Source of the DNA: Agrypnia vestita
Taxonomy: Eukaryota; Arthropoda; Insecta; Trichoptera; Phryganeidae
Length of the DNA stretch: 64,000 bases
Direction of reading: 5' to 3'
Assembly (NCBI GenBank): GCA_016648135.1
Contig: JADDOH010023043.1
Coordinates: 102,413-166,412, forward strand
The notes under the pieces were generated by a model. It saw nothing but the letters and a program-made list of their open reading frames with translations. It did not search any database and was not told the origin of the DNA. Position 1 is the first letter of the stretch; each line of letters opens with the position of its first letter. Position numbers and translations under genes: made by a program. Positions 1-64,000 of the stretch are shown here, piece by piece.

Positions 1-204
1 TGCGCGGAACCCCGTTTTCGCCAAATGAGATACCGCAGCTGTCATCCATAACCTCATCGGATGACATTTCCGCGACAAGATATGCGAGTCCCGGTGTGTA
101 CACGTCAAATGACCGCGTCATTGTCCCCGAAACATGAGCGTAGATGTTGATGGGACATGTCGAGCGGAATGTTTCGCGATTTGTCCCCTAGTGAATACAT
201 GGCT
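1..204 (-). mobile_element. PIF/Harbinger-type DNA transposon, terminal part (cut by window start)
   Basis: This segment is the reverse complement of the left end of the element at 46407-47160. Shared blocks include the stretches around CATGAGCGTAGATGTTGATG and the terminal CCCCTAGTGAATACATGGCT. The terminus is at 204 and is followed by TTA (205-207), a plausible 3-bp target duplication for PIF/Harbinger. The rest of the element lies outside the window. No transposase remnant is visible here. The family assignment rests on the 46.6-kb copy, which keeps a Harbinger-like N-terminal coding piece. Confidence 0.7.
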
Positions 205-334
205 TTAAAGAATAAGTGATCTTGGAATAATCCAAGAATATGGTCCCGTTGTTCATACAATGAAAATAAGTATTTCACTATATAATTTAATGTCCTGTTA
301 ATTTAATCTAACTAAAATCGTAATCTAAATTAAA

Positions 335-411
335 CAAACCAAACCTAATAACCTAACCTAACCAAACCTAATAACCTAACCAAACCAAACCTAATAACCT
401 AACCTAACCCC
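335..411. repeat. CCTAA/CCAAA-rich degenerate array
   Basis: Repeated units of AACCTAACC, AACCAAACC and AATAACCTAACC run for about 75 bp. They resemble the insect telomeric repeat (TTAGG)n but are irregular. Similar TTAGGTTA-rich tracts on the other strand occur near 4370-4400 and 5460-5560, next to LINE-like 3' sequence, so a retroelement-tail origin is as likely as an interstitial telomeric one. Confidence 0.6.
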
Positions 412-416
412 ATACA

Positions 417-1750
417 TTGCCTATGAAATGTCGAAATGTCGCATTTCTCGAAACTTTAAAGTGTAATATCTTATTTAATACTTACTTTTTAAACGTAAAT
501 TATCTTTCATTTTGTTATTCGCACATTCAATAATATAGTGAAATAATCATTTTCGTTATATATTCAATGGAATCATTATCTTGGATTTGGCCATTTCAGA
601 GATTTAGCACCTAGATTCAGATCTCTCCATGAACACACAAATCAACAGTGGCAGTATCAGTGTATCTTTTTATCAACTGAGATGGATTAAAAGTATTCAG
701 ACACCAAAGAAAATATTTTGAAAGGATTCTAAAAATGATCCAGTTTTAATATACACATTTAAATAAAATAAAAGTGTAAAATTGTGCAATCCGCCATTTT
801 AACTGAAACAACGGTCAGAGTGAATGAAGTCACGCCTCAGTACCCATCACCATGTCTTTAAACCGTTGCCATAGACAGAATGTTTACTGAGGCTTGACGT
901 CACGTAGATGACATGGCAGCTGCGGGAGTTTTTGTGAAAATGCATTTATTACCGTAAAAACTTAGTTTATTACTGAAATAATATTATTTTCGGTAATAGA
1001 CGTGTAGCTACAATATAAAATGTTATTTCAAAACCATCATGCCTATTATAGATACTCATTGAAACAATTCTAAAGTGACTTAAAGCATTTAGGATGTGGA
1101 TTTACATATGGGTTTTAAAAATAAGCTGGATTTACAGGGTAAAATGACAATATAATGAATAAAGCTGAAAATCGAGAGGTATATAATTCCAAAGAATTTC
1201 ATGAGAACAATTCCGAACAAAAAAAAAAACGGGCGAGACTTACAGTAGTCGCATACGATGTGTAACATTTGACATCTCACAATTAAAAATATAAATTGAG
1301 CTGAAACAGAAATTAACATCAAAATTTAAAAAAGCTAATACTTAGGTATATATTTATTAATTAGTAAATACGTATGTGCATTTATTTATTATTGAATTTT
1401 ACCGGATTAGGTAGGTATCTGCATACGCATTTTTATTTCGAAATGTGTTTGGTCAATTATATGCTTTTATTTATTTTCATAGATGGCGGTAGTGTGCCAC
1501 TATACATATCGTAGAAAACTTTGAATAAATATAAAATAATCACATAAACTACACAAAATATGAGAATGTAAATCGTAAAGGGTATTGTTTACTTTAATGT
1601 AAAAAAAATGAAGTATTTATTGGATAGTTTCGAAGACATATGTCAACATATATCAAAGATACAACATTCACACGCTTGACACCAGCCATGCAACATATAT
1701 ACAAAATCAGAAGCTTGAAGTTGGGTGTTGGAAGTGTGCGTCTTCGCTGT
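417..1750. other. AT-rich tract without recognisable gene
   Basis: No convincing coding sequence. Short ORFs here have no recognisable domain and are AT-driven. Around 830-915 there is an imperfect inverted pair (TGAAGTCACGCCTCAGTA near 824 and TACTGAGGCTTGACGTCAC near 886), probably the arms of a small foldback element. Confidence 0.5.
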
Positions 1751-1813
1751 GATGGCACTTGCTGGGCATTGATTTGTTTATAAACCATATTTTTTTTCTA
1801 TCGCGCGCGCTCA

Positions 1814-1835
1814 TTGGTCAAATGAATTTGACCAA
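1814..1835. promoter_or_regulatory. 22-bp near-perfect palindrome with GGTCA half-sites
   Basis: TTGGTCAAAT and ATTTGACCAA are perfect inverted arms separated by 2 bp. The arms contain GGTCA/TGACC, the half-site of nuclear hormone receptors, but the half-site spacing (8 bp) is not that of a standard ecdysone response element. A chance palindrome or transposon end is possible. It follows a CG-rich run (GCGCGCGC near 1803). Confidence 0.3.
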
Positions 1836-2164
1836 TTTCCGTTCTTTTCCACGAAATCACTGCCACAGATTGCAGGAAAGCGAGAGGAAAGATGTTACAC
1901 ATCAAAAAAAAAATATCTCTGAGATTTTCTCGAGACGCTATCTCTTCTAGGGATACGGGTCCAAACGGTTAATTTATAGACGTCGATGGTTTATATAGCA
2001 TGGATGGTGTATGTGTTTATAAATGTGTTAGAATGAATTTTATGTCAGATTTAAGAGGTGGAATTGTTAGGGTTATAATTATTATATAATTAATATAATA
2101 GGGTCATATATATTTATATATAGAATATAGATAATATATATATTATATAGATATATATATATAT

Positions 2165-2430
2165 AGTTTTTTATTTAACGCCCTTATGGGCTTTTACAAA
2201 TATACAGAATAAATTTTTTTAAAAATAACATAAGACAGTTAAAATAATAATACAGTTAAAAGTTACAATAATAATAGTTAAAAGGTAATAATGATAATAA
2301 TACAGAAAAACATGAGACAGATAAAATAATAATACAGTAGGTACAAATAATAATAGTTAAAGGTAAAATAATAATACAGAAAAATTTATTGTCCATTTCC
2401 ATTTCGTTGAGATGTAAACAATTGTATCAG
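2165..2430 (-). mobile_element. LINE 3' UTR fragment (same family as 48.1-48.6 kb)
   Basis: The plus strand reads TTTATTTAACGCCCTTATGG ... CATAAGACAG, matching the 3' untranslated end of the minus-strand LINE at 48120-48645. The element therefore ends near 2165 on the minus strand, followed by an (AT)n tract at 2100-2164. Coding sequence is absent: this is a 5'-truncated copy. The tail AATAAATAAA is typical of non-LTR retrotransposon insertions. Confidence 0.6.
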
Positions 2431-2573
2431 CTTTGTCCTATACACAGTTATACTATCAGCAAAAATGTCAGAAAATATATATATATAATATATTAAGGTT
2501 ATAATTAAGACATTTTTCAAAAAAATATTGATTGTATTATTTGTATATATCTACTTATATTATTTAATTAATT

Positions 2574-2616
2574 ACGCCAACATGTTTCGGAAATACCTTT
2601 CCATCATCAGGGTGTT
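2574..2616 (-). ncRNA. Hammerhead ribozyme, minimal type I (family P1)
   Basis: On the minus strand: ACACC (stem I), CTGATGA, then GGAAA-GGTA-TTTCC (stem II, 5 bp), GAAA, and ACATGT as a palindromic stem III. The predicted cut follows the T after ACATGT, and GGCGT completes stem I with one mismatch to ACACC. All invariant core residues are present. Stem III is too short to fold alone; the palindrome suggests dimer formation, as established for PLE hammerheads. Confidence 0.8.
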
Positions 2617-2649
2617 GTATATTTATATTGTTATTAACTTAGTTATACA

Positions 2650-2691
2650 ACACCCTGATGATGGAAAGGTATTTCCGAAACATGTTGGTGT
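2650..2691 (+). ncRNA. Hammerhead ribozyme, minimal type I (family P1), best copy
   Basis: ACACC at 2650-2654 pairs perfectly with GGTGT at 2687-2691 (stem I). CTGATGA is at 2655-2661. Stem II GGAAA/TTTCC lies at 2663-2676 with loop GGTA. GAAA is at 2677-2680 and stem III is the palindrome ACATGT (2680-2685). Cleavage is predicted after T2686. The core is complete and stem I is fully paired, so this is the strongest candidate for an active ribozyme in the window. It is the inverted twin of the copy at 2574-2616. Confidence 0.85.
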
Positions 2692-2934
2692 AATTAATCA
2701 AATAATATAATTAAATATATACAAATAATACAACCAATATTTTTTTTAAATGTCAATCTACAATGTTGCTGAATCAATTGAAAAAATAAGTAATTTTTCT
2801 TTTTGAAATGTACTGCAGTATCTTAAAATATCATTTCTAAGTTATTTTCACAATTTGTAGAACTGATTACCTCATAATTTATAGGAGAATTCACAGGGGA
2901 ATAAGTTTTATAATTATTTATGCGGAAAAGACGT

Positions 2935-3435
2935 GTGTGGCTTGAATGGCAAGTTGGAGTATGAAAGTTCAACTTATTCAGGGCAGTCGATATTATTGCG
3001 CAATATATTCAAGTGAAGCCTGGAATTGGCAAAAAAAGAACGAAAGTAGACTGAATGCGGTAGAAATACGGTCGCTTGGACCGTGTATGTGTGTCTATGT
3101 GAAAATCTTTGAACGATAGAGTAGAGAACGAACGAATCAGAAGTGAATGTAATGCTGGCTGTAGCGCAAAATATAGAATAAAGAAAGGAGTGAGGAAAGG
3201 ATGGTAAAGAAAATTTACGAGGCGAGTGTTGAAGGCAGAAGAAACAGAGGGCGTCCGCGGAAGACCTGGCATGACCAAATAAATCAAATTCTTGAGGATG
3301 GTCTTGTTAGAAGCTTCAACAACCGAAGAGAGTGCATGAGATGTATGAAAGTGAATGAAGCAAAAGTGGTGTGCCAGGACAGAAGAGTGTGGCGTTCTAT
3401 CCTCTCTGCCTACATCTATGGGAAACGGCGTGATG
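2935..3435 (+). pseudogene. LINE reverse transcriptase C-terminal end (family A), decayed
   Basis: Conceptual translation with frame changes gives a SEAWSWQKKNESRLNAVE-like stretch near 3015-3060, then from 3201 an open frame with MVKKIYEASVEG, RGRPRKTWHDQ and VVCQDRRVWRSILSAY. This is the C-terminal tail seen in many arthropod non-LTR retrotransposons. Paralogous tails in the window are at 24595-25095, 29580-29975 and 59063-59420. The N-terminal endonuclease and catalytic RT motifs are missing: a 5'-truncated insertion. Confidence 0.8.
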
Positions 3436-3546
3436 GTGAATAGTATAGTTAGTTATATTCTAAAAAATATTAGTCATTCGATATGGTGTAAACGATACTT
3501 AAAGGAATTACATGGATGTGTGAACATTTTATGTATACATACGCGT

Positions 3547-3870
3547 AGATACTAATATACAGAGGTAAAGTTTGTAGGTTTGGATGTAGGAGGTTATCTC
3601 CGAAACTACTCATCCGACATAAAAAATTCTTTTACCAATATTTAGAATGGACTTTCAGGGTGGACATAAGATATGTATTATCCCATTAAAATAAAAGGGC
3701 TTCTCGTGGTGACCTATTTTACATCTAAAGTTGATGAAAAAACGATCGAGCGATGCGTTTTATACGAACGCTGCTTTAACGGTAAGAGATATTTAAGTAA
3801 TTACTGTAAAGAAGTTGTGAAAGAAAATACTTTCTATGAAGAATGTTATAAAAATGCAATTCATTTTTAT
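3547..3870 (+). mobile_element. Helitron-like 5' region fragment
   Basis: The segment from GATACTAATATACAGAGG through CTCCGAAACTAC, ACCAATATTTAGAATG, AAAATAAAAGGGCTT and ATCGAGCGATGCGTTTTAT closely matches 21561-21845, which begins with the TCTATACTAATAT end common in lepidopteran non-autonomous Helitrons. The short ORF here is not a gene. Confidence 0.55.
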
Positions 3871-3874
3871 GCAT

Positions 3875-4060
3875 ATAACTAGCCGTCAAAAATGACGACC
3901 TTTTACATATCGGTTCCTAAAGAATATGTATTTATGTAAAAAAAAAGAAAAGAAAATATTAAAAAAAAAAGAAAACGAAGGAAAAAGAAAAAAAGTTTTG
4001 ATAAAATAAGTTACGGGCGGCATAGGCAGAGACAGAGAGGCAACGAAATTATTTTTAATG
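3875..4060 (+). repeat. S-family repeat (hairpin start, ACGAAATTATT tail)
   Basis: It starts with ACTAGC followed by the hairpin CGTCA-AAAA-TGACG (3884-3897) and ends in AGAGAGGCAACGAAATTATT near 4055. The same start is found inverted at 16635-16648. The same tail is found at 13920, 16450, 23200, 47415, 51112 and 62295. The tRNA-like middle seen at 23 and 47 kb is missing here and replaced by an A-rich stretch. Confidence 0.55.
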
Positions 4061-4214
4061 AAATTTAAAAGAAATGAAATTTTAATAAATATTATTAAGT
4101 TCTACAGTTATTTTAAATGTGAAGATGTTTCGTCTCGTAATTAATAATATTATTTATTACATTTTAATATATTTTAAATTTAATTAAAAATAAACAAGGA
4201 GACCGTAATCACAA

Positions 4215-4375
4215 CCTTTACGCTTAGGTCACGGTTAGAAAATAATGGTCTCATTCTGAGAAACGCACTTCTCGCCATCTCTTCTTGAGCTTTTACTTCT
4301 TGAGATGGATCCCAGCTCTCGTTCACCCATGCACCTAAGTACTTGTATTGCGTGACTCTTTCTATTGGTTATAGG
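4215..4375 (-). pseudogene. LINE RT C-terminal fragment (family C)
   Basis: The minus strand encodes ERVTQYKYLG, WVNESWDPSQEVKA and SAFLRMRPLFSN, the same segment as in the LINE tail at 49879-50475. Both ends are truncated and the reading frame is interrupted. It is a short relic. Confidence 0.75.
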
Positions 4376-4565
4376 TTAGGATTTTTTTATTAGATAAAAT
4401 TAGCTTATTTAGGTTTAATCAGATTTGTTTTGGTTATTTTGTATTTTTATTTGATTTGATAAACTTGGTTGACGGTCCCTCGAGCGTGTAATACATGCTC
4501 GTCGTAGACACACGATGTTGACCTTGGAACCCGTGCACTCGCCATAAACCTGTTAAACTTGTTTT

Positions 4566-5455
4566 CATATTATACTCAATACTGTTTACAATTTATTTAT
4601 CTTTAAGACACTTTTTATTATTAATTAATTTATTTTTATCATTAATTGTATACTATGTAAAAACTTATTAATTTATTTATTTAAAAAAAATTATTGATAT
4701 GCGATGTAGGTATATTTATGTAAAATAATTGTATGTAAGAAAAAAAATTGAGCTACTTATTGATCTGCGATATTTTTATATTTTATCATTTATTATTTTT
4801 CATTATTAATTATTAATAAACCGTAAAAAATGTTTAAGTGTATTATATTATATCATAAAAAATTCTTCGAGATGATGCAAGACAAAAAAACTTCATTGGC
4901 TTCAAAAAAGTACAAGGTAAAAGAATATATATTAAAACTATGTACCTAATCTTACATTAATTTATAATTATCATGTATCACTTGTAAAAATCATGCAATA
5001 CTCTATAATGACCCACTCTGTAATCTTCGTAATAAAATAAAAATTATTACTTATAAAAAATATTGTAAAATAACTTGTCAAACAATATTGAAGGCAATAG
5101 CAGTTTGGCACAACATATATGTACGTAATGTATATCAAAAATAAATAAATATTTTAAAAAATGAGGGTAAACACAACAAACACCGTTTAATTCGTTTATT
5201 AGAACGTTTTCGAGAAATCTCGACAATTCTAACTCTAACAATTCAAAATAAATATATAGTGGAATAAAACAGTGTTGTGTTTACTCTCATTTTTTAAAAT
5301 ATTAAAAAGGAATTTCCACAATGTTACAAACAAAAAACTTGAAAAATAAAATTCAAATGTTCACAAAATACAAACTTACATTTTAATGTCACTAAAGGAC
5401 CACCTATAAGGGTCATCAATGACCTGTTGACGGTGTGTATGTTAAAAAAATAAAC
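4566..5455. repeat. LINE-like 3' repeat, split by a ~480-bp insertion
   Basis: 4566-4860 and 5345-5455 together are colinear with one uninterrupted stretch at 39528-39898. Shared blocks are AATACTGTTTACAATTTATT, TTTATGTAAAATAATTGT, AAATGTTCACAAAAT and TGTCACTAAAGGACCA. The middle (about 4861-5344) is absent at 39.7 kb, so it was inserted here. It carries the small inverted-repeat element at 5148-5303. The family ends in CATGTTAAATAAA, like a retroelement tail. Confidence 0.65.
5148..5303. mobile_element. MITE with ~32-bp terminal inverted repeats
   Basis: The left end AATATTTTAAAAAATGAGGG plus TAAACACAACA is the inverse of the right end TGTTGTGTTTACTCTCATTTTTTAAAATATT, with a few mismatches, over a total of about 156 bp. 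It has no coding capacity. The outer AT-rich arms make the target-site duplication hard to define. The small ORF on the minus strand spans an arm and is not a gene. Confidence 0.65.
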
Positions 5456-5620
5456 AAATAAATATAGGTTAGGATTTATTTGTTAGATGAAATTAACTTA
5501 GGTTTGATTAGGTTAGGTTATTAGGTTAGGTTATTAGGTTTGGTTTGTTTGGTTTAGGTTACGATTGTTATTATCGCATAATATATTTTATTGTTTACGG
5601 TTGGCGTTTCGAAATTATTA
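5455..5620. repeat. TTAGG-rich and duplicated AT-rich patch
   Basis: Contains TTAGGTTAGGTTATTAGGTT-type units (5510-5560), followed by two near-repeats of GTTATTATCGCATAATA / TTATTATTGCATAATAC, each followed by a TTTTATTGTTTnnGGTTnGCGTTT block. It is probably retroelement tail sequence. No coding signal. Confidence 0.45.
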
Positions 5621-6204
5621 TTGCATAATACTTTTTATTGTTTTTGGTTTGCGTTTTGTCTTTAAACTTCAAAAATTGTAAAGGGGAGTTAGAGTGTTAA
5701 ATTAGTACACTGTAGCTATTTAGTACTTAGTGTGGATTGTTCACAGCCAGAGATAAACAAACAATAATATACGTTTGACATTGTGATTCGGTCATTGCTT
5801 GGCGATATACACAACTTAAATACGGCAGTAAAAAGATTACAAATGATACTTAATGGACGTTGCGAATAAAAAATAATATAATTACGCGTAAGACATGGCG
5901 CAGATTACAAAAATTCCAGTTTGAACTAACGCGATTTAGTTCGACTTGGCGTCACTCCAACTATCTGATAGAGTACAAATGATCATAATTTATAAAATAG
6001 TTGTACTATTTTGTTAATGACCCATATACAAGTGTACTTTGAAAAACAATATTTAGATACACTTTGCCAAGAACAAATTGATCATCACCGTGATTCGTAT
6101 AGCCCTGGTTCTAAAACTCAGTATACGTCTTGGCCAGTGTCGAAACTAAGTTATTTCTACCACTTCTTGAAAAAGAGCAAAATAATTTTGTAATGACATT
6201 ATTA
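5621..6204. other. AT-rich stretch, no gene seen
   Basis: No recognisable domain or repeat. A 60-codon ORF at 6011-6193 has no family resemblance that I can identify and lacks splice context. I treat it as chance. Confidence 0.4.
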
Positions 6205-6500
6205 ATATAATCAATAAAAATTAACTTTCTTTTCACTACTTTTGTATTGAAAAATATCAACATGTTTCAGAGCCCATGGCCCCTTCGTTAGGATACAATT
6301 GTATATAAAAAATAAAAATCAAAATTATATTTTGATTTTTATTTTTTATTTTATTTTTATTTTATTTATTTATTTTATTTATTATTTTTATTTTATTTTA
6401 TTTTGTCTATATTTCGATTTTTAATTAGTAAGTATACAATTGTATCAATCGAAACATGTTGATATTTTTTAATACAGAAGTGTTGAAAACAAAGTTCATT
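6205..6500. mobile_element. Palindromic twin-hammerhead relic (family P2)
   Basis: Inverted arms: ATCAACATGTTTCAG near 6258 and GAAACATGTTGATAT near 6450, with matching outer sequence (AACTTTCTTTTCACTACTTT versus AGTGTTGAAAACAAAGTT). The left, minus-strand ribozyme (6254-6298) has CTAACGA for CTGACGA, so the core is broken. The right copy has lost CTGACGA and stem II. The centre is TTTTATTTTATTT low-complexity. The geometry matches the unit at 2512-2755. Confidence 0.6.
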
Positions 6501-6764
6501 TTTACTTCCTTTCTTTTAACTCGCGACGTCTGCTTGTTTGTTTTCTTGACGAAAAAATTTTGAATCGATTTTTAACCCTTTTCCCGTGATCCAATCGAGC
6601 TGAAACTTTGCAAGCAGACTCGTGGCGACAATCAAGAAGATCTATCAAATTTTCGATAAAAAGAAATATAGTATAATTTTGGATTTTTAGAAAATTTAAT
6701 TGATTTTTGAAAATTGGAAACCATACAAATGTTTGATTACCTACTACCAACAGCGGCCTGAGGA
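6501..6764. other. Unclassified, repeat-like
   Basis: The phrase GATCCAATCGAGCTGAAACT, followed by a CGTGGCGACAATCAAGAAGA-like stretch, has the look of a dispersed element, but no second copy exists in this window. The 82-codon minus-strand ORF shows no domain. Confidence 0.3.
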
Positions 6765-7038
6765 CGTCACGGAATATTTAAAATTTGAATTACTTCGTCG
6801 GTATATGTAATAGGTACTTCAGTACGAATTTCGAAAATTTATGACAATTGGTTCACAGATGACAGCAAAATTCACAAATATATCAAAATCTTGATTAAAT
6901 TCGTCACAGAATATTTAAAATTTGAATTACTCCGTCGGTATATGTAATAGGTACTTCAGTACGAATTTCAAAAATTTGTGACAATTGGTTCACAGATGAC
7001 AGCAAAATTCACAAATTTATCAAAATCTTGATTAAATT
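6765..7038. repeat. 137-bp tandem duplication (2.0 copies)
   Basis: 6765-6901 and 6902-7038 are near-identical, with a handful of substitutions (ACTTCGTCGG versus ACTCCGTCGG; GGAATATT versus AGAATATT). Each unit starts CGTCAC(G/A)GAATATTTAAAA and ends CAAAATCTTGATTAAATT. High identity indicates a recent duplication. No coding potential. Confidence 0.85.
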
Positions 7039-7439
7039 GACTGACAAATGTTTTTAGAATTTAATTTTCAAAATGAAGTGTCATATCAAAGCTCAAAACA
7101 TCTGACATTTTAGAAATATATTAAATTACTGTAAGTTTAGTGTTATGTTATACGTTTTAATTCGTCTTTAATTGTTGTTATATTTTACAAAGAAAGGGAG
7201 TATAGTAAAAACTTGGTTTTTATGGGTTAGTTTTTTATTAATTATGTTAATTCTATCAATTTAATGCATTGGGGTTCAAAATATTCGTGTCCAATAATAC
7301 ATTTGTTTTCGTTTCTTTTGCGGTATATAATTTTTCCAGCATTTATTTTTCAATAGAGATGCGAACACGGAATACGTGTCACATCAATATTCTTACTATT
7401 TTCAAACTAAGCTAAACGCTTGTGATATGAAAATAGGAC

Positions 7440-7515
7440 TAACTTGCGAGTCTGGAGTGAAGTTCGAACCCGCGACCTTTGGATCACGAGGCGAGTGTCC
7501 TAACCACATACTTAT
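7440..7515 (-). repeat. tRNA-derived SINE head
   Basis: On the minus strand, GTGGTTAGGACACTCGCCTC looks like a D-arm/A-box and GCGGGTTCGAACTTC is a B-box (GGTTCGANNC), spaced as in a tRNA. No 3' acceptor pairing is evident, so this is a tRNA-derived SINE or pseudo-tRNA rather than a functional gene. Confidence 0.55.
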
Positions 7516-8394
7516 TAGTATTATTTTATCTATGGGAATCGTGTTATAGACAATACTTTCAGTATTCGGTACTGTCCCGAGGACAGCTTATAGTCGTATG
7601 ATACACAGCGTTAACATTGGAACCCGCGCACTCCATACTCCGTATTGTGCTTCGTATAACTTGTTGATCTACGAGTACCTACAGCGTATTTCTGAATTGT
7701 GAGAGCAATACGAAAATTATCTATCCTACTCGTTCTACAATTTACTTACATCAAAATAGGGGTTCAATATGTTCATAATTTTTCTACATAGTCACCTTCC
7801 TTGTCAATGCACTGGGTCCAGCGGTCCACAATATTACATATTTCGGTTAGTTTCCTCCTTTCTTCCTAATATCGTTTAATTTGACAGAATTTACGGAAGC
7901 TAAGCTCGTCTTGGATGACTTGATAGGCAGAACCATAACTTATATTCAAAGACGCTGCTTCGCCGATGGTACTTCGCCTATTTTCTAGTATTATAGTAAT
8001 GTATATAAAGCGATGGTTATAACCATCGCTTAATCTGGCTGAATCTTGCCATCCATGAAAAAAATAATTAAAATCCACCGCAGCACGAAAAGGAATTATA
8101 AAATTATTAAAATAATTTCCTACGTATAAAACACGTAAAAACATAATCAATGTTCACAGTGAGACCCCGTTAATGTACATATGACGAGTTGGGAACCAGA
8201 AAATTACCACGAAGAGAAAATCGTCGTGGCGCAAATAAAATATTTTTCAGAATATTTTGAGTTTGTCCTAATTTTTCAGGACACAGTGCTGAATTTTGTC
8301 ACCAGGGACTTCATAAATCAAGATATATTATACATATCTCATAATTAGAACATACGATACATATGAAGCGGCTTGTAAAATTAAAATACGTAAT

Positions 8395-8535
8395 ACAAGT
8401 TCCAAAAATTTTATAGGTGCGGTATTCTATCGTGGTGGAAATGGTCAAAGTCATTAAGCCAGCCGTACGATAGGTCGTATTTAAGCCCTATAAACACCCA
8501 AAGACTTCCATACCCACTTTCCCATAAAACAAATA
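8395..8535 (-). repeat. R-family foldback repeat, internal part
   Basis: The reverse complement matches 19860-19990: GGAAGTCTTTGGGTGTTTAT, GCTTACGACCTATCGTACGG, TGGCTTAA and CCACCATGATAG-type words. It is joined directly to a LINE tail at 8545. The family is described at 28365-28665. Confidence 0.6.
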
Positions 8536-8544
8536 CAATATCCT

Positions 8545-8975
8545 CTCTATGAGACATCCTGACGGAGAGAGTGAGATCAAGGGTCCAGGCTGCCGAGATG
8601 AGTTTTCTAAGGGAGGTAGCGGGAGTCACACAGATGGACAGAGTGAGGAGTGCAGACATAAGGCACACACTCGGTATGGAGCCCCTACTCCTGCACATAG
8701 AAAAATCACAACTGAGGTGACTTGGACATGTGCTCAGAATGCCAGAGGAACGATTACCAAGAAGAACCCTCTTGGCAACGCCGGAGGGAAGACGGCAGGT
8801 CGACCCAGATCAAGCTGGGAGAGACAAAAAAAAATGTATTTGAAGACAAAATGGGTCTGGACTGGTTGACTCGAACAGAAGCACCGCAAGACAGGGGATC
8901 ATGGAAGCACCTTGTCGAGCCTTTGGGCCCCCGACCCTACTAGGACAAGGGGAAGAAGATGATGATGATGATGAT
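8545..8975 (+). pseudogene. LINE RT C-terminal end (family B) with (GAT)n tail
   Basis: Translation with one in-frame stop and a frame change reads LTERVRSRVQAAEMSFLREV, then DRVRSADIRHTLGMEPLLLH, LGHVLRMPEERLPR and finally LVEPLGPRPY with a stop at 8941. The tail GATGATGATGATG at 8957-8976 is a microsatellite end typical of several LINE clades. A second copy of the same C-terminus is at 24190-24425. The 5' part is missing. Confidence 0.8.
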
Positions 8976-9194
8976 GTGACATCTATAATACATCTTGATT
9001 GAAATATTTTTTATTTGGGAGTGCATTTAAATGCCTATAAACACATTTTTATTTTAATCTCTCGTTGGATTCTTATTTTTATTTTATCTCTCGTTAGATT
9101 CCTGAATTGTTCAGTGCATGCTTGTCTCTGACAAGAATAACACGCATGTGATCAATAGTGGTGATAGTTTTACAATACTATGGTTGGGGTGTAT

Positions 9195-9265
9195 AGTGTA
9201 GTGTTGGTCCTGACGAAGAGACGGGTACGTCTCAAAACCGATGGACCGTAAATCTGGTAGTGGTT
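9195..9265 (+). ncRNA. Hammerhead relic (family P3), core mutated
   Basis: GGTC-CTGACGA-A-GAGACG-GGTA-CGTCTC-AAAA-CCGATG-GACC. Stem I (GGTC/GACC) and stem II are perfect, but GAAA has become AAAA and the cleavage-site base is G, which is not cleavable. Flanks match the inverted copy at 14280-14420. This is a decayed PLE-type terminal sequence. Confidence 0.65.
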
Positions 9266-9269
9266 TTTA

Positions 9270-10150
9270 CTAAGTTTACTAACATTCTGTTACATTTTTA
9301 TTTGTTTTAAAGGAACTGTGGGTATGAAGGAGATAAGAGACCAATTTTGTTAAAATTCTTCAACAGATAAATAAGTGTATTACTTTATTTATATACTTCA
9401 TTTCATTTCAATGCCGATAAATCGGCGTTGATTGGACAAATGACATTTAATTGCTTGATACATACACACATAATACATATAATCGAGTAGTTGCATATTA
9501 AAACATACCTAAAGCTAAAAAGTGTTTTTTGGCAAATCATTTAGGTACGTCTTGTTCATAACTTGAAATGGAATAAAGAATTAAAAATAAAACATTCAAA
9601 TAACCTGTGCGTGTAGCGCATACAAGCAAAAAAGCTGTGCATTAGTAAAGATTGGGAAACGAATATTAATTAAATAATCCTTATCTTAAGAAAAAGTCGA
9701 TTGAGAATTCTAGCCGTAATTCGTCCCACGGCTAGATGTTTTATTTTCCGACGTTTCTGGATCCAACTTCATGTCAATTCATAATTTATCTCACTCGTTT
9801 GCGCCTAACAAATTTGTTCCATAGATCCAGTCAAGTCGAGAAAAAACTCGGCCTGAACCGTGTATTTTGACTCATCTCTATGTCTGCGAGTTTTTTGTAA
9901 TAGACAATTAAATTTTTCATGGAATAGCGTGTTTCTTCGAAAAGTCCAGTGCCAGGTGAGAACTGCGCGCACGTCACTTGCAGAAATGATATTTTTTACA
10001 CATTTCATCCAACACTTTTTGTGTGAATTCTATTTATATAATATATAAATATTTTAAAAATAAAAAATTGAAACATTTGAAAAATAATGCTTCATACATC
10101 TATTAATCGCTTGCAATAATATATATACAATTAACTAGTTTAAGGTGATA
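9270..10150. other. AT-rich tract without recognisable gene
   Basis: Small overlapping ORFs occur on both strands near 9805-10048 but show no domain, start context or splice pattern. No repeat with a partner in the window was seen apart from short AT runs. Confidence 0.4.
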
Positions 10151-10156
10151 TGTTTA

Positions 10157-10191
10157 GGTATATATATATATATACACCCACACACACAAAC

Positions 10192-10233
<42 letters not shown>
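10157..10233. repeat. Compound microsatellite (TA)n-(CA)n-(TA)n-(TG)n
   Basis: TATATATA runs flank CACACACA on the left and TGTGTGTG on the right, so the tract is nearly self-complementary and could fold into a long hairpin. It is likely to be length-polymorphic. Confidence 0.9.
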
Positions 10234-10939
10234 CGCATGTGCGTTGTTCATTGGTTTTAAGCCTATCAATTTATTATTTTGAGTTATTGCTTAAGAATAT
10301 ACTTTCAAGGGAATTCTCGTATTGCAAGAATACTTTTATGATTCTACCGATAACTGAATTTTTTATTGAATTATGAACTATTATGCAATAATATGAGAAA
10401 CTGACAGAACTGGAAATAATGTGGCGATTATCGACCATAAAGTAGTTTTATTAGAACACATTTAGTTTATTGGTACCATCAACTAGATGGGATTGACCAT
10501 TGTCTGATTTATTTGAAAGGTTTCTGGACCACGGGAGTATAGCGTAATAAAAGGACAATTGTTAATTGACTCCGCAGTTTTATTACCACTCTGGATAGGA
10601 AATCAGTTTGACATCTCGTCAGGGAGACGATCCCCTCCAGAGAATGCAGTTCAAATTGTAAACGATCCTTTGTATATGCATTTCGATCTCGGTGCGTTTT
10701 TACATTGTTGCCTTGCTTCTGTCAAAAGATTAAGTCTCGAGGTTTGGTTCTGTGCTCGTAGATGGCGTTGGTCAACGTATTTCGAGAAGAAATTTGCGAG
10801 AATGTTGCTTCTACATAGAAACAAAATTATATGGAGAGATTTTATATAAGTTGGGTGTTCAGCTTAGTTAAATCTTCAATAATGGATATTACTCATATAA
10901 AGAGTATGTAGTTAATTATTTTTAAACGCGGGTATTTCG

Positions 10940-11090
10940 AGGTTAACCCAATATTTAATTTTTTCTTCTTCAATAAAATGTTAAGAGTTAAGGAACACTT
11001 AAGGTGTTTTGCAAATCGGAAAATTTGGAATAAATTCAAATTGGAAATAAATGCTTTTGATATTAATAAATGTTTCAAATTTTACATACA
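10940..11090 (+). pseudogene. Penelope-like element GIY-YIG relic, badly decayed
   Basis: The plus-strand stretch LRVKEHLRCF ... INAFDINKCFKFYIQ aligns by eye with the PLE endonuclease piece at 34265-34565 (RVKEHLRCLN ... DHSFDINKGLQILHTN). The YIG motif upstream is lost. Only about 50 residues can be recognised. The minus-strand ORF here is its shadow. Confidence 0.55.
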
Positions 11091-11339
11091 AAAAGTGAAA
11101 AAGTGTTGACAGTAAATATTATAAATAACCAGGTCCTTTTTGCAAATGGTTTCCTTTTAAATTTGTTTTAACATTATTGCATAATTGAAATATGTATATA
11201 AAAAAAACATTGAAACTACATAAAAATAACAATTTTTTTGACATAATATAAAATAAATAAAATATGAATTAAACTAGAAATTATTTTGAAACTTGAAAAA
11301 AAGACATACTTTTACTTTATACTTCGCCGCGAGTTAAGG

Positions 11340-11530
11340 CTATGAGAACATCGCCATCTAGCGTCTTGGTAGTGTTGGTGAAGAACATTGTTAAATAGAG
11401 AATTATGCTCTTTTCCTTTCCTTTTTTACATCATTTTTAGTTGCGCCTTTTGGTAGCGTTAGTGACGGACATTGTTACATAGAGAATAGTAATTTTTTCT
11501 TTTTATACTTCATTATTTTGTATATCTCGT
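11340..11530. repeat. Imperfect two-copy repeat, about 100-bp unit
   Basis: GCGTCTTGGTAGTGTTGGTG + ACATTGTTAAATAGAGAAT and GCGCCTTTTGGTAGCGTTAG + ACATTGTTACATAGAGAAT recur about 100 bp apart. Related words (AACAATGTCCGTAACTAATG, GTCCATCACTAACG) appear near 23670 and 59790, so this is a dispersed element. Confidence 0.45.
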
Positions 11531-11819
11531 CATTATTTGCGGCATCGCATCGTGTAGTATTAATGGCGGAGTTTTACGAAAAAATCGACCGTGGCGGCAG
11601 AGCTGTCGTAATTAATGAATTATTCATTGACAAAAAGCACGAATTTATTTAATAATGGAGTATCTCATAATTTTTTTTCCTATGCGACTAGTTTCGCTAT
11701 GATCGATTCGTTTTTTGCATAAGTACTTTTTGTAAATGATTTATTTGAATGACTTCCAGAATCAGATTGTCAAATTGCGTTCCATTTTTCACAGCGTCTG
11801 TGCAATCCAAGGGTTGTTT

Positions 11820-12130
11820 TAACGGATTTAGTGTTTCCTCCCCCAGCGCGGGGACAGGGATGGAGAGGAGGGCAGCGCCGTGTTTGAAGGGTGCAAATAA
11901 TGATTTTATTACACGGTATATTTTATTGGGCAGTGGCGTGCCCGCACACCATTACCCCCGTCCGAAATAGATACAGCTATTTATTTTGGGGGATGTTTTC
12001 GTCGGGGGGTGGGCGAGAGGAAGCTCGCAATGATTCGACAGTTAAAATCGTATTAGCGCTTCAATGGGGAGAGGATGATTGCCGCGGGATAAATGGAATT
12101 GTAACACGTCATTTTATAAGGGCATGCATT
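11820..12130. other. GC-rich island 1 (possible conserved non-coding element)
   Basis: Markedly richer in G+C than its surroundings, with tracts such as CCCCCAGCGCGGGGAC and GTCGGGGGGTGGGCGAG. Not repeated elsewhere in the window and without a credible exon: three overlapping short ORFs disagree in frame. Function unknown; regulatory or conserved non-coding sequence is an inference from composition and uniqueness. Confidence 0.35.
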
Positions 12131-12257
12131 TTGACTTAAGCATCTATCACGATAATTTTTAAAGAGTTAAGGTTGTTATTACGGTCATTGGACATATTTA
12201 TGTGCTTAATAAAACGGATATTTTATACGAACCGTAAGTATATTTCACTGAGAAGAA

Positions 12258-12303
12258 AATCTCGATGTTTCGCTGAAGTCTTATTCAGTGTCATCAGAAG
12301 AAC
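12258..12303 (-). ncRNA. Hammerhead-like motif (family P6, non-canonical)
   Basis: The minus strand reads TTCTT-CTGATGA-CA-CTGAA-TAAGAC-TTCAG-C-GAAA-CATC-GAGA. CTGATGA and GAAA are intact, the CTGAA/TTCAG stem II is perfect, and GAGA pairs with TTCT across one G-T wobble. The base pair expected next to the core (10.1-11.1) is a C-C mismatch, so activity is doubtful. A sister sequence with G-C in the same stem I is at 57443-57486. Confidence 0.5.
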
Positions 12304-12499
12304 TTCCTATCACCGCGGAGGTGAAGACCGAACTGATTATTTCTTCCAAGGTTGTAAATTATATGCACTTTGTTGTGGAGTGTTGACTTCTTCTACGACT
12401 GAGGTCGCTAGTGTGCAATATGTACTAATTACATCTTCGAGCTTTTCTCTGACGTCTCGTCGCATGAAATATAATAAAAAAATCCGTTATATTTAACAC

Positions 12500-13370
12500 A
12501 TAAACCAATATAAATTACTTTATTTTCGTATTTTTTATTTTAAGCAACATTTCATTAACCAATCGTCATTACTTTAATGAAAATACATAATATTGTGATG
12601 TTGCTATTTTAGAAAGTAGTCTGATATTAAAAACTATTTAGATTAATCAATTTATTATATCAATCTAACTCGCCCCCAAACTTTACAAACCAACGCAGCC
12701 CTGTTTGTTCAGTAATAATTCTTTCACTCCATGTTTCTTAAATATAAACTAAACCCGTTCATTAGGAAAGAGGATTAGGTGACAGCGGAAGAATATCCCC
12801 CTCATGTAGGTTTAAGATACATTAATACTGCAGTTGAAGTAAGTATTCTTGCATATCTAAATCTTCTAGCAAAGAACATATTTTTTACAAAAGACGTTGT
12901 TTTTTTTTAAATAATTTAACCGAGTGTCTCAAGTAAAAAAGGTTTTCTTGTAATAAAGCGTGACTACTACTAAGATATTATAATTTTCAGAGTATTTAGT
13001 TTGTTGACCTTTTTATAATTATTTAAAAAATTACAATATCGTGGTAATTTTTTAAGAAAAGTCAAACATATTGGAAATTGGGACCAGCAGTGGCAATTTT
13101 AAGTTCGCATTCTACCAATTACTGCTTTTCATGCAATTTGCAAGAAAAGTGAGTTTTTGTCGTATTGTACCAATTACTACTATTCGTTTTTCTACCAATT
13201 GCTGAGTCTATTATCTGTTCAAAATCTTATCATAAGTAGGGTACACGGTACTGAGATTTGTATCATCGTGTCCAATCCGTGGGTGCGGGCCTTTTAAAAT
13301 TATTTGTTTACGAAATACTTTATTTTATTTCATTTTTATTCGGTCATCCATCAGGGAGACACAATTGATT
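12500..13370. other. AT-rich tract without recognisable gene
   Basis: No domain or long ORF. Around 13110-13205 the word TACCAATTACT / TACCAATTGCT recurs three times, a short irregular repeat. Confidence 0.4.
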
Positions 13371-13424
13371 GGTAGGACGAAATACAGAAAAAATATTTAA
13401 ACGTCATCCACTGGATTGGAGTAG

Positions 13425-13560
13425 TCGTATTTGACAGTTCGTTCAGTGCGAAGTACGCTCGAGATGGCGGCCAGGTGTGCCCAGTCGTGAAATTGCGAAG
13501 CAATTAGTATCGAGCGAAATAATACTACGTATAAGAATTGGATAGATGTTAAAAAAATTT
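13425..13560 (+). repeat. Possible LTR fragment related to 38.38-38.56 kb
   Basis: GTCGTATTTGACAGTTCGTTCAGTGCGAAGTACGC ... CAGTCGTGA ... GAGCGAA ... AGAATTGGAT follows the same order as the LTR at 38174-38751 (GTCGTATTGACAGTTG, TGCGAAGTGCGC, CAGTCGTGAG, GAGCGAAG, AGAATTGGATGG). Divergence is high and no ends are visible. Confidence 0.4.
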
Positions 13561-13674
13561 TCCCAAAAATATACATAATATAAAATTTGGACCGTATATG
13601 TCTTGTTTTTTTAATTTATACGAGTTTTCCGACACCGTGAATTTCACTTCACCGACAAATTTCATTTAGATAGC

Positions 13675-13935
13675 CGTACACCCGTGAACGATCACGGAGG
13701 AGGTTAATTAGATTAGATTAATGGTTCGCGTCTTAGCTAAGCCATGTTCTTACAATGTGTATCATAGTATATCTTTAACGGGCAAGGAAGAAGCGATGGT
13801 AGCTATACCGCTTTGTCGTCCGCGCGTGCGAGTTTCGAATCTTTTCCAGCCGTATAAATTAGTTTCTTAGCCATGAATTGCAGGAAGTTACGGAGTTACG
13901 GGACAGACAGGCAACGAAATTACTAAATTTAGATA
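13675..13935 (+). repeat. S-family repeat, full length but degenerate
   Basis: Opens with the hairpin CCGTGA-ACGA-TCACGG (13682-13697), continues with GGTTCGCGTCTTAGCTAAGCC, a GC-rich tRNA-like middle (GGCAAGGAAGAAGCGATGGTAG) and GCCATGAATTGCAGGAAGTT, and ends ACAGACAGGCAACGAAATTA. Same order as at 22950-23213 and 47180-47430. A short ORF across the tail is not a gene. Confidence 0.65.
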
Positions 13936-14089
13936 AAAAAGTACAAATCAAACGATTTTGGAACAGGCTTTTATGCACACTGAGCCAATTGAATCCTTAC
14001 GTGAAAAGCAGCAAACTCTGGATATTATTTCAACCAGGGGTGGCGCACGATCCACAAGCCCGCCATGGAATAAGGGTGGATTAGCCATT

Positions 14090-14280
14090 AATGCAGGCAT
14101 GTTACTGCCGATGGAAGGGTAGATGCTATCTGCGCGGCAAAGAGCATGCCTTTTAGAAATGCTATCAGATTTTAAGCGCCGTTATTACAGCAGTTTACAA
14201 AAATCGGCTATTTACCTCGAATTCAAAGTTATTAAAAGCGACTGCAAGCAAATGTGGCTAAACGCCGAAATCTATAAACA
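14090..14280. other. Unique mid-GC stretch, no gene recognised
   Basis: Contains TGTTACTGCCGATGGAAGGG and CGCCGTTATTACAGCAGTTT. No repeat partner and no credible coding frame. It may be unique host sequence. Confidence 0.3.
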
Positions 14281-14340
14281 AAATTAGTAAAACAAAATGT
14301 TATATATGTTATACCTATATAACCACTAAAAATTACTTTT

Positions 14341-14385
14341 GTGTCTACCGGTTTCGAGACGTAACCCGTCTCTTCGTCAGGACAA
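14341..14385 (-). ncRNA. Hammerhead ribozyme (family P3), intact core
   Basis: The minus strand reads TGTC (stem I), CTGACGA, A, GAGACG-GGTTA-CGTCTC (6-bp stem II), GAAA, and ACCGGT as palindromic stem III. Cleavage is predicted after the A that follows ACCGGT, and GACA closes stem I (4 bp). All core residues fit the type I hammerhead consensus. Flanking sequence (14280-14420) matches the mutated plus-strand copy at 9195-9265, defining a PLE-like family whose coding part is not seen here. Confidence 0.8.
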
Positions 14386-14429
14386 CCACCACACTAGCAT
14401 GTAAATAACACTACAAACCACAACCATAG

Positions 14430-15200
14430 TATTATTTGCACACGAATTTTTAAAATGTATTGTTATTCTATTAAAAATGAGTTCCAGAAGCGAAAAAATT
14501 GTTGTTAACTACATTTTTTTAAGGAAAATTAGTATATTTTTATTTTCTTGTGTATAAATGTTTTTTTTCTTTGTAAATAGTTTTTTGATATTTTAGTGAC
14601 ATAAATCAAAAAAAATTAATCTTAAAATAGCAATAAAACATATTTTTCAAAGGCGAAATGCAAATGTCTAATTATCTCAAAATGACTTGAATGTTAGTTA
14701 ACAACTTCTTGCCATGGGGTATTCAATTGTATTTAATAAAAAATACATTATGTTGTGTAAAAATACATTATACAAATACACAAAAAATACATAGAGTTGT
14801 TTATTAGTGTTGGGATTTTGTACCAAACAAGACAATAAAAAAGAGAATGACCGACTAAAATAAATAACATTTTGTTAAAATGTCTGACCACAAAGTTATT
14901 GCTTTAAATACTAAAAATATGAATAATAAAATTAGTAAAGTTTATTCATATCATTTTTGGATATTTTTGTCACGGAATATAAAAGTAAAAGCATCTTCTT
15001 ATAGTAAAGCACGACTTGTTACTTAGACATCATACTTTTTAAGAGTATTTTGTTTGAATTTATCGTAATTGTTTTAAAATTTGCAAGCTCGCAGTAATTA
15101 TTTTAAATAATTTGAATGTAGATATTTGAATATTATTGAGTGTTCGAACCCGAAAATTCCTTTAAAATTTAAAAGAAATACCAGACTATTGTTAGACGCG
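14430..15200. other. AT-rich tract without recognisable gene
   Basis: Poly-A/T rich and without ORFs of interest. Repeated AAAATACATTA words near 14740-14780 suggest slippage. Confidence 0.4.
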
Positions 15201-15204
15201 CTAT

Positions 15205-15590
15205 AAGCTATAATGTATGGCTCCGAATGCTGGAATATGTATTACTCCTACTCTAGGCAACTTGAAACAGCTGAAATGCGAATTAGATGGTTGGCCGGAG
15301 TATCACTAAAATATAGGTATAAAAGTACTCGTATTCGTGGTAGCCTGGGTGTCACGGATATAAACAGTAAGTTGGAGTAACAACAGTTGAGATGGTATGG
15401 GCACATAAGACGGAGACCATCAGACTACATGGTAAAGCAGGTAATGTCAATGGAGCTTCATTGACAGTCATCCAGAAGAAGACCGAAAAACTCTTCAATG
15501 TTCTCCAGAGAAACGGCCTAGATGAGAGTGACACCGAGAGTGGGACAGTGCAAGAAATAAGAAAAAGTCAAACACATTTGAACCCGTAAT
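15205..15590 (+). pseudogene. LINE RT C-terminal end (family F)
   Basis: Translation gives MYGSECWNMYY, QLETAEMRIRWLAGV, STRIRGSLGVTDIN, LRWYGHIRRRPSDYMVKQVMSM and later RRRPKNSSMFSR, with several stops. The order (YGSE-W; AEMRxLR; IRGSLGV; LRWYGHxxRR) is the classic end of RTE/CR1-like LINE reverse transcriptases. Frame-disrupted and 5'-truncated. Confidence 0.8.
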
Positions 15591-15599
15591 GGCACCAGG

Positions 15600-16445
15600 T
15601 TATATGTACCAAGGGATTACATTAGTTCATGTCTATATATTTTGTTGGTCTCTGATTTGGATGGAAGAAGTCTCATCGCCGCGTTTTTCGGCACTGAATT
15701 ATAAAGATTTAATTATTTATCGAAAACTAACAATTTTATTTAAAAATTGTGAATTAAAAAGGCATTTAAACTATTTATGTGCGTACGTGATATCTGGAAA
15801 ATTACCCCCAAATTTAAGGGCTGTCCAAATTTATGGCCGTTTGCTCCAGATAATGATTTCAATTAAGTCATCATTTAATCGGTATTTCGTAGAGAACTGT
15901 AATTATGTGAGCGTATTTTACATGTTGTAAAAGTAACCACCGCTTAAAGAACATTGATTCAAGCGTTGTGTGCAACAATGAGTGGTGTTATTAAAATGGT
16001 GATTTTTTATTTTTATTAAAAAATATATAAAGGATCTAGAAAGCCTTTGAAAATTATATTAAAATTCACGTGAAATTTAGAAATTTTACATTTGAGATTT
16101 TGAAAAGCAATTAAAGTTTAATAATTATTAATCAAAAAAATATGACATAAAATACAACTGTCTTCGTTACGTTTGTGTACATCTTAGAATTTTTTTCCCT
16201 TATTTTTGTCAATATTCAATTTTCTTGTCTGTTTAGATAAGTTGTTTAAACTTTTGCAAATGTGTCGTGATTGTTCTGTTTTTATCTTAGGTGGAATTAT
16301 GTGGTAGTTTTGATTTTGTCTTTTGTGTAATTGTATGTCTCTGTCATGTATTTCCGTATACCAATAAGATAAATGAAAGATGAATATAAATTTACTTAGA
16401 TATTTTACATTAAATCACATGTGATAAAATATTTAACCAATAATA
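15600..16445. other. AT-rich tract without recognised gene
   Basis: A 113-codon ORF at 15589-15930 has no domain I recognise. Its start overlaps the LINE relic and its composition is that of the surrounding DNA. I do not call it a gene. Confidence 0.4.
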
Positions 16446-16448
16446 ATA

Positions 16449-16680
16449 TTTCGTTGTCTTTCTGTCCGTAACTTCTTTCGTAATTTTTTTTTGTTTTTTA
16501 ATTTTTTTTTCTTATTCCTTAGGACCTGGCCGATAACATAGACGAAATTTCCCCCTCCATTTTTACCCTATCCTCTCCCCGCGATACATTTTCTATTCAA
16601 AACTACACCGTTTAGGAACCGACATGTAAAATTACGTCATTTTTGACGAATTACTATTTACTAGCTAGTTAATAATAACA
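16449..16680 (-). repeat. S-family repeat, inverted copy
   Basis: On the minus strand: AACTAGCTAGTAAATAG, hairpin CGTCA-AAAA-TGACG (16635-16648), CATGTCGGTTCCTAAACGG, then a C/G-biased block and the tail GTTACGGACAGAAAGACAACGAAA near 16450-16480. The 5' portion matches 3875-3930. Confidence 0.55.
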
Positions 16681-17825
16681 TTTTTTTTTGTGTAGGATAG
16701 ACTCCTAAAAAAAATCTTGATTATCCAAGGGGCGTGGAGTGAGAACATCGAAGCGTTACTTTTTCCTAAGCATATACTAAAAAAAAAAACAAATAAAATA
16801 TATATCTCGAAATTTTCCTAATATTCGGTGGGAAAAATATTTGATTTTGATATTTTCCCCAATATATGTTTACGTAAAAGTCATGCTCCAATGTTCTCAC
16901 TACGGTGGATTATTACATTACATTAAACCTATGTAATGAGCGTTTATAAGAGACTTGATGACCATATATAATTGTTACATATTTTTTCCTGTACTAAGTC
17001 ATGTCTTCGAATGGTTAATGCTCTGTAAAATAATAAAATCATGTTAATTTCATCTGCGTCGTATAATTTCTGAGATGTAAGAGTTTAGAGGTACTGATAC
17101 ACATACTTATTTTTTACTTTAAAACTACCATGCTCTAACAACTGTACACACTTGCTTGTTATTGGCAGGCTTATTTTAATCATACTTATGAATGAGCATG
17201 TTCAAAGCTAACAATCACAAACACATTCTTATTACTGGAATACTCTTGTCATAGAATAGAGACGCTCTTGTTCAAAATATAAATTTTGCAAACTGAAATA
17301 GAAAATTCAAGTGAACCAATAAATTTTTGATTTTAGTTTTAATAATTTTTATTATAAGATTTGAATAATTCATATTTTTTAGTAAAGTTTCATAAACATT
17401 ATTTCTTGCTATATTATTTTTATATAGCGGTAACCGAGTATTCGACAGACATTCGTGATTCCTATAATAATGTTCTGTCATCTCCTCAACGCGCCATATT
17501 ATTTGTTTCATCTGTCGCAGACTGAGAAGATAGCATCAAAAATCGATACTAGCCGCGAATTACATTAGCATACTCACAAGCAAGCTTGTTCACACATGCT
17601 CAAAAGATACGCACACATGCACATGCTACTAAGTAGCAATAGCTCAAGAAGCTCAATTTTGCGCATGCTCACGTGCCACTAATGAGCACGCTTATCAGTA
17701 CACTATTTTCGTGATAAATTTTGATCATGCCCGCCGTACCTCGTACCGATTTTTAAGTCAAAAAATGTGACACATCGCATTGTTGCCCCGAGACCTTCAA
17801 ATTGTACAAAGAAATTTATGAGTGG
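16681..17825. other. Unclassified AT-rich stretch with GCTCA-rich segment
   Basis: No gene. From 17190 to 17700 the words GAGCATG/CATGCTC and AGCTCA recur irregularly (for example ATGCTCAAAAGATACG, AAGCTCAATTTTGCGCATG, CACTAATGAGCACGC), a loose local repetition that I cannot assign. Confidence 0.35.
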
Positions 17826-18100
17826 AAATTTTGAGCCATTAACCTGACGCGGTGGGGGCCGATTCTGCCCTGAAATATTACCCCGCTTTATTTGCGTCCA
17901 TCCAGTACTGCGGACACAACGCCATGATTTATGGTGTTCTTGATAGAGCTCTCGTATCGATGGGTGAGATTTCAATTTCAGCCTCGACCGGCCGTGACGT
18001 CACGGGATGCGGCGACCATCAGCGGGTCGTTAAAGAACTGGAATTACTTTCCCTTAATGAGGAGGCACAGAGTTGGCTAACGTTTTTATGTCTGCAATTT
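17826..18100. other. GC-rich island 2 (possible conserved non-coding element)
   Basis: Contains CTGACGCGGTGGGGGCCGAT, CGACCGGCCGTGACGTCACG (with a CRE-type TGACGTCA) and GCGGCGACCATCAGCGGGTC. It is not repeated in the window. ORFs on both strands overlap it without agreement. Regulatory function is an inference only. Confidence 0.35.
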
Positions 18101-18231
18101 CTGACTTTCAGTAATTGTTGTGAGTGGTGGTTTTTCACTCGGGATGGAGTGTACCAATTGCAATAAACACATCAACAAATAATAAACTACGGCAATAACT
18201 TCATAGTTACCGTTTTCTTGATCGTTTTCTT

Positions 18232-18730
18232 GACACCTTAAATCTGTGCTGTTCTGAAAATAGCAATATTGGGATGTCAGATCTTTATCCCAACACTTAA
18301 TAGACAAAAATTAAAATACAAAATATACGAGACGTAGGCATAAGTCGGTATTCGGCGAAGATTTGTATATTTTCACGTATCTTTGGTCTGTCAGCTGCCT
18401 TCCTCCGCAAACGTAACCTCACAAATAATAATTTTAAGCTTATAAAAAAGTATTATTTGACATGAACTTATTAATTTCTCTTCCCATAGCGTCCTTATGT
18501 AAAATTATGACAAAATTATCATTGTCACGGACCATAGAAAATATAAATATTGTTGGACTCTATTTATATTTGACGTTTGACGGTTAACCGTGATGTATTC
18601 TTTCTCCCTCTGACCACACCACCGACGTATGCCTACATTTAGTTTATTTTTTTATTTTATTTTCATCTATTAAGTGTTGGGATAAAGAACTTACATCCCA
18701 ATACTGCTATTTTCAGAATAGCACAGAATA
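18232..18730. mobile_element. DNA transposon-like element with ~75-bp TIRs
   Basis: The left arm (CTGTGCTGTTCTGAAAATAG ... GGGATGTCAGATCTTTATCC ... CACTTAATAGAC) is inverted at 18655-18728 (CTATTAAGTGTTGGGATAAA ... CATCCCAATACTG ... AGAATAGCACAG). The interior of about 340 bp has no transposase. This is a non-autonomous element of unknown superfamily. Confidence 0.75.
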
Positions 18731-18732
18731 TG

Positions 18733-19000
18733 CGGGGTACAAAAGCGTGGGAACAAACACCCACAAAAAAAAAGTTTTAGTGAATTACTATTATGTATAA
18801 AATTATAATACTATATATTACTATATAAAATGTACTGAATTCTACATTTTTTATATCTATCTCTTTCAAAATCATGTTTCCTATAAATTTATAGGCTATT
18901 TATTCCCTATGAAATTCCGAATTCAGTACATTATAATTTAGTAATTCTCGATGACTGCATTAATTTTTTTTTGGATATTCCTGCCTTTGCTTTTTTACCA
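18733..19000. mobile_element. MITE of the same family as 43690-43930
   Basis: Begins GGGGTACAAAAGC and ends GATGACTGCATTAATTTTTT ... CCTGCCTTTGCTTTTTTACC. The right half is clearly homologous to 43865-43930. The left arm is diverged. It abuts the TIR element at 18232-18730 with almost no gap. Confidence 0.6.
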
Positions 19001-19094
19001 TATATATATTATATAAGCTTAGAGCAATTTATTAACTCTGTTAGGGGTAAATTTGCGAGGTGACATACTTCCCCTAACGCATACGTGCGTACGT

Positions 19095-19118
19095 GCATAT
19101 ACACACACACACACATTA
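19095..19118. repeat. (CA)n microsatellite
   Basis: A short ACACACACACACAC tract inside AT-rich DNA, followed by GTGCAGTGAGAAAAATGAAG. A similar phrase (CACTGCACGCCTCTGATAC) occurs inverted at 19275-19300, so both may flank a small inverted element. Confidence 0.6.
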
Positions 19119-19800
19119 GGCGCGTGCAGTGAGAAAAATGAAGCAAGACTTTTACGTAGATATATATTTTAGAAATTAAATATAGTATTTATCTGACAGA
19201 ATATTATAGTATGAATAATAAGGTATTATAAGATTATTTCGAGACAAAATATATGTTTATATAAAATTCATGTTTCAATGTTCCCACTGCACGCCTCTGA
19301 TACACACACATACATAAATAAAAAACAAAAATAAACCAACCACGACCAACCCGATAACCTATTTAAAATGTGTAAAATCTTACCGATACAAAAAGGTACT
19401 TCAGTACAAACGGACACTGGGAGATTTCGGGGAGAAAAGGACACGCCCAATTGAATTAGGTACTACCTAACCTACACATATATTGTACTCACCTGTAAAA
19501 TTAGGGTGTCTTGTAATTGGACAAAGACTGTCTAATTACATCACTGGTTTATATGTGTTTGAGTTCGTAAGAATCATTTTGGAGTTCATTAAAGTTATTG
19601 TTGTCTAATGCAATGAGGTAAATTTTTAGATACTTCTTCAGAAAGATTGTTTATTGTTGAAGGGAGATGCAATTTTTTTTTGTTTGTTTTCTGGTTAATA
19701 TTTAATGCACAAAATCGGGAATTTAAACGTTATTTATGCCATTTTGTTGAATTATTTCCGCTGTAAAAACTATCAATGCGGTTTATACAAAAAAAAAAAA
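19119..19800. other. Unclassified tract, no gene seen
   Basis: Contains GTGGGAACATTGAAACATGA-type inverted words and poly-T runs near 19670-19690 and 19790. No domain in any frame. Confidence 0.35.
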
Positions 19801-19804
19801 ATCT

Positions 19805-20000
19805 TTTTTAAAATAATCAAGATGTATTATAGACGTCTCGTATAGATGAAGCTATATTTTTATATAGAAAAGTAGATATGGAAGTCTTTTGGGGTGTTCA
19901 TAGAGCTTACGACCTATCGTACGGCTGACTTAACTGATCACTTAACACAATGTAACGTTCACCATTTCCACCCATGATAGACCACCACATCTATCGATTT
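19805..20000 (+). repeat. R-family foldback repeat
   Basis: AAGATGTATTATAGACGTCTCG, GATGAAGC, GGAAGTCTTTTGGGGTGTTC, GCTTACGACCTATCGTACGG, CTGACTTAACTGATCACTTA, ACAATGTAACGTTCACC and TTTCCACCCATGATAG follow the order of the copies at 35248-35430 and 60525-60720. Confidence 0.65.
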
Positions 20001-20134
20001 TTTGGAAGTTGTACATACATATATATTTTTTATTTATTTTATGTTTATTATTTTTTTTACGCTTCAACAGGCCAAGACGCCCAATTACAGAAGCGAAAGA
20101 CATCACAAAGCACCCAAGCTTGAGTAAATCACAT

Positions 20135-20222
20135 AGATTAATTGTGACCTCACCGGGAATCGAACCCGGAACCCTCGGTGTGGAAAGCCAGTGTCATGCC
20201 CATTGGACTACGAGGGTTTAAT
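20135..20222 (-). repeat. tRNA-derived SINE or pseudo-tRNA
   Basis: The minus strand reads CCCTCGTAGTCCAATGGGCA (A-box region), CACTGGCTTTCCACACCGAG (anticodon-arm-like) and GGTTCCGGGTTCGATTCCCGG (B-box and a fully paired T-arm). There is no acceptor-stem pairing between the ends, so a SINE head is more likely than a working tRNA gene. The 70-codon plus-strand ORF is its shadow. Confidence 0.6.
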
Positions 20223-20224
20223 TT

Positions 20225-20985
20225 ACACAACTTGCTTCGTATGTGAGTTGTATTTTTACTACTGCCACCTGCAGTCCAAAGCTTTTTTATTCCCATAATC
20301 CAATACAGATGTCACTATTGATAATGAAGTATCTATTCTATATTTTTGATTTAATGTAATATGCAATCACTAATTATATTCACTAATATCCAACCACCAA
20401 CCAATAATAATTATGTCCAACCAAAAAGTTTACGTAAAAAATAACTAATTATTTGATTTACATGGGAAGCGTGAATATGCACCTCCATAAAAAAAATCAA
20501 ATCAGTCCTCAATAATACGCAGATGGCAAAACATATTTAAAAGCCTGTTATCCTAATTCGACTTACCCACGGGTCTGAAAACCGTCAAGGGTCCAGAAAG
20601 AGTGCGTCAAAAAAATCCTTAGAGACAGCCGCATTAAAGGATTAGTGCTTTTGAGATACGGTTGTGTATTGGACTTCGCTGGAGGTCCGTCTACTGAGGC
20701 AACATGTGTTTCTTGGCACTTTGTCAATTTTTTTGGCTGCAATCGATACTAGGGATCGATCTTAAACACCTGTCAAAGGCGGCGACTTAAATGCTCGCAC
20801 ATTTTGCTATTTTTTCATCTAGTCCAGAGAGCGTTTTAAAAATTATAATGCGTTATCCCCATCCCACAATAATAATAATTTCTAATGTCCATCCGTAACC
20901 GTAACTAGAATCTAATAGCTGAATTCATTCCGTTTTCAAAATTAGTATGTAACTGATCTTATTCCGTTTTCGTTATCAAACATAA
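20225..20985. other. Unclassified tract; possible decayed LINE near 20530-20780
   Basis: Short phrases around 20545-20590 (LTHGSEN-like in one frame) hint at a LINE RT tail, but too few residues align to call it. The rest is AT-rich. Confidence 0.25.
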
Positions 20986-21000
20986 TAGTTTCGTTATTCG

Positions 21001-21264
21001 GATACCGGCCATCATTTTGCATTCGAACCGAAAATCCTTGGAAACCCTACGCGTCTTATCAAGGAAGCACTAGAAATCTACAAGCACCCGATAAATATTA
21101 ATAGAGATGATGGTCTCAAATTAAAAACATCTTGGTATCCGGCGCTTCAATGTCAATCTCGTCGCAGACTCCGCAGAGATAGTGATCAGACAACGGATGA
21201 ATCATACACACAACACAATACAACACATCATGACTTCGGCACGGTATTGCAAGCCGATACTTAA
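21001..21264 (+). pseudogene. Penelope-like element ORF, C-terminal end (family P4)
   Basis: An open frame of 87 codons ends in TAA at 21262-21264; an in-frame stop just upstream (20986-20988) shows truncation. It reads HHFAFEPKILGNPTRLIKEA, LEIYKHPININRDDGLKLKT and SWYPALQ. The pattern 'EALEIxKxxxNINRDDGLxL-xxWxP' is the usual end of PLE polyproteins after the GIY-YIG domain. A hammerhead begins 30 bp after the stop, as expected for a PLE terminal region. The catalytic RT and endonuclease motifs are missing, so this is a 5'-truncated copy. Confidence 0.75.
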
Positions 21265-21293
21265 CCACAACACCAACATTCACAACAACATAT

Positions 21294-21339
21294 CAACCCT
21301 GATGATGGACCCTGCAATGGGATTCGAAACGTCGGCCCG
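21294..21339 (+). ncRNA. Hammerhead ribozyme downstream of PLE ORF (family P4)
   Basis: CC-CTGATGA-T-GGACCC-TGCAAT-GGGATTC-GAAA-CGTC, with predicted cleavage after C21333 and GG continuing stem I. CTGATGA and GAAA are intact and stem II pairs with one bulge. Stem III is the short palindrome ACGT. Stem I is weak here (2 bp, then C-A) but 3 bp in the sister copy at 24496-24538. Confidence 0.7.
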
Positions 21340-21411
21340 AAAGGTCTTAACAACACGGCATAATACCCCAGAAAACACACTTGAAGATTCTGAGTGGCCG
21401 TGAAAAACATT

Positions 21412-21440
21412 ATTAATAATTTCGTTGTCTGTCGTTGACG
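21412..21440 (-). repeat. S-family tail fragment
   Basis: The minus strand reads CAACGACAGACAACGAAATTATTAAT, the 3' tail of the S repeats at 13.9, 23.2 and 47.4 kb. Only the tail is present. Confidence 0.45.
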
Positions 21441-21560
21441 TTTAATGCATGTTGCTACGGCCACCACTCCATGGAGCGCCGAAAAAATACTATAAATATA
21501 TATTAGGGCTTAGCAAAGACGAGAACTAGTGTTCCGTCATTTTTTACGGGTTGCAGCTAG

Positions 21561-21845
21561 TCTATACTAATATATAAAGAGGTAAAGTTTGTAAGTTTGG
21601 ATATATGAGGTAATCTCCGAAACTACCCGACCGATTTCAAAAATTCTTTCACCAATATTTAGAATGTGCTTTAACGTTGAATACAGGTTATATATTATCC
21701 AAATAAAATAAAAGAGCTTTTCATGGTGACCTATTTTTACGATGAAAAAATGATCGAGCGATGCGTTTTTTACCAACGCTGCCTTGAAGGTAAGAGATAG
21801 TTAAATATTTTATTCAGAGAAGTTGTAGAAATCAAAAAGTTCTTT
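21561..21845 (+). mobile_element. Helitron-like 5' end, joined to a Helitron-like 3' end
   Basis: Starts with TCTATACTAATATATAAAGA, the TC-initial terminus typical of insect non-autonomous Helitrons, and continues with CTCCGAAACTACCCGACCGA and AATAAAATAAAAGAGCTTTT. Immediately upstream (21541-21560) is TACGGGTTGCAGCTAG, whose CTAG end resembles a Helitron 3' terminus (CTRR). No Rep/helicase ORF is present. The homologous fragment is at 3547-3870. Confidence 0.6.
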
Positions 21846-22393
21846 AAAAAAGTCCGTGACAACATATATCTATATGTTAAGGTTAATACACAAATTGATT
21901 AAATGTGAAGCCGTGTGGGGACAGCTAGCTCAATGTTAGTTTGATTTAAAATAATAGGTTTAAATTTTAGATTGATTTCCCAATACATTTTTTGTTTTGA
22001 CTTCCCCAATAATACTAATTTCGAATATCCGTCCGTAATTGTAACTAGAATCCAAATCTGAACTCATTCAATTTTCATTAAATTTAATTAAAACATTATT
22101 CCGTTTTCGAAATTAGTGTGATTTCAAATGGTACACATTTACACTTTTGATTGATTTCCCAGTAGGTACCTACACTTTTTTGTTTTGACTAAATAATATA
22201 TAACTATATGATTAATAAATAATAATTATTTTTATATTAAAAATGTGGTCACATCTATATTAAATAAAAGAAAAAAATGATGTATGTAATAATTTGTAAA
22301 AAATATGTAACTAAACATAATTAAATTTGCAGTTATAATATTGTGCTTGTTAGGTCAAGGATAAGAAAGTTGCTTATTAACAAAATAGTCGGG

Positions 22394-22475
22394 GATTCAA
22401 ACCTCGTTTAAGCATACCATCAAGTTTAAACTGTGATTCGAACCTCGTTTAGGGATACCAATAAGTTTAAACTGT
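22394..22475. repeat. 41-bp tandem repeat (2 copies)
   Basis: GATTCAAACCTCGTTTAAGC ... AAGTTTAAACTGT at 22394-22434 is repeated at 22435-22475 as GATTCGAACCTCGTTTAGGG ... AAGTTTAAACTGT. The GATTCGAACC word resembles a reversed tRNA B-box, so the unit may derive from a SINE. Confidence 0.75.
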
Positions 22476-22949
22476 TTTTCATAGCACGAGTCCTTCTTGT
22501 CTTTTGAAAAAAGAGGATTATTGATGTGAGGCGTGTTCCATATATCAATAAATCAGAAAAATTAAGAATTTAATATCAATTTTTTCTAATACACGGTGAG
22601 GTCGATTGATAAAAAATTCAATAGATTCCGAGAATTTGACGTTTGATGGTATCAACTTTATGCTATTCGCTTAGGAACAGATCGCCACGTATCAGTTTCT
22701 GAAACCGCATTGCAAATTGGGACCGGAAATTGTTAATAAATTTGAGCGATAATTTATGTCTCGTAAACCACAAAAGGCTCCCTTTATTATCCTTAAGTGT
22801 TACTTAATCTATCTAATTAAAATTCCAATATTTTTGAGCGCATATTTAAATACTTAACCTGTTATTGGTGATCGATAGATAATATTTGATACCAAATCGA
22901 AGTAAATTTATTTATGATTTTCAGCTCAACTAATAGAGATTATAACTTA

Positions 22950-23213
22950 CTACCGTGAAAAATCACGGAACATAACAGCACATGGTTCGCATCTTTGCTC
23001 CTATATGTACGATATTTTTGACGGTTCACGCAGGCTCGGCGATAGCAACATTGTTAAGTTGCGGCCGGTTCGGGTTTGCTGGCCCGGGGTTCAAGCCCCA
23101 TCTCCGGCCGTTAATCTAGTTTTTTTAGCCGTGAATTCGAACGTAATTACGGACGTTACACGAAGTTAAGGACAGACGGACAAACAGACAGACAACGAAA
23201 TTATTATATTTAG
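22950..23213 (+). repeat. S-family repeat, best-preserved copy (tRNA-like SINE)
   Basis: Hairpin CCGTGA-AAAA-TCACGG (22953-22968), GGTTCGCATCTTTGCTCC, a GC-rich middle with GCGGCCGGTTCGGGTTTGCT and the B-box-like GGGGTTCAAGCCCC (23088-23101), GCCGTGAATTCGAACG, TACGGACGTTACACGAAGTT and the tail ACAGACAACGAAATTATTAT. It has no ORF of its own. The B-box argues for a pol III/SINE origin; the terminal hairpin is unusual for a SINE. Confidence 0.7.
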
Positions 23214-23564
23214 ATAAAACGTTGTTGAATTATAATAGGTAGTGGTCACTTCAGGGCCAACGCTGCCCATTGCGCGTTCACTGCCCGTGTTTTTATAAAA
23301 CCTATTTTTCGATATTTTCTTACTTATTTCGATGGGCTTACTGTGACGCCGCCTGGAGACAGATTGGCAAAACATAAAATAAGCGGTTCGTGTTTTGGCT
23401 GTTTTTCTCGGATCTCACCACTAGGCTTTTAACGCTAGCATTAAATATATATTTTTTTGTTTTTAATTCATAGTTTTGTGTTTTGGTTAAATATACAGAG
23501 TAAAAATATAAATTTGAAAAAAACTTGCAACTAGGATTTAAACAGAGTAAAAATATAAATTCCA

Positions 23565-23640
23565 AAAAAACTTGCTACTAGGATTTGAACCTGCGATCCT
23601 AGAAAGTCGGATGCCAAATGTTGCTCATCTGCTATTGGTG
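23565..23640 (-). repeat. tRNA-derived SINE head
   Basis: The minus strand has GCAGATGAGCAACATTTGGC, TCCGACTTTCTAGGATCGC and the B-box AGGTTCAAATCCTAGTAGC. The A-box is degenerate. The adjacent block AAAAATATAAATT(T/C)nnAAAAAAACTTGC-ACTAGGATTT is duplicated in tandem (23502-23580). Confidence 0.55.
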
Positions 23641-24189
23641 ACAGATCAAAATACATAATTCATTTGTAACAATGTCCGTAACTAATGTTACCAAGTACTA
23701 GGTGCCGCTGTTTTCATAGTCTTACGCTAACAGATGGCACTGTTTACATGTTAACACAAACATACTACGTTTTCGTGATAATTTTTGTGTATTGTGAAAG
23801 TTAAATTTTAATAAGAATTGTGTGAAAAACTGAAGTAAATGAAGTAGAATTTCAGCGATTAGAGTTCATAGATCATTTGAATTAACAATAATTGTGAGTT
23901 TATTCGCATGTTAATGAAAATTTTTTTTATATTTTAGATTGATTTCGCAATATGTTTATTGTTGCGACTGATAAATGTAAATAAAACTAAATGTAAACTA
24001 ATTAATGTAAATGTGGACTTCAAAATGAAAAGGCTATAGTTTTTGAAGGATCTAGCAAGTAGGTACGTGGATGTAATATACGAGACACGAGATAAGAAAT
24101 GTTTCCTCTATACCTATGGAAAAATAAGAAATTCTCGCATACCATAACGGCAATTGTTAAAGGAAAGAGTGAGTAGATGGTAAAATATC

Positions 24190-24425
24190 TTATGTGCTCA
24201 GAATGCCAGAGAAACGAATACCAAGAAAAATCCTCTTGGTAACTCCGGAAGAAAGACGGCCGGTGGGTCGACCCAGATTAAGCTGGGAGAAGCAACGAAA
24301 AAATGTGCATGAAATCAGAATGGGTCTGGACTGATTGACTCATGCGGAAGCAGCCCAGGACAGGGGAACATGGAAGCACCTTGTCGAGTCTTCGGGCCCC
24401 CGACCCTACTAGGGCAAGGGAATGA
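24190..24425 (+). pseudogene. LINE RT C-terminal end (family B)
   Basis: Translation: LRMPERRIPRKILLVTPEER, GRPRLSWEKQRKN, then LTHAEAAQDRGTWKHLVES and SGPRPY with a stop, followed by GKG. This is the same ending as 8545-8945, with an extra stop. Heavily truncated. Confidence 0.75.
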
Positions 24426-24437
24426 AAATTAATAATT

Positions 24438-24575
24438 ATCAAACCTTCTGTGTATAGTTTTCTGGGATATTCTGCCGTGTACATGTGACCCCTCTGGCCA
24501 ACGTTTCGGATCCCATTGCAGGGTCCATCATCAGGGCTGATCAGGGCAGAAAACTATACACAGAAGATTCTGAAC
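24438..24575. mobile_element. Collapsed palindromic hammerhead element (family P4)
   Basis: Left arm CTTCTGTGTATAGTTTTCTG (24441-24460) recurs inverted as CAGAAAACTATACACAGAAG (24546-24565). Between them is one minus-strand hammerhead; the second copy expected on the right arm is missing. It looks like a twin-hammerhead palindrome that lost one ribozyme. Confidence 0.6.
24496..24538 (-). ncRNA. Hammerhead ribozyme (family P4), intact core
   Basis: Minus strand: GCC (stem I), CTGATGA, T, GGACCC-TGCAAT-GGGATCC, GAAA, CGTT with cleavage after the final T at 24500, then GGC closing a 3-bp stem I. Stem II pairs as GGACCC with GGG-A-TCC, one bulged A. The core is complete. The sister copy at 21294-21339 follows PLE coding sequence, which identifies the family. 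Confidence 0.75.
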
Positions 24576-24594
24576 GGCCGTGAAAACCTAAGGA

Positions 24595-25095
24595 CAATTA
24601 TCAAACCAACAATCACGCCGTTTCTCTGCAGGGTTAGGCAGAGAGGATAGAACGCCATATTTTTCAATCTTGACACACCACTTTTGCTTCGGCTACATTC
24701 ATTATATTCTATGGTTGTTGAGGCTTGTAATAGGGCCATCCTCCAATACTTATAGTATCTGATCGTGTCGGGTTGTTCGCGGACGCCTTCTATTCCTGTT
24801 GCCTTCAACACTCGCCCCAAATATTTTCTTAACCACCCTTTCCTATACGTTCTGCATGACCAAACCATCTCAGCACTCATTTCTTTATTTTATCTACCAT
24901 ACTACAGCCAGCATTACATTCACTTCTAATTTGTTCATTCCTCGCTCTATTGACCAAAGATTTTCTACACAAATGTCTTAGTAACCGAATTCAGTCTACC
25001 TTCATTTCTTTTATGCCAATTCCAGGATTCAATTCCGCACGTCAGAGTTGGCACCAGAACGCCATAATGTATCGCTAGTCTTGCTGATGATGATG
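24595..25095 (-). pseudogene. LINE RT C-terminal end (family A)
   Basis: On the minus strand, in pieces: VPTLTCGIESWNWHKRNEGR and LNSVTKTFV near 24970-25080, then KKYLGRVLKATGIEGVREQP, RYYKYW and RLKNMAFYPLCL near 24600-24850. Order and wording match the tails at 2935, 29580 and 59063. Frameshifts separate the pieces. Confidence 0.7.
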
Positions 25096-25194
25096 ACAAA
25101 ATTAATGAAGAAAAATGTTTAGGTACAATTTTTATTCTTGATAAATAGTTTCTTCCCAAAAAATGCAATTTGGGTCAAAACTGCCATCTGTGGG

Positions 25195-25410
25195 CGCAAT
25201 TGGTTAACCATGTGTGTGGGCAAAGCTAACCCGAGGATATTTTGACATTACGTCAACTTTCGCGGAAATTTCAAACACTGGTCGTAACGCGATAGCGCGG
25301 GTCCGTTGGCGGCTGCGGGACCTCTGCGGGGTAAAAACTCGGGATATTTTACATTACAAAACATTTTTATTTTGGCTACACCTGATTCACATCGATGACC
25401 TCACAAAGCC
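25195..25410. other. GC-rich island 3 (possible conserved non-coding element)
   Basis: CTGCCATCTGTGGGCGCAAT, GGTCGTAACGCGATAGCGCG, GTCCGTTGGCGGCTGCGGGA and CCTCTGCGGGG stand out from AT-rich flanks. Single copy in the window. A 90-codon ORF overlaps but has no domain. Confidence 0.3.
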
Positions 25411-25439
25411 AAGTAACGCGAGACAACAATGCGATGTTT

Positions 25440-25840
25440 TACGAAGGGATAATTTTTTTTTTACAAAGCAAGTAAAACATGTTTAAAACAAAAATTTTAA
25501 ACCATTTATCGGAGTTACATCGTTATCATACATACATAGTTACATGCTTATCCTTTTACATCCTCTTATGTAGCTTTACTTGTCTGCAAGCCACAAAAAT
25601 TTGTAATTAATATTTGAGCCGCTTTCTAACCAAAAAAATTTGGCGATTATTCCGGATGTAGACTACTATGATCAATAATTAATTTAAATCAGTTTATTTA
25701 TTAAAATAAATAAATTACAATGCTGTTTTGAGTTTAGTAAGTTTTGGAAAAAACCATGTCTTTGACGCAATTTGTATTGATTAAAAGATTTAATTGTATA
25801 TAAGATAGATAGTAAAAAATATCAATATTAATCTTAATTA
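25440..25840. other. AT-rich stretch, no gene seen
   Basis: No ORF, repeat partner or motif of note, apart from AATAAATAAATT runs near 25700. Confidence 0.35.
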
Positions 25841-25874
25841 ATTAAAAACTTTGTATAAATCACTTGGAGTAACT

Positions 25875-25919
25875 TTACGTCTACCGGTTTTGATATAACT
25901 GTATCTTTGTCAGGACGTA
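25875..25919 (-). ncRNA. Hammerhead relic (family P3)
   Basis: Minus strand: ACGTC-CTGACAA-A-GATACAG...-AAAA-CCGGTA-GACGT. Stem I is a perfect 5-bp pairing (ACGTC/GACGT), but CTGACGA is CTGACAA and GAAA is AAAA, so the core is dead. The stem III palindrome ACCGGT is retained. Confidence 0.6.
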
Positions 25920-26751
25920 TGCATATTAACTATTAATATCAAAATTAGTTACGAATGATGAAATTGATACTGTCAGATAATATAACACGTTGCCTTGTAT
26001 TCTTATAATATGTATAGTGGTGCTTTTGCTTCCAATCCCCCCATTAGTGTCGTATCCAATTTAGCGCCTCTTAGAATAGGTATCACAATATCTTCGAATG
26101 CGAATGCTTGAGGATTTCAGCACTCTCTCGGGATGACTGTTTTACCAGCCTTGGAAGCTTCTGAAGCGATGTTCCCTAGTTTCCCGACAATATTAAAAAA
26201 CCTAAATTGTCTAATCTAGCACAATATCCCCTTTTCCTGTCTCCAGATGTTACCAAGACCAAGCGTGGGATGCGTTAATAGTTTTCCATGTAACCGGGAA
26301 GACGTGCCTACGGCATTTGAAGCTGATTGGAGGAGGCTCGATGCCATTACTACACACCTTGTTTTTGCATTATTCGATTTTCGATTCAAATTTTATCATT
26401 CCTTTAGGAACGCATAAGAGAGGTGGTCTACCAGTGAGGGTGCGAACTAGATAGCTTATTCTTTTCTTTACGTTCAGATACCTTTCTGCATGCACTCAAG
26501 TTTAAGATTAGCGGCTCAATACAAAATTATTTGATGTTTTAACGCTATATTTTAGCGTTTTACTTACACATTTTTTGTACCTGTTTTACCTGTTATCTGC
26601 CAAAATCCCCCGAACTCAAATGTCATTATATCCAAATCTTTTTTCTTACATTAGTTTTGATCTATAGAAAATATTTCAGGTTTGACACTATAACGTAAGT
26701 CTGGCGGTCGCTGGCTTTTGATCTATAAAATGACATTATTTTAAATTTTTT

Positions 26752-27650
26752 ACTTAGAACATGCCTCTGTGATTTGGTGTCCCTTCTATATAAACCAAAT
26801 AAGTCACATCGAATCCGTGCAACATCGCTTCTTAAGAAAACTTGCATGGACGATGGGCTTGGATAAAGCAGACTACTCGTACAGTGAAATTGAGTCAATG
26901 TTAAAAATTTATAACCTCCAAAAACATAGAGAAGACACTGACTTAATCACCATATTTAAAATATTAAACGGCCACACTAATGTGCCTTCGTTACTGGGTC
27001 AAATAAAATTCAATATCCCTTCCCGTAGACTCAGAGATAAAATGAAGTTCCTTAGTCATCATAGAACCAATTATGGATTCCATGCTCCCATGTCACGGTT
27101 ATGTCGTCTTATAAACTCAAGACAGGATCTGGACTTCATCGGTGTAAGTCTGTCCATATTTAAGCAATATTTATTTATTTATATGTTGATTTCTATTTAA
27201 TTTATATATAAGATTTTGGTTGGACTGTGCCCGTCTCACTAGAAATATCTGTGTTGAGACAGGTGTAGTTTACAATAGTGTATAAGTACAAAACGTAGTA
27301 AATAGATATAAAGTAGAATAATTATTTGTATTTGATAAGTATTGTTTCTTAACATAACACAGTAAAGTGATTAAAGTAACGTAATAGAAAATATATCATA
27401 TAAGTGTATAAGGTTATAGTGTGTTAGTGTGTTTGTGTAAGTGTGCCTATTTTATCTCTCCCCTTGCTTCGGATCCTCTGTTATCTGATTAGATAGTCTA
27501 GATCTGGTCTCCATCTTGTTAGTATTTTTCATTTGTCCTTGCTTTTGTTTTAAATTGCTATAACTTTTATTCTGATGTATTTTATGTTGTTCCTGTTATG
27601 TATTATAATTGATTGGACTATGTCCGTTAATTTCAATAAATAAATAGGTG
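26752..27650 (+). pseudogene. LINE 3' end: RT C-terminus plus 3' UTR (family E, CR1/jockey-group)
   Basis: An open frame from 26752 reads YLEHASVIWCPFYINQISHI, ESVQHRFLRKLAW, YNLQKHREDTDLITIFKILN and SRLCRLINSRQDLDF, the well-known C-terminal domain of CR1/jockey-group LINE reverse transcriptases. The frame stays open to the stop at 27198-27200, but catalytic FADD-type motifs are absent (5' truncation). The downstream sequence to about 27650 is its 3' UTR, ending TTTCAATAAATAAATA. The intact C-terminal frame suggests a younger insertion than the other LINE tails. Confidence 0.85.
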
Positions 27651-27659
27651 CAAAAGAGT

Positions 27660-27970
27660 AAATGAGTCACCCACCCTCACGCTTTCGAGTCATGTGACAT
27701 CTGCTAACACTAAATATCCTCCTAATTTCGAATTTCGTTGCAAGTTTTAAGGGATGTAGTAAAAAACAGGGCGTGACTGAACCGGCGCGCGGGATCTTAG
27801 CCGCCCGACGTCGGGGGATGAAATTAAGACGTTAAACACAGTCGAGGGATTATTTCCACACATTTCAAACGTCATTTTATAGTTGCCGTTAATTGGGCGT
27901 AAAATGACGGGGTGGGTTCTGCCAACACCGACCACCGCCTTCCAGAGTTCCGACCGAGTCAGCTGTGACG
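27660..27970. other. GC-rich island 4 (possible conserved non-coding element)
   Basis: GAACCGGCGCGCGGGATCTT, CCGCCCGACGTCGGGGGATG, GTTAATTGGGCGTAAAATGA and CGGGGTGGGTTCTGCC. Unique in the window and non-coding by eye. Homeobox-like TTAAT and TTTAT words are embedded in GC-rich context. Confidence 0.35.
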
Positions 27971-28364
27971 GGAATTTTAACTAATTTCGTTTTAATCTCC
28001 TGCCAAAACTGTTTGGGGACGATCAGGGTACAAGTAATTAATTTTGTGTTCATTTTTTTTATGAAATAAATAAAATATTTTTTAAAGTTCCATATATATG
28101 TTCGAAATCAAGAAATCATTAATATATTTCAATGGTCTATGCTAGAGATATCTGTTGTTTTTTCTCATTAACTAGTTAGTATACCTACATAGATTACGCA
28201 ACTGGTAATGATACCTCTATATTTTATTTTTTAATGTGGAGTTCTAGTAATATTCCTTTTAACGTATATATGATATTCTTTCGAATTGTTAAACATATTT
28301 ACTAAAATACGCCTGAAAGACAGTATTTTTAAATTTTAACTCCTTTCGTATGCCAGAATATATT

Positions 28365-28665
28365 TTAGCAATATTTTATACGAAAGTAAGTTCTAAGAAT
28401 ACAGTTACTGGATTTGTCCCCAGAGGGATGATTAATTAATTAAGGATAAATTATAGATGTCTCAAAGACGAAGCTAATTATGTATGGGGAATGTGGATGG
28501 AAGTCCGATGGAAGTGCAATGGCTCAGGGCTACAACCTGTATGAGCTGGCTTAAGTCTCTGTGAGACTTTTATAATTTATCCTAATTAATTATTCATCCT
28601 TCTAGGGACGAAATCTAGTAACTGCATTCTTAGAACAAACTTTCGTATAAAATATTGTTAAAGTA
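28365..28665. mobile_element. R-family foldback element, complete copy
   Basis: Long terminal inverted repeats of about 90-100 bp: AGCAATATTTTATACGAAAG ... TTCTAAGAATACAGTTACTG ... TTGTCCCCAGAGGGATGA ... ATTAAGGATAAATTATAGA on the left, inverted on the right as TATAATTTATCCTAATTAAT ... TTCTAGGGACGAAA ... AACTGCATTCTTAGAAC ... CTTTCGTATAAAATATTG. The short centre holds GGAAGTCC and TGTATGAGCTGGCTTAAG. It has no transposase. Partial copies lie at 8395, 19805, 31995, 35248, 39895, 46035, 54225 and 60525. Confidence 0.75.
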
Positions 28666-28699
28666 TTTTTTCGTTGATTCTTAATATATATAGCTATAA

Positions 28700-29290
28700 A
28701 TCAATATTTTGAATTCTCATATACCAACACATAATCGGTAACGTTCAATATTATTACTATAATAATCTTTATGATGATATTGTAAAGAGATGGTAGAATC
28801 CGGAGGAATTACGCACTTTCAAAATCTCTCGAATACTCCATAACAAACAAACAATCCGGAATTGACTGGAACATTCTCGCGAACGCTGGAAAAGTCGAAG
28901 CTAAAAATGTTGAAACGAAGAAAGTTCTCGAGGCATCGCGAAACCAACATGTTTTGTATGAAAAGGCATAACCGCGCAAGTAAGTCACATTGAAGTTTGT
29001 TAAGTGCGAGTTTGATAAAAACGCCCCATTACCAGCGTGTTGTAAATCGAAGAACAGATATCGTACTTACGTGTGAAAATTGAGGGGAATATTCTCGAAA
29101 GTGATCGATGCGGTAGACACAGCTTAAAAAAAGTGTTCCACGGACGAGTGACTGGAGATAATAACTGTGAATTACTAATATTCTGTAAAGATTTAGTGAC
29201 TGTGAATTTAAGAACAGTGCTCTGACTTAGTTCGTGTCCGGTGACTTTTTAGTAAATTAACAAAAACTTAAATCAAGTAAAAGTAAATAA
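28700..29290. other. Unclassified, moderately GC, no gene recognised
   Basis: The region includes TTCTCGCGAACGCTGGAAAAG, GGCATCGCGAAACCAACATG and TTCTCGAAAGTGATCGATGCG. No repeat partner and no ORF. It may be part of an unidentified LTR or unique host DNA. Confidence 0.3.
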
Positions 29291-29297
29291 TTCAAAA

Positions 29298-29490
29298 TTG
29301 AACCACCCCGCGTCGGCCTTCCAGGAATCGCGTTGCAGCGAGAAAGGTCGAGCCGTGTGTAAATACATTAAAACTAAATACGGCCCATATATTAGCCGGC
29401 TCGGGCAGCTAGCCGTCGGGATGCTGCTCTGCGACCTAAATGCAAAACTGCCAAACTTAATTCACTCAAATTTGTCACGTTTGGACTAAT
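29298..29490. other. GC-rich island 5 with short ORF
   Basis: CCCCGCGTCGGCCTTCCAGG, GCCGGCTCGGGCAGCTAGCC and GTCGGGATGCTGCTCTGCGA form a compact GC-rich block. A 63-codon ORF spans it without a recognisable domain. Function not identified; it resembles the other unique GC-rich islands. Confidence 0.3.
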
Positions 29491-29574
29491 AATAATAATA
29501 TTTGGATAATTTACATAGCGCTGTTTCGAAGGCGCTTCACATAAAAAATTAATCTTGCAAAACAACTCACTTAC

Positions 29575-29975
29575 TTACTTACTCACCATCACGCCGTTTC
29601 CCCGTGGGGGTAGGAAGAGATGATAGAGCGCCACACTCTTCTATCCTGACAACTCTCGCCTCATCCACATTCATACATCTTCGCATGTAAGCTCGCCGGT
29701 TTTTGAGGCTTCTAACGGGACCATCTTCGAGTATCTGGTTAATCTGGTCGTGCCACGTCTTCCGCGGTCGCCCAAATCATCTGAGCGACCCTTTTTTTCT
29801 TCTAGTAATTATGCTAAGATCAGCTTTACATTCATTCCTAATATCTGCATTCTTTACTCTATCATAAATTGATTTGCCACGCATACGTCTGAGGATCTCA
29901 TCTCCACTGCATTCATTCTACTTTCGTTCCTCTTCTGCCAGCTCCAGGCTTCACTTACATACATCAATGTTGGTA
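29575..29975 (-). pseudogene. LINE RT C-terminal end (family A)
   Basis: The minus strand contains LMYVSEAWSWQKRNESRMNA near 29920-29970, then GRPRKTWHDQ-like sequence near 29745-29770 and a CQDRRVWRS-like ending near 29630. The Alu-like plus-strand phrase ATCACGCCGTTTCCCCGTGG marks the end, as at 59065. Several frameshifts. Confidence 0.7.
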
Positions 29976-30044
29976 ATTGGTAATCAGTGTTGGCAAAACT
30001 ACTTACTGGCTAATAAATTTTTTTACTGTTACTTATCATCATCA

Positions 30045-30195
30045 CTCTTAGTACACAACCCTTGGTGGGTCTTGGCCTCCTCGATAATCTTCCTCCACTC
30101 ATCTCGGTTTAGTGCAAGCTCTCTCCAGTTCCGAAGCTCCAAGGCAGAGATGTCTTTGAGGACGTTGTCACTCCATCTTAATTTTGGCATTCCTT
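30045..30195 (-). pseudogene. LINE RT C-terminal fragment (family G)
   Basis: Minus-strand translation: GMPKLRWSDNVLKDISALEL, RNWRELALNRDEWRKIIEEA, KTHQGLCTK, followed by the (GAT)n-type tail SDDD. This is the common end of another arthropod LINE family. The frame is open over the whole fragment. Confidence 0.75.
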
Positions 30196-30404
30196 TACTG
30201 TTACTTATACACTAGATGATATACAAAAAAGGAATTAATGGTTAAAATTAATGTTGAGAGTGCCAGAAAGAATTAGGTATTTTTTTGGAGTGCATACTAG
30301 GAGTGGAATACATAGTAGATATTTATGGTGGGCTGTCGAAACGTAAACCGAATATTTAAATTTTGAGAATTTACTCACTACCAAAAAACATATAACTATG
30401 TGAC

Positions 30405-30515
30405 TCTGAGTAACTTACTTACCACTGTGCCGTTTCTCACGGGGGTAGGCAAAGAGGATAGAGCACCACAATTTTCTTCACACAACTCTCGCTTCATTGA
30501 CATTCATGTACCAGT
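30405..30515 (-). pseudogene. Short LINE tail (family A)
   Basis: The plus strand reads GTGCCGTTTCTCACGGGGGT, AGGCAAAGAGGATAGAGCAC and CACAACTCTCGCTTCATTGACATTCATGTA, parallel to 29583-29680. About 110 bp survive. Confidence 0.6.
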
Positions 30516-30519
30516 CCAA

Positions 30520-31115
30520 TCGAATAACGCAAATGCAATAATTCCGGAAAGCATAGCAACTTAAAAGAACGAGAAATTTGAGTTGAAATAATTCATGATT
30601 GGAGAATTAATTTTTTAATTTTTTAAAACAGTTCAGGCAACTTAACAGGTTGCAAATTAATAGAATACTAGAATAAGTAAAGTAAGTACCTACTAAATAA
30701 GTAAATACAATTTTAAGGAAAATTACTATAATAAGTTAACCAACAATCACAAGGAATGTTTATTTAAGTAATATTACTTTAAGTACCTGAAAATTACATC
30801 AAAAAGTATGATAAAATATTGTACAGTATACTTCTTTTGCAACCATACCTACTTACTATAATTAAGTTCTAACGTAAAATATTTTAGTTTGAGTTGCGTG
30901 ATTCATTTAAGGCATTTATTTAAAAAAATTATCCAAACACCTCAGTTTTAACAGTTATATCCTAATTCTGTCAATATTAATACCGTAGATAGGAGATGAT
31001 CATATATGTACTTGCCAGTAGAATAGATATTTTACTCTTTAAACTGTGTATTATTGTAAATTAGTTGTATTAATTAATGTACAGAACTGGTTCAGTTTAT
31101 TCATTGTCTATTATA
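30520..31115. other. AT-rich tract without gene
   Basis: No domain, repeat partner or structured motif recognised. Confidence 0.35.
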
Positions 31116-31124
31116 CAAATGGCA

Positions 31125-31240
31125 TACTTAATACTACCCTGCAACGGGGTCCGAAATGTCAGCGAGAGCGGTCGGAGTTACACGGCAGAACAGCTCAGAA
31201 TACAGGGGAGAGTAGTTTTATCTTGAAAACGTAAATCAAA
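31125..31240 (+). repeat. PLE terminal sequence relic (family P4)
   Basis: CCCTGCAACGGGGTCCGAAATGTC keeps half of stem II and the GAAA box of the P4 hammerhead but has lost CTGATGA. The following CACGGCAGAACAGCTCAGAA corresponds to ACACGGCATAATACCCCAGAA at 21355. Inactive. Confidence 0.55.
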
Positions 31241-31244
31241 CAAC

Positions 31245-31990
31245 TATATACTAGTATGTGTTTTTTTATAGGTTTTATTAAGTGAAGTATTAACATTTGA
31301 ACTTCTATTCCAATAGCATTTATAATTTATTATAAAAGTCATTGTCAAAGTATATTGCCAAACTTAATTACAAACATTAATTTCTACGGGCACTTGACGT
31401 GATAGAACTAAATATTAATAGTCTTATCACAAACGATCTATTGTTTTCAGATGGCAAAAAATCTTTAATGTAAAATGTCGTTCGACGAAGTCAAAGTATT
31501 TGGGACATGGCTAAGAAAGAAATATTATTTTTATATTACAATGGTGTGATTTTAGGAAATATAATGTTGTGGAGATGATACGGGGTGGAATTTAAGAAAA
31601 TAATAAAATGGTTGTAATTAAAAACACTGTTAAATTAGACCAAATTCACTTATACAAAAGTAAATTAAATATAGGTACTTATTTCACAACAAAAATGTAT
31701 TCAAATATTGATCAAATATGTTATACTCTGAAATTTTTTGTCATATAATACCGACATAGATTAATCTATTTGAACTGAAAATGGGCAGTTCGCATTTAGA
31801 AATTATTAAATCCCACTGAAATTTTTATACTAGCAGTAGTTACTCCGAGAAATTAGAATACACTTGTGTACGAAACCTGAAAATAATCGTTACCCTAATT
31901 TTTTATATAAGTACTAAAGGTAGCATTTGTATATGGCACCAATGGTTTTGCAATAAAAATATTAATTTAGTTTAATGATGTTATTTTTGT
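31245..31990. other. AT-rich tract without gene
   Basis: No credible ORF and no repeat partner recognised. Confidence 0.35.
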
Positions 31991-31994
31991 AAGT

Positions 31995-32100
31995 ATGTTC
32001 TAATTACTGAATTTTGTCCACAGAGAGAAAATCATTAATTAAGACAAATTATAGATTTCTCACAGAGACGAAGTTCATTATGACTTTTAAATCTGGTATT
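31995..32100 (+). repeat. R-family terminal fragment
   Basis: TATGTTCTAATTACTGAATT, TTGTCCACAGAGAGAAAATC and AATTATAGATTTCTCACAGAGACGAAG match the left arm of 28365-28665. The right arm is missing. Confidence 0.6.
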
Positions 32101-32926
32101 GCTTCGCACGCTTAAATGTCCCGATCTTGTTAATCTTTATTATTAATTTATTGAGTTTAAAAGCCGATAAACTTAATTATATAAAGCGGCAAAACATATT
32201 TTCTATTCAAAATTGAATGTAGAAGATTCAAGACCGAAATTTTTGCTACTAGATACGAGACACCATGTATAATAGACAGTAATTCTAGTTGCATGTTGAT
32301 GTGTGCGTGGAGTGTTTATGTGTATGTGTGTGTTATTTAAACAAATAAAGTTTCGCAATGTTAATAAATCAGCGAGTGAATTCGTCGTGAAGTCGAAATG
32401 AAAAATCCAACAATCAGGGATCCAGGAAAATAATATGTATTGACAGATAAAATTTTTCCATTAGTTTTTAAACATGTTTTTACAAGGTTATAAAGATCTT
32501 CCATATATTGTTCAGAGCGTAGCCCTCGAGCGACAGAGCAATACTCCACTCAATTTTAACATTATTTATCACATGCCTATAAATCGGTAACTGTCATTAA
32601 AGTAACTTACCTATATATCGAACATTCAAAAATTCATTAGATTGAAAATGATCAAACCCTTGCAAAATATTCTAGTTATAATTTCAAAGTTTTCTTAAGT
32701 GTAAATAAAAAACAAAGATTTTGTTTTGTTCAAATCACGTTTTATTGAATAATCAGGATACAACGTATACTAAAATAAAATTTAAGTTAAATAAAAAATA
32801 AGAACTATTGTTAAAACATACTTAAAAGGTAACCATTTGCAAAAATTATCAAATTATTTGTAAAATTCAATTTACTATTGACGCTATTTCCAATTATTAA
32901 ACTGTCTAATTTTCCTAACAATAATG

Positions 32927-33165
32927 TTATTTATATGCAAAATTTTTAATGTCAAAATAATGATTTATTTCTAAAAGATGATTGGAAAATTTAGAAAAGT
33001 TATTGCTATTTAAACATCTTAAGCGGTACCTAATTCTAATATCAAAATTTTTACAGGTCTTTCCTATATAAAAATAATTAAAGGCATTACAAATTAATTT
33101 ATATAGTATTTTCTCTTCATCAATAATAATAATGATGAAGAGAATTTTTTTTTCGTAAAGTTTTT
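32927..33165 (-). pseudogene. Penelope-like element GIY-YIG endonuclease fragment
   Basis: Minus-strand open frame: EEKILYKLICNAFNYFYIGK, TCKNFDIRIRYRLRCLN and FSKFSNHLLEINHYFDIKN. FYIG...R is the GIY-YIG endonuclease signature as it appears in PLE C-termini (the first tyrosine position is occupied by NYFYIGK). It aligns well with 34265-34565 (plus strand) and 35640-35815. The N-terminal part of the ORF upstream of about 33165 is not PLE. The copy is truncated at both ends. Confidence 0.75.
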
Positions 33166-33228
33166 TACTATTGTAGTCTGAGGCTTGGATCGATATTTTT
33201 CGATATTCTAATCGAAAGATATCGATCA

Positions 33229-33525
33229 TGTCGGAAGCCGCAGACAGCACAGCGCTATACCTTTTTTGGGAGAATATTCTGGAAGCAGGCGCAAATGTCT
33301 ATAAATAGAGAGAGAGAGACGCGATTTCTAACACTCTCCTCGTAGACCCCGTTCATCCAGTGTTTTATAACTAGTCTTAAGTTTTTATTAAAAGTATTGT
33401 TAAAAATCGGTGTATTCAAAAATTAAATAAATCTTGTAAGTATATTCCAAATTCTTCTTTTTATTCTCTGCTTCCCGAAATATATGTATATTCCAATATT
33501 TAGATACCCCAGTATTTAAATATTG
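33229..33525 (+). mobile_element. Probable LTR (5' end uncertain) followed by tRNA-Trp-like PBS
   Basis: Contains a heat-shock-element-like site at 33271-33285, TATAAATAG at 33300-33308, a (GA)n tract, and an AATAAAT polyadenylation-like site near 33425. It is followed by TGGTGACCCC (33526-33535), which matches the first ten bases of primer-binding sites that use tRNA-Trp, known from CsRn1-type Ty3/gypsy elements. I propose TGTCGG at 33229 as the start, but a matching CA end is not clear. No gag or pol follows. Confidence 0.4.
33271..33285 (+). promoter_or_regulatory. Perfect heat shock element upstream of TATA box
   Basis: A-GAA-TA-TTC-TG-GAA-G fits nGAAnnTTCnnGAAn exactly. TATAAATAG starts 15 bp downstream. 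This HSE-TATA spacing is like that of heat-shock promoters. No hsp coding sequence follows, so it most likely drives the LTR in which it sits. Confidence 0.55.
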
Positions 33526-33539
33526 TGGTGACCCCTTAA

Positions 33540-34180
33540 ATAAAAATAAAGCCATAAAAAACAAAAAATACCAGAGAACAAATACCCTCTCGCGCTCCTA
33601 CCACACTATCATTTAAATAAATATGTATAGGTAGGTACCTTATTTCTTGTTCTTTCTTTCTGGAGGTTTTCCAGTTTTGTGTTTTTGCTAATGAAATCTG
33701 TTAATATAGAGTTGAGCATTTTCTGTAGCACCACATCTCGAAGGCCTCCTTTTAATTGAGTCTAATTAATGCGTCCAGGAGATGTAGCGAGAGGTGACGG
33801 ACCTACCGCAATGTATCCCGAGCCACAATGGCCCAACTATTAAATGTGTCCGCATAATGGCTAACAAAATGGCCCAGGCCATAAAAATCTGTATTTACTG
33901 CTCCGTTTAGTATTCCGTATGTGGGACTGCGGGACAAGGTGGTTAGGAAATACATTAGACGTAGGTACTCAATTTATTTAATAAAATAAACACATATGAA
34001 TACTGGAAATGAATAAAGCACTAAGTGCCAAAAACAAAAATTTTCAGATAAGTATACAGATTAGTACTATGTGCCATGGCCAATACATTAAACACTGCAC
34101 TGAAGTCCTATCTGTGTTAATTTGCTAGTTACATGGAAATGCTTATTGCAAGTATTAAGTGCCGCGTCATTTTTTTTTAA
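33540..34180. other. Unclassified tract with unique mid-GC part
   Basis: 33720-33960 (AGCACCACATCTCGAAGGCC, TAATGCGTCCAGGAGATGTA) is less AT-rich and without repeats. It may be unique host DNA. No exon was recognised. Confidence 0.3.
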
Positions 34181-34264
34181 ATAATGCACTAAACGACATG
34201 CGTATTTTTTTAAAATTAAATTTTTAATTAAATTATTTTTTTAAATTAAAAAAATACATATTAA

Positions 34265-34565
34265 ATAATAAAGATAAGGATAATTTTTAAAAAAAATCGG
34301 GTGTTTATAAATTAATTTGTAATGATTGTGATTATTTTTATATAGGAAAAACGTGTAGAAATTTTGAAATTAGAGTTAAGGAACACTTAAGGTGTTTAAA
34401 TACTAATAATTATTCCGAATTTCCTAACCATCTTTTGGCTATGGATCATTCTTTTGATATTAATAAGGGTTTACAAATTTTACATACAAATTATACAGAA
34501 TAAAAATTTGATAAATTAGAAATTTTGGAAATAAGAAAGAGTGTAAATAGGTATTTTATATTATC
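34265..34565 (+). pseudogene. Penelope-like element GIY-YIG endonuclease domain (family P2)
   Basis: Plus-strand translation: YKLICNDCDYFYIGKTCRNF, EIRVKEHLRCLNTNNYSEFP, NHLLAMDHSFDINKGLQILH, then after one stop (TAA near 34501) FDKLEILEIRKSVNRYFILS. This is a clear GIY-YIG endonuclease segment of the PLE type, including the conserved 'KEHL' arginine/glutamate region and the C-terminal 'LEILEI' motif. A hammerhead sits about 65 bp downstream at 34627-34671. Reverse transcriptase upstream is missing. Confidence 0.8.
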
Positions 34566-34626
34566 ATTTTCCATATATAACTTTTTAATATTTTGATCTA
34601 TACTTCGATTTTTAAATATTATTTTT

Positions 34627-34671
34627 GTTATCCTGACGAAGAAGCCATTGGCTTCGAAACATGTTGAATTT
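34627..34671 (+). ncRNA. Hammerhead ribozyme downstream of PLE endonuclease (family P2)
   Basis: TATC-CTGACGA-A-GAAGCC-ATT-GGCTTC-GAAA-CATGTT, then GAATT. The 6-bp stem II is perfect, CTGACGA and GAAA are intact, and stem III is the palindrome ACATGT. Stem I is weak (GA/TC, then a mismatch); the P2 relic at 6254-6298 has a better-paired version (GATAT/GTATC). Confidence 0.75.
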
Positions 34672-34841
34672 TTTTCAACAAATAAGTGGTTTTAACAAAG
34701 TTAATTTATATCAATTATGAGTATTTTATAGTTTTTAGTTATTAAAATAACTCACGTGATGTACCGGCATGTAATGTAAATCGGAACATTTTTTCATACT
34801 GATATTGTTCAATAATAATGTAAAGTTATAAATGTTAACAG

Positions 34842-35025
34842 AAATAATGACCAAATCATGTCGAAAATGATTTAATAATGTATAGTCATCCACTTTTACT
34901 TAAATATTGAAAGTCTCAGAGCTCCAGCTAGTCGGAAAGATGGTGAAAAATCAATTATATGATTCCACCACAGCAAACAAACAACAAACGGACAAATAGA
35001 GCAAAATAAAAGAATGTTAAAAGAA
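34842..35025 (+). repeat. Dispersed repeat (direct copy at 41128-41310)
   Basis: AAATAATGACCAAATCATGTCG, TCATCCACTTT, ATATTGAAAGTCTCAGAGCT, CAGCTAGTCGGAAAG and GTGAAAAATCAATTA are shared in order with 41128-41310. Unknown element without coding capacity. Confidence 0.65.
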
Positions 35026-35049
35026 ATTAAATGTACAATTGATTTCTTA

Positions 35050-35232
35050 GGCCTCGGGTAGGATACGAGCGGCGAGCGGCAGAGCGTCAAAGCGTCAAAG
35101 CGCCCGAGTAGTAAGGGAAGCCGGCCACGATATGATTAAGCTCAGTACTGTGCCGTCAATGCGCCCCTTACTACTCTGGCGCATTGACGCTCTGACGCTC
35201 TGCCGCTCACCACTCGTATCGTACCCGAGATC
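35050..35232. mobile_element. GC-rich foldback MITE (183 bp) with TTA target duplication
   Basis: Arms of about 70 bp: CTCGGGTAGGATACGAGCGG, GCGGCAGAGCGTCAAAGCG and CCGAGTAGTAAGG on the left are inverted as CCTTACTACTC, GCGCATTGACGCTCTGACGC, TCTGCCGCTCACCACTCGTA and TCGTACCCGAG on the right. TTA at 35047-35049 and 35233-35235 flank it directly. The TTA duplication fits PIF/Harbinger-type insertion. No ORF. It is exceptionally GC-rich for the region and would form a very stable hairpin. Confidence 0.8.
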
Positions 35233-35247
35233 TTACAAACAAATGAT

Positions 35248-35430
35248 ATAAATTAATTACGATAAATTATAGAAGTCTCACAGAGACAAAGCTATTTATA
35301 TGGGAAACGTGTCAAGAAGTTTTTAAAGGCTAGACATACGGCTTACGACTTGTATGAGCTGGCTTAAATTATCACTTTACACAATACAACGTTCATCAAT
35401 AGCACAGTAAGAACATCCACACATCAAATC
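35248..35430 (+). repeat. R-family repeat
   Basis: ATAAATTATAGAAGTCTCAC, AGAGACAAAGCTATTTATAT, TACGGCTTACGACTTGTATG, AGCTGGCTTAAATTATCACT and ACAATACAACGTTCATC match the copies at 19805 and 60525. Sequence from 35480 to 35600 (CTATGCTAGAGATATCT, TGCTGGTAATGAAACC) is shared with 28138-28260, so a longer copy is interrupted here. Confidence 0.65.
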
Positions 35431-35639
35431 ACCAAATTTTGTATGTGTGTTCTAAACCTGTATTCGTTCAAATATTTGAAGGAACTATGCTAGAGATATC
35501 TATGGTCCTTCCAATGGCATGGTATAAATAGATTTTGCTGCTGGTAATGAAACCCGTATATTTGTTCAATGTGGAATATTAAGCAATATTTTTTTAATAT
35601 ACCTATATTATATTCGTCATCAAAATTTCTAAACCCTTT

Positions 35640-35815
35640 TTAATATCAAAATAATGATTTATTTACAAAAATTTTTTGGAAAATTTAGTAAAGTTATTGC
35701 TATCTATATATATCTTCCTTAATTCTAATGTGAAAATTTTCCTATATACAAATAATTACAAGCATTACAATTTAATTTATATAGTATTTTCTCTTTATTA
35801 AGAATAATAATGCTA
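35640..35815 (-). pseudogene. Penelope-like GIY-YIG relic
   Basis: Minus strand with stops: CNYLYIGK-like, then LRKIYIDSNNFTKFSKKFL and INHYFDIKKG, colinear with 32927-33165. The mariner copy at 35838 lies just beyond its edge. Confidence 0.65.
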
Positions 35816-35837
35816 CTACAAAGCTGTCGAGCATATA

Positions 35838-37120
35838 TTAGGTCCTTACATATGAAATTCACGTTTTGCCGTACTGGCAAATTTGATCTCAAATATCTTC
35901 TCTTTGGTTAGGAATTCCAAATCCAAATTTATACAGCTATTTACTCATGTATTTGTGTTTTGAAAATTATAATTCATTTGTTTTTTCCTCAATTGTTTTT
36001 TTCTTTGCGTCACTCAGTTTACAAAATGAAAAACTTGAAATATCGCGTTATTTACGAGTACGAGTTCCACCGTAGCACCAGGCTGCAGAAACGGCTCGAA
36101 GGATTAATGATGTGTATGGCGACGGTGCCGCAAAAGAAAACACAGTGCGTTTTTGGTTCCAACGTTTTCGTTCTGGAAATTTCGACCTGCAGAACAAGTC
36201 CCGTGGGCGGCCGGAGACCAAAGTTTATAATGAAGAATTGAAGGCTATTGTGGAAGCGGATCCATCGCAAACCACATCCGAGTTAGCTGCAGGCTGCGGT
36301 GTTAGTGATAAAACTGTTTTAATCCACTTGAAGCAAATTGGTAAGATGAAAAAGCTTGAAAGGTGGGTACCTCATGAATTGAGTGAAGCAAATCAATAAA
36401 CGCGCGTTGACTGCTGCGTTGCATTACTCAACCGGCACAATAATGAAGGGATTTTAAATCGAATCATTACCTGTGATGAAAAGTGTATCCTGTACGATAA
36501 TCGGAAGCGCTCATCGCAATGGCTGAACCCTGCCGAACCAGCCAAACCATACCCCAAGCGAAAATTGACTCCAAAAAAGTTACTTGTGAGCGTTTGGTGG
36601 ACTAGTGCTGGTGTCGTTCACTACAGCTTTCTTAAATCTGCCAGACGATTACGGCAGATGTCTATTGTCAGCAACTGCAAACCATGATGGAAAAGCTAGT
36701 TGCTAAACAACCGAGGCTGTTTAATCGCTCTAGGCCACTGCTGCTTCATGATAACGCTAGACCACACACTGCACAACAGACGGCTACCAAATTAGAGGAG
36801 CTTCAATTGGAATGTCTAAGACATCCACCGTACTCTCCGGACCTTGCCCCAATAGATTACAATTTTTTTCGAAATTTGGATAACTTCTTGCAAAGGAAAA
36901 AATTCAACTCCGATGGGGCAGTCCAAACCGCCTTCAAAGATTTTATCGATTCCCGTCCGAATGGTTTTTTAAGTAAAGGGATCGATGAACTACCTATGAG
37001 ATGGCAAAAGTGCATAGATAGCAATGGTACATACTTTGATTAAATAAATATATTATAATAAAAAAAATCGGCTTTATGTTCCTCCCATACTAAACGTCAA
37101 TTTCATATGTAAGGACCTAA
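35838..37120 (+). mobile_element. mariner transposon, copy 1 (1283 bp, broken)
   Basis: TIRs of about 29 bp start TTAGGTCCTTACATATGAAA at both ends, and TA dinucleotides flank the element (35836-35837 and 37121-37122), the target duplication of Tc1/mariner elements. The transposase gene is disrupted. The flanking R-like sequence resumes at about 37130 (ACGCCTGAAATTTATTATTT, compare 28307), so the element landed in repeat DNA. Confidence 0.9.
36026..37043 (+). pseudogene. mariner transposase pseudogene (cecropia-type)
   Basis: Nearly identical to the intact ORFs at 52.3 and 55.3 kb but inactivated. One base is missing near 36081 (codon 20 region), TAA replaces CAA at 36397-36399, and one G is missing near 36640. 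The conserved DEKWILYDN block reads DEKCILYDN. Motifs still visible in pieces: RFWFQRFRSGNF, WVPHELSE, LLHDNARPHTAQ and SPDLAPIDYNFF. Two frameshifts plus a stop make it non-functional, though the DNA ends remain mobilisable in principle. Confidence 0.9.
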
Positions 37121-37197
37121 TATATATAGCAATACACGCCTGAAATTTATTATTTTTAATTTTTTAATTCCTTTTGCAGACCAGTACATATTTTTTA

Positions 37198-37263
37198 CAA
37201 TATTTTTATATATACATATGTTCTGAGAACACGTTCTCAGAACATGCATATAAAAATATTGTT
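37198..37263. repeat. Perfect palindrome made of two R-family termini
   Basis: CAATATTTTTATATATACAT, ATGTTCTGAGAAC, AC, GTTCTCAGAACAT and GCATATAAAAATATTG form a 66-bp near-perfect inverted repeat. The arm ATGTTCTGAGAA is the R-family end also seen at 54230. This looks like an R element that lost its whole interior, bringing both ends together. Confidence 0.75.
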
Positions 37264-37299
37264 TTAAATGATAGAAAGATCATAAACCCCGTGTGTTTA

Positions 37300-37560
37300 G
37301 TATGTGGGAAGGCATAATAGTCTCGTTGGCTGTTCGTTTAATTTTACATATCGGATTTCAGTGTGCTGAGATCCGCTTTATTGGATTTCACGGTATTGGC
37401 AGGTATCCGATTGTTCTTGTTTCGGGCACGGCCGAGCTACAAGGCGTAATAGCCCGGGAAAAGACGACAAGATGTAAACCAACGTGGTGAATGAAATGAT
37501 TATTGGCTTGGTTGCCGAGTGGGTGAGCACTCGCACCTGGCAGCCTCAAATATTATTATT
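37300..37560. other. GC-rich island 6 with tRNA-like piece
   Basis: CAGTGTGCTGAGATCCGCTT, TCGGGCACGGCCGAGCTACA and AGGCGTAATAGCCCGGGAAA form a unique block. At 37506-37550, GGTTGCCGAGTGGGTGAGCA, CTCGCACCTGGC resembles a tRNA A-box region, but no B-box follows. Function unknown. Confidence 0.3.
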
Positions 37561-38173
37561 ACACAATGGACACCCGATTATTCGCGGTGGACGAATTTAT
37601 GACGGTGGGGTCCAAATGAAACATTTAAAATCAGTAATTAATTTATAACCGTAATTCGCATCAATCGTCGCTCGAGAATATTTCACTTGTCTCTGATACA
37701 CTTTTGCCGTTCCTTAGTCTAATCGTATGAGTTTACAGTTCACTTTCTATGGTTTTCACAGCCATCGCAACAAAACTGTCAACAAAATAAATTTAAAAAA
37801 ATTTTGTACACATTTTTTCTTTTTTTTTCTTCATGCCAGGATTTATATATCATAGGTGGCTTTGTCTTTCGTTTTTCTTTCGTTATCTTATATTGCGCTA
37901 AAGATAATATTATTTTCTTATTGTTATTTTGGCATGTTTAAGGAGGTTAGCATCACAAAAATTAATAAAATCGGGAAGACTTCGGTGGCTGGGTCATGTA
38001 GAGACAATGATTAAACAACAAACACCGAAGTCTCTACTAAATTCATGACCAATATGAGGATGGAAGGAAGAAGGCCAAAAATAAGATGGAGCTACAACGT
38101 TTTTGAGGGTAGTGTTACATATTGTAACGAGATGCTAAAAAGAATTTATGCACTGTCCGAAACCCCGGTGATG

Positions 38174-38751
38174 TGTCACTTGTCATAAAACTATCGGAGA
38201 ATTGAGAATGGCCTAGAGTGATCTGCGTACTTTAGGAGGCGTCTGAAACATTCGAGAATTACCTAGAAAAGCCTAGAACCCACGAAAATCTTCTCTCAAA
38301 CCCTAGAATAATCCAGAAAGTACGAGAGTATCAGCTTTCAGATATAAATACAAGCGCCGGCCACGGCGCGGAAATTATTGTTGTCGTATTGACAGTTGAA
38401 ATATGCTGCGAAGTGCGCAGGTGCGCAGGACGACGCCCAATGAGGTCAGTCGTGAGGGAATCAAAGCGATAAATAAGTGAATAATCGAGCGAAGTTCTTA
38501 CCTATGTAGCGAAATTAACCGAAGCGATTAATACATGCAGAATTGGATGGAATGTTCGAGTGAAAGTTAAATATAATGTTCCGGCGATAACAAAGTGTTT
38601 ATTTACGAGTGATAATTGTTGCGAAATAGTATAATTAAAAAATAGCCTTAAGTGTAACCGTGTTTAGTGAATTTGTACATTGAATTTTTATCAATAATTA
38701 ATAAATCGATAGTAAATGAAATTAATTCCTCTCTAGTCGCGACACGTGACA
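38174..38751 (+). mobile_element. Probable solo LTR (578 bp)
   Basis: Ends TGTCACTTGTC and GACACGTGACA are imperfect inverted repeats with TG...CA termini. Inside: CCTAGAA words at 38262, 38272 and 38302, TATAAATA at 38343-38350, a GC-rich initiator region (CAAGCGCCGGCCACGGCGCG) and an AATAAAT site near 38700. No PBS or coding sequence follows, so a solo LTR is most likely. A clear target-site duplication was not found. Related fragment at 13425-13560. Confidence 0.45.
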
Positions 38752-39119
38752 CTATTTTATTTTTTCCTGAACAATATTTGTTCTGCTTATATACAAAATG
38801 TTATTTTTCATGTCCTATAATTTTCTAAGCTGGTCCTGAATATGCGTACATCTACGCCAGCCAACAGAAACTTACAAATTGATAAAAATGAAATTTTAGG
38901 GCGAAACAGCTATCCTGTTGACGTACAAAAATTAAAACAACCATTTTATAATCCTACATCTACCCACACACTTGCGCAGAGCGAGCAATCACGAACGAGC
39001 ACACATACAGTCCTAGAAAGATGGAGTGATTTTGTAAACACTGTCATAAGGTTCGGTGTGTATTTGTTTTTAAACGTGTTGAACCGAAATTAATGAGACG
39101 ATAAGTTGTCCCTCGTTGG

Positions 39120-39300
39120 GCAAGATATATGGCCATCCCAGCGAGGCATGTCCGATTTACAAATGTTATACGAAGACCTTATTCGATGACAGGGCCGGAA
39201 TCGGTGTGCGGTGCAGAGAGTTTAATAAAAAAAATTGTTACGTAAACTTTATAATTTTAAGCGCGCCCGTACCGGCCCACGAACAACACAATAATATATA
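39120..39300. other. Short unique stretch, no gene recognised
   Basis: CATCCCAGCGAGGCATGTCC, ACAGGGCCGGAATCGGTGTG and CGGTGCAGAGAG are of higher GC than the surroundings. A 69-codon ORF covers it without a domain. Confidence 0.25.
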
Positions 39301-39527
39301 TTTTTTATTATTCTTAAATCATTAAATTCTGAAAATAAATTATTATTTACACATTGGGTAAAATAAAACTGCTAAAGAGATAAACGACATCAAAGTATGC
39401 ATTTTTTAAAAATATTTCTGACCTATCTTTTGTCAAATGTTGATCAAATATTAAAAATTCATTCGATTATCATCGAGGTAACATTACCAACTGCGAAATT
39501 CGATTTATTCGATTTGAGATACCTAGT

Positions 39528-39898
39528 CTTTATATTATACCTAATACTATTTACAATTTATTTATATTTAAGACACTATTTATTATCAATTTATTTATTT
39601 TTGTCATGTGTACTATGTAAAAAACTTTTATTGATTAGCGATGTATATTTATGTAAAATAATTGTGAAAAAAAAAATTGAACTAATTATTGATCTGGGAT
39701 ATTTTTATATTTATATATTTTATCATTTATTATTTTTCATTATTAATTAACAAAGTAAAAGTGTATTAAGTGTATTATATTATATCTTATTCAAATGTTC
39801 ACAAAATGCTCAAACTGGTACATTAATGTCACTAAAGGACCATCTATTAGGGTCATTAATCACCTATTGACGGTCCGCATGTTAAATAAAGAATCTAT
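39528..39898. repeat. LINE-like 3' repeat, uninterrupted copy of 4566-5455
   Basis: CTAATACTATTTACAATTTA, CTATGTAAAAAACTTTTATT, TATTATATCTTATTCAAATG, TTCACAAAATGCTCAAAC, TGTCACTAAAGGACCATCTA and CATGTTAAATAAAG. It ends in AAATAAAGAA. The overlapping 117-codon hydrophobic ORF is AT-driven and not a gene. Confidence 0.65.
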
Positions 39899-39899
39899 G

Positions 39900-40027
39900 T
39901 ATATATACTAACTAGTTAAAGAGAAAATACTACAAATGTCTCTAGCATAGACTAAATATACGCATTATTATTATTCGCAGACATATATATGGTATATTAT
40001 ATATCTATATATAGATTATATATAAAT

Positions 40028-40069
<42 letters not shown>

Positions 40070-40270
40070 CTCCTCTCTCTCCTCCCCCTTTGCTCCTCTG
40101 TGGAGGTTCTTACGTTGGAATTGGCGAAAGTTGCATTGCACTTAAGCTAGCTCATAAAAGTTGTAAGCCCTGGGCCATCGTATAGGACACTTCCACATAT
40201 GTTTCTCATATATAAATAGCTTCGTCTCTGCGAAACTTTTTTACTTTATCTTAATTAATTAATCTTTACT
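39900..40270 (-). repeat. R-family repeat with (CT)n microsatellite
   Basis: The reverse complement contains CTATGCTAGAGACATTTGTA (39935-39955), TGAGCTAGCTTAAG, GAAACATATGTGGAAGT and GCAGAGACGAAGCTATT, in family order. A TCTCTCTC tract at 40028-40096 is inserted in the middle. Confidence 0.6.
40028..40096. repeat. (CT)n microsatellite
   Basis: About 70 bp of CTCTCTCT with a few C insertions (CTCC). Polypurine/polypyrimidine strand bias. Confidence 0.9.
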
Positions 40271-40364
40271 TTAAAAATTAAAATTAACTACCTCTGCGTA
40301 CGGCTCTGATTAAGGATCCATAACATTTTTTGTTCACATTTATTTCAATGGGTTTTTTCGACGA

Positions 40365-40620
40365 GTGTTAACACCGTTCGAATTATAAAAAAGCTTAATT
40401 TAACGTCTTATTTGGATGTTTTGTTTAAGGCGATTGTTCCGGTGATTCATGGCCCGAATATATCACATTTATTGGATGCAATTGGGGAATATTAAACCCG
40501 CGCCAGTGATGATATCTCACGGGCAAACTGGCCAACTTAATCACCACGCCATAGCGCCTGAGGCAATACTCGGCCCGTTACGAAATATGGCTTCTTGCAC
40601 GGCGTTTTCGCGCTCAAAAA
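40365..40620. other. GC-rich island 7 (possible conserved non-coding element)
   Basis: TCATGGCCCGAATATATCAC, ATTTATTGGATGCAATTGGG, CCCGCGCCAGTGATGATATC, CAACTTAATCACCACGCCAT, AGCGCCTGAGGCAATACTCG and GCTTCTTGCACGGCG. Unique and without a coding frame. TTTATTG and TTAATCAC words are homeodomain-like, but this is suggestive only. GCGTATCACGTACGCGTGCGG at 40718-40738 is a nearby CG-rich palindromic patch. Confidence 0.35.
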
Positions 40621-41127
40621 TGTTTTAAAAATGTTAAAAAAAAATAGTCTCGAAAAAAAATTGATGATGTTTTTAATAACTGAGGAAAATTAAAGTAGAA
40701 ATTAAAACGTTCGCTGCCGCGTATCACGTACGCGTGCGGTAGTGACCGGAAAAATTCCGCTAACCCGTATTACGTACGCGGCTCGTAATTCGCCCGTTAC
40801 AGGTAGAAATGGCCCATGCAAATGTTTTTCTGAACAATTTTTACCGAGACTGCGTTCGTAAGTTGTTTATTTCGAAATTTTTTGATATTTGTTTCTTGAA
40901 GTATTTGGTATGATATCGTATAAATTATTTTGACGTATTTATAAATATTTATTTATTTAGTGAACAAATGAATAAAAAAAAATTAAAGACATGCTTTTGC
41001 ACGATTTTTAATATCACCCGTGCAGTATTCAAATAACGTTGTTTTAAAGTTTTAAACAAATTTTCGGCATGTTCTTCAGATGTTCTGCGGCTTTTGCTTG
41101 TGAATGACTTGATTATTAATTTTAGTC

Positions 41128-41310
41128 GAAATAATGACCAAATCATGTCGAAAATGATAAAATAATTTATAATCATCCACTTTGCGTAAATATTGAAAGT
41201 TTCAGAGCTCTAGCTAGTCGGGAAGTTAGTGAAAAATCAATTACAAGATTCCATTACAACAAGCAAACAGACAAAGAGGGTTAAATTAAAGCATGTAAAA
41301 AAAAATATTT
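41128..41310 (+). repeat. Dispersed repeat, second copy of 34842-35025
   Basis: GAAATAATGACCAAATCATG, TCGAAAATGA, ATAATCATCCACTTTGCG, ATATTGAAAGTTTCAGAGCT, AGCTAGTCGGGAAG and GTGAAAAATCAATTAC follow the first copy base for base with scattered changes. Confidence 0.65.
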
Positions 41311-41314
41311 TTAG

Positions 41315-43160
41315 TAAAATTTATATCTTTAGATGGGATTTTATTGGATATTGTGTATCGGAAATTTTCGGTATTATATTGACAATACTCACATGTGCTT
41401 TAAGGTGATTTTATATATGTATAATAATGATTAAATAAAGATATATATATTTTTTAATTAATTTTTTTATTTTGTTCTTTTTACAATTTATATAAATCGT
41501 TTTACATTTAAAATATGGGAAATGTTTATTTTAGTCTCTGTGAGAGTCAGAAGACTTGTGTATCTATAGAGAAGAAATACAGGTACGAGGTATAAATATG
41601 CATTTTAAAACAGTTTCATGATTATATTATGTGTCTAGTTGGTGTTTGTATATATGATTTTTGCTTTCAATTAGGTACCTACATTTTTTTCCGATCTGTT
41701 ATTTTTCTGATCATTTGGGGGAGATTATTAAAGAATTTAATAACAAGAAAAATAAAATGATTTTGGGTAGAGGTAAAATTAAATTTTGGTATGTTACGTG
41801 TATCTCTAAATCTTGTAGATCGAAAATCGCTTCTTGTGTTAATGTTAATTAATTTAATTAAAAGAAATTTGGATTATTGAATTTCTTTGTATAAATCTAT
41901 TATATTTGGTACTTTGAATTCTTCATATAGTTGGGCACCTGGGTAGACATTTTTTTTTCTAGAATTATTTTAATTATCATATTTTTGAAAACATTATTAT
42001 TTTTACACGTTTTTATAAAATATTATCCATCATTGAAATATTGTGGTCAAAAAAAGCCTGCTCATTTTAGGTATTTACGTAAAAATACCAAAGATAAGAG
42101 AAACATAAGAATATTTTTTGTCCGGAATAATTAATGTCCGAAATAATCGACGGCCGCGAAAATCCTGTCAGGAAAGTTCGTGTCCTCAAGAATCTGACCG
42201 CGAAAAAACTTGTCCGGAAAAGTCCGGTCACCCTAGTTATTTATAGGATAACTATCGTTTTACTATGTATTTAGTCTGTTGACCCTGCGTACCATTATCT
42301 TACGCTCTGGTTAAAATTGTTTCATCATTCTCCATTAATGTTCTTTATGACGCTATTGGAGATGGAACTCTTGCGTTGATGGCTCATAAAAATACTAATT
42401 AGTAGCACATCTATCACGTGGTTATCTCTGAGTACATACGTGATCTATGGACGACGCCGTTTGTTTTGATTTCGTTTAGAGATAACAATATCAACGACTT
42501 AACTTTCATTTGAAACAGTTGAAATAAACGATAAAGGCATGAAAGAGTGTTTTAACATGTGGTACAGCGGAATCCGGATACAATGATATAAAACTGGATA
42601 TAAAACACTGGGTCCGCAAAAAATCGAAAAATAATAATTATATTCCATAGTAATGACTCCAAATTCGATAACACACATAATCGCGGTAACACTGATGCAA
42701 AATTTACACACGAATTAAAATTTTTAATATGGTGAAAAAAGTACACATTATCACATAGTTATACGGTACAAATATGCAATATTGAGCATATAAATAAGAG
42801 AATAAACAAATACATAAGTCCAAAATATAGAATACAGATGCATCTTTACACATAAAAAAATAAATACGCATTTGACAGGGATTCCCGAAAATCGTGATTA
42901 GGGATGTTCACAATTTTGCAATTCTGCGTGTACATAACTTCACGAGTTGTATATTTTGTATAAGTAATATTATTTAATTGATTAAAGAATTTAGGAAAAT
43001 CATTGTTATTAATTATGGTGATCACGCGTTGATACAAAATATTTGAGTTTTAAGAAAATTCGTACAAAATGATGTTTCCCTGAAAATCCTTTCCCGAAAA
43101 TAATTTTTATAAAATAGGTAGGTAGATTTTTAGATTTTTATCTGAAGAATTACCTTATAC
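41315..43160. other. AT-rich tract without recognised gene
   Basis: Several short ORFs (60-70 codons) lack domains. At 42120-42240, CGGCCGCGAAAATCCTGTCA, GGAAAGTTCGTGTCC, GAATCTGACCGCGAAAA and CTTGTCCGGAAAAGTCCGGT show repeated CCG-AAAA-GTCC words that I cannot assign. The minus-strand frame near 42850-43030 (NNNDFPKFFNQL) faintly recalls the PLE GIY-YIG tail but is too short to call. Confidence 0.3.
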
Positions 43161-43217
43161 GAGGTACACAAAGGGATGGTGCATGCATGTAGGTAGTGTC
43201 AATAGGTAGCATGGTTC

Positions 43218-43477
43218 ATTGATTATTTAACGATAATGGACTTATTGATTACAAACTGATCAATATCACATTGATTATTATTAATAATATTTTGATATTT
43301 TTTTGTCTTCTGCTTAATGTTATCGGCCGCTTATTGCTATCGATAGTTAAAGGTCTCATATTGATTACAATAATCGGATTTCATTGTATATTTAATGGCT
43401 AGAAAATTGTGGAAATTTATTAGGCCCATGATACATTTAATGCTTAAGGAAATCAGACAGTAAAATCCCATTGATTA
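43218..43477 (+). promoter_or_regulatory. Homotypic cluster of five ATTGATTA sites (candidate enhancer)
   Basis: Exact ATTGATTA occurs at 43218, 43244, 43270, 43360 and 43470, all on the plus strand, with ATCAAT at 43259 and ATCGAT at 43339. ATTGATT is the core recognised by Onecut/HNF6 cut-homeodomain factors; TGATTA-type cores also suit PBC/Hox proteins. The spacing of the first three is a regular 26 bp. No repeat family explains it. Enhancer function is an inference. Confidence 0.45.
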
Positions 43478-43684
43478 CTCCTTAATGATAATACGAGGGA
43501 AGAAAGTCAAAAGGGCGTTAGTGATAATTTCGAAGAAGCGAAAGAAAATTCTATCAATTTGATTTTGTCAATATTTATTTTATTATTATTTATTTACTTC
43601 CATATGTATTTTGGATAAACAAATATGGAAATAGTTTAGTAATAAAAGAAACATTGACAGAATTTGCCACCTTTGCTTATATCC

Positions 43685-43935
43685 CCCTATATAAGGGGTA
43701 TAAAAGCAAAGGCAGAAATATAAAAAAAAAACGTTAATGCAGTCATCGAAGATTATTTATATATAATGTACTTAATGAATTCGTATTTTTTAAAGGAAAC
43801 ATGATTTTGGCAGGGATAGATATATTATAAAATCGAGAATTCAGAACTTTCTAAATAAGTAATCCTCGGTGACTGCATTCAAAACAATTTTAATTTTTTT
43901 TTGGATATTTTTGCCTTTGCTTTTATACCAGTCAT
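43685..43935. mobile_element. MITE with TIR GGTATAAAAGCAAAGGCAG
   Basis: The left end GGGGTATAAAAGCAAAGGCA, GAAATAT ... TGCAGTCATCGA is inverted at the right end as TCGGTGACTGCA ... ATATTTTTGCCTTTGCTTTT, ATACC. About 250 bp, no ORF. The related copy at 18733-19000 shares the right half. Confidence 0.75.
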
Positions 43936-44284
43936 TTATAGAAATGCAGTTACAAGTCTACCCTTCTGGAAACCTCCGAATATTACTTTCAAATTTTTCG
44001 TATACTTAAATGGATAACGTTGTGAAATTAGTAGCAATTTTCTATACATTTTATAATGTAATCCTCTATTAATGAAGACATTTCGTTATTTAGGTATTGC
44101 AATATTATTTATTTGGCATATTATAATAGACATTCAATTTTCTGATTTTCACTATTATTTGTTTGTTTTCTACATAAAATAAATAAACAAAATCTGTGGT
44201 TCTTTTGAAAGTAATGTCACACTTACAAATTCCTCCGTATTTTTCAGTTCTTCAATATAAAATTCTTTCACATTTAAACAACAA

Positions 44285-44600
44285 TTGACAGCGATACCCC
44301 ATCCCTCTGACGGAACGGCATTCATTAATCTTGCATTTACATTCGTAGATTTCTCCCCCGTTTCTGAAAATCGAATTACATTCCGCTACCATCCAGTTGG
44401 GGATGATCGACTGCAGCCCGAGTCCATTAACTCCGCGCCCACCCTCGCGGTAATCGTACTGCGCTGTATTAATTCGTTTGGCCACTTGATACAATAGTTA
44501 ACTGCACAGCGCAACAACCACCCCTAGGATCTGATAATGCTGAGGTGAGTCGGGGGCGTGCGGCTTGCTTTGCGGTGCGGTGTTGTAATACTTAACTAGC
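44285..44600. other. GC-rich island 8 (possible conserved non-coding element)
   Basis: ACCCCATCCCTCTGACGGAA, GAGTCCATTAACTCCGCGCC, CACCCTCGCGGTAATCGTAC, CCTAGGATCTGATAATGCTG and GTCGGGGGCGTGCGGCTTGC. ORFs exist on both strands, but neither has a domain or codon bias. Unique in the window. Confidence 0.35.
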
Positions 44601-45041
44601 TACAATCGAAATAATTTGTTTATTTTTATTTTTTTTCATTTATTTAATTAATAATATATATACAATATTTTTTTACAATCATACATAGACAATGTTAACA
44701 AATCGATATTTTTTGTGTGTATACCAAGTTATTTGTAAAACATTAATAACCTCGCAGGACTATACTCCTGCCTTGATTACGAGTCGAAAATGATCAAGCT
44801 ATTATGACCTAATATCAAAAGTTATTGAGATATGTGACATCGAAGTTTGGATTTTTTTTCAATATTTCCGAGTTATTTTTTGTAAAACGTCGGACTATCA
44901 TTACAGTAACTAATATCAATTACGAAAAATTCATTTGTTTCAATACAAGTTAAACAAAATGATTAAAATCTTGAAAAAATTCCAATTGATTTCAAATATG
45001 TTTTAATATACTTTGTAATACACACACAATATGAGTTATTA

Positions 45042-45091
45042 ATTTACAACTATAGTTTCGAGAGGAGCAGTCCCTCTCATCATCAGGTATA
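45042..45091 (-). ncRNA. Hammerhead ribozyme (family P5), left twin
   Basis: Minus strand: ATAC-CTGATGA-T-GAGAGG-GACTGCT-CCTCTC-GAAA, stem III palindrome ACTATAGT, cleavage after the next T, then GTA pairing with TAC. A perfect 6-bp stem II and intact core. Identical in sequence to the plus-strand twin. Confidence 0.8.
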
Positions 45092-45145
45092 GATATAGTT
45101 ATATAGGTATAGTTATTATCTATAGTTGTATAGGTATAGTTATTA

Positions 45146-45197
45146 TCTATACCTGATGATGAGAGGGACTGCTCCTCTCGAAACTATAGTTGTAAAT
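45146..45197 (+). ncRNA. Hammerhead ribozyme (family P5), right twin
   Basis: CTGATGA at 45153-45159, stem II GAGAGG/CCTCTC at 45161-45179, GAAA at 45180-45183, stem III palindrome ACTATAGT at 45183-45190, predicted cleavage after T45191. Stem I is 3 bp (TAC/GTA). The 8-bp palindromic stem III is the longest here and would support dimeric folding. Confidence 0.8.
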
Positions 45198-46034
45198 TAA
45201 TAACTCATATTGTGTGTGTATTACAAAGTATATTAAAACATATTTGAAATTATAATGTTGCACCACGAAGTATCTGCCAAATCTTTCAATGATATTAAAA
45301 TTCCAATTGTTTCAATACAAGTTAAACAAAATGATTAAAACCTTGAAAAAATTCCAATTGGAATTCGAAGGTTTTAATTTTTTTATTTGACTTGTATTAT
45401 AGTGAATGAATTTTTCATACTCGATATAAGTTACGGTAATGATAGTCCAACGTTTTACAAAAAATAAGTCGGAAATATTGAAAAAAAAATGCAAACTTCG
45501 ATGTCGCATATCTCCTTAACTATTGATATTGGGTCATAATAGCTAGAACATTTTCGACTCATAATCAAGGCAGAAGTATAGTCCTGCGAGGTTATTAATG
45601 TTTTCCAAGTAACCCTTTTAAGCTATTATGACCTAATATTAATAGTTAAGGAGATATGCCACACCAAAGTTTGCTTTTTTTTTTCAATATTTCTGACATA
45701 TTTTTTGTAAAACTTTGTAAAAATTTTTGTAAAAAAAGACTATCATTACAGTAACTTATATCGAGTATGAAAAATTCATTTCCTATAATACAAGTCAAAT
45801 AAAAAAATAAAAATCTTCCAAAAGAATTCCAATTGGAAGACATTCCAATGGGAATTTTTCAGGGTTTTAATCATTTTATTTAACTTGTATTGAAACAAAT
45901 GAATTTTTCGTAATTGAATGACTAAGGCATATTAAAAATTATATAGAAAGAAAGAATAAAAAATTTAAACAAAAGAAAAAGAAACTTAATTATTAACAGA
46001 AAAACATAGGCATGTTAAAAAATAATACAAAAAG

Positions 46035-46096
46035 AAAAGTTTCTTATACAAATAGCTTCGTCTCCGTGAGACATTACAATTTGCCTTAATTATAGA
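46035..46096 (-). repeat. R-family fragment
   Basis: The reverse complement reads AATTAAGGCAAATTGTAATG, TCTCACGGAGACGAAGCTAT, TTGTATAAGAAAC, the family core. Confidence 0.55.
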
Positions 46097-46104
46097 ATAT
46101 TTAC

Positions 46105-46330
46105 CCAGCGTATCTGCCAAACTGCGTACAAGGCGCATCTTCGCTACCCTCGCCGCTTAATTAACCCCCGCGAGGAGTCACTGTGAGCGCGTGTCGAGCA
46201 GATGAATCTGTGTTACAGGGCTCGTTACCGCCGCCCTTCTGGGGATTCGCTACCCCACCGGCACCGATCTGATGAGAGGGATGACTGGTAATGTACCCGA
46301 TAAATACAGACATGCTTCATCCCTGTAACC
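46105..46330. other. GC-rich island 9 (possible conserved non-coding element)
   Basis: ACTGCGTACAAGGCGCATCT, CGCCGCTTAATTAACCCCCG, CGAGGAGTCACTGTGAGCGC and TTACCGCCGCCCTTCTGGGG. Unique, no coding frame. It ends about 80 bp before the Harbinger element. Confidence 0.35.
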
Positions 46331-46406
46331 GGAGCAGATGTCACCACATTAAACAGTGATTTTTTAATGTCTTCAAAATAGAAAAATGATTTTGTAGTGA
46401 CATTAT

Positions 46407-47160
46407 AGCCACGTATTCACTAGGGGACAAATCGCGAAACATTCCGCGCGGCATGTCGCATCAACATCTACGCTCATGTTTCGTGGACAATGAGGCGGTC
46501 ATTTGACGTGTATACACCGGGACTCACATATCACTTGTCGCGGAAATGCCGCCCGATGAGGTTATGATGACAGCTGCGTTTCTATTTATTTTAACGAGTT
46601 TATCGAAACGTAGGAGGAGAAAAAGGTGGTGGGTGCGAAATTATTTACTGCAAAGAGAATGAAGGATGGATATTCTATGCGATCTTCGAATGTCTGACGG
46701 ATCTTTTGTCAATTTCACTCGAATGACAACAACTGATTTTGACAATTTATTACAAATCATCGGGCCTTCCATAGCCAAGAAAGACGATATTAAGGAACGC
46801 TGTTGGCCTTCACATCATTTTTTTTTTAATATTCACGGTTTGAAGTGTCCCACAAAATTGTACGGTTTTGATAGAGCGCGATGAGTTGGAGAACAATTTC
46901 GTTTCCCCACATTGTCATGTTGACGGATACAGCGCATGCGCATTCACTTGTAAACATACCACGTGGTACTGACGCACGGCGTAATGTCGCAGTGAGCTCG
47001 CTCGGGTACCATGCGCATGGCAACGTTGCCACGGCACGTAGAAATGCCGCGCAATGTTGTGCGCGACGTCGCGTAACAGTGCACGACGTTGCAACGTCAC
47101 GTAGACTCTATGCCGCGCGTGCTGTTGAGGGACAATTTGACCCCTAGTGAATACATGACT
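46407..47160 (+). mobile_element. PIF/Harbinger element, non-autonomous (754 bp)
   Basis: TIRs: AGCCACGTATTCACTAGGGG at the left, inverted at the right as CCCCTAGTGAATACATGACT. TAT flanks both ends (46404-46406, 47161-47163), a 3-bp target duplication. The interior keeps a transposase N-terminal fragment and, at 46970-47120, a CG-dense block (GCACGACGTTGCAACGTCAC). Sequence at 46407-46577 is repeated inverted at 1-204. Confidence 0.8.
46609..46815 (+). pseudogene. Harbinger transposase N-terminal fragment
   Basis: Reads RRRRKRWWVRNYLLQRE, a stop at 46660-46662, then MDILCDLRMSDGSFVNFTRM and TTTDFDNLLQIIGPSIAKKD. The pattern 'WWVRxxL..R...G-Y..L...LR..D...F.NF.RM...DF..LL..IGP.I.KKD' is the N-terminus of PIF/Harbinger (HARBI1-like) nucleases. 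After about residue 70 the sequence becomes unrelated, so the catalytic DDE part is deleted. The downstream in-frame residues and the overlapping ORFs are not genuine. Confidence 0.7.
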
Positions 47161-47179
47161 TATTGATATATACTTGTAG

Positions 47180-47430
47180 ATGTAACCCGTAAAAAATGAT
47201 GAAAAATTGGTTCGCGCCTTTGCTAAGCCCTGATATATATGTATAGTATCTTTTTGGCGATCCACGAGGCGGCGGTAGCGACATGCGTAGAGCGGCCGGT
47301 TCGAGTTTGCTGGACCGCGGTTCAAGCCCCAATTTGGTTTTTATAGCCATGAATTCGAACTAAATTACGGACGTCACACGAAGTTATGGGCGGATAGACG
47401 GATGGACAGACAACGAAATTATTATGTTTG
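47180..47430 (+). repeat. S-family repeat
   Basis: GGTTCGCGCCTTTGCTAAGC, ATATATGTATAGTATCTTTT, GCGGCGGTAGCGAC, GAGCGGCCGGTTCGAGTTTG, GGTTCAAGCCCC (B-box-like), AGCCATGAATTCGAAC, ACGGACGTCACACGAAGTTA and the tail GACAGACAACGAAATTATTA. It lies about 20 bp from the Harbinger end. The start hairpin is degraded (CCCGTAAAAAATGATG). Confidence 0.7.
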
Positions 47431-47434
47431 ATTA

Positions 47435-47520
47435 ATAAAAATGTACTTTCTTTTCACCACTTATATATTGAAAACATCAACACGTTTCAGGGCCAATGGT
47501 ATTTTTTTTGCATTTTGTGA
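47435..47520 (-). repeat. PLE terminal relic (family P2)
   Basis: The minus strand has CCATTGGCCCTGAAACGTGT and TGATGTTTTCAATATATAAG, equivalent to the 3' half of the P2 hammerhead (stem II, GAAA, stem III). CTGACGA is lost, so no active ribozyme. It follows the S-repeat tail directly. Confidence 0.5.
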
Positions 47521-47613
47521 GTTGTTCGCGTTCTGTTATAATATAATTTAATATTTATTAATATAATTTAATATACATTAAAATGCGTATCGAAAAACAT
47601 TCACATTATGCCC

Positions 47614-47887
47614 CACCACTTCGAGAAAGGGTGGAAGGCTGCTGAGCCATTTCGCGATCTCAACGTTCTTTTCGGCGGAGGAACGATTAGCGAAAGGACA
47701 TGCCGAGAGCGTGAGCGGTTTGTTCGCTTCACAGCTGGCGATACCAGCTTAGACGACAAGTCGGGAGAGGGTCGATCTTAGGGTCTTGCTGACCAGGAGT
47801 TTCTGGCGGCTGTGGAAATGGAAGAGGACTAAACACGCACCACTAGGACACTTTTTGCCCGCAGGATCGACCATCTTCCAAGCAATT
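47614..47887 (+). pseudogene. Ancient mariner transposase N-terminal relic (second lineage)
   Basis: One frame with two stops reads FEKGWKAAEPFRDLNVLFGG, GTISERTCRERERFVRFTAG, DTSLDDKSGEGRS, GLADQEFLAAVEMEED and LFARRIDHLPSN. This is the helix-turn-helix N-terminus of a mariner transposase of a different lineage from the three 1.28-kb copies. The catalytic domain is absent. Old and degenerate. Confidence 0.7.
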
Positions 47888-48006
47888 AACGTAATTAACG
47901 TTGTAGGTAATTAACGCAACAATTAACGTAATTAACGTTGTTGGTGATTAACGCAACAATTAACGTAATTAACATTGTTGGTGAGCAGTAATTAACGTTG
48001 TTGGTG
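47883..48006. repeat. Minisatellite, ~37-bp unit, about 3.3 copies
   Basis: The unit CAATTAACGTAATTAACGTT plus GTTGGTGATTAACGCAA is tandemly repeated, with partial last copies. Each unit has several TTAAC/GTTAA words in inverted orientation, so units can fold locally. It starts right where the mariner relic loses homology. Confidence 0.8.
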
Positions 48007-48119
48007 ACTACGCCCCTGAATGATAATTCAATTACATTAATTTATTTTTTATATAACATTTACATAACAAACATAAGTTTAATTCGTAAATGTTATACAT
48101 AAGTTAGAAATTTATAAAA

Positions 48120-48645
48120 AGCCAAAAAAATATTAAACATAAATATTTATTTATTTAACGCCCTTTTGGCTTTTACAAAATATAAAATAAAAAAAATCAC
48201 ATAAGACAGGTATGCAGTTAAAAAGATTCAAGATAATAGATTTGTGTGAATTGAAAAGAGAAGTTTAAATAGGAAGAAGAAAAAGAAAAATTTATTTATC
48301 CATTACCATTTAGTTGTATCATAAAATCATTTGTATCAAAGGTGTAGGAGAATCCCGCTTCGGAAAACCCTCTCAGAGACATGGAACAGATCAATGTCCA
48401 GAGTGATATTATTCAGCATAGCAGTAGCTCTTCCAATAGGCATAACCATCGGCAGGTTGGTCCTGTATATTGGAATATACAAACCAATTCTCCGCATAGT
48501 TTCAGGATTATCGATCAAACCACGCACAATCAATAAAAATGCGTAATCAATTAGGAAAACATTCCTTCTAGTTTCTAAATTATTGTAGCCGTGCACTGTA
48601 GAAACTCGGTTGGATAAAACCAAGGATAATGCCCATACTCTCTCG
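48120..48645 (-). pseudogene. LINE 3' end: RT C-terminus plus 3' UTR (family D, CR1/jockey-group)
   Basis: The minus-strand frame 48339-48623 encodes RRNVFLIDYAFLLIVRGLID, NPETMRRIGLYIP, RTNLPMVMPIGRATAMLNN and LDIDLFHVSERVFR with a stop, the closing segment of CR1/jockey-group reverse transcriptases. 48120-48335 is the 3' UTR, ending (minus strand) GCCAAAAGGGCGTTAAATAA. The 3' UTR recurs at 2165-2430. The catalytic core is missing. Confidence 0.8.
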
Positions 48646-48649
48646 TGTA

Positions 48650-49065
48650 GAGTTATCTTTTTTTAAATGGACGTAGTTAAGCTGAAAGCATCTAACCTAA
48701 AAAAATAAGGAAGGGAAAATGGCTTCTTATAACTTTAATTTACAAAAACCTAATACGTCGATATTTAATTCATAGTTGTTTGTTTTAATATATAGTTTTT
48801 GCATAGGGCTCATTAATTTTTAAAGTTTTTTAAAGCTATATGAAAAAAAATATTTACGAAGATGTGACGCGTTTTATAGTTTGGATTATTTCTATATAAT
48901 GTCTAAATGTATGTAAAGCAGTCCTTATTTTGTTCTATGTGGGTTGGATGTATTTAATACTTTGCGTCTTGGATTTATTGTTTTATATTTTAATATAACA
49001 TGCAAGTATAAGTATGTTTTATTTTTTTAATTGGTTGAACAACTAGATTGACATTAAAAAAAAAG
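48650..49065. other. AT-rich tract without gene
   Basis: No ORF or repeat partner recognised. Confidence 0.35.
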
Positions 49066-49069
49066 ATTT

Positions 49070-49335
49070 TATTGTTTGTTTGCATCAACTTATATTTACT
49101 AATTACAATTACATGTTTCGGAAAAACCTTTCCATCGTCAAGGTTTTTAATAAATGTCAAAATATCAAAATGAATGATGTCTTTAGTTTTTTTTCTAAAT
49201 TAGGTATTTTTAAATATTATTGCTGTAGTTGTCTTTGATATTTTGACATTTATAAAACACTCTGATTGTGGAAAGGTTTTTCCGAAACATGTAGGTGTAA
49301 TTAATAAATATAAGTAGATAAAAACAAATAATTAA
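49070..49335. mobile_element. Palindromic twin-hammerhead relic (family P1)
   Basis: The left, minus-strand copy (49105-49150) has TTGACGA, stem II GGAAA/TTTCC and GAAAC-ATGTA. The right, plus-strand copy (49258-49305) has CTGATTG, the same stem II and GAAAC-ATGTA-GGTGT. Both cores are mutated in the CTGAYGA box. Outer arms (ACTTATATTTACTAATTACA / TGTAATTAATAAATATAAGT) match, as in 2512-2755. Confidence 0.7.
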
Positions 49336-49339
49336 ATAA

Positions 49340-49870
49340 TTTTTTAAGTATATAAGTATGGTTGATCATGAATCAGTTGTCACTTCTGTTTTAAATTTTT
49401 TCTTGGATAAAAGGTATTTAATTACCTTGCGTGATTAATAAATAAATATTTAAGAATAATAAAACAAATTGTGGACGTTTTTTGAGTTACTTTAACGGTG
49501 ATAGCTGTGTTGGGTGTTAGAAAAATATTGAATGAAAATAAACTATAGCACTTAGAGCTTGGACGTTTTCAGTTCGTACAGATATCGTAGTGAGCTGTCC
49601 AAGTAGCATTTAAGAAGCAGCATCAAATAACTATTCTACTTCTTATGGTGCCATCTTAATTATTTTTTTATTTTATTTATAATCTAATTATTTATTACTT
49701 AACTGTGTATACATCTTATTATATAAGTCTTGAGAATATTTCTTTAATAATACATAATTTTAAAGTTAATATTATGTATTTATACTACATACTGTTATTA
49801 TCTTTGCTTACAATTTTCCATTATTTTTCTCTTTACTAAAAAAATGTATTTATCTATTAACTAAAAAATA
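49340..49870. other. AT-rich tract without gene
   Basis: No coding or repeat signal recognised. Confidence 0.35.
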
Positions 49871-49878
49871 AAAAAAAT

Positions 49879-50475
49879 CTATCGAAGGTTGGCGATCATT
49901 CTGATGATAACGATTTTATTTACCGCCGCACGGAACAACTCAGTCGAGTTACACTTATACCAGTCCCTCAAGTTAAATAGCCATGAGATGCGGCGTCTTC
50001 CTACGCTTCTTTTAACTCTTATTTTCCCCAAGATGATGAGTTGATTTAGACTATGTTGTGGTCCTCTCCTAATATGTCCGAGATACTCCAGCTTTCTCAT
50101 CTTGATAGTTCGCGGCACTTCTCTGTCTTTTTTCATATGCCGGCGTCGGAGGACTTCATCATTCGTCACTCTATCCACCCAGGAAACATTCAGTATGCGT
50201 CTATAGATCCACATGTCAAAAGCCTCGACTTTGCGGATTAGTAATTGGTTACGTGTCCATGCTTCCACTCCAAATAGGAGAATGGCAAAAATATAACACC
50301 GAACCAAACGCATTCTAAGTTGCAGGCTTAGGTCACGGTTAGAAAATAACGGTCTCCTTCTGAGAAACGCACTTCTCGCCATCTCTATTCGAGCTTTTAC
50401 TTCTTGAGATGGATCCCAGCTCTCATTCACCCATTCGCCTAAGTACTTGTATTGTGCGACTCTTTCCATTGATTT
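49879..50475 (-). pseudogene. LINE RT C-terminal domain (family C), longest LINE frame
   Basis: An uninterrupted minus-strand frame of about 200 residues: ERVAQYKYLGEWVNESWDPS, QEVKARIEMARSAFLRRRPL, VRCYIFAILLFGVEAWTRNQ, AFDMWIYRRILNVSWVDRVT, KLEYLGHIRRG, SVGRRRISWLFNLRDWY and ending VIIRMIANLR. It covers the thumb and C-terminal region of an arthropod LINE reverse transcriptase; the catalytic box and endonuclease are missing. Beyond about 50480 the frame continues into sequence that matches a different part of the same protein (WVHGVTNDEVLRRMEK on 50483-50533), so two fragments are joined. Confidence 0.85.
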
Positions 50476-50684
50476 ACTTTTCCATACGCCTGAGGACCTC
50501 ATCATTTGTCACTCCATGCACCCAGATCCATGATCCTCTCTATCCAAATTAATATAAAACGTAAAAAAATCACGTTACCCCGTTTTTTGTTTCTTTAGAA
50601 AAATTGCGTATTTTTGCGTAGGTACTTGCATTACCCGACCAAGCCATTACTTACGAAATTGTAAAAAATCCAAGCACTAAAAAG

Positions 50685-50935
50685 GCAGTGGCGTATCAGG
50701 TTTCAGCAATTTTGGAATGGGGGGGTCATGAAGCCATTTGCGGAATGTGTTTCTCCGGCGGGCGGGGCGGGTGGCGCAAAGATTTTCCAGTTTGTCCTCG
50801 CGCCGTTCAGTTTGTTGTTTTTCAGTTTATTGTGGGGGTCGCTCCGATACTATTCGCCCTCGGGGAGCGATTCTCGAAACGCTGGCTGATAGAATTCGAT
50901 CGTATTTTTTATATTCCTTCATATAGATGAACACC
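50685..50935. other. GC-rich island 10 (possible conserved non-coding element)
   Basis: TGGAATGGGGGGGTCATGAA, TTTCTCCGGCGGGCGGGGCG, CTCGCGCCGTTCAGTTTGTT and CCTCGGGGAGCGATTCTCGA. Two overlapping ORFs in different frames lack domains. Unique in the window. Confidence 0.35.
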
Positions 50936-51019
50936 GAGCGACCAGCGGCGTACGCGCCCATAGCTAATATTTTTTTACTAAAATAATTTTGTATTCAAAT
51001 GGGCGTTTGTATATTATAC

Positions 51020-51125
51020 CTACTCGCTGAAAATCACGGAATATAATATTAACGGTTTGCGTCTTTGATAAGCTTTGATTATTCGAACGAAATTACGGAC
51101 AGAAAGACAACGAAATTATTATTAT
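51020..51125 (+). repeat. S-family repeat, short copy
   Basis: Starts CGCTGAAAATCACGG (degraded hairpin), GGTTTGCGTCTTTGATAAGC, then jumps to TTCGAACGAAATTACGGACA and the tail GAAAGACAACGAAATTATTA. The tRNA-like middle is deleted. Confidence 0.6.
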
Positions 51126-51397
51126 TGGAATTGTGGCACGTAGAAATTTTTATGGGATCATGGTGTGAGACAAATCTGATACTTAAAATAAAATAAAGTA
51201 TTTATGTATCACATAAGTCACCGGCACGAATTTAATTGGAGCACTATTCTTTAAAACACAATAATTTTACATAATCACTCGTCTGTGGAACACTTTGCAC
51301 TCATCTGAAAGCGATCCACTTTTATATTGCTTCCAAAAATATAATAATCAATTAAAAAGAGACATATAAAGTCGAAGAATTTATGTAAATTTACCAA

Positions 51398-51474
51398 GCT
51401 GCCGTGGCGAAATTGGATAACGTGCGGTTCCCGGATAGAGTGGAAGTCCGTTGGTTCGAATCCCGGTAGCAGCT
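51398..51474 (+). tRNA. tRNA-like sequence, probably a pseudogene
   Basis: 77 bp. GCTGC pairs with GCAGC at the two ends (acceptor stem 5 bp, then a mismatch and a wobble). An A-box-like TGGCGAAATTGG and a B-box GGTTCGAATCC are at tRNA spacing. The T-stem (GTTGG/CCCGG) has two mismatches and the anticodon arm does not pair cleanly, so I cannot assign an amino acid. No SINE body was recognised behind it, unlike the other tRNA-like pieces. Confidence 0.4.
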
Positions 51475-51635
51475 AAAATATTTTTTCGTGAATTTGATTT
51501 TTCTGTATGTCTTTTCTAATTGATTAATAAATTTGATACTAATTCACAGAACTTTGTTCTGAAATTGCAACTTCACAATAATAATGTGTTTTCTTTGATA
51601 CATACATATAAAAGTTAAATTAAATTAATTATATA

Positions 51636-51672
51636 ATGTTAATGATGACGATGATGATGATTATGATGATGG
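51636..51672. repeat. (GAT)n microsatellite
   Basis: TGATGACGATGATGATGATT and ATGATGATGG. Could be the tail of a lost LINE. The ORF running through it (51636-51920) starts in the microsatellite and shows no domain. Confidence 0.7.
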
Positions 51673-52181
51673 TATATAAAGAAAAAAATATTTATGTCAA
51701 GAGGATAAGAAGAAGGCCTGGTATTGGAGCTTTACGAGGACAATATGATAAGCACGCATATATTAATTTATTTCTTAGCATAGTCTGTTTTATGATTGAT
51801 ACACTTAGTCCAGTGATAATTCAACTTTTTCAGCCCAAAAAGCTGAATAGAATCATTGACGATTTTAAACCATGGTTCATAGTCAGAATCGCTGAAGGAG
51901 TTGAACGTTATACCGAATAATGTGTTGCAGAGCTGCTTCAAAGATTTAAAAAAAATACTGGCACAAGTGTATTATATCTGATGGGGACTACTTTGAAAGG
52001 AGTTAAATAATTATTGATGAATAAATAAGAAAGATTATGAAAAATCATAAATCAGCGTATTTTTTATTAACCTTTGTATACGTAAATATATTTAGGTATG
52101 CGGAATTGAATTGCACAGTATTGAAGGGGCTGTTCGCCACTGCAACACAAATGTAGAAAAAGAGAATTTATATTATGATTA

Positions 52182-52182
<1 letters not shown>

Positions 52183-52213
<31 letters not shown>
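52183..52213. repeat. (AT)n microsatellite at mariner target
   Basis: TATATATATATATATAT runs directly into the mariner terminus at 52214. Mariner inserts at TA, so an AT tract is a natural target. Confidence 0.9.
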
Positions 52214-52217
<4 letters not shown>

Positions 52218-53498
52218 GTCCTTACATATGAAATTGACGTTTAGTATGGGAGGAACATAAAGCCGATTTTTTTAATTATAATATATTTATTTAATCAAAG
52301 TATGTACCATTGCTATCTATGCACTTTTGCCATCTCATAGGTAGTTCATCGATCCCTTTACTTAAAAAACCATTCGGACGGGAATCAATAAAATCTTTGA
52401 AGGCGGTTTGGACTGCCCCATCGGAGTTGAATTTTTTCCTTTGCAAGAAGTTATCCAAATTTCGAAAAAAATGGTAATCTGTTGGGGCAAGGTCCGGAGA
52501 GTACGGTGGATGTCTTAGACATTCCAATTGAAGCTCCTCTAATTTGGTAGCCGTCTGTTGTGCAGTGTGTGGTCTAGCGTTATCATGAAGCAGCAGTGGC
52601 CTAGAGCGATTAACCAGCCTCGGTTGTTTAGCAGCTAGCTTTTCCATCATGGTTTGCAGTTGCTGACAATAGACATCTGCCGTAATCGTCTGGCCAGATT
52701 TAAGAAAGCTGTAGTGAACGACACCAGCACTAGTCCACCAAACGCTCACAAGTAACTTTTTTGGAGTCAATTTTCGCTTGAGGCATGGTTTGCCTGGTTC
52801 GGCAGGGTTCAGCCACTGCGATGAGCGCTTCCGATTATCGTACAAGATCCACTTTTCATTACAGGTAATGATTCGATTTAAAATCCCTTCATTATTGTGC
52901 CGGTTGAGTAATGCAACGCAGCAGTCAACGCGCGTTTGTTGATTTGTTTCACTCAATTCGTGAGGTACCCACCTTTCAAGCTTTTTCACCTTACCAATTT
53001 GCTTCAAGTGGATTAAAACAGTTTTATCACTAACACCGCAGCCTGCAGCTAACTCGGATGTGGTTTGCGATGGATCCGCTTCCACAATAGCCTTCAATTC
53101 TTCATTATCAACTTTGGTCTCCGGCCGTCCACGGGGCTTGTTCTGCAGGTCGAAATTTCCAGAACGAAAACGTTGGAACCAAAAACGCACTGTGTTTTCT
53201 TTTGCGGCACCGTCGCCATACACATCATTAATCCTTCGAGCCGTTTCTGCAGCACTGGTGCCACGGTGGAACTCGTACTCGTAAATAACGCGATATTTCA
53301 AGTTTTTCATTTTGTAAACTGAGTGACGCAAAGAAAAAAACAATTGAGGAAAAAACAAATGAATTATAATTTTCAAAACACAAATACATGAGTAAATAGC
53401 TGTATAAATTTGGATTTGGAATTCTTAACCAAAGAGAAGATATTTGAGATCAAATTTGCCAGTACGGCAAAACGTGAATTTCATATGTAAGGACCTAA
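52214..53498 (-). mobile_element. mariner transposon, copy 2 (1285 bp)
   Basis: Complete element with TIRs starting TTAGGTCCTTACATATGAAA at both ends and TA target duplications at 52212-52213 and 53499-53500. It carries a full-length transposase ORF on the minus strand. It is oriented opposite to copy 3, which begins 1630 bp further on. Confidence 0.95.
52291..53310 (-). CDS. mariner transposase (cecropia-type), complete ORF but catalytic Asp1 replaced by Asn
   Basis: 339 residues counted from MKNLKYR; the frame is open 22 codons further upstream, but that stretch is 5' leader and mariner transposases are about 345 residues. N-terminal helix-turn-helix region: TSAAETARRINDVYGDGAAK, ENTVRFWFQRFRSGNF, GRPET at about 61-65, and second DNA-binding helix ELAAGCGVSDKTVLIHLKQI. 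Linker WVPHEL at 114-119. Catalytic triad D,D34D: position 151 reads ITCNEKWILYDN, Asn instead of Asp (codon AAT at 52860-52858); D243 in HDNARPHTA and D278 in APTDYHFF are intact. The cut-and-paste reaction needs all three carboxylates, so the protein should bind ends but not cleave. Hsmar1/SETMAR-like motifs support the cecropia subfamily. Confidence 0.92.
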   Translation of the reverse strand: MKNLKYRVIYEYEFHRGTSAAETARRINDVYGDGAAKENTVRFWFQRFRSGNFDLQNKPRGRPETKVDNEELKAIVEADPSQTTSELAAGCGVSDKTVLIHLKQIGKVKKLERWVPHELSETNQQTRVDCCVALLNRHNNEGILNRIITCNEKWILYDNRKRSSQWLNPAEPGKPCLKRKLTPKKLLVSVWWTSAGVVHYSFLKSGQTITADVYCQQLQTMMEKLAAKQPRLVNRSRPLLLHDNARPHTAQQTATKLEELQLECLRHPPYSPDLAPTDYHFFRNLDNFLQRKKFNSDGAVQTAFKDFIDSRPNGFLSKGIDELPMRWQKCIDSNGTYFD

Positions 53499-53504
53499 TA
53501 TTAC

Positions 53505-54220
53505 AATTATTCTAAAAGTATAGTGCCTCACACGAGCCGCCGCTGATTTTCGATACCGCTTGCCACTTATTGTTTTTCGATTTAAGACCCCCGAAGCTCC
53601 GAATTGTACGCCCATGCCCCTCCGCCAAGGGTGCAGTTTGTTTAATACGAACACATGATCATATCTTAAATCGGAGACATAACGTTTGCCGATCACTTTA
53701 CACTTTTCAACATAACCCAAGATCTTGTAAAGTAACAATATAAAGGCCTACTCCATAAAGTAGTAACTCTGGGGATGTTGATTTAATTCGTAATTAATTT
53801 AATAAAAATATTGTGCATCTAACGACAGCTTTACCCAATGTAATTGCCGTTGGGTAATTAAAATAAAATAAAACACTTGGGGAGAGATACAGAAGAGTAT
53901 AATGAGCGCGAATCAATGCTATTTCTACCTGTAAAATTAGATAAATTCAGACTGCTGCATGTTGTCCAGAAATACTTAAATATTAGTTTAAAAAAAATAA
54001 AAAAACAAATTAATCATATAAAAGACTACGATTAGAACTGTACTGGCATATGGGTGTGAGGTATTAACTCTGACAATGGAGATGTCTAAAATGCTGAACA
54101 CTTAATTAAAATAACCGAACCTCACATAACCTAACTATATGCAAGACTATTAACATTATATATTAATTTTAACCTATTATTAACATCAATAGGTTAAAAT
54201 TGATGTCTAACACTATTTTT
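53505..54220. other. Inter-mariner tract, no host gene seen
   Basis: 53560-53660 is of higher GC (CCCCGAAGCTCCGAATTGTA, CATGCCCCTCCGCCAAGGGT), and a small ORF crosses the mariner end. 54164-54202 holds an inverted pair TTTTAACCTATT/AATAGGTTAAAA. No domain recognised. Confidence 0.35.
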
Positions 54221-54224
54221 AAAT

Positions 54225-54370
54225 GTATGTTCTGAGAATACAACTACTGGATGCTGCCCACAGAGGGATTATAGTTAAGATTAATTATAGAAGTCTCTCA
54301 GAGACGTAATCTATGTAAAATATGTCATAGGAAGGACTATGGATGTGTCTAGAATAGTCCATTTGAGTAT
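54225..54370 (+). repeat. R-family repeat, left arm
   Basis: ATGTTCTGAGAATACAACTA, CTGGATGCTGCCCACAGAGG, ATTATAGAAGTCTCTCAGAG and ACGTAATC follow the 28365-28665 left arm. The right arm is absent. Confidence 0.6.
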
Positions 54371-54374
54371 ATGA

Positions 54375-55125
54375 AAGAAACTAATCTATAACATAACAAA
54401 CTCAATATGCCAAATTTACAAAGATTATTTTATAAATAAATCTCACCCCTTAGACTGTATAAGTAATAGACATAGAACAAAGGGACAAATAAAGATACCA
54501 ACTTCAAGAATCATCACGGCATAGCATCATTATACATGCTTGAGAGTTAAATGGTACCATACATTGTTGTCGCAAAACAAATTTCAAGAAAGGAACATTC
54601 CAAAATACGAACAGTTTAAGAATGAAGTCAAATCCTTGAGGTTGGACAACGATGTATTGTAACATTGCCCACATGTCTTAAATGGCTTCTGTATAATAAA
54701 AAAATTACTACTTCTAAATAGTTTCTACTTTTGTACTTTAATTTGGCTTGTAAATACTCCTCCCATAAGCTCGAACTTTGGCTCATATTATAGAGAGTAT
54801 AATGTCTTTAAAATGTTATAACAAAGAATAAATTTATTATAAAAAACATTATGTATCTACTGTATAAATAAATAGGAATAAAAATAATCTACAAAACTTG
54901 ATAACGTGTGAATGTTCTTATTGTGGAATTTTTAAACGTTGCATTATGTAAAGGGATCACTTAAGATGAGAGTAGCATTCATTATCGTATTAATTAATAT
55001 AACAGTTATATCATAATGTGAAAGTAGTTACAGGGGTTGTATTACTGAAGGGTAGTTAAACGTGATATAACACAGGGTGGCCCGGACTGCGTGCGCGTAA
55101 TTCGGCGGGGGAAGACAGGCATTAT
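54375..55125. other. AT-rich tract without gene
   Basis: No domain in any frame. CAGGGTGGCCCGGACTGCGT, GCGCGTAATTCGGCGGGGGA at 55072-55112 is a small GC-rich patch at the edge of mariner copy 3. Confidence 0.35.
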
Positions 55126-55128
55126 ATA

Positions 55129-56414
55129 TTAGGTTCTTACATATGAAATTGACGTTTTACCGTACTGGCAAATTTGATCTCAAATATCTTCTCTTTGGTT
55201 AGGAATTCCAAATCCAAATTTTTACAGCTATTTACTCATGTATTTGTGTTTTGAAAATTATAATTCATTTGTTTTTTCCTCAATTGTTTTTTTCTTTGCG
55301 AGACTCAGTTTTCAAAATGAAAAACTTGAAATATCGCGTTATTTACGAGTACGAGTTCCACCGTGGCACCAGTGCTGCAGAAACGGCTCGAAGGATTAAT
55401 GATGTGTATGGCGACGGTGCCGCAATAGAAAACACAGTGCGTTTTTGGTTCCAACGTTTTCGTTCTGGAAATTTCGACCTGCAGAACAAGCCCCGTGGAC
55501 GGCCGGAGACCAAAGTTGATAATGAAGAATTGAAGGCTATTGTGAAAGCGGATCCATCGCAAACCACATCCGAGTTAGCTGCAGGCTGCGGTGTTAGTGA
55601 TCAAACTGTTTTAATCCACTTAAAGCAAATTGGTAAAGTGAAAAAGCTTGAAAGGTGGGTACCTCACGAATTGAGTAAAGCAAATCAACAAACGCGCGTT
55701 GACTGCTGCGTTGCATTACTCAACCTGCACAATAATGAAGGGATTTTAAATCGAATTATTACCTGTGATGAAAAGTGGATCCTGTACGATAATCGGAAGC
55801 GCTCATCGCAATGGCTGAACCCTGCCGAACCAGCCAAACCATGCCCCAAGCAAAAATTGACTCCAAAAAAGTTACTTGTGAGCGTTTGGTGGACTAGTGC
55901 TGGTTTCGTTCACTACAGCTTTCTTAAATCTGGCCAGACGATTAGGGCAGATGTCTATTGTCAGCAACTGCAAACCATGATGGAAAAGCTAGCTGCTAAA
56001 CAACCGAGGCTGGTTAATCGCTCTAGGCCACTGCTGCTTCATGATAACGCTAGACCACACACTGCACAACAGACGGCTACCAAATTAGAGGAGCTTCAAT
56101 TGGAATGTCTAAGACATCCACCGTACTCTCCGGACCTTGCCCCAACAGATTACCACTTTTTTAGAAATTTGGATAACTTCTTGCAAAGGAAAAAATTCAA
56201 CTCCGATGGGGCAGTCCAAACCGCCTTCAAAGATTTTATTGATTCTCGTCCGAATGGTTTTTTTAGTAAAGAGATCGATGAACTACCTATGAGATGGCAA
56301 AAGTGCATAGATAGCAATGGTGCATACTTTGATTAAATAAATATATTATAATAAAAAAAAATCGGCTTTATGTTCCTCCCATACTAAACGCCAATTTCAT
56401 ATGTAAGGACCTAA
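55129..56414 (+). mobile_element. mariner transposon, copy 3 (1286 bp)
   Basis: Complete element: TIRs TTAGGTTCTTACATATGAAA (one change from the consensus) and the inverted TTAGGTCCTTACATATGAAA at the right; TA target duplications at 55127-55128 and 56415-56416. A full transposase ORF lies inside. With copies 1 and 2 it forms a family of three near-identical elements within 21 kb. Confidence 0.95.
55317..56336 (+). CDS. mariner transposase (cecropia-type), complete with D,D34D triad
   Basis: 339 residues from MKNLKYR (55317); TAA at 56334-56336. Cuts and pastes its own element at TA sites in the nucleus. Two N-terminal helix-turn-helix regions (about 17-50 and 85-107), GRPET hook-like motif at 61-65, WVPHEL linker at 114-119, catalytic D151 (ITCDEKWILYDN), D243 (HDNARPHTA) and D278 (APTDYHFF), with exactly 34 residues between the last two. 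C-terminus ends WQKCIDSNGAYFD, as in the family. Compared with copy 2 it has a few changes (K for E at 77, F for V near 197, R for T at 210). It is the only copy in the window that could encode an active enzyme. The annotated start ignores a 22-codon upstream extension lying in the 5' leader. Confidence 0.93.
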   Translation: MKNLKYRVIYEYEFHRGTSAAETARRINDVYGDGAAIENTVRFWFQRFRSGNFDLQNKPRGRPETKVDNEELKAIVKADPSQTTSELAAGCGVSDQTVLIHLKQIGKVKKLERWVPHELSKANQQTRVDCCVALLNLHNNEGILNRIITCDEKWILYDNRKRSSQWLNPAEPAKPCPKQKLTPKKLLVSVWWTSAGFVHYSFLKSGQTIRADVYCQQLQTMMEKLAAKQPRLVNRSRPLLLHDNARPHTAQQTATKLEELQLECLRHPPYSPDLAPTDYHFFRNLDNFLQRKKFNSDGAVQTAFKDFIDSRPNGFFSKEIDELPMRWQKCIDSNGAYFD

Positions 56415-56416
56415 TA

Positions 56417-57325
56417 TATCATCTAAATTGTTTGTAATAAATATTCAATTCAAATTCCACTTAGTGTAGAAAAACGCAGGACGCAAAATCTATAAATTTT
56501 AAATGGACTTTTTGTGATCAGGATACCTCGAAACTAGTCTTGTTTCTAAATGGCGGTTGTTTAAAAGCTTCGTTCGTTCTAGAGAAAAAATCTTTAACAT
56601 ACTTCTTCTGAACTTATTATGTGGTTGTAAAAAAATATTCGTAATTCTGAGTAATGAAAAGAGATACACATTCTTTCATACACATACAAAATCTATCTAA
56701 ACTCTCCGGCAAGTACCAGTTTTTTTACACTTATCGGTGTGTTAAACAGCACATTAAGGTTAGTAGGTACTTTTTTAAAGGGAATCGATACCCTTTATTT
56801 TTTTTTATTGTTCAAGATTATTGTTCTTGAATGATATCTTAAATAATAATTAAATAATTAAAGACGCAACCAACCAGATAAACAAATAGAAAGGTTACTT
56901 ATGATGCCCTATGAATTTTTCAGTCTTTGGATCCGATGATCAGCGATCAAATCCCGATGATTGTACGTAAAATTATGAGGTGATTTTTAGTTGCAGTGCT
57001 TTATATATATATATTGTATGTATACATTGACAATTATTAAATATATTTTTTTAATAAAACACACTCAATTGTGGTGTGGCAATTTTAGACCATAGTTTTA
57101 TAATATTTTTATCGATAAAAAAAATTAGGTAACCACCGAGATACAAACCCAGATTTTTTTTCCATTTCTTTCCATCCAATTCCCCCAGATCCGGGGAACT
57201 GCGACAGGTTAATTTTGCCATGTAAAACATTTGTGATTACGATTTTGAAATTTAAAAGCACATGTAGACTAGAAGTTTAGAAGTTTACATTACGGTCATT
57301 TGACGTAGGTATATTTAGGTATTGA
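56417..57325. other. AT-rich tract without gene
   Basis: Poly-T and TTATTG runs, no ORF. CAGTCTTTGGATCCGATGATCAGCGATC at 56922-56949 has an imperfect GATC-rich inverted pattern only. Confidence 0.35.
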
Positions 57326-57329
57326 AGCA

Positions 57330-57515
57330 ACGAATACTTTGCACGAACATTATGGATATTCTGAGATTCGGTTCTCGACGTTTCGCGTCATCAAGAGAGT
57401 GCCCATTCGAATACGTCCCTTACTCTCACGGCAATAGGGCACTCTCCTGATGACTCTGTAAAATGACTCCAGCAAAACGTCGAGAATCGTATCTCAACAC
57501 ATCCATACGGTGCGT
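57330..57515. mobile_element. Palindromic twin-hammerhead-like relic (family P6)
   Basis: Arms GAACATTATGGATATTCTGA, GATTCGGTTCTCGACG and CGTCGAGAATCGTATCTCAA, CACATCCATACGGTGC are inverted repeats. The left, minus-strand core is TTGATGA-CGC-GAAA-CGTC-GAGA with stem II deleted. The right, plus-strand core (57443-57486) is TCTC-CTGATGA-...-AAAA-CGTC-GAGA, with perfect stem I but GAAA mutated. The centre contains CTTACTCTCACGGCAATAGG. Confidence 0.6.
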
Positions 57516-57519
57516 ATAA

Positions 57520-59040
57520 AATATTCGTAAATATTGTTCCAATATTTAAATGATATAGGTATTATTTCATTTTTCAAATAGCAATCAATTTTACATTGCA
57601 ATAATTCCAAGAAACATACGCGATAGGTGACGTAAGATCAATCAATTTTCGATATTTATTCCTAATATATAAAATGGCTGTTTACAAATGATATTTTTAT
57701 TATAATTATCTTTGATACGACTAACATATACATATTTTTTACAAAAACACTTTTTTTGTAATGTTGTAATTTAAGATTTTTTCTTGTAATATACGGGTAG
57801 GTGTATACATACATAATCGTATACTAACAATTTTTAAACGACTGATATACACATTTAAATTTTAATAATTACTTTTTTATATTTCCTATATGATACGGTA
57901 TCTAATTTTCTATGCAATTATGTTATTATATGTGTAAATAACCTAATTAAAAAATAACATCGAAAGGGCGGTTTCCCTTTTAAATCTAATAGACTGAATA
58001 TTCAATTGGTAACCTCCATTCAACCCCTTCAGACAAGGTTTGCGAGATCTGGATGTACGGGAGAGGCTGCTTGGTACGTCGCAAAAATGCCTCAATAAAG
58101 ACTGACGGCCAATAAGAAACCTGCTACATCCATATTCAGCGCGCAGACAGGGATTCTAGCGTAGATGTTGATGAAAACTCGGGGAGAGAGTTTCATTTCA
58201 AAGTATAATTGATTACAATTAGGTTGATTAAAAGTAAAATGGTCGCTGATTTATTGCGCCACTTCGAGAACTTGATGATTAAATATAAAGCCCTATTTAT
58301 TATCTAGAGATGAATATTACGAGCCAAGTGGTTCAGGGAGAAATAAACGAAATGGTAGACTCTATTAAAAAGGCGATTAAAAATGTGCACCGTTTACGCT
58401 ATGTTGTAAAAAAATTTGTCTCGGAAAATAAAAAGGTTGTTATTACTTCATTAAAGCAACGGAAATTTAAAAATAAATAGTGAATTTGAACATTTTATTA
58501 GGTTCTCACGGCTTTTTAGAATCTTCTGGATTGTACGTTGGAATTGTTCCGTGCTGTTTTGAACTTTCTGGCCGAAGCACTTACGAGTTTTGGACGGATC
58601 TACGCGACCAACAGTCAATTTTGTAAAACTTGCCACAGATAAAAAAAATACTACCTCATTAAGTTGAATAGTCGTTGAACAATAGAGGACCCCTCCCGCA
58701 GACCTCTGATACCGTTCCGAGCTAAGGTCGCAGTCTGAAATTGAACGCCAGCATTAGTGCGCCATATTTTCTAGACGCTCCTGCGGAACAGAATAGGAAA
58801 ATATAGGCAAGACCTCATATATTTTGAGTATTTTCGATATTGTTTAATAGAATTACAATAATATTTTAGCGAACCGAAAATATTTCTCCTATTTACAATT
58901 TTTTTATGTATGTATGTATGCATGTATGTCATAGAATTGAATGACAAAAGAAACCACGTCAGCAACTCCGCAATTTTAAAGATCGTCAGTCCCAAAGTGT
59001 GGAGTGGTTATTTCACTCTATGGTAATTTGGTAATAAATT
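57520..59040. other. Mostly AT-rich, no gene recognised
   Basis: 58000-58200 (TTTGCGAGATCTGGATGTAC, CAGCGCGCAGACAGGGATTC) is unique and of moderate GC. 58450-58640 encodes on the minus strand a 61-residue frame (TVGRVDPSKTRKCFGQKVQN) of unknown kind, possibly a transposon relic. (ATGT)n at 58908-58930 is a short microsatellite. Confidence 0.3.
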
Positions 59041-59044
59041 TAAT

Positions 59045-59420
59045 TAACTAACTAACTAATCATCACGCCGTTTCCCCGCAGGGGTAGGCAGAGAGGATTG
59101 AACGCCACACTCTTCTATCCTGGCACACCACTTTTGCTTCGACCACATTCATACATCTTCTCATACAAGTTCTACGGTTGTTGCGGCCTTTAACGGGGCC
59201 ATCCTCAAACATTTGTTGTATCTGATCGTGCCAGGTCTTTCGCGGACGCCCTCTATTTCTGTTGCCTTCAACACTCGCCTCATATATTTTCTTAACCATC
59301 CTTTCCTCGTTCATACGTTCCACATGACCAAACTATCTACCATACTACAGCCAGAATTGTATTCACGTCTAATTTGTTCATTCCTCACTCTATCGACCAA
59401 AAATTTTCCACACAAGCACT
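59045..59420 (-). pseudogene. LINE RT C-terminal end (family A), best-preserved tail
   Basis: Minus-strand frame 59063-59323: ERMNEERMVKKIYEASVEGN, RNRGRPRKTWHDQIQQMFED, GPVKGRNNRRTCMRRCMNVV, EAKVVCQDRRVWRSILSAYP with GETA and a stop. Upstream (59330-59420) decayed sequence continues the RT. It is the reference for the copies at 2935, 24595, 29575 and 30405. RT catalytic part missing. Confidence 0.8.
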
Positions 59421-59424
59421 GATC

Positions 59425-60520
59425 TTGTTCCGTTTTCAAAATTAGTATGATAGCTGATCTTAATCCGTTTTCAAAATAAATATGATTTCAAAAATATTAT
59501 TTTAAAGAAAATGAAAACATTGAATTTATGTGTGCTTTTTTAATAGAATACTTTGAATTAGATTTTATTAAATATTCAGATTTTAAAGAAATATTTCGTG
59601 TTAATGGAAAATAAAATAAACAAGTGCATTTATTACTATATCACATATGCCATTGGCATTAATCATTAATCAAAATATATTATAATTCTCTTTGTAACAA
59701 TCATTGTCACAAACGCTACCAAATGGCACAAATAATGATGAGGTGCATAAAACAAGGCATAATAAAGTATTATCCTCTATTTAATAATGTCCATCACTAA
59801 CGTTATCGAGACGCTACGTTTCTCTAGACAGCGCAGTTCTCACAGCAATGACTAGCTGCTGAAATAAATAATTAAGTACATACGTATTTTTTTCGGGTTA
59901 AGGATAGTGTTCTTATTCAAAGTAAATTATTAATTTAACTTTTACACGAGATACCCTACTTAAAACAGTTCTGATTTTTTTCTATATATTATGTGGAAAC
60001 GTTTTGAAAGGGTGATATAATAAGTTTTAAGCACTGATTTTTTTTTTTGATTATTTATCGAATATTTATTTAATCGTTACCTATTGTTGATCCATTGAAT
60101 ATCTCATAAATAAGTCTGCTACAAAAGACTATGGTAAGACATCTTTTCATGATTTATATTTATAGGAAATCCTTTCCAACACTGGGGCAAGTTTTACTTT
60201 TCGGAACCCTTATTATTTGGGTTATTCCGTTGGGGAGACCCAGAAATGTTTCTCTAGACACTCAGATGAAAATATATGATAGTATTTTGAATCCAAGAAA
60301 GGTAAGGCAATTATGTGACCAGAAACTGGTAGGCTTGATCCCCCGTTCAGGAATATTACCAAGATATTCACATCTTTCATAGTATTTCCTAACATTCTTT
60401 TAGATAAGCATCTTTATTTTGTAAACCGATGTCTTTATTGTAACTCTCTTTAAACAATATTTTTATTTTGTCAATTATTATTTGGGAATGATTTTTTCTA
60501 GTATCTTACTATTTTAATTA
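59425..60520. other. AT-rich tract without recognised gene
   Basis: 59690-59830 shares words with 11340-11530 and 23660-23760 (TAACAATC...TGTC...ACTAACG). The 83-codon ORF at 60131-60382 has no domain. Nothing else recognised. Confidence 0.35.
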
Positions 60521-60524
60521 AGGA

Positions 60525-60720
60525 TACATTATAAAAGTCTCATACAGACGAAGCTAATTAATATTTGAAAAAAGTGGATGGAAGTCTCTTATACCATGGT
60601 TCAATGCTTACAACCTGTATGAGCTGGCTTAAGTGATCACTCTACACAATGCAACGTTCACCAATTCCACCGTAAGAACATCCACATTATCAAATTTTTG
60701 TAAGTTCTGTATATACTCGT
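60525..60720 (+). repeat. R-family repeat
   Basis: AAGGATACATTATAAAAGTC, TCATACAGACGAAGCTAATT, GTGGATGGAAGTC, GCTTACAACCTGTATGAGCT, GGCTTAAGTGATCACTCTAC, ACAATGCAACGTTCACC, AATTCCACCGTAAGAACATCC. The best plus-strand internal copy. 60765-60850 continues with words shared with 28160-28230. Confidence 0.7.
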
Positions 60721-60877
60721 TATGTTCGAATCAAGAACCTTTCAGATATTACTATGGTCTCTGGCAGAGACCTTTGTTGATTTATTTCTCAATAATAAGT
60801 TAGTATACACAGCTTTCATAACTAGTAATGATTCCCTTTTATTATTTTCTTTGAAAAATATGATCAAGAATTAAGGC

Positions 60878-61431
60878 TGTGGTGGCCAAAGACGCATGCA
60901 CATACACGTGTAAGGAGGTACCGCATATGCCGACACCCAAGCACGGCAGGCTGTCGCCCTCAATACGAAGGTCGAGTCAAGAATGCTGAAGACGGCTAAC
61001 AGACAACAATGTAAGCCAGACCAATGACCGAGTACAAAGGCACAAGTATTAGGGGACACGAGAAACGGCGGACTTCACTTCTGCCTCGTAGACAAAATAT
61101 TACATGCGCCGCCGAGTAAATGAAATCAAAACAACTACGGTTTTCTTTGTTAGAAATAGGTATATAAACCCTCGCCAGCAGAACACGACATCTCACTCCT
61201 TCGGGGCTTTTCGGATACGGCGGAAGCCTTCTTCGTTATACATCTCACTTCTCAGTAGCTCGCTTATACGGCGGAAGCCCTCGCCGATCATACCTTTGTA
61301 CTTAGCGTCTTTAATTGAAATCTTTGTACACCATTGTATTCCTATAACTTGTACTTATAATCAAAAATAAATTCTGTCAAACCATCGCGACTTTTACATC
61401 ATCAGCAATAGCAGAGATCTCCGACTCCACA
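60878..61431 (+). mobile_element. LTR of a Ty3/gypsy-type retrotransposon (554 bp)
   Basis: Begins TGTGGTGGCC and ends CTCCACA, so TGTGG and CCACA are perfect inverted termini. A TATATAAACC promoter-like site is at 61150-61159, a duplicated block TACGGCGGAAGCC(T/C)TC occurs at 61216 and 61265, and AATAAATTCTG near 61365 may be the polyadenylation site. A primer-binding-like TGGTGACCC lies 7 bp beyond the end. Internal coding sequence is not recognisable downstream, so only this LTR and a short leader remain. Confidence 0.6.
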
Positions 61432-61438
61432 AACGGAG

Positions 61439-61448
61439 TGGTGACCCT
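61439..61448 (+). promoter_or_regulatory. tRNA-Trp-like primer-binding site
   Basis: TGGTGACCCT matches nine of the first ten bases of TGGTGACCCC, the start of the site complementary to the 3' end of animal tRNA-Trp used by CsRn1-type elements. Identity stops after ten bases (TGGG follows), so priming would be weak. Confidence 0.45.
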
Positions 61449-61449
61449 T

Positions 61450-62225
61450 GGGTTCAAACCCATCCTTAACCGGAGGGCTCATCCACCTCCAAAAGGCTAT
61501 GGAAATGGGTTGCGTTAAGGACATAGCAGGAGTAATAATTTTGCACCTAGTGAGAAGTATAGACATAAGTACGTTTTTTTTGTTATTTTCTATCCATATT
61601 GTTAATTTTTATTATGGTTTCATTTTTTTTTATTTTATCCCATTATTTGTTCAATTATTCAAATAGTTAAATTTTTCATTCTAACTTCACTTGTCGTATT
61701 AAAAAGAACGGATTACACATTATGTATTAAATGATGTAGGTACTTAATATTTTCTTAAATAAATAAAATATATATTGAGGGAGACTCTTGAAATAGAGCC
61801 GCTATTTCCATACATAGAAAGATCTCAATTTAGGTGGTTCTGACGCGGATTTCGAATGCTAGAGGTGTGACAATTATGATGTAACTTATTGGCAACTTTG
61901 GAGAAAAAGCCAGCGATTAGTATCCTTATAATAAGTTGGAAAATATAGTAAAAACGATTTTATAAATATAGATTGGTTCTTGATTGGTCTACTAGTACCG
62001 AGCTTCGCAAGATAGGGAAAGATTGAAGTATCTTGTTAAGATACTCGACCTTTCAAGAATAATGAGACGAAGCTGATGATTATTAGAATGAATTTATTTC
62101 GTAGTTAAATTTCGCTACGCTGCTTAGAATTTATAGCTATAACCTATAAAAAAAAGAAAAAAAAACTTTAAAGAAGAAGAAATAAAGGGAAAAAATACTA
62201 TTAATAAAATAAAATAAATTACTAT
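61450..62225. other. No gene recognised
   Basis: 61450-61520 may be LTR-element leader. The rest is AT-rich without repeats or domains. CGAAGCTGATGATTATTAG at 62068 is not a hammerhead. Confidence 0.35.
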
Positions 62226-62230
62226 AAAGA

Positions 62231-62310
62231 AGTTACGGATGTTACACGAAGTTACGATGGACGGATGGACGGATGGACGGATGGACGGACAGACAAAGAA
62301 ATTATTATAA
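62231..62310 (+). repeat. S-family tail with (GATGGACG)n minisatellite
   Basis: GTTACGGATGTTACACGAAG, TTACGATGGACGGATGGACG repeated about four times, then ACAGACAAAGAAATTATTAT. The GGACGGAT expansion sits where other S tails have GGACAGACGGACA, so it arose by slippage within the tail. Confidence 0.75.
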
Positions 62311-62314
62311 TTGG

Positions 62315-63105
62315 GATAAGATTCTCACCACCTTGAAATTTAAAAAAATGTTTTTTTTGCTTTATCTTATAACTTGAAGTTTAAAGAATGAGTAATCGCA
62401 CATTCAAAAGTTCAAAAATTGGCTGAATCGGAACTCCTCTTTTAAGTACAGGTGGAAAAATAATCTCAAAACCTATTAAAAAGATTTTGTTTAAATTTTC
62501 ACACATTTTACAAATAACATTGTCTACGATGTAGCATACGTTTTAAATAATAAATTGTGCCGTTTCTTTGTTATGAATTTTTAACTTTATAGGGTAAAAT
62601 AAAAATTATTTTCTAGCTGATCTCGTTTACACAAAAAAAAAATTTCGATATGCCAGATCATAGTCATCGCATCATTTAACAATAAAATTATTCACGTTTT
62701 GATTTCACTCAAACCCTGGCGACATGATTATACCCACCAGATGCGCACATCACGAAAAAGGACCTTTGCGGACAGCGCATGACTCCGCCATTTGTAAATT
62801 TTTTTCAAGTAATTTGTTGATTTAAAATAAGAACCAATATATATCGTAAATAGTGATAATAAAACGAATATTTTGTGTTTAATAATTTGTCTCAAGGTGG
62901 TGTCACACCCCCTTTAAAAAAAAAATATTTTTATAATATAATTTAATAAACAATTATTACCAAATTTACCATCGGTCTTTTCGTGGATCACTTTTGATTA
63001 ACAGCCAATTAAAGGTAGTCTTAACTTTTATGCATTGTGCATAGGTTTTAATCTTAAAAAAGCGTACCTTTTAAAAAAGTAATCAGATATAAACAAAAAC
63101 CAGGA
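62315..63105. other. AT-rich tract without gene
   Basis: No credible ORF or repeat partner. GCGCATGACTCCGCCATTTG near 62775 is a small mid-GC patch. Confidence 0.35.
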
Positions 63106-63109
63106 GGAA

Positions 63110-63360
63110 GGATAGATTAGAGAGGGATTTTCTTCCACGACTTTGAATACATTTCCGGTTGTTATATTAGAGGTTTACGGGATTAGAAGGAGGTCTGAGG
63201 GATCCGTCTTGCCAGCATCGCCCGTAATTCCGTCCAGGTGAATTAAATGTGAGGTATTATTTAGCCGAGGCTTACGGGCGGCGGTGTGTCGCCGGCGCCT
63301 TTATCTAATTATTCCACAGTTAAAGTTTACTGCCTCCCTCACTTTAAACATGCTTATATT
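63110..63360. other. GC-rich region with RNA-free, ORF-free unique sequence (island)
   Basis: GGGATTAGAAGGAGGTCTGA, GGGATCCGTCTTGCCAGCAT, CCCGTAATTCCGTCCAGGTG, AAATGTGAGGTATTATTTAG, CCGAGGCTTACGGGCGGCGG and GTGTCGCCGGCGCCTTTATC. Similar in character to the other GC-rich islands. Possible conserved non-coding element by inference. Confidence 0.35.
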
Positions 63361-63879
63361 AAAGTGACGATTTGATTTAAATTTTTTTTTTGGTACATTA
63401 TATTTTATCTCGTGTTTTACCGAAATTTTTAGTATTTACCGAAAACCGTATCCATATTTTTTTGGATTTTGGATATAGATTTCTTAGCCTTATTATTATG
63501 GGAGGTAAGACTGGGATAACTCATTCATTGTAGATAGTAGTTATATTTTCTATTAATTTTTTAATTAATACTATGAAATTTGATTGAAAATTTATTCAAA
63601 GAAGTTTAATTCACACAAAATTACATAAATAAACAAAAACAATCGTAATCTTATATAGCTGATACAGCAAAATTAGTAGGTATCCATAGCTGATTATCCA
63701 TAGGTGTATCCATAGGTGATTACCAAATATTTTAACGATATATACATTTTTTCTTATATATATTCATCTTATTTGTTTATCGTAATATTTTGTAATAGTA
63801 CCTAATCTATTTCTAGATTTTTTATGAGCTAGGGAAATTTCTCAACTTTCAAATATATTTTTAATTTAAACTATATTTG

Positions 63880-64000
63880 AGTAATTTATTATTACTTTAG
63901 TTTTGAGAAGAGCAGTACCTTTCGTAATCACGTATAGTTAGTTATAACTTACACCTGATGTTGAGAGGGACTGCTTCTCTAGAAACTATAGTAATAATAA
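63880..64000. mobile_element. Palindromic twin-hammerhead relic (family P5), cut by window end
   Basis: The left, minus-strand copy (63895-63940) has lost most of the CTGATGA box. The right copy at 63957 reads CTGATGT-T-GAGAGG-GACTGCT-TCTCTA-GAAA-CTATAGT, with one mutated core base and damaged stem II. Outer arms TTATTATTACTTTAG and CTATAGTAATAATAA match. Same family as the intact pair at 45 kb. Confidence 0.65.

Follow-up and report, generated by a model that had tools for sequence, protein, structure and literature searches.

Background

Passages of a study of the rotifer Adineta vaga (PMC3846280) describe Penelope-like elements (PLEs), such as Pen2a_Av, with inverted terminal-repeat (pLTR) borders that are mostly head-to-head, an optional 31-bp tail on one pLTR, and duplications of 8–10 bp. 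The same passages propose self-priming for the head-to-head ends and leave the template open. PLE pLTRs also bear minimal type I hammerhead ribozymes, as reported in parts of PMC7761336 and PMC6155905. For PAc, a Poseidon-type PLE from Anolis, passages of PMC11167929 report cleavage and extension of both strands by the enzyme in vitro, an internal start of reverse transcription and the use in vitro of mainly unprocessed RNA; the steps that follow both-strand extension are called unvalidated there. By what route PLEs insert, and what makes head-to-head ends so frequent among them, is an unsettled matter. Here we describe a 64-kb stretch of DNA from the trichopteran Agrypnia vestita (hereafter the window), in which seven palindromes (P1–P7) carry hammerhead cores, or probably once did.

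Results and discussion

Detection and orientation of hammerhead cores

The window contains far more hammerhead-like cores than chance gives: a descriptor tolerating at most one core mismatch recovered 10, eight of them exact, against a mean of 0.02 and a maximum of 1 in 100 order-2 Markov windows, and a stricter descriptor recovered five, where 30 order-1 model windows averaged 0.13. A relaxed descriptor, with 20 matches in the window against 2–13 per model window, was uninformative and was discarded. All 10 motifs of the one-mismatch descriptor combine the core with stems I, II and III of a type I hammerhead and are putative self-cleaving ribozymes; stem I is short, with 3–5 pairs in the five strict-scan motifs. 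Each of the 10 also has an extra base ahead of stem II, a base that the descriptor itself required. Neither Rfam's own thresholds nor a relaxed limit of E=10 yielded a hammerhead anywhere in the window; when single arms were scanned, the best family for the right arm of P3 was Hammerhead_HH9 (16.4 bits, far short of the gathering score of 52), and the right arm of P1 hit no hammerhead family. Single-arm folding gave mixed support (MFE z-scores of -0.2 to -4.4): the hammerhead fold of the P3 right arm evaluates to -8.6 against a local optimum of -18.1, and both here and in the single core at 34633 other local folds are preferred over the hammerhead.

A motif search of IMG/VR picked out 27 stretches of this viral collection; in many of them stem II can pair and the extra base recurs. 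Nothing Penelope-like was seen in the ribozyme flanks listed for these matches, and a low-threshold Rfam scan of one stretch (L005) named no hammerhead. A second motif had zero matches in IMG/VR.

Orientation was counted on a hand-made list of 17 cores, both intact and decayed. Five neighbouring pairs in this list are less than 1500 bp apart; all five are divergent, none is tandem or convergent, and in every pair both members belong to one family. The list also has single cores, at 9209, 12297, 14380, 21299 and 34633.

Table 1. Features of the window, with the evidence on which each was placed
Feature	Position	Strand	Basis or remark
P1, family A palindrome	2519..2790	.	Borders approximate; ends from homology
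P1 left hammerhead, core intact	2579..2610	-	One-mismatch descriptor
P1 right hammerhead, core intact	2655..2686	+	Strict and one-mismatch descriptors
P1 right tail, homologue of P4 left tail	2751..2790	+	Homology
P2, family D palindrome	6215..6504	.	Arm alignment
P2 left hammerhead, core CTAACGA	6259..6291	-	One-mismatch descriptor and arm alignment
Family F single hammerhead	14346..14380	-	Strict and one-mismatch descriptors
Family C single hammerhead, related to P7	21299..21333	+	One-mismatch descriptor and family comparison
P7 flanking direct repeat, left copy, 12 bp	24434..24445	+	Flank comparison
P7, family C	24446..24595	.	Left copy with full hammerhead, right copy tail-only
P7 hammerhead, core intact	24500..24534	-	Strict and one-mismatch descriptors
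P7 flanking direct repeat, right copy, 12 bp	24596..24607	+	Flank comparison
Decayed GIY-YIG endonuclease frame, PLE-type, one in-frame stop	34291..34596	+	Pfam
Family D single hammerhead	34633..34665	+	36 bp downstream of endonuclease stop
P3 flanking direct repeat, left copy, 13 bp	44976..44988	+	Repetitive target
P3, family B palindrome, 46-nt right extension	44989..45296	.	Duplication sets right border
P3 left hammerhead, core intact	45048..45086	-	Strict and one-mismatch descriptors
P3 right hammerhead, core intact	45153..45191	+	Both descriptors; weak Rfam HH9 match
P3 flanking direct repeat, right copy, 13 bp	45297..45309	+	Flank comparison
P4 flanking direct repeat, left copy, 10 bp	49007..49016	+	Flank comparison
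P4, family A palindrome, long left tail	49017..49350	.	Arm alignment, homology, flanks
P4 left hammerhead, core TTGACGA	49110..49141	-	One-mismatch descriptor
P4 right hammerhead remnant, core CTGATTG	49262..49293	+	Read from alignments
P4 flanking direct repeat, right copy, 10 bp	49351..49360	+	Flank comparison
P5, family E palindrome, decayed	57310..57555	.	Arm alignment
P6, family B palindrome, cores decayed	63886..64000	.	Arm alignment and homology; truncated by window edge

Families, arms and state of the cores

The inverted repeats listed at six sites in the original prediction, and a seventh noted there as a collapsed version, were all confirmed, with arm identities of 81.6–98.3%. The recurrent divergent architecture, proposed for at least four sequence families, is found in five: A (P1 and P4), B (P3 and P6), C (P7), D (P2) and E (P5). 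Arm identity is highest in P3 (44989–45103 and 45135–45250; 98.3%), followed by P7 (96.2%, across 26 nt only), P1 (2509–2621 and 2644–2754; 94.6%), P2 (89.5%, plus 22 gap columns), P4 (49058–49169 and 49234–49345; 84.8%), P5 (82.7%, plus 25 gap columns) and P6 (81.6%). The arms are separated by central spacers of 22 nt in P1, 31 nt in P3 and 64 nt in P4; the centres of P1 and P4 are unrelated, and these two family A palindromes are separate insertions. The expectation of two hammerhead cores at every listed site held for P1 and P3, which alone among the six listed twins retain an intact pair, and failed for P2, P4, P5 and P6. In addition to the altered cores given in Table 1, the right arm of P2 lacks a core, the left side of P5 has no stem II and its right side reads AAAA instead of GAAA, and P6 pairs a CTGATGT core with a scrambled one. 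The twins whose arms are most alike (P1 and P3) have the intact cores and the four more diverged twins the broken ones, a pattern expected of dead copies.

The window is also rich in palindromes that are free of hammerheads: inverted pairs with arms of at least 30 nt within 600 bp number 37 in all.

Flanking repeats and unequal ends

Direct repeats flank P7 (12 bp), P3 (13 bp) and P4 (10 bp). None of 400 random placements gave a 12-bp repeat; the P4 repeat is the weakest, with 17 of 400 placements giving 10 bp or more. The 7-bp repeat flanking P1 is a candidate only, and at P2 and P5 no flanking duplication beyond chance was found; an 8-bp flanking match at P5 was dropped, as 114 of 400 random placements give 8 bp or more. 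The borders of P7 were taken from its duplication, the left copy of which is overlapped by the arm alignment by 7 bp.

The two ends are unequal in P1, P3, P4 and P7. In P1 and P4 an extra homologous tail of about 40 nt can be detected at just one of the outer ends, with 2 of 2000 random stretches matching equally well, and they have in common the short outer end, which is the left end of P1 (2519) and the right end of P4 (49345). In P3 and P7 the tails are defined by their position relative to the flanking repeat. P7 has the tail in its right copy only and the ribozyme in its left copy only, a shape that could stem from a later central deletion. Gapped alignments overrun the proposed ends, reaching 2831/48985 for P1 right with P4 left and 2780/49379 for P1 right with P4 right. 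The 11-nt colinear match past the right end of P4 may be a remnant of the tail; the weak match past the left end of P3 is equalled by 108 of 2000 random stretches.

A borderline GIY-YIG endonuclease match next to a family D ribozyme

At one locus a decayed endonuclease frame and a family D ribozyme lie on the same strand (Table 1); the Pfam GIY-YIG match of this frame is borderline (22.7 bits against a cut-off of 22.6, E=1.2e-4, 41 residues matched). A second endonuclease copy scores 13.8 bits with GIY-YIG when scanned alone and has no score in a longer frame; there is only a decayed core remnant beside it, and comparison with PDB yielded weak matches only (best E=0.11). For the endonuclease piece itself, a protein-database search restricted by sequence length gave no candidates. 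The Pfam scans covered nine frames downstream of three single cores, 20 of the 53 open stretches of at least 85 aa, and nine frames around the endonuclease copies. In these frames and stretches, GIY-YIG, mariner and one MADF domain scored above the Pfam cut-offs, whereas a PLE-type (telomerase-related) reverse transcriptase was absent from them. Families A, B, C and E, for which we infer a PLE origin, showed no GIY-YIG endonuclease neighbour. The palindrome units have no ORF and would be mobilised in trans.

Origin of the palindromes

The divergent layout within families, the repeats flanking P7, P3 and P4, the one-sided tail of P1 and P4 and the endonuclease remnant close to a ribozyme of family D are probably best explained if the palindromes are head-to-head pairs of PLE pLTRs, each pair arising by one insertion in which both cut strands served as primers. 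The units, being short, hammerhead-bearing and devoid of reading frames, are likely to be leftover PLE end pieces. In each insertion, both cut target strands would prime reverse transcription on the same kind of repeat RNA, and each cDNA might start at either of two internal sites about 40 nt apart, which would give one long-tailed and one short-tailed end. The cDNA would then run through an uncleaved or re-joined hammerhead toward the 5' end of the RNA, so that the ribozymes would come to lie in the arms as part of the template, and the two cDNAs would finally be joined at the centre. After insertion the copies would drift and their cores decay.

Priming from both strands is what we infer to be the origin of the pairs, and it has a serious rival in snap-back synthesis, in which the same PLE pLTR pairs form when the second arm is self-primed by the folded first cDNA or by an antisense RNA template. 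Passages of PMC3846280 describe this route for palindromes at head-to-head PLE junctions in rotifers, and the near identity of the P3 arms (98.3%), the private 5' sequence that the P4 arms have in common and the short central spacers of P1, P3 and P4 all agree with it. Self-priming is at odds with a tail on one arm only in P1 and P4, and with the two copies of P7, each of which has sequence missing from the other, unless a deletion came later. Moreover, the short end common to P1 and P4 is not what free copying to the end of the template predicts. On balance we regard self-priming as a plausible but less favored route.

The frequency of hammerhead-free palindromes in the window would agree with a DNA transposon or MITE-like foldback that moved as a whole palindrome with incidental hammerheads, but this is improbable: the traits of such elements, namely equal terminal inverted repeats, a duplication of fixed length and a common centre, are absent, as the ends are unequal, the flanking repeats vary (10, 12 and 13 bp) and the centres of P1 and P4 are unrelated, and ribozymes of the same families also occur singly. 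The original prediction, which was right in pointing to PLE terminal regions as the neighbourhood, envisaged a class of twin-ribozyme palindromes whose RNA could change from a long hairpin to a cleaving ribozyme. Two intact cores are indeed retained in P1 and P3, but those of P2, P4, P5 and P6, whose arms have diverged further, are broken. Full-length RNA of P3 (-190 kcal/mol) and of P1 (-136 kcal/mol) is in each case computed to fold into a single long hairpin, a strongly favored state beside the -8.6 of the hammerhead fold of the P3 right arm. Neither upkeep of the class for its twin ribozymes nor an RNA switch is supported, and a functional switch is very improbable. The single cores in the window might suggest that the back-to-back position is a chance result of two solo insertions made independently, or of an inverted duplication at a later time. 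As each of the five close pairs is divergent and made up of members of one family, and as the flanking repeats at P7, P3 and P4 enclose the whole pair, we give this the least credence of all. Priming on both cut strands remains our preferred account of the palindromes. A broader extension, which we offer only tentatively, is that PLEs by default prime on both strands from two fixed internal RNA starts to give head-to-head twin-ribozyme pairs, and that many dispersed minimal hammerheads of animals are the arms of such ORF-less palindromes, behaving as SINE-like parasites of PLEs.

Comparison with known systems

Among the matches listed in a search of the open-licence literature, none described twin priming in Penelope or a twin-hammerhead palindrome without an ORF. 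The closest described systems include the rotifer PLEs, with which, going by passages of PMC3846280, the palindromes have in common head-to-head repeats, palindromes at the junctions, an optional one-sided tail, short target-site duplications and, by a borderline match at one family D locus, the GIY-YIG endonuclease. However, rotifer pairs lie around or next to a coding element or captured DNA, whereas those of the window stand alone and are non-coding, and the hammerheads found in the window palindromes go unmentioned in the passages on rotifer pairs. In their short stem III, their dispersal in animal genomes and their probable location in pLTRs, the ribozymes resemble the minimal type I hammerheads of PLEs as portrayed in parts of PMC7761336 and PMC6155905; the latter are reported there as tandem or dispersed, whereas those of the window form divergent pairs. 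Metazoan retrozymes, as presented in passages of PMC7229834, are likewise small, non-coding, equipped with type I hammerheads and thought to depend on PLE enzymes, but they are tandem direct repeats that spread via circular RNA, and no retrozyme-type tandem hammerheads occur among the pairs less than 1500 bp apart in the 17-core list. PAc is a lizard element characterized in vitro, and the passages of PMC11167929 make no mention of head-to-head products; its hammerhead adjoins the ORF, much as the family D hammerhead of the window adjoins the borderline GIY-YIG remnant, and its internal start, its extension of two strands and its use of mainly unprocessed RNA match the route proposed above. 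If the palindromes are pLTR pairs, they would record the unsettled step in PLE movement: short ORF-less pairs with readable ends, flanking repeats and unequal tails would be clean products that reveal where each cDNA started and how the two were joined at the centre. They would also be a possible source of some of the dispersed minimal hammerheads, the role of which is "a mystery" in the words of a passage of PMC7761336.

Palindromes and the state of their hammerhead cores

Inverted repeats are present at all six sites (P1-P6, hereafter the twins) where the original prediction placed palindromes with two divergent hammerheads each, and also at 24438-24575 (the seventh palindrome, P7), but an intact pair of cores is found only in P1 and P3; the cores of P2, P4, P5 and P6 are mutated, deleted or unrecognisable. 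A descriptor that combines the core, GAAA, a short stem III and a stem II with 5 or more pairs, and that requires an extra base before stem II, finds 10 hammerhead-like motifs in the window; 100 order-2 Markov windows gave 0.02 on average and never more than 1. The core is exact in 8 of these motifs, and one extra base precedes stem II in all 10, as the descriptor demands. A scan of the window at Rfam thresholds did not recognise them as hammerheads. In low-threshold scans the top family for the right arm of P3 was Hammerhead_HH9 (16.4 bits versus 52 needed), and hammerhead families were absent for the right arm of P1. Hammerhead-like motifs also occur in 27 stretches of a viral collection (L001-L027), and in the majority of these stem II can pair and is preceded by the same additional base; a low-threshold Rfam scan of one of these recognised no hammerhead.

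Core loss tracks age, because the twins with intact cores, P1 and P3, have the most similar arms (94.6% and 98.3% identity, versus 81.6-89.5% in the remaining twins). This is as expected for copies without selective upkeep, in a by-eye comparison of few sites; the whole sample is one window and seven palindromes with hand-read cores. Among 17 cores, intact or decayed, that were listed by hand, all five pairs of neighbours less than 1500 bp apart are divergent (the right core of P4 was placed 8 bp early, leaving the pair outcome unaffected). P2 and P7 bear a core on a single side only, and five single cores lie outside palindromes.

Features of the window, with the sequence families (A-F) of the ribozyme units
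Feature	Position	Family	Remark
P1	~2519-2790	A	
P2	6215-6504	D	
P3	44989-45296	B	flanking word 44976-44988, 45297-45309
P4	49017-49350	A	flanking word 49007-49016, 49351-49360
P5	57310-57555	E	
P6	63886-64000	B	cut by window end
P7	24446-24595	C	flanking word 24434-24445, 24596-24607
Single core	9209	F	GAAA lost
Single core	12297	E	stem II non-standard
Single core	14380	F	
Single core	21299	C	
Single core	34633	D	
Coreless piece	near 47490	D	
GIY-YIG frame	34291-34596 (+)		
Second GIY-YIG copy	32930-33298 (-)		
Nested inverted repeats	44728-45917		surround P3; larger palindromic repeat seems to enclose it
Palindrome	35038-35244		arms 80 nt; no hammerhead core seen by eye
Other inverted repeats	18243-18727, 28357-28669, 43688-43938, 16738-16901, 19115-19301		
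Mariner copies	35833-37128, 52206-53501, 55124-56419		
tRNA match	20145-20217 (-)		35.9 bits; tRNA gene or tRNA-derived SINE
MADF DNA-binding domain	17275-17535 (-)		open stretch; 26.6 bits, cut-off 22

Folding of the transcripts

The proposed switching of the RNA between hairpin and ribozyme is not borne out, as full transcripts of P3 and P1 fold into long hairpins (-190 and -136.1 kcal/mol, versus shuffle means of -57.35 and -40.5). Within the right arm of P3 the hammerhead fold reaches -8.6, and the local optimum is a different fold at -18.1. Transcription through the whole palindrome is expected to mask the ribozyme, and a transcript begun in the palindrome centre could cleave; the energies are compatible with cleavage during transcription.

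Flanking repeats and insertion

The longest direct words common to both flanks measure 12 bp in P7 and 10 bp in P4, and P3 has a 13-bp word immediately next to its left arm. Random placements of the same design gave at least 12 bp in 0/400 and at least 10 bp in 17/400. The target of P3 is repetitive and its flanks share a 34-bp word farther out, so its duplication could be longer than 13 bp. When borders could vary by no more than 4 nt, the share of 20,000 random placements reaching 10 bp was 0.06%, and 1.4% reached 7 bp. The result is informative for P4 and P1, where the borders were derived mainly by homology (the right border of P4 lies 2 nt past the arm end), and is circular for P7 and P3, because the duplication itself fixed one or both borders. 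The 7-bp flanking repeat of P1 is a candidate duplication. A shared-word search of the flanks found no duplication above chance at P2 and P5.

P1's left arm and P4's right arm end at equivalent points (2519 and 49345), and the opposite sides carry ~40 extra homologous nt, a match equalled by 2/2000 random stretches. No tail was detected beyond the P1 left and P4 right ends, where the best matches are equalled by 381/2000 and 513/2000 random stretches, yet the P4 match is colinear. Since looser alignments also pass all these ends (to 2831/48985 and 2780/49379), the P1 and P4 borders are approximate. P3 and P7 have one-sided extra length up to the flanking repeat (46 and 22 nt); beyond the P3 left end is a weak match to the right extension, equalled by 108/2000 random stretches, and beyond P7's shorter end the corresponding match is equalled by 712/2000. 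The longer end is on the left in P4 and on the right in P1, P3 and P7. P1 and P4 show no evident relationship upstream of their cores, and the two arms of P4 have a common 5' segment.

At both outer edges of the palindromes lies the 3' end of the repeat, and the predicted cut site is spanned by the copies, which means that their template was either intact at that point or ligated again. Most simply, both target strands would have primed on repeat RNA during a single insertion, each starting at one of two internal positions. An excerpt on the enzyme of PAc, a Poseidon-type Penelope-like element (PLE) of Anolis, describes both strands being cut and extended in vitro, with an internal start and mainly unprocessed RNA (PMC11167929). 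For head-to-head PLE ends, another study offers self-priming on an antisense template as an alternative (PMC3846280). Simple snap-back is at odds with P7, whose right copy has a tail absent from the left and whose left copy has a ribozyme absent from the right, although a later central deletion could mimic such reciprocal segments.

Probable link to Penelope-like elements

The endonucleases of PLEs belong to the GIY-YIG enzymes (PMC3846280). The window has a 41-residue GIY-YIG (Pfam) match (22.7 bits versus a cut-off of 22.6, E=1.2e-4) in a frame interrupted by one in-frame stop, and the family D core at 34633 sits 36 bp from the frame's stop codon on the same strand. The second copy scores 13.8 bits scanned alone, under the cut-off, and longer frames gave no match; its DNA aligns with that of the first, and the core position holds the core-like remnant GTATCCTGA. 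Portions of two studies describe minimal hammerheads carried in PLE terminal repeats (pLTRs; PMC7761336, PMC6155905), and for families A, B, C and E we infer a PLE origin from ribozyme type and architecture.

Other elements include three mariner copies (~1.3 kb, 97-98% alike; a 361-aa frame in two). The nearest named proteins among the 120 relatives listed come from Bombyx mori (82%) and Pieris macdunnoughi (78%, and 84% over 63% of the query). They point to a probable insect host, although mariners move between species.

Comparison with known systems

Published work already describes, one by one, head-to-head pLTRs, tails, duplications and hammerheads within pLTRs; among the papers listed by an open-licence literature search, neither an ORF-less twin-hammerhead pair nor PLE twin priming appeared. 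Priming on both strands would resemble the twin priming of LINE-1. In the family C copy at 21299, an ATG lies within loop II, in register with the open stretch 21125-21400, and may weakly recall the ORF start of PAc, which an excerpt of PMC11167929 places at stem II.
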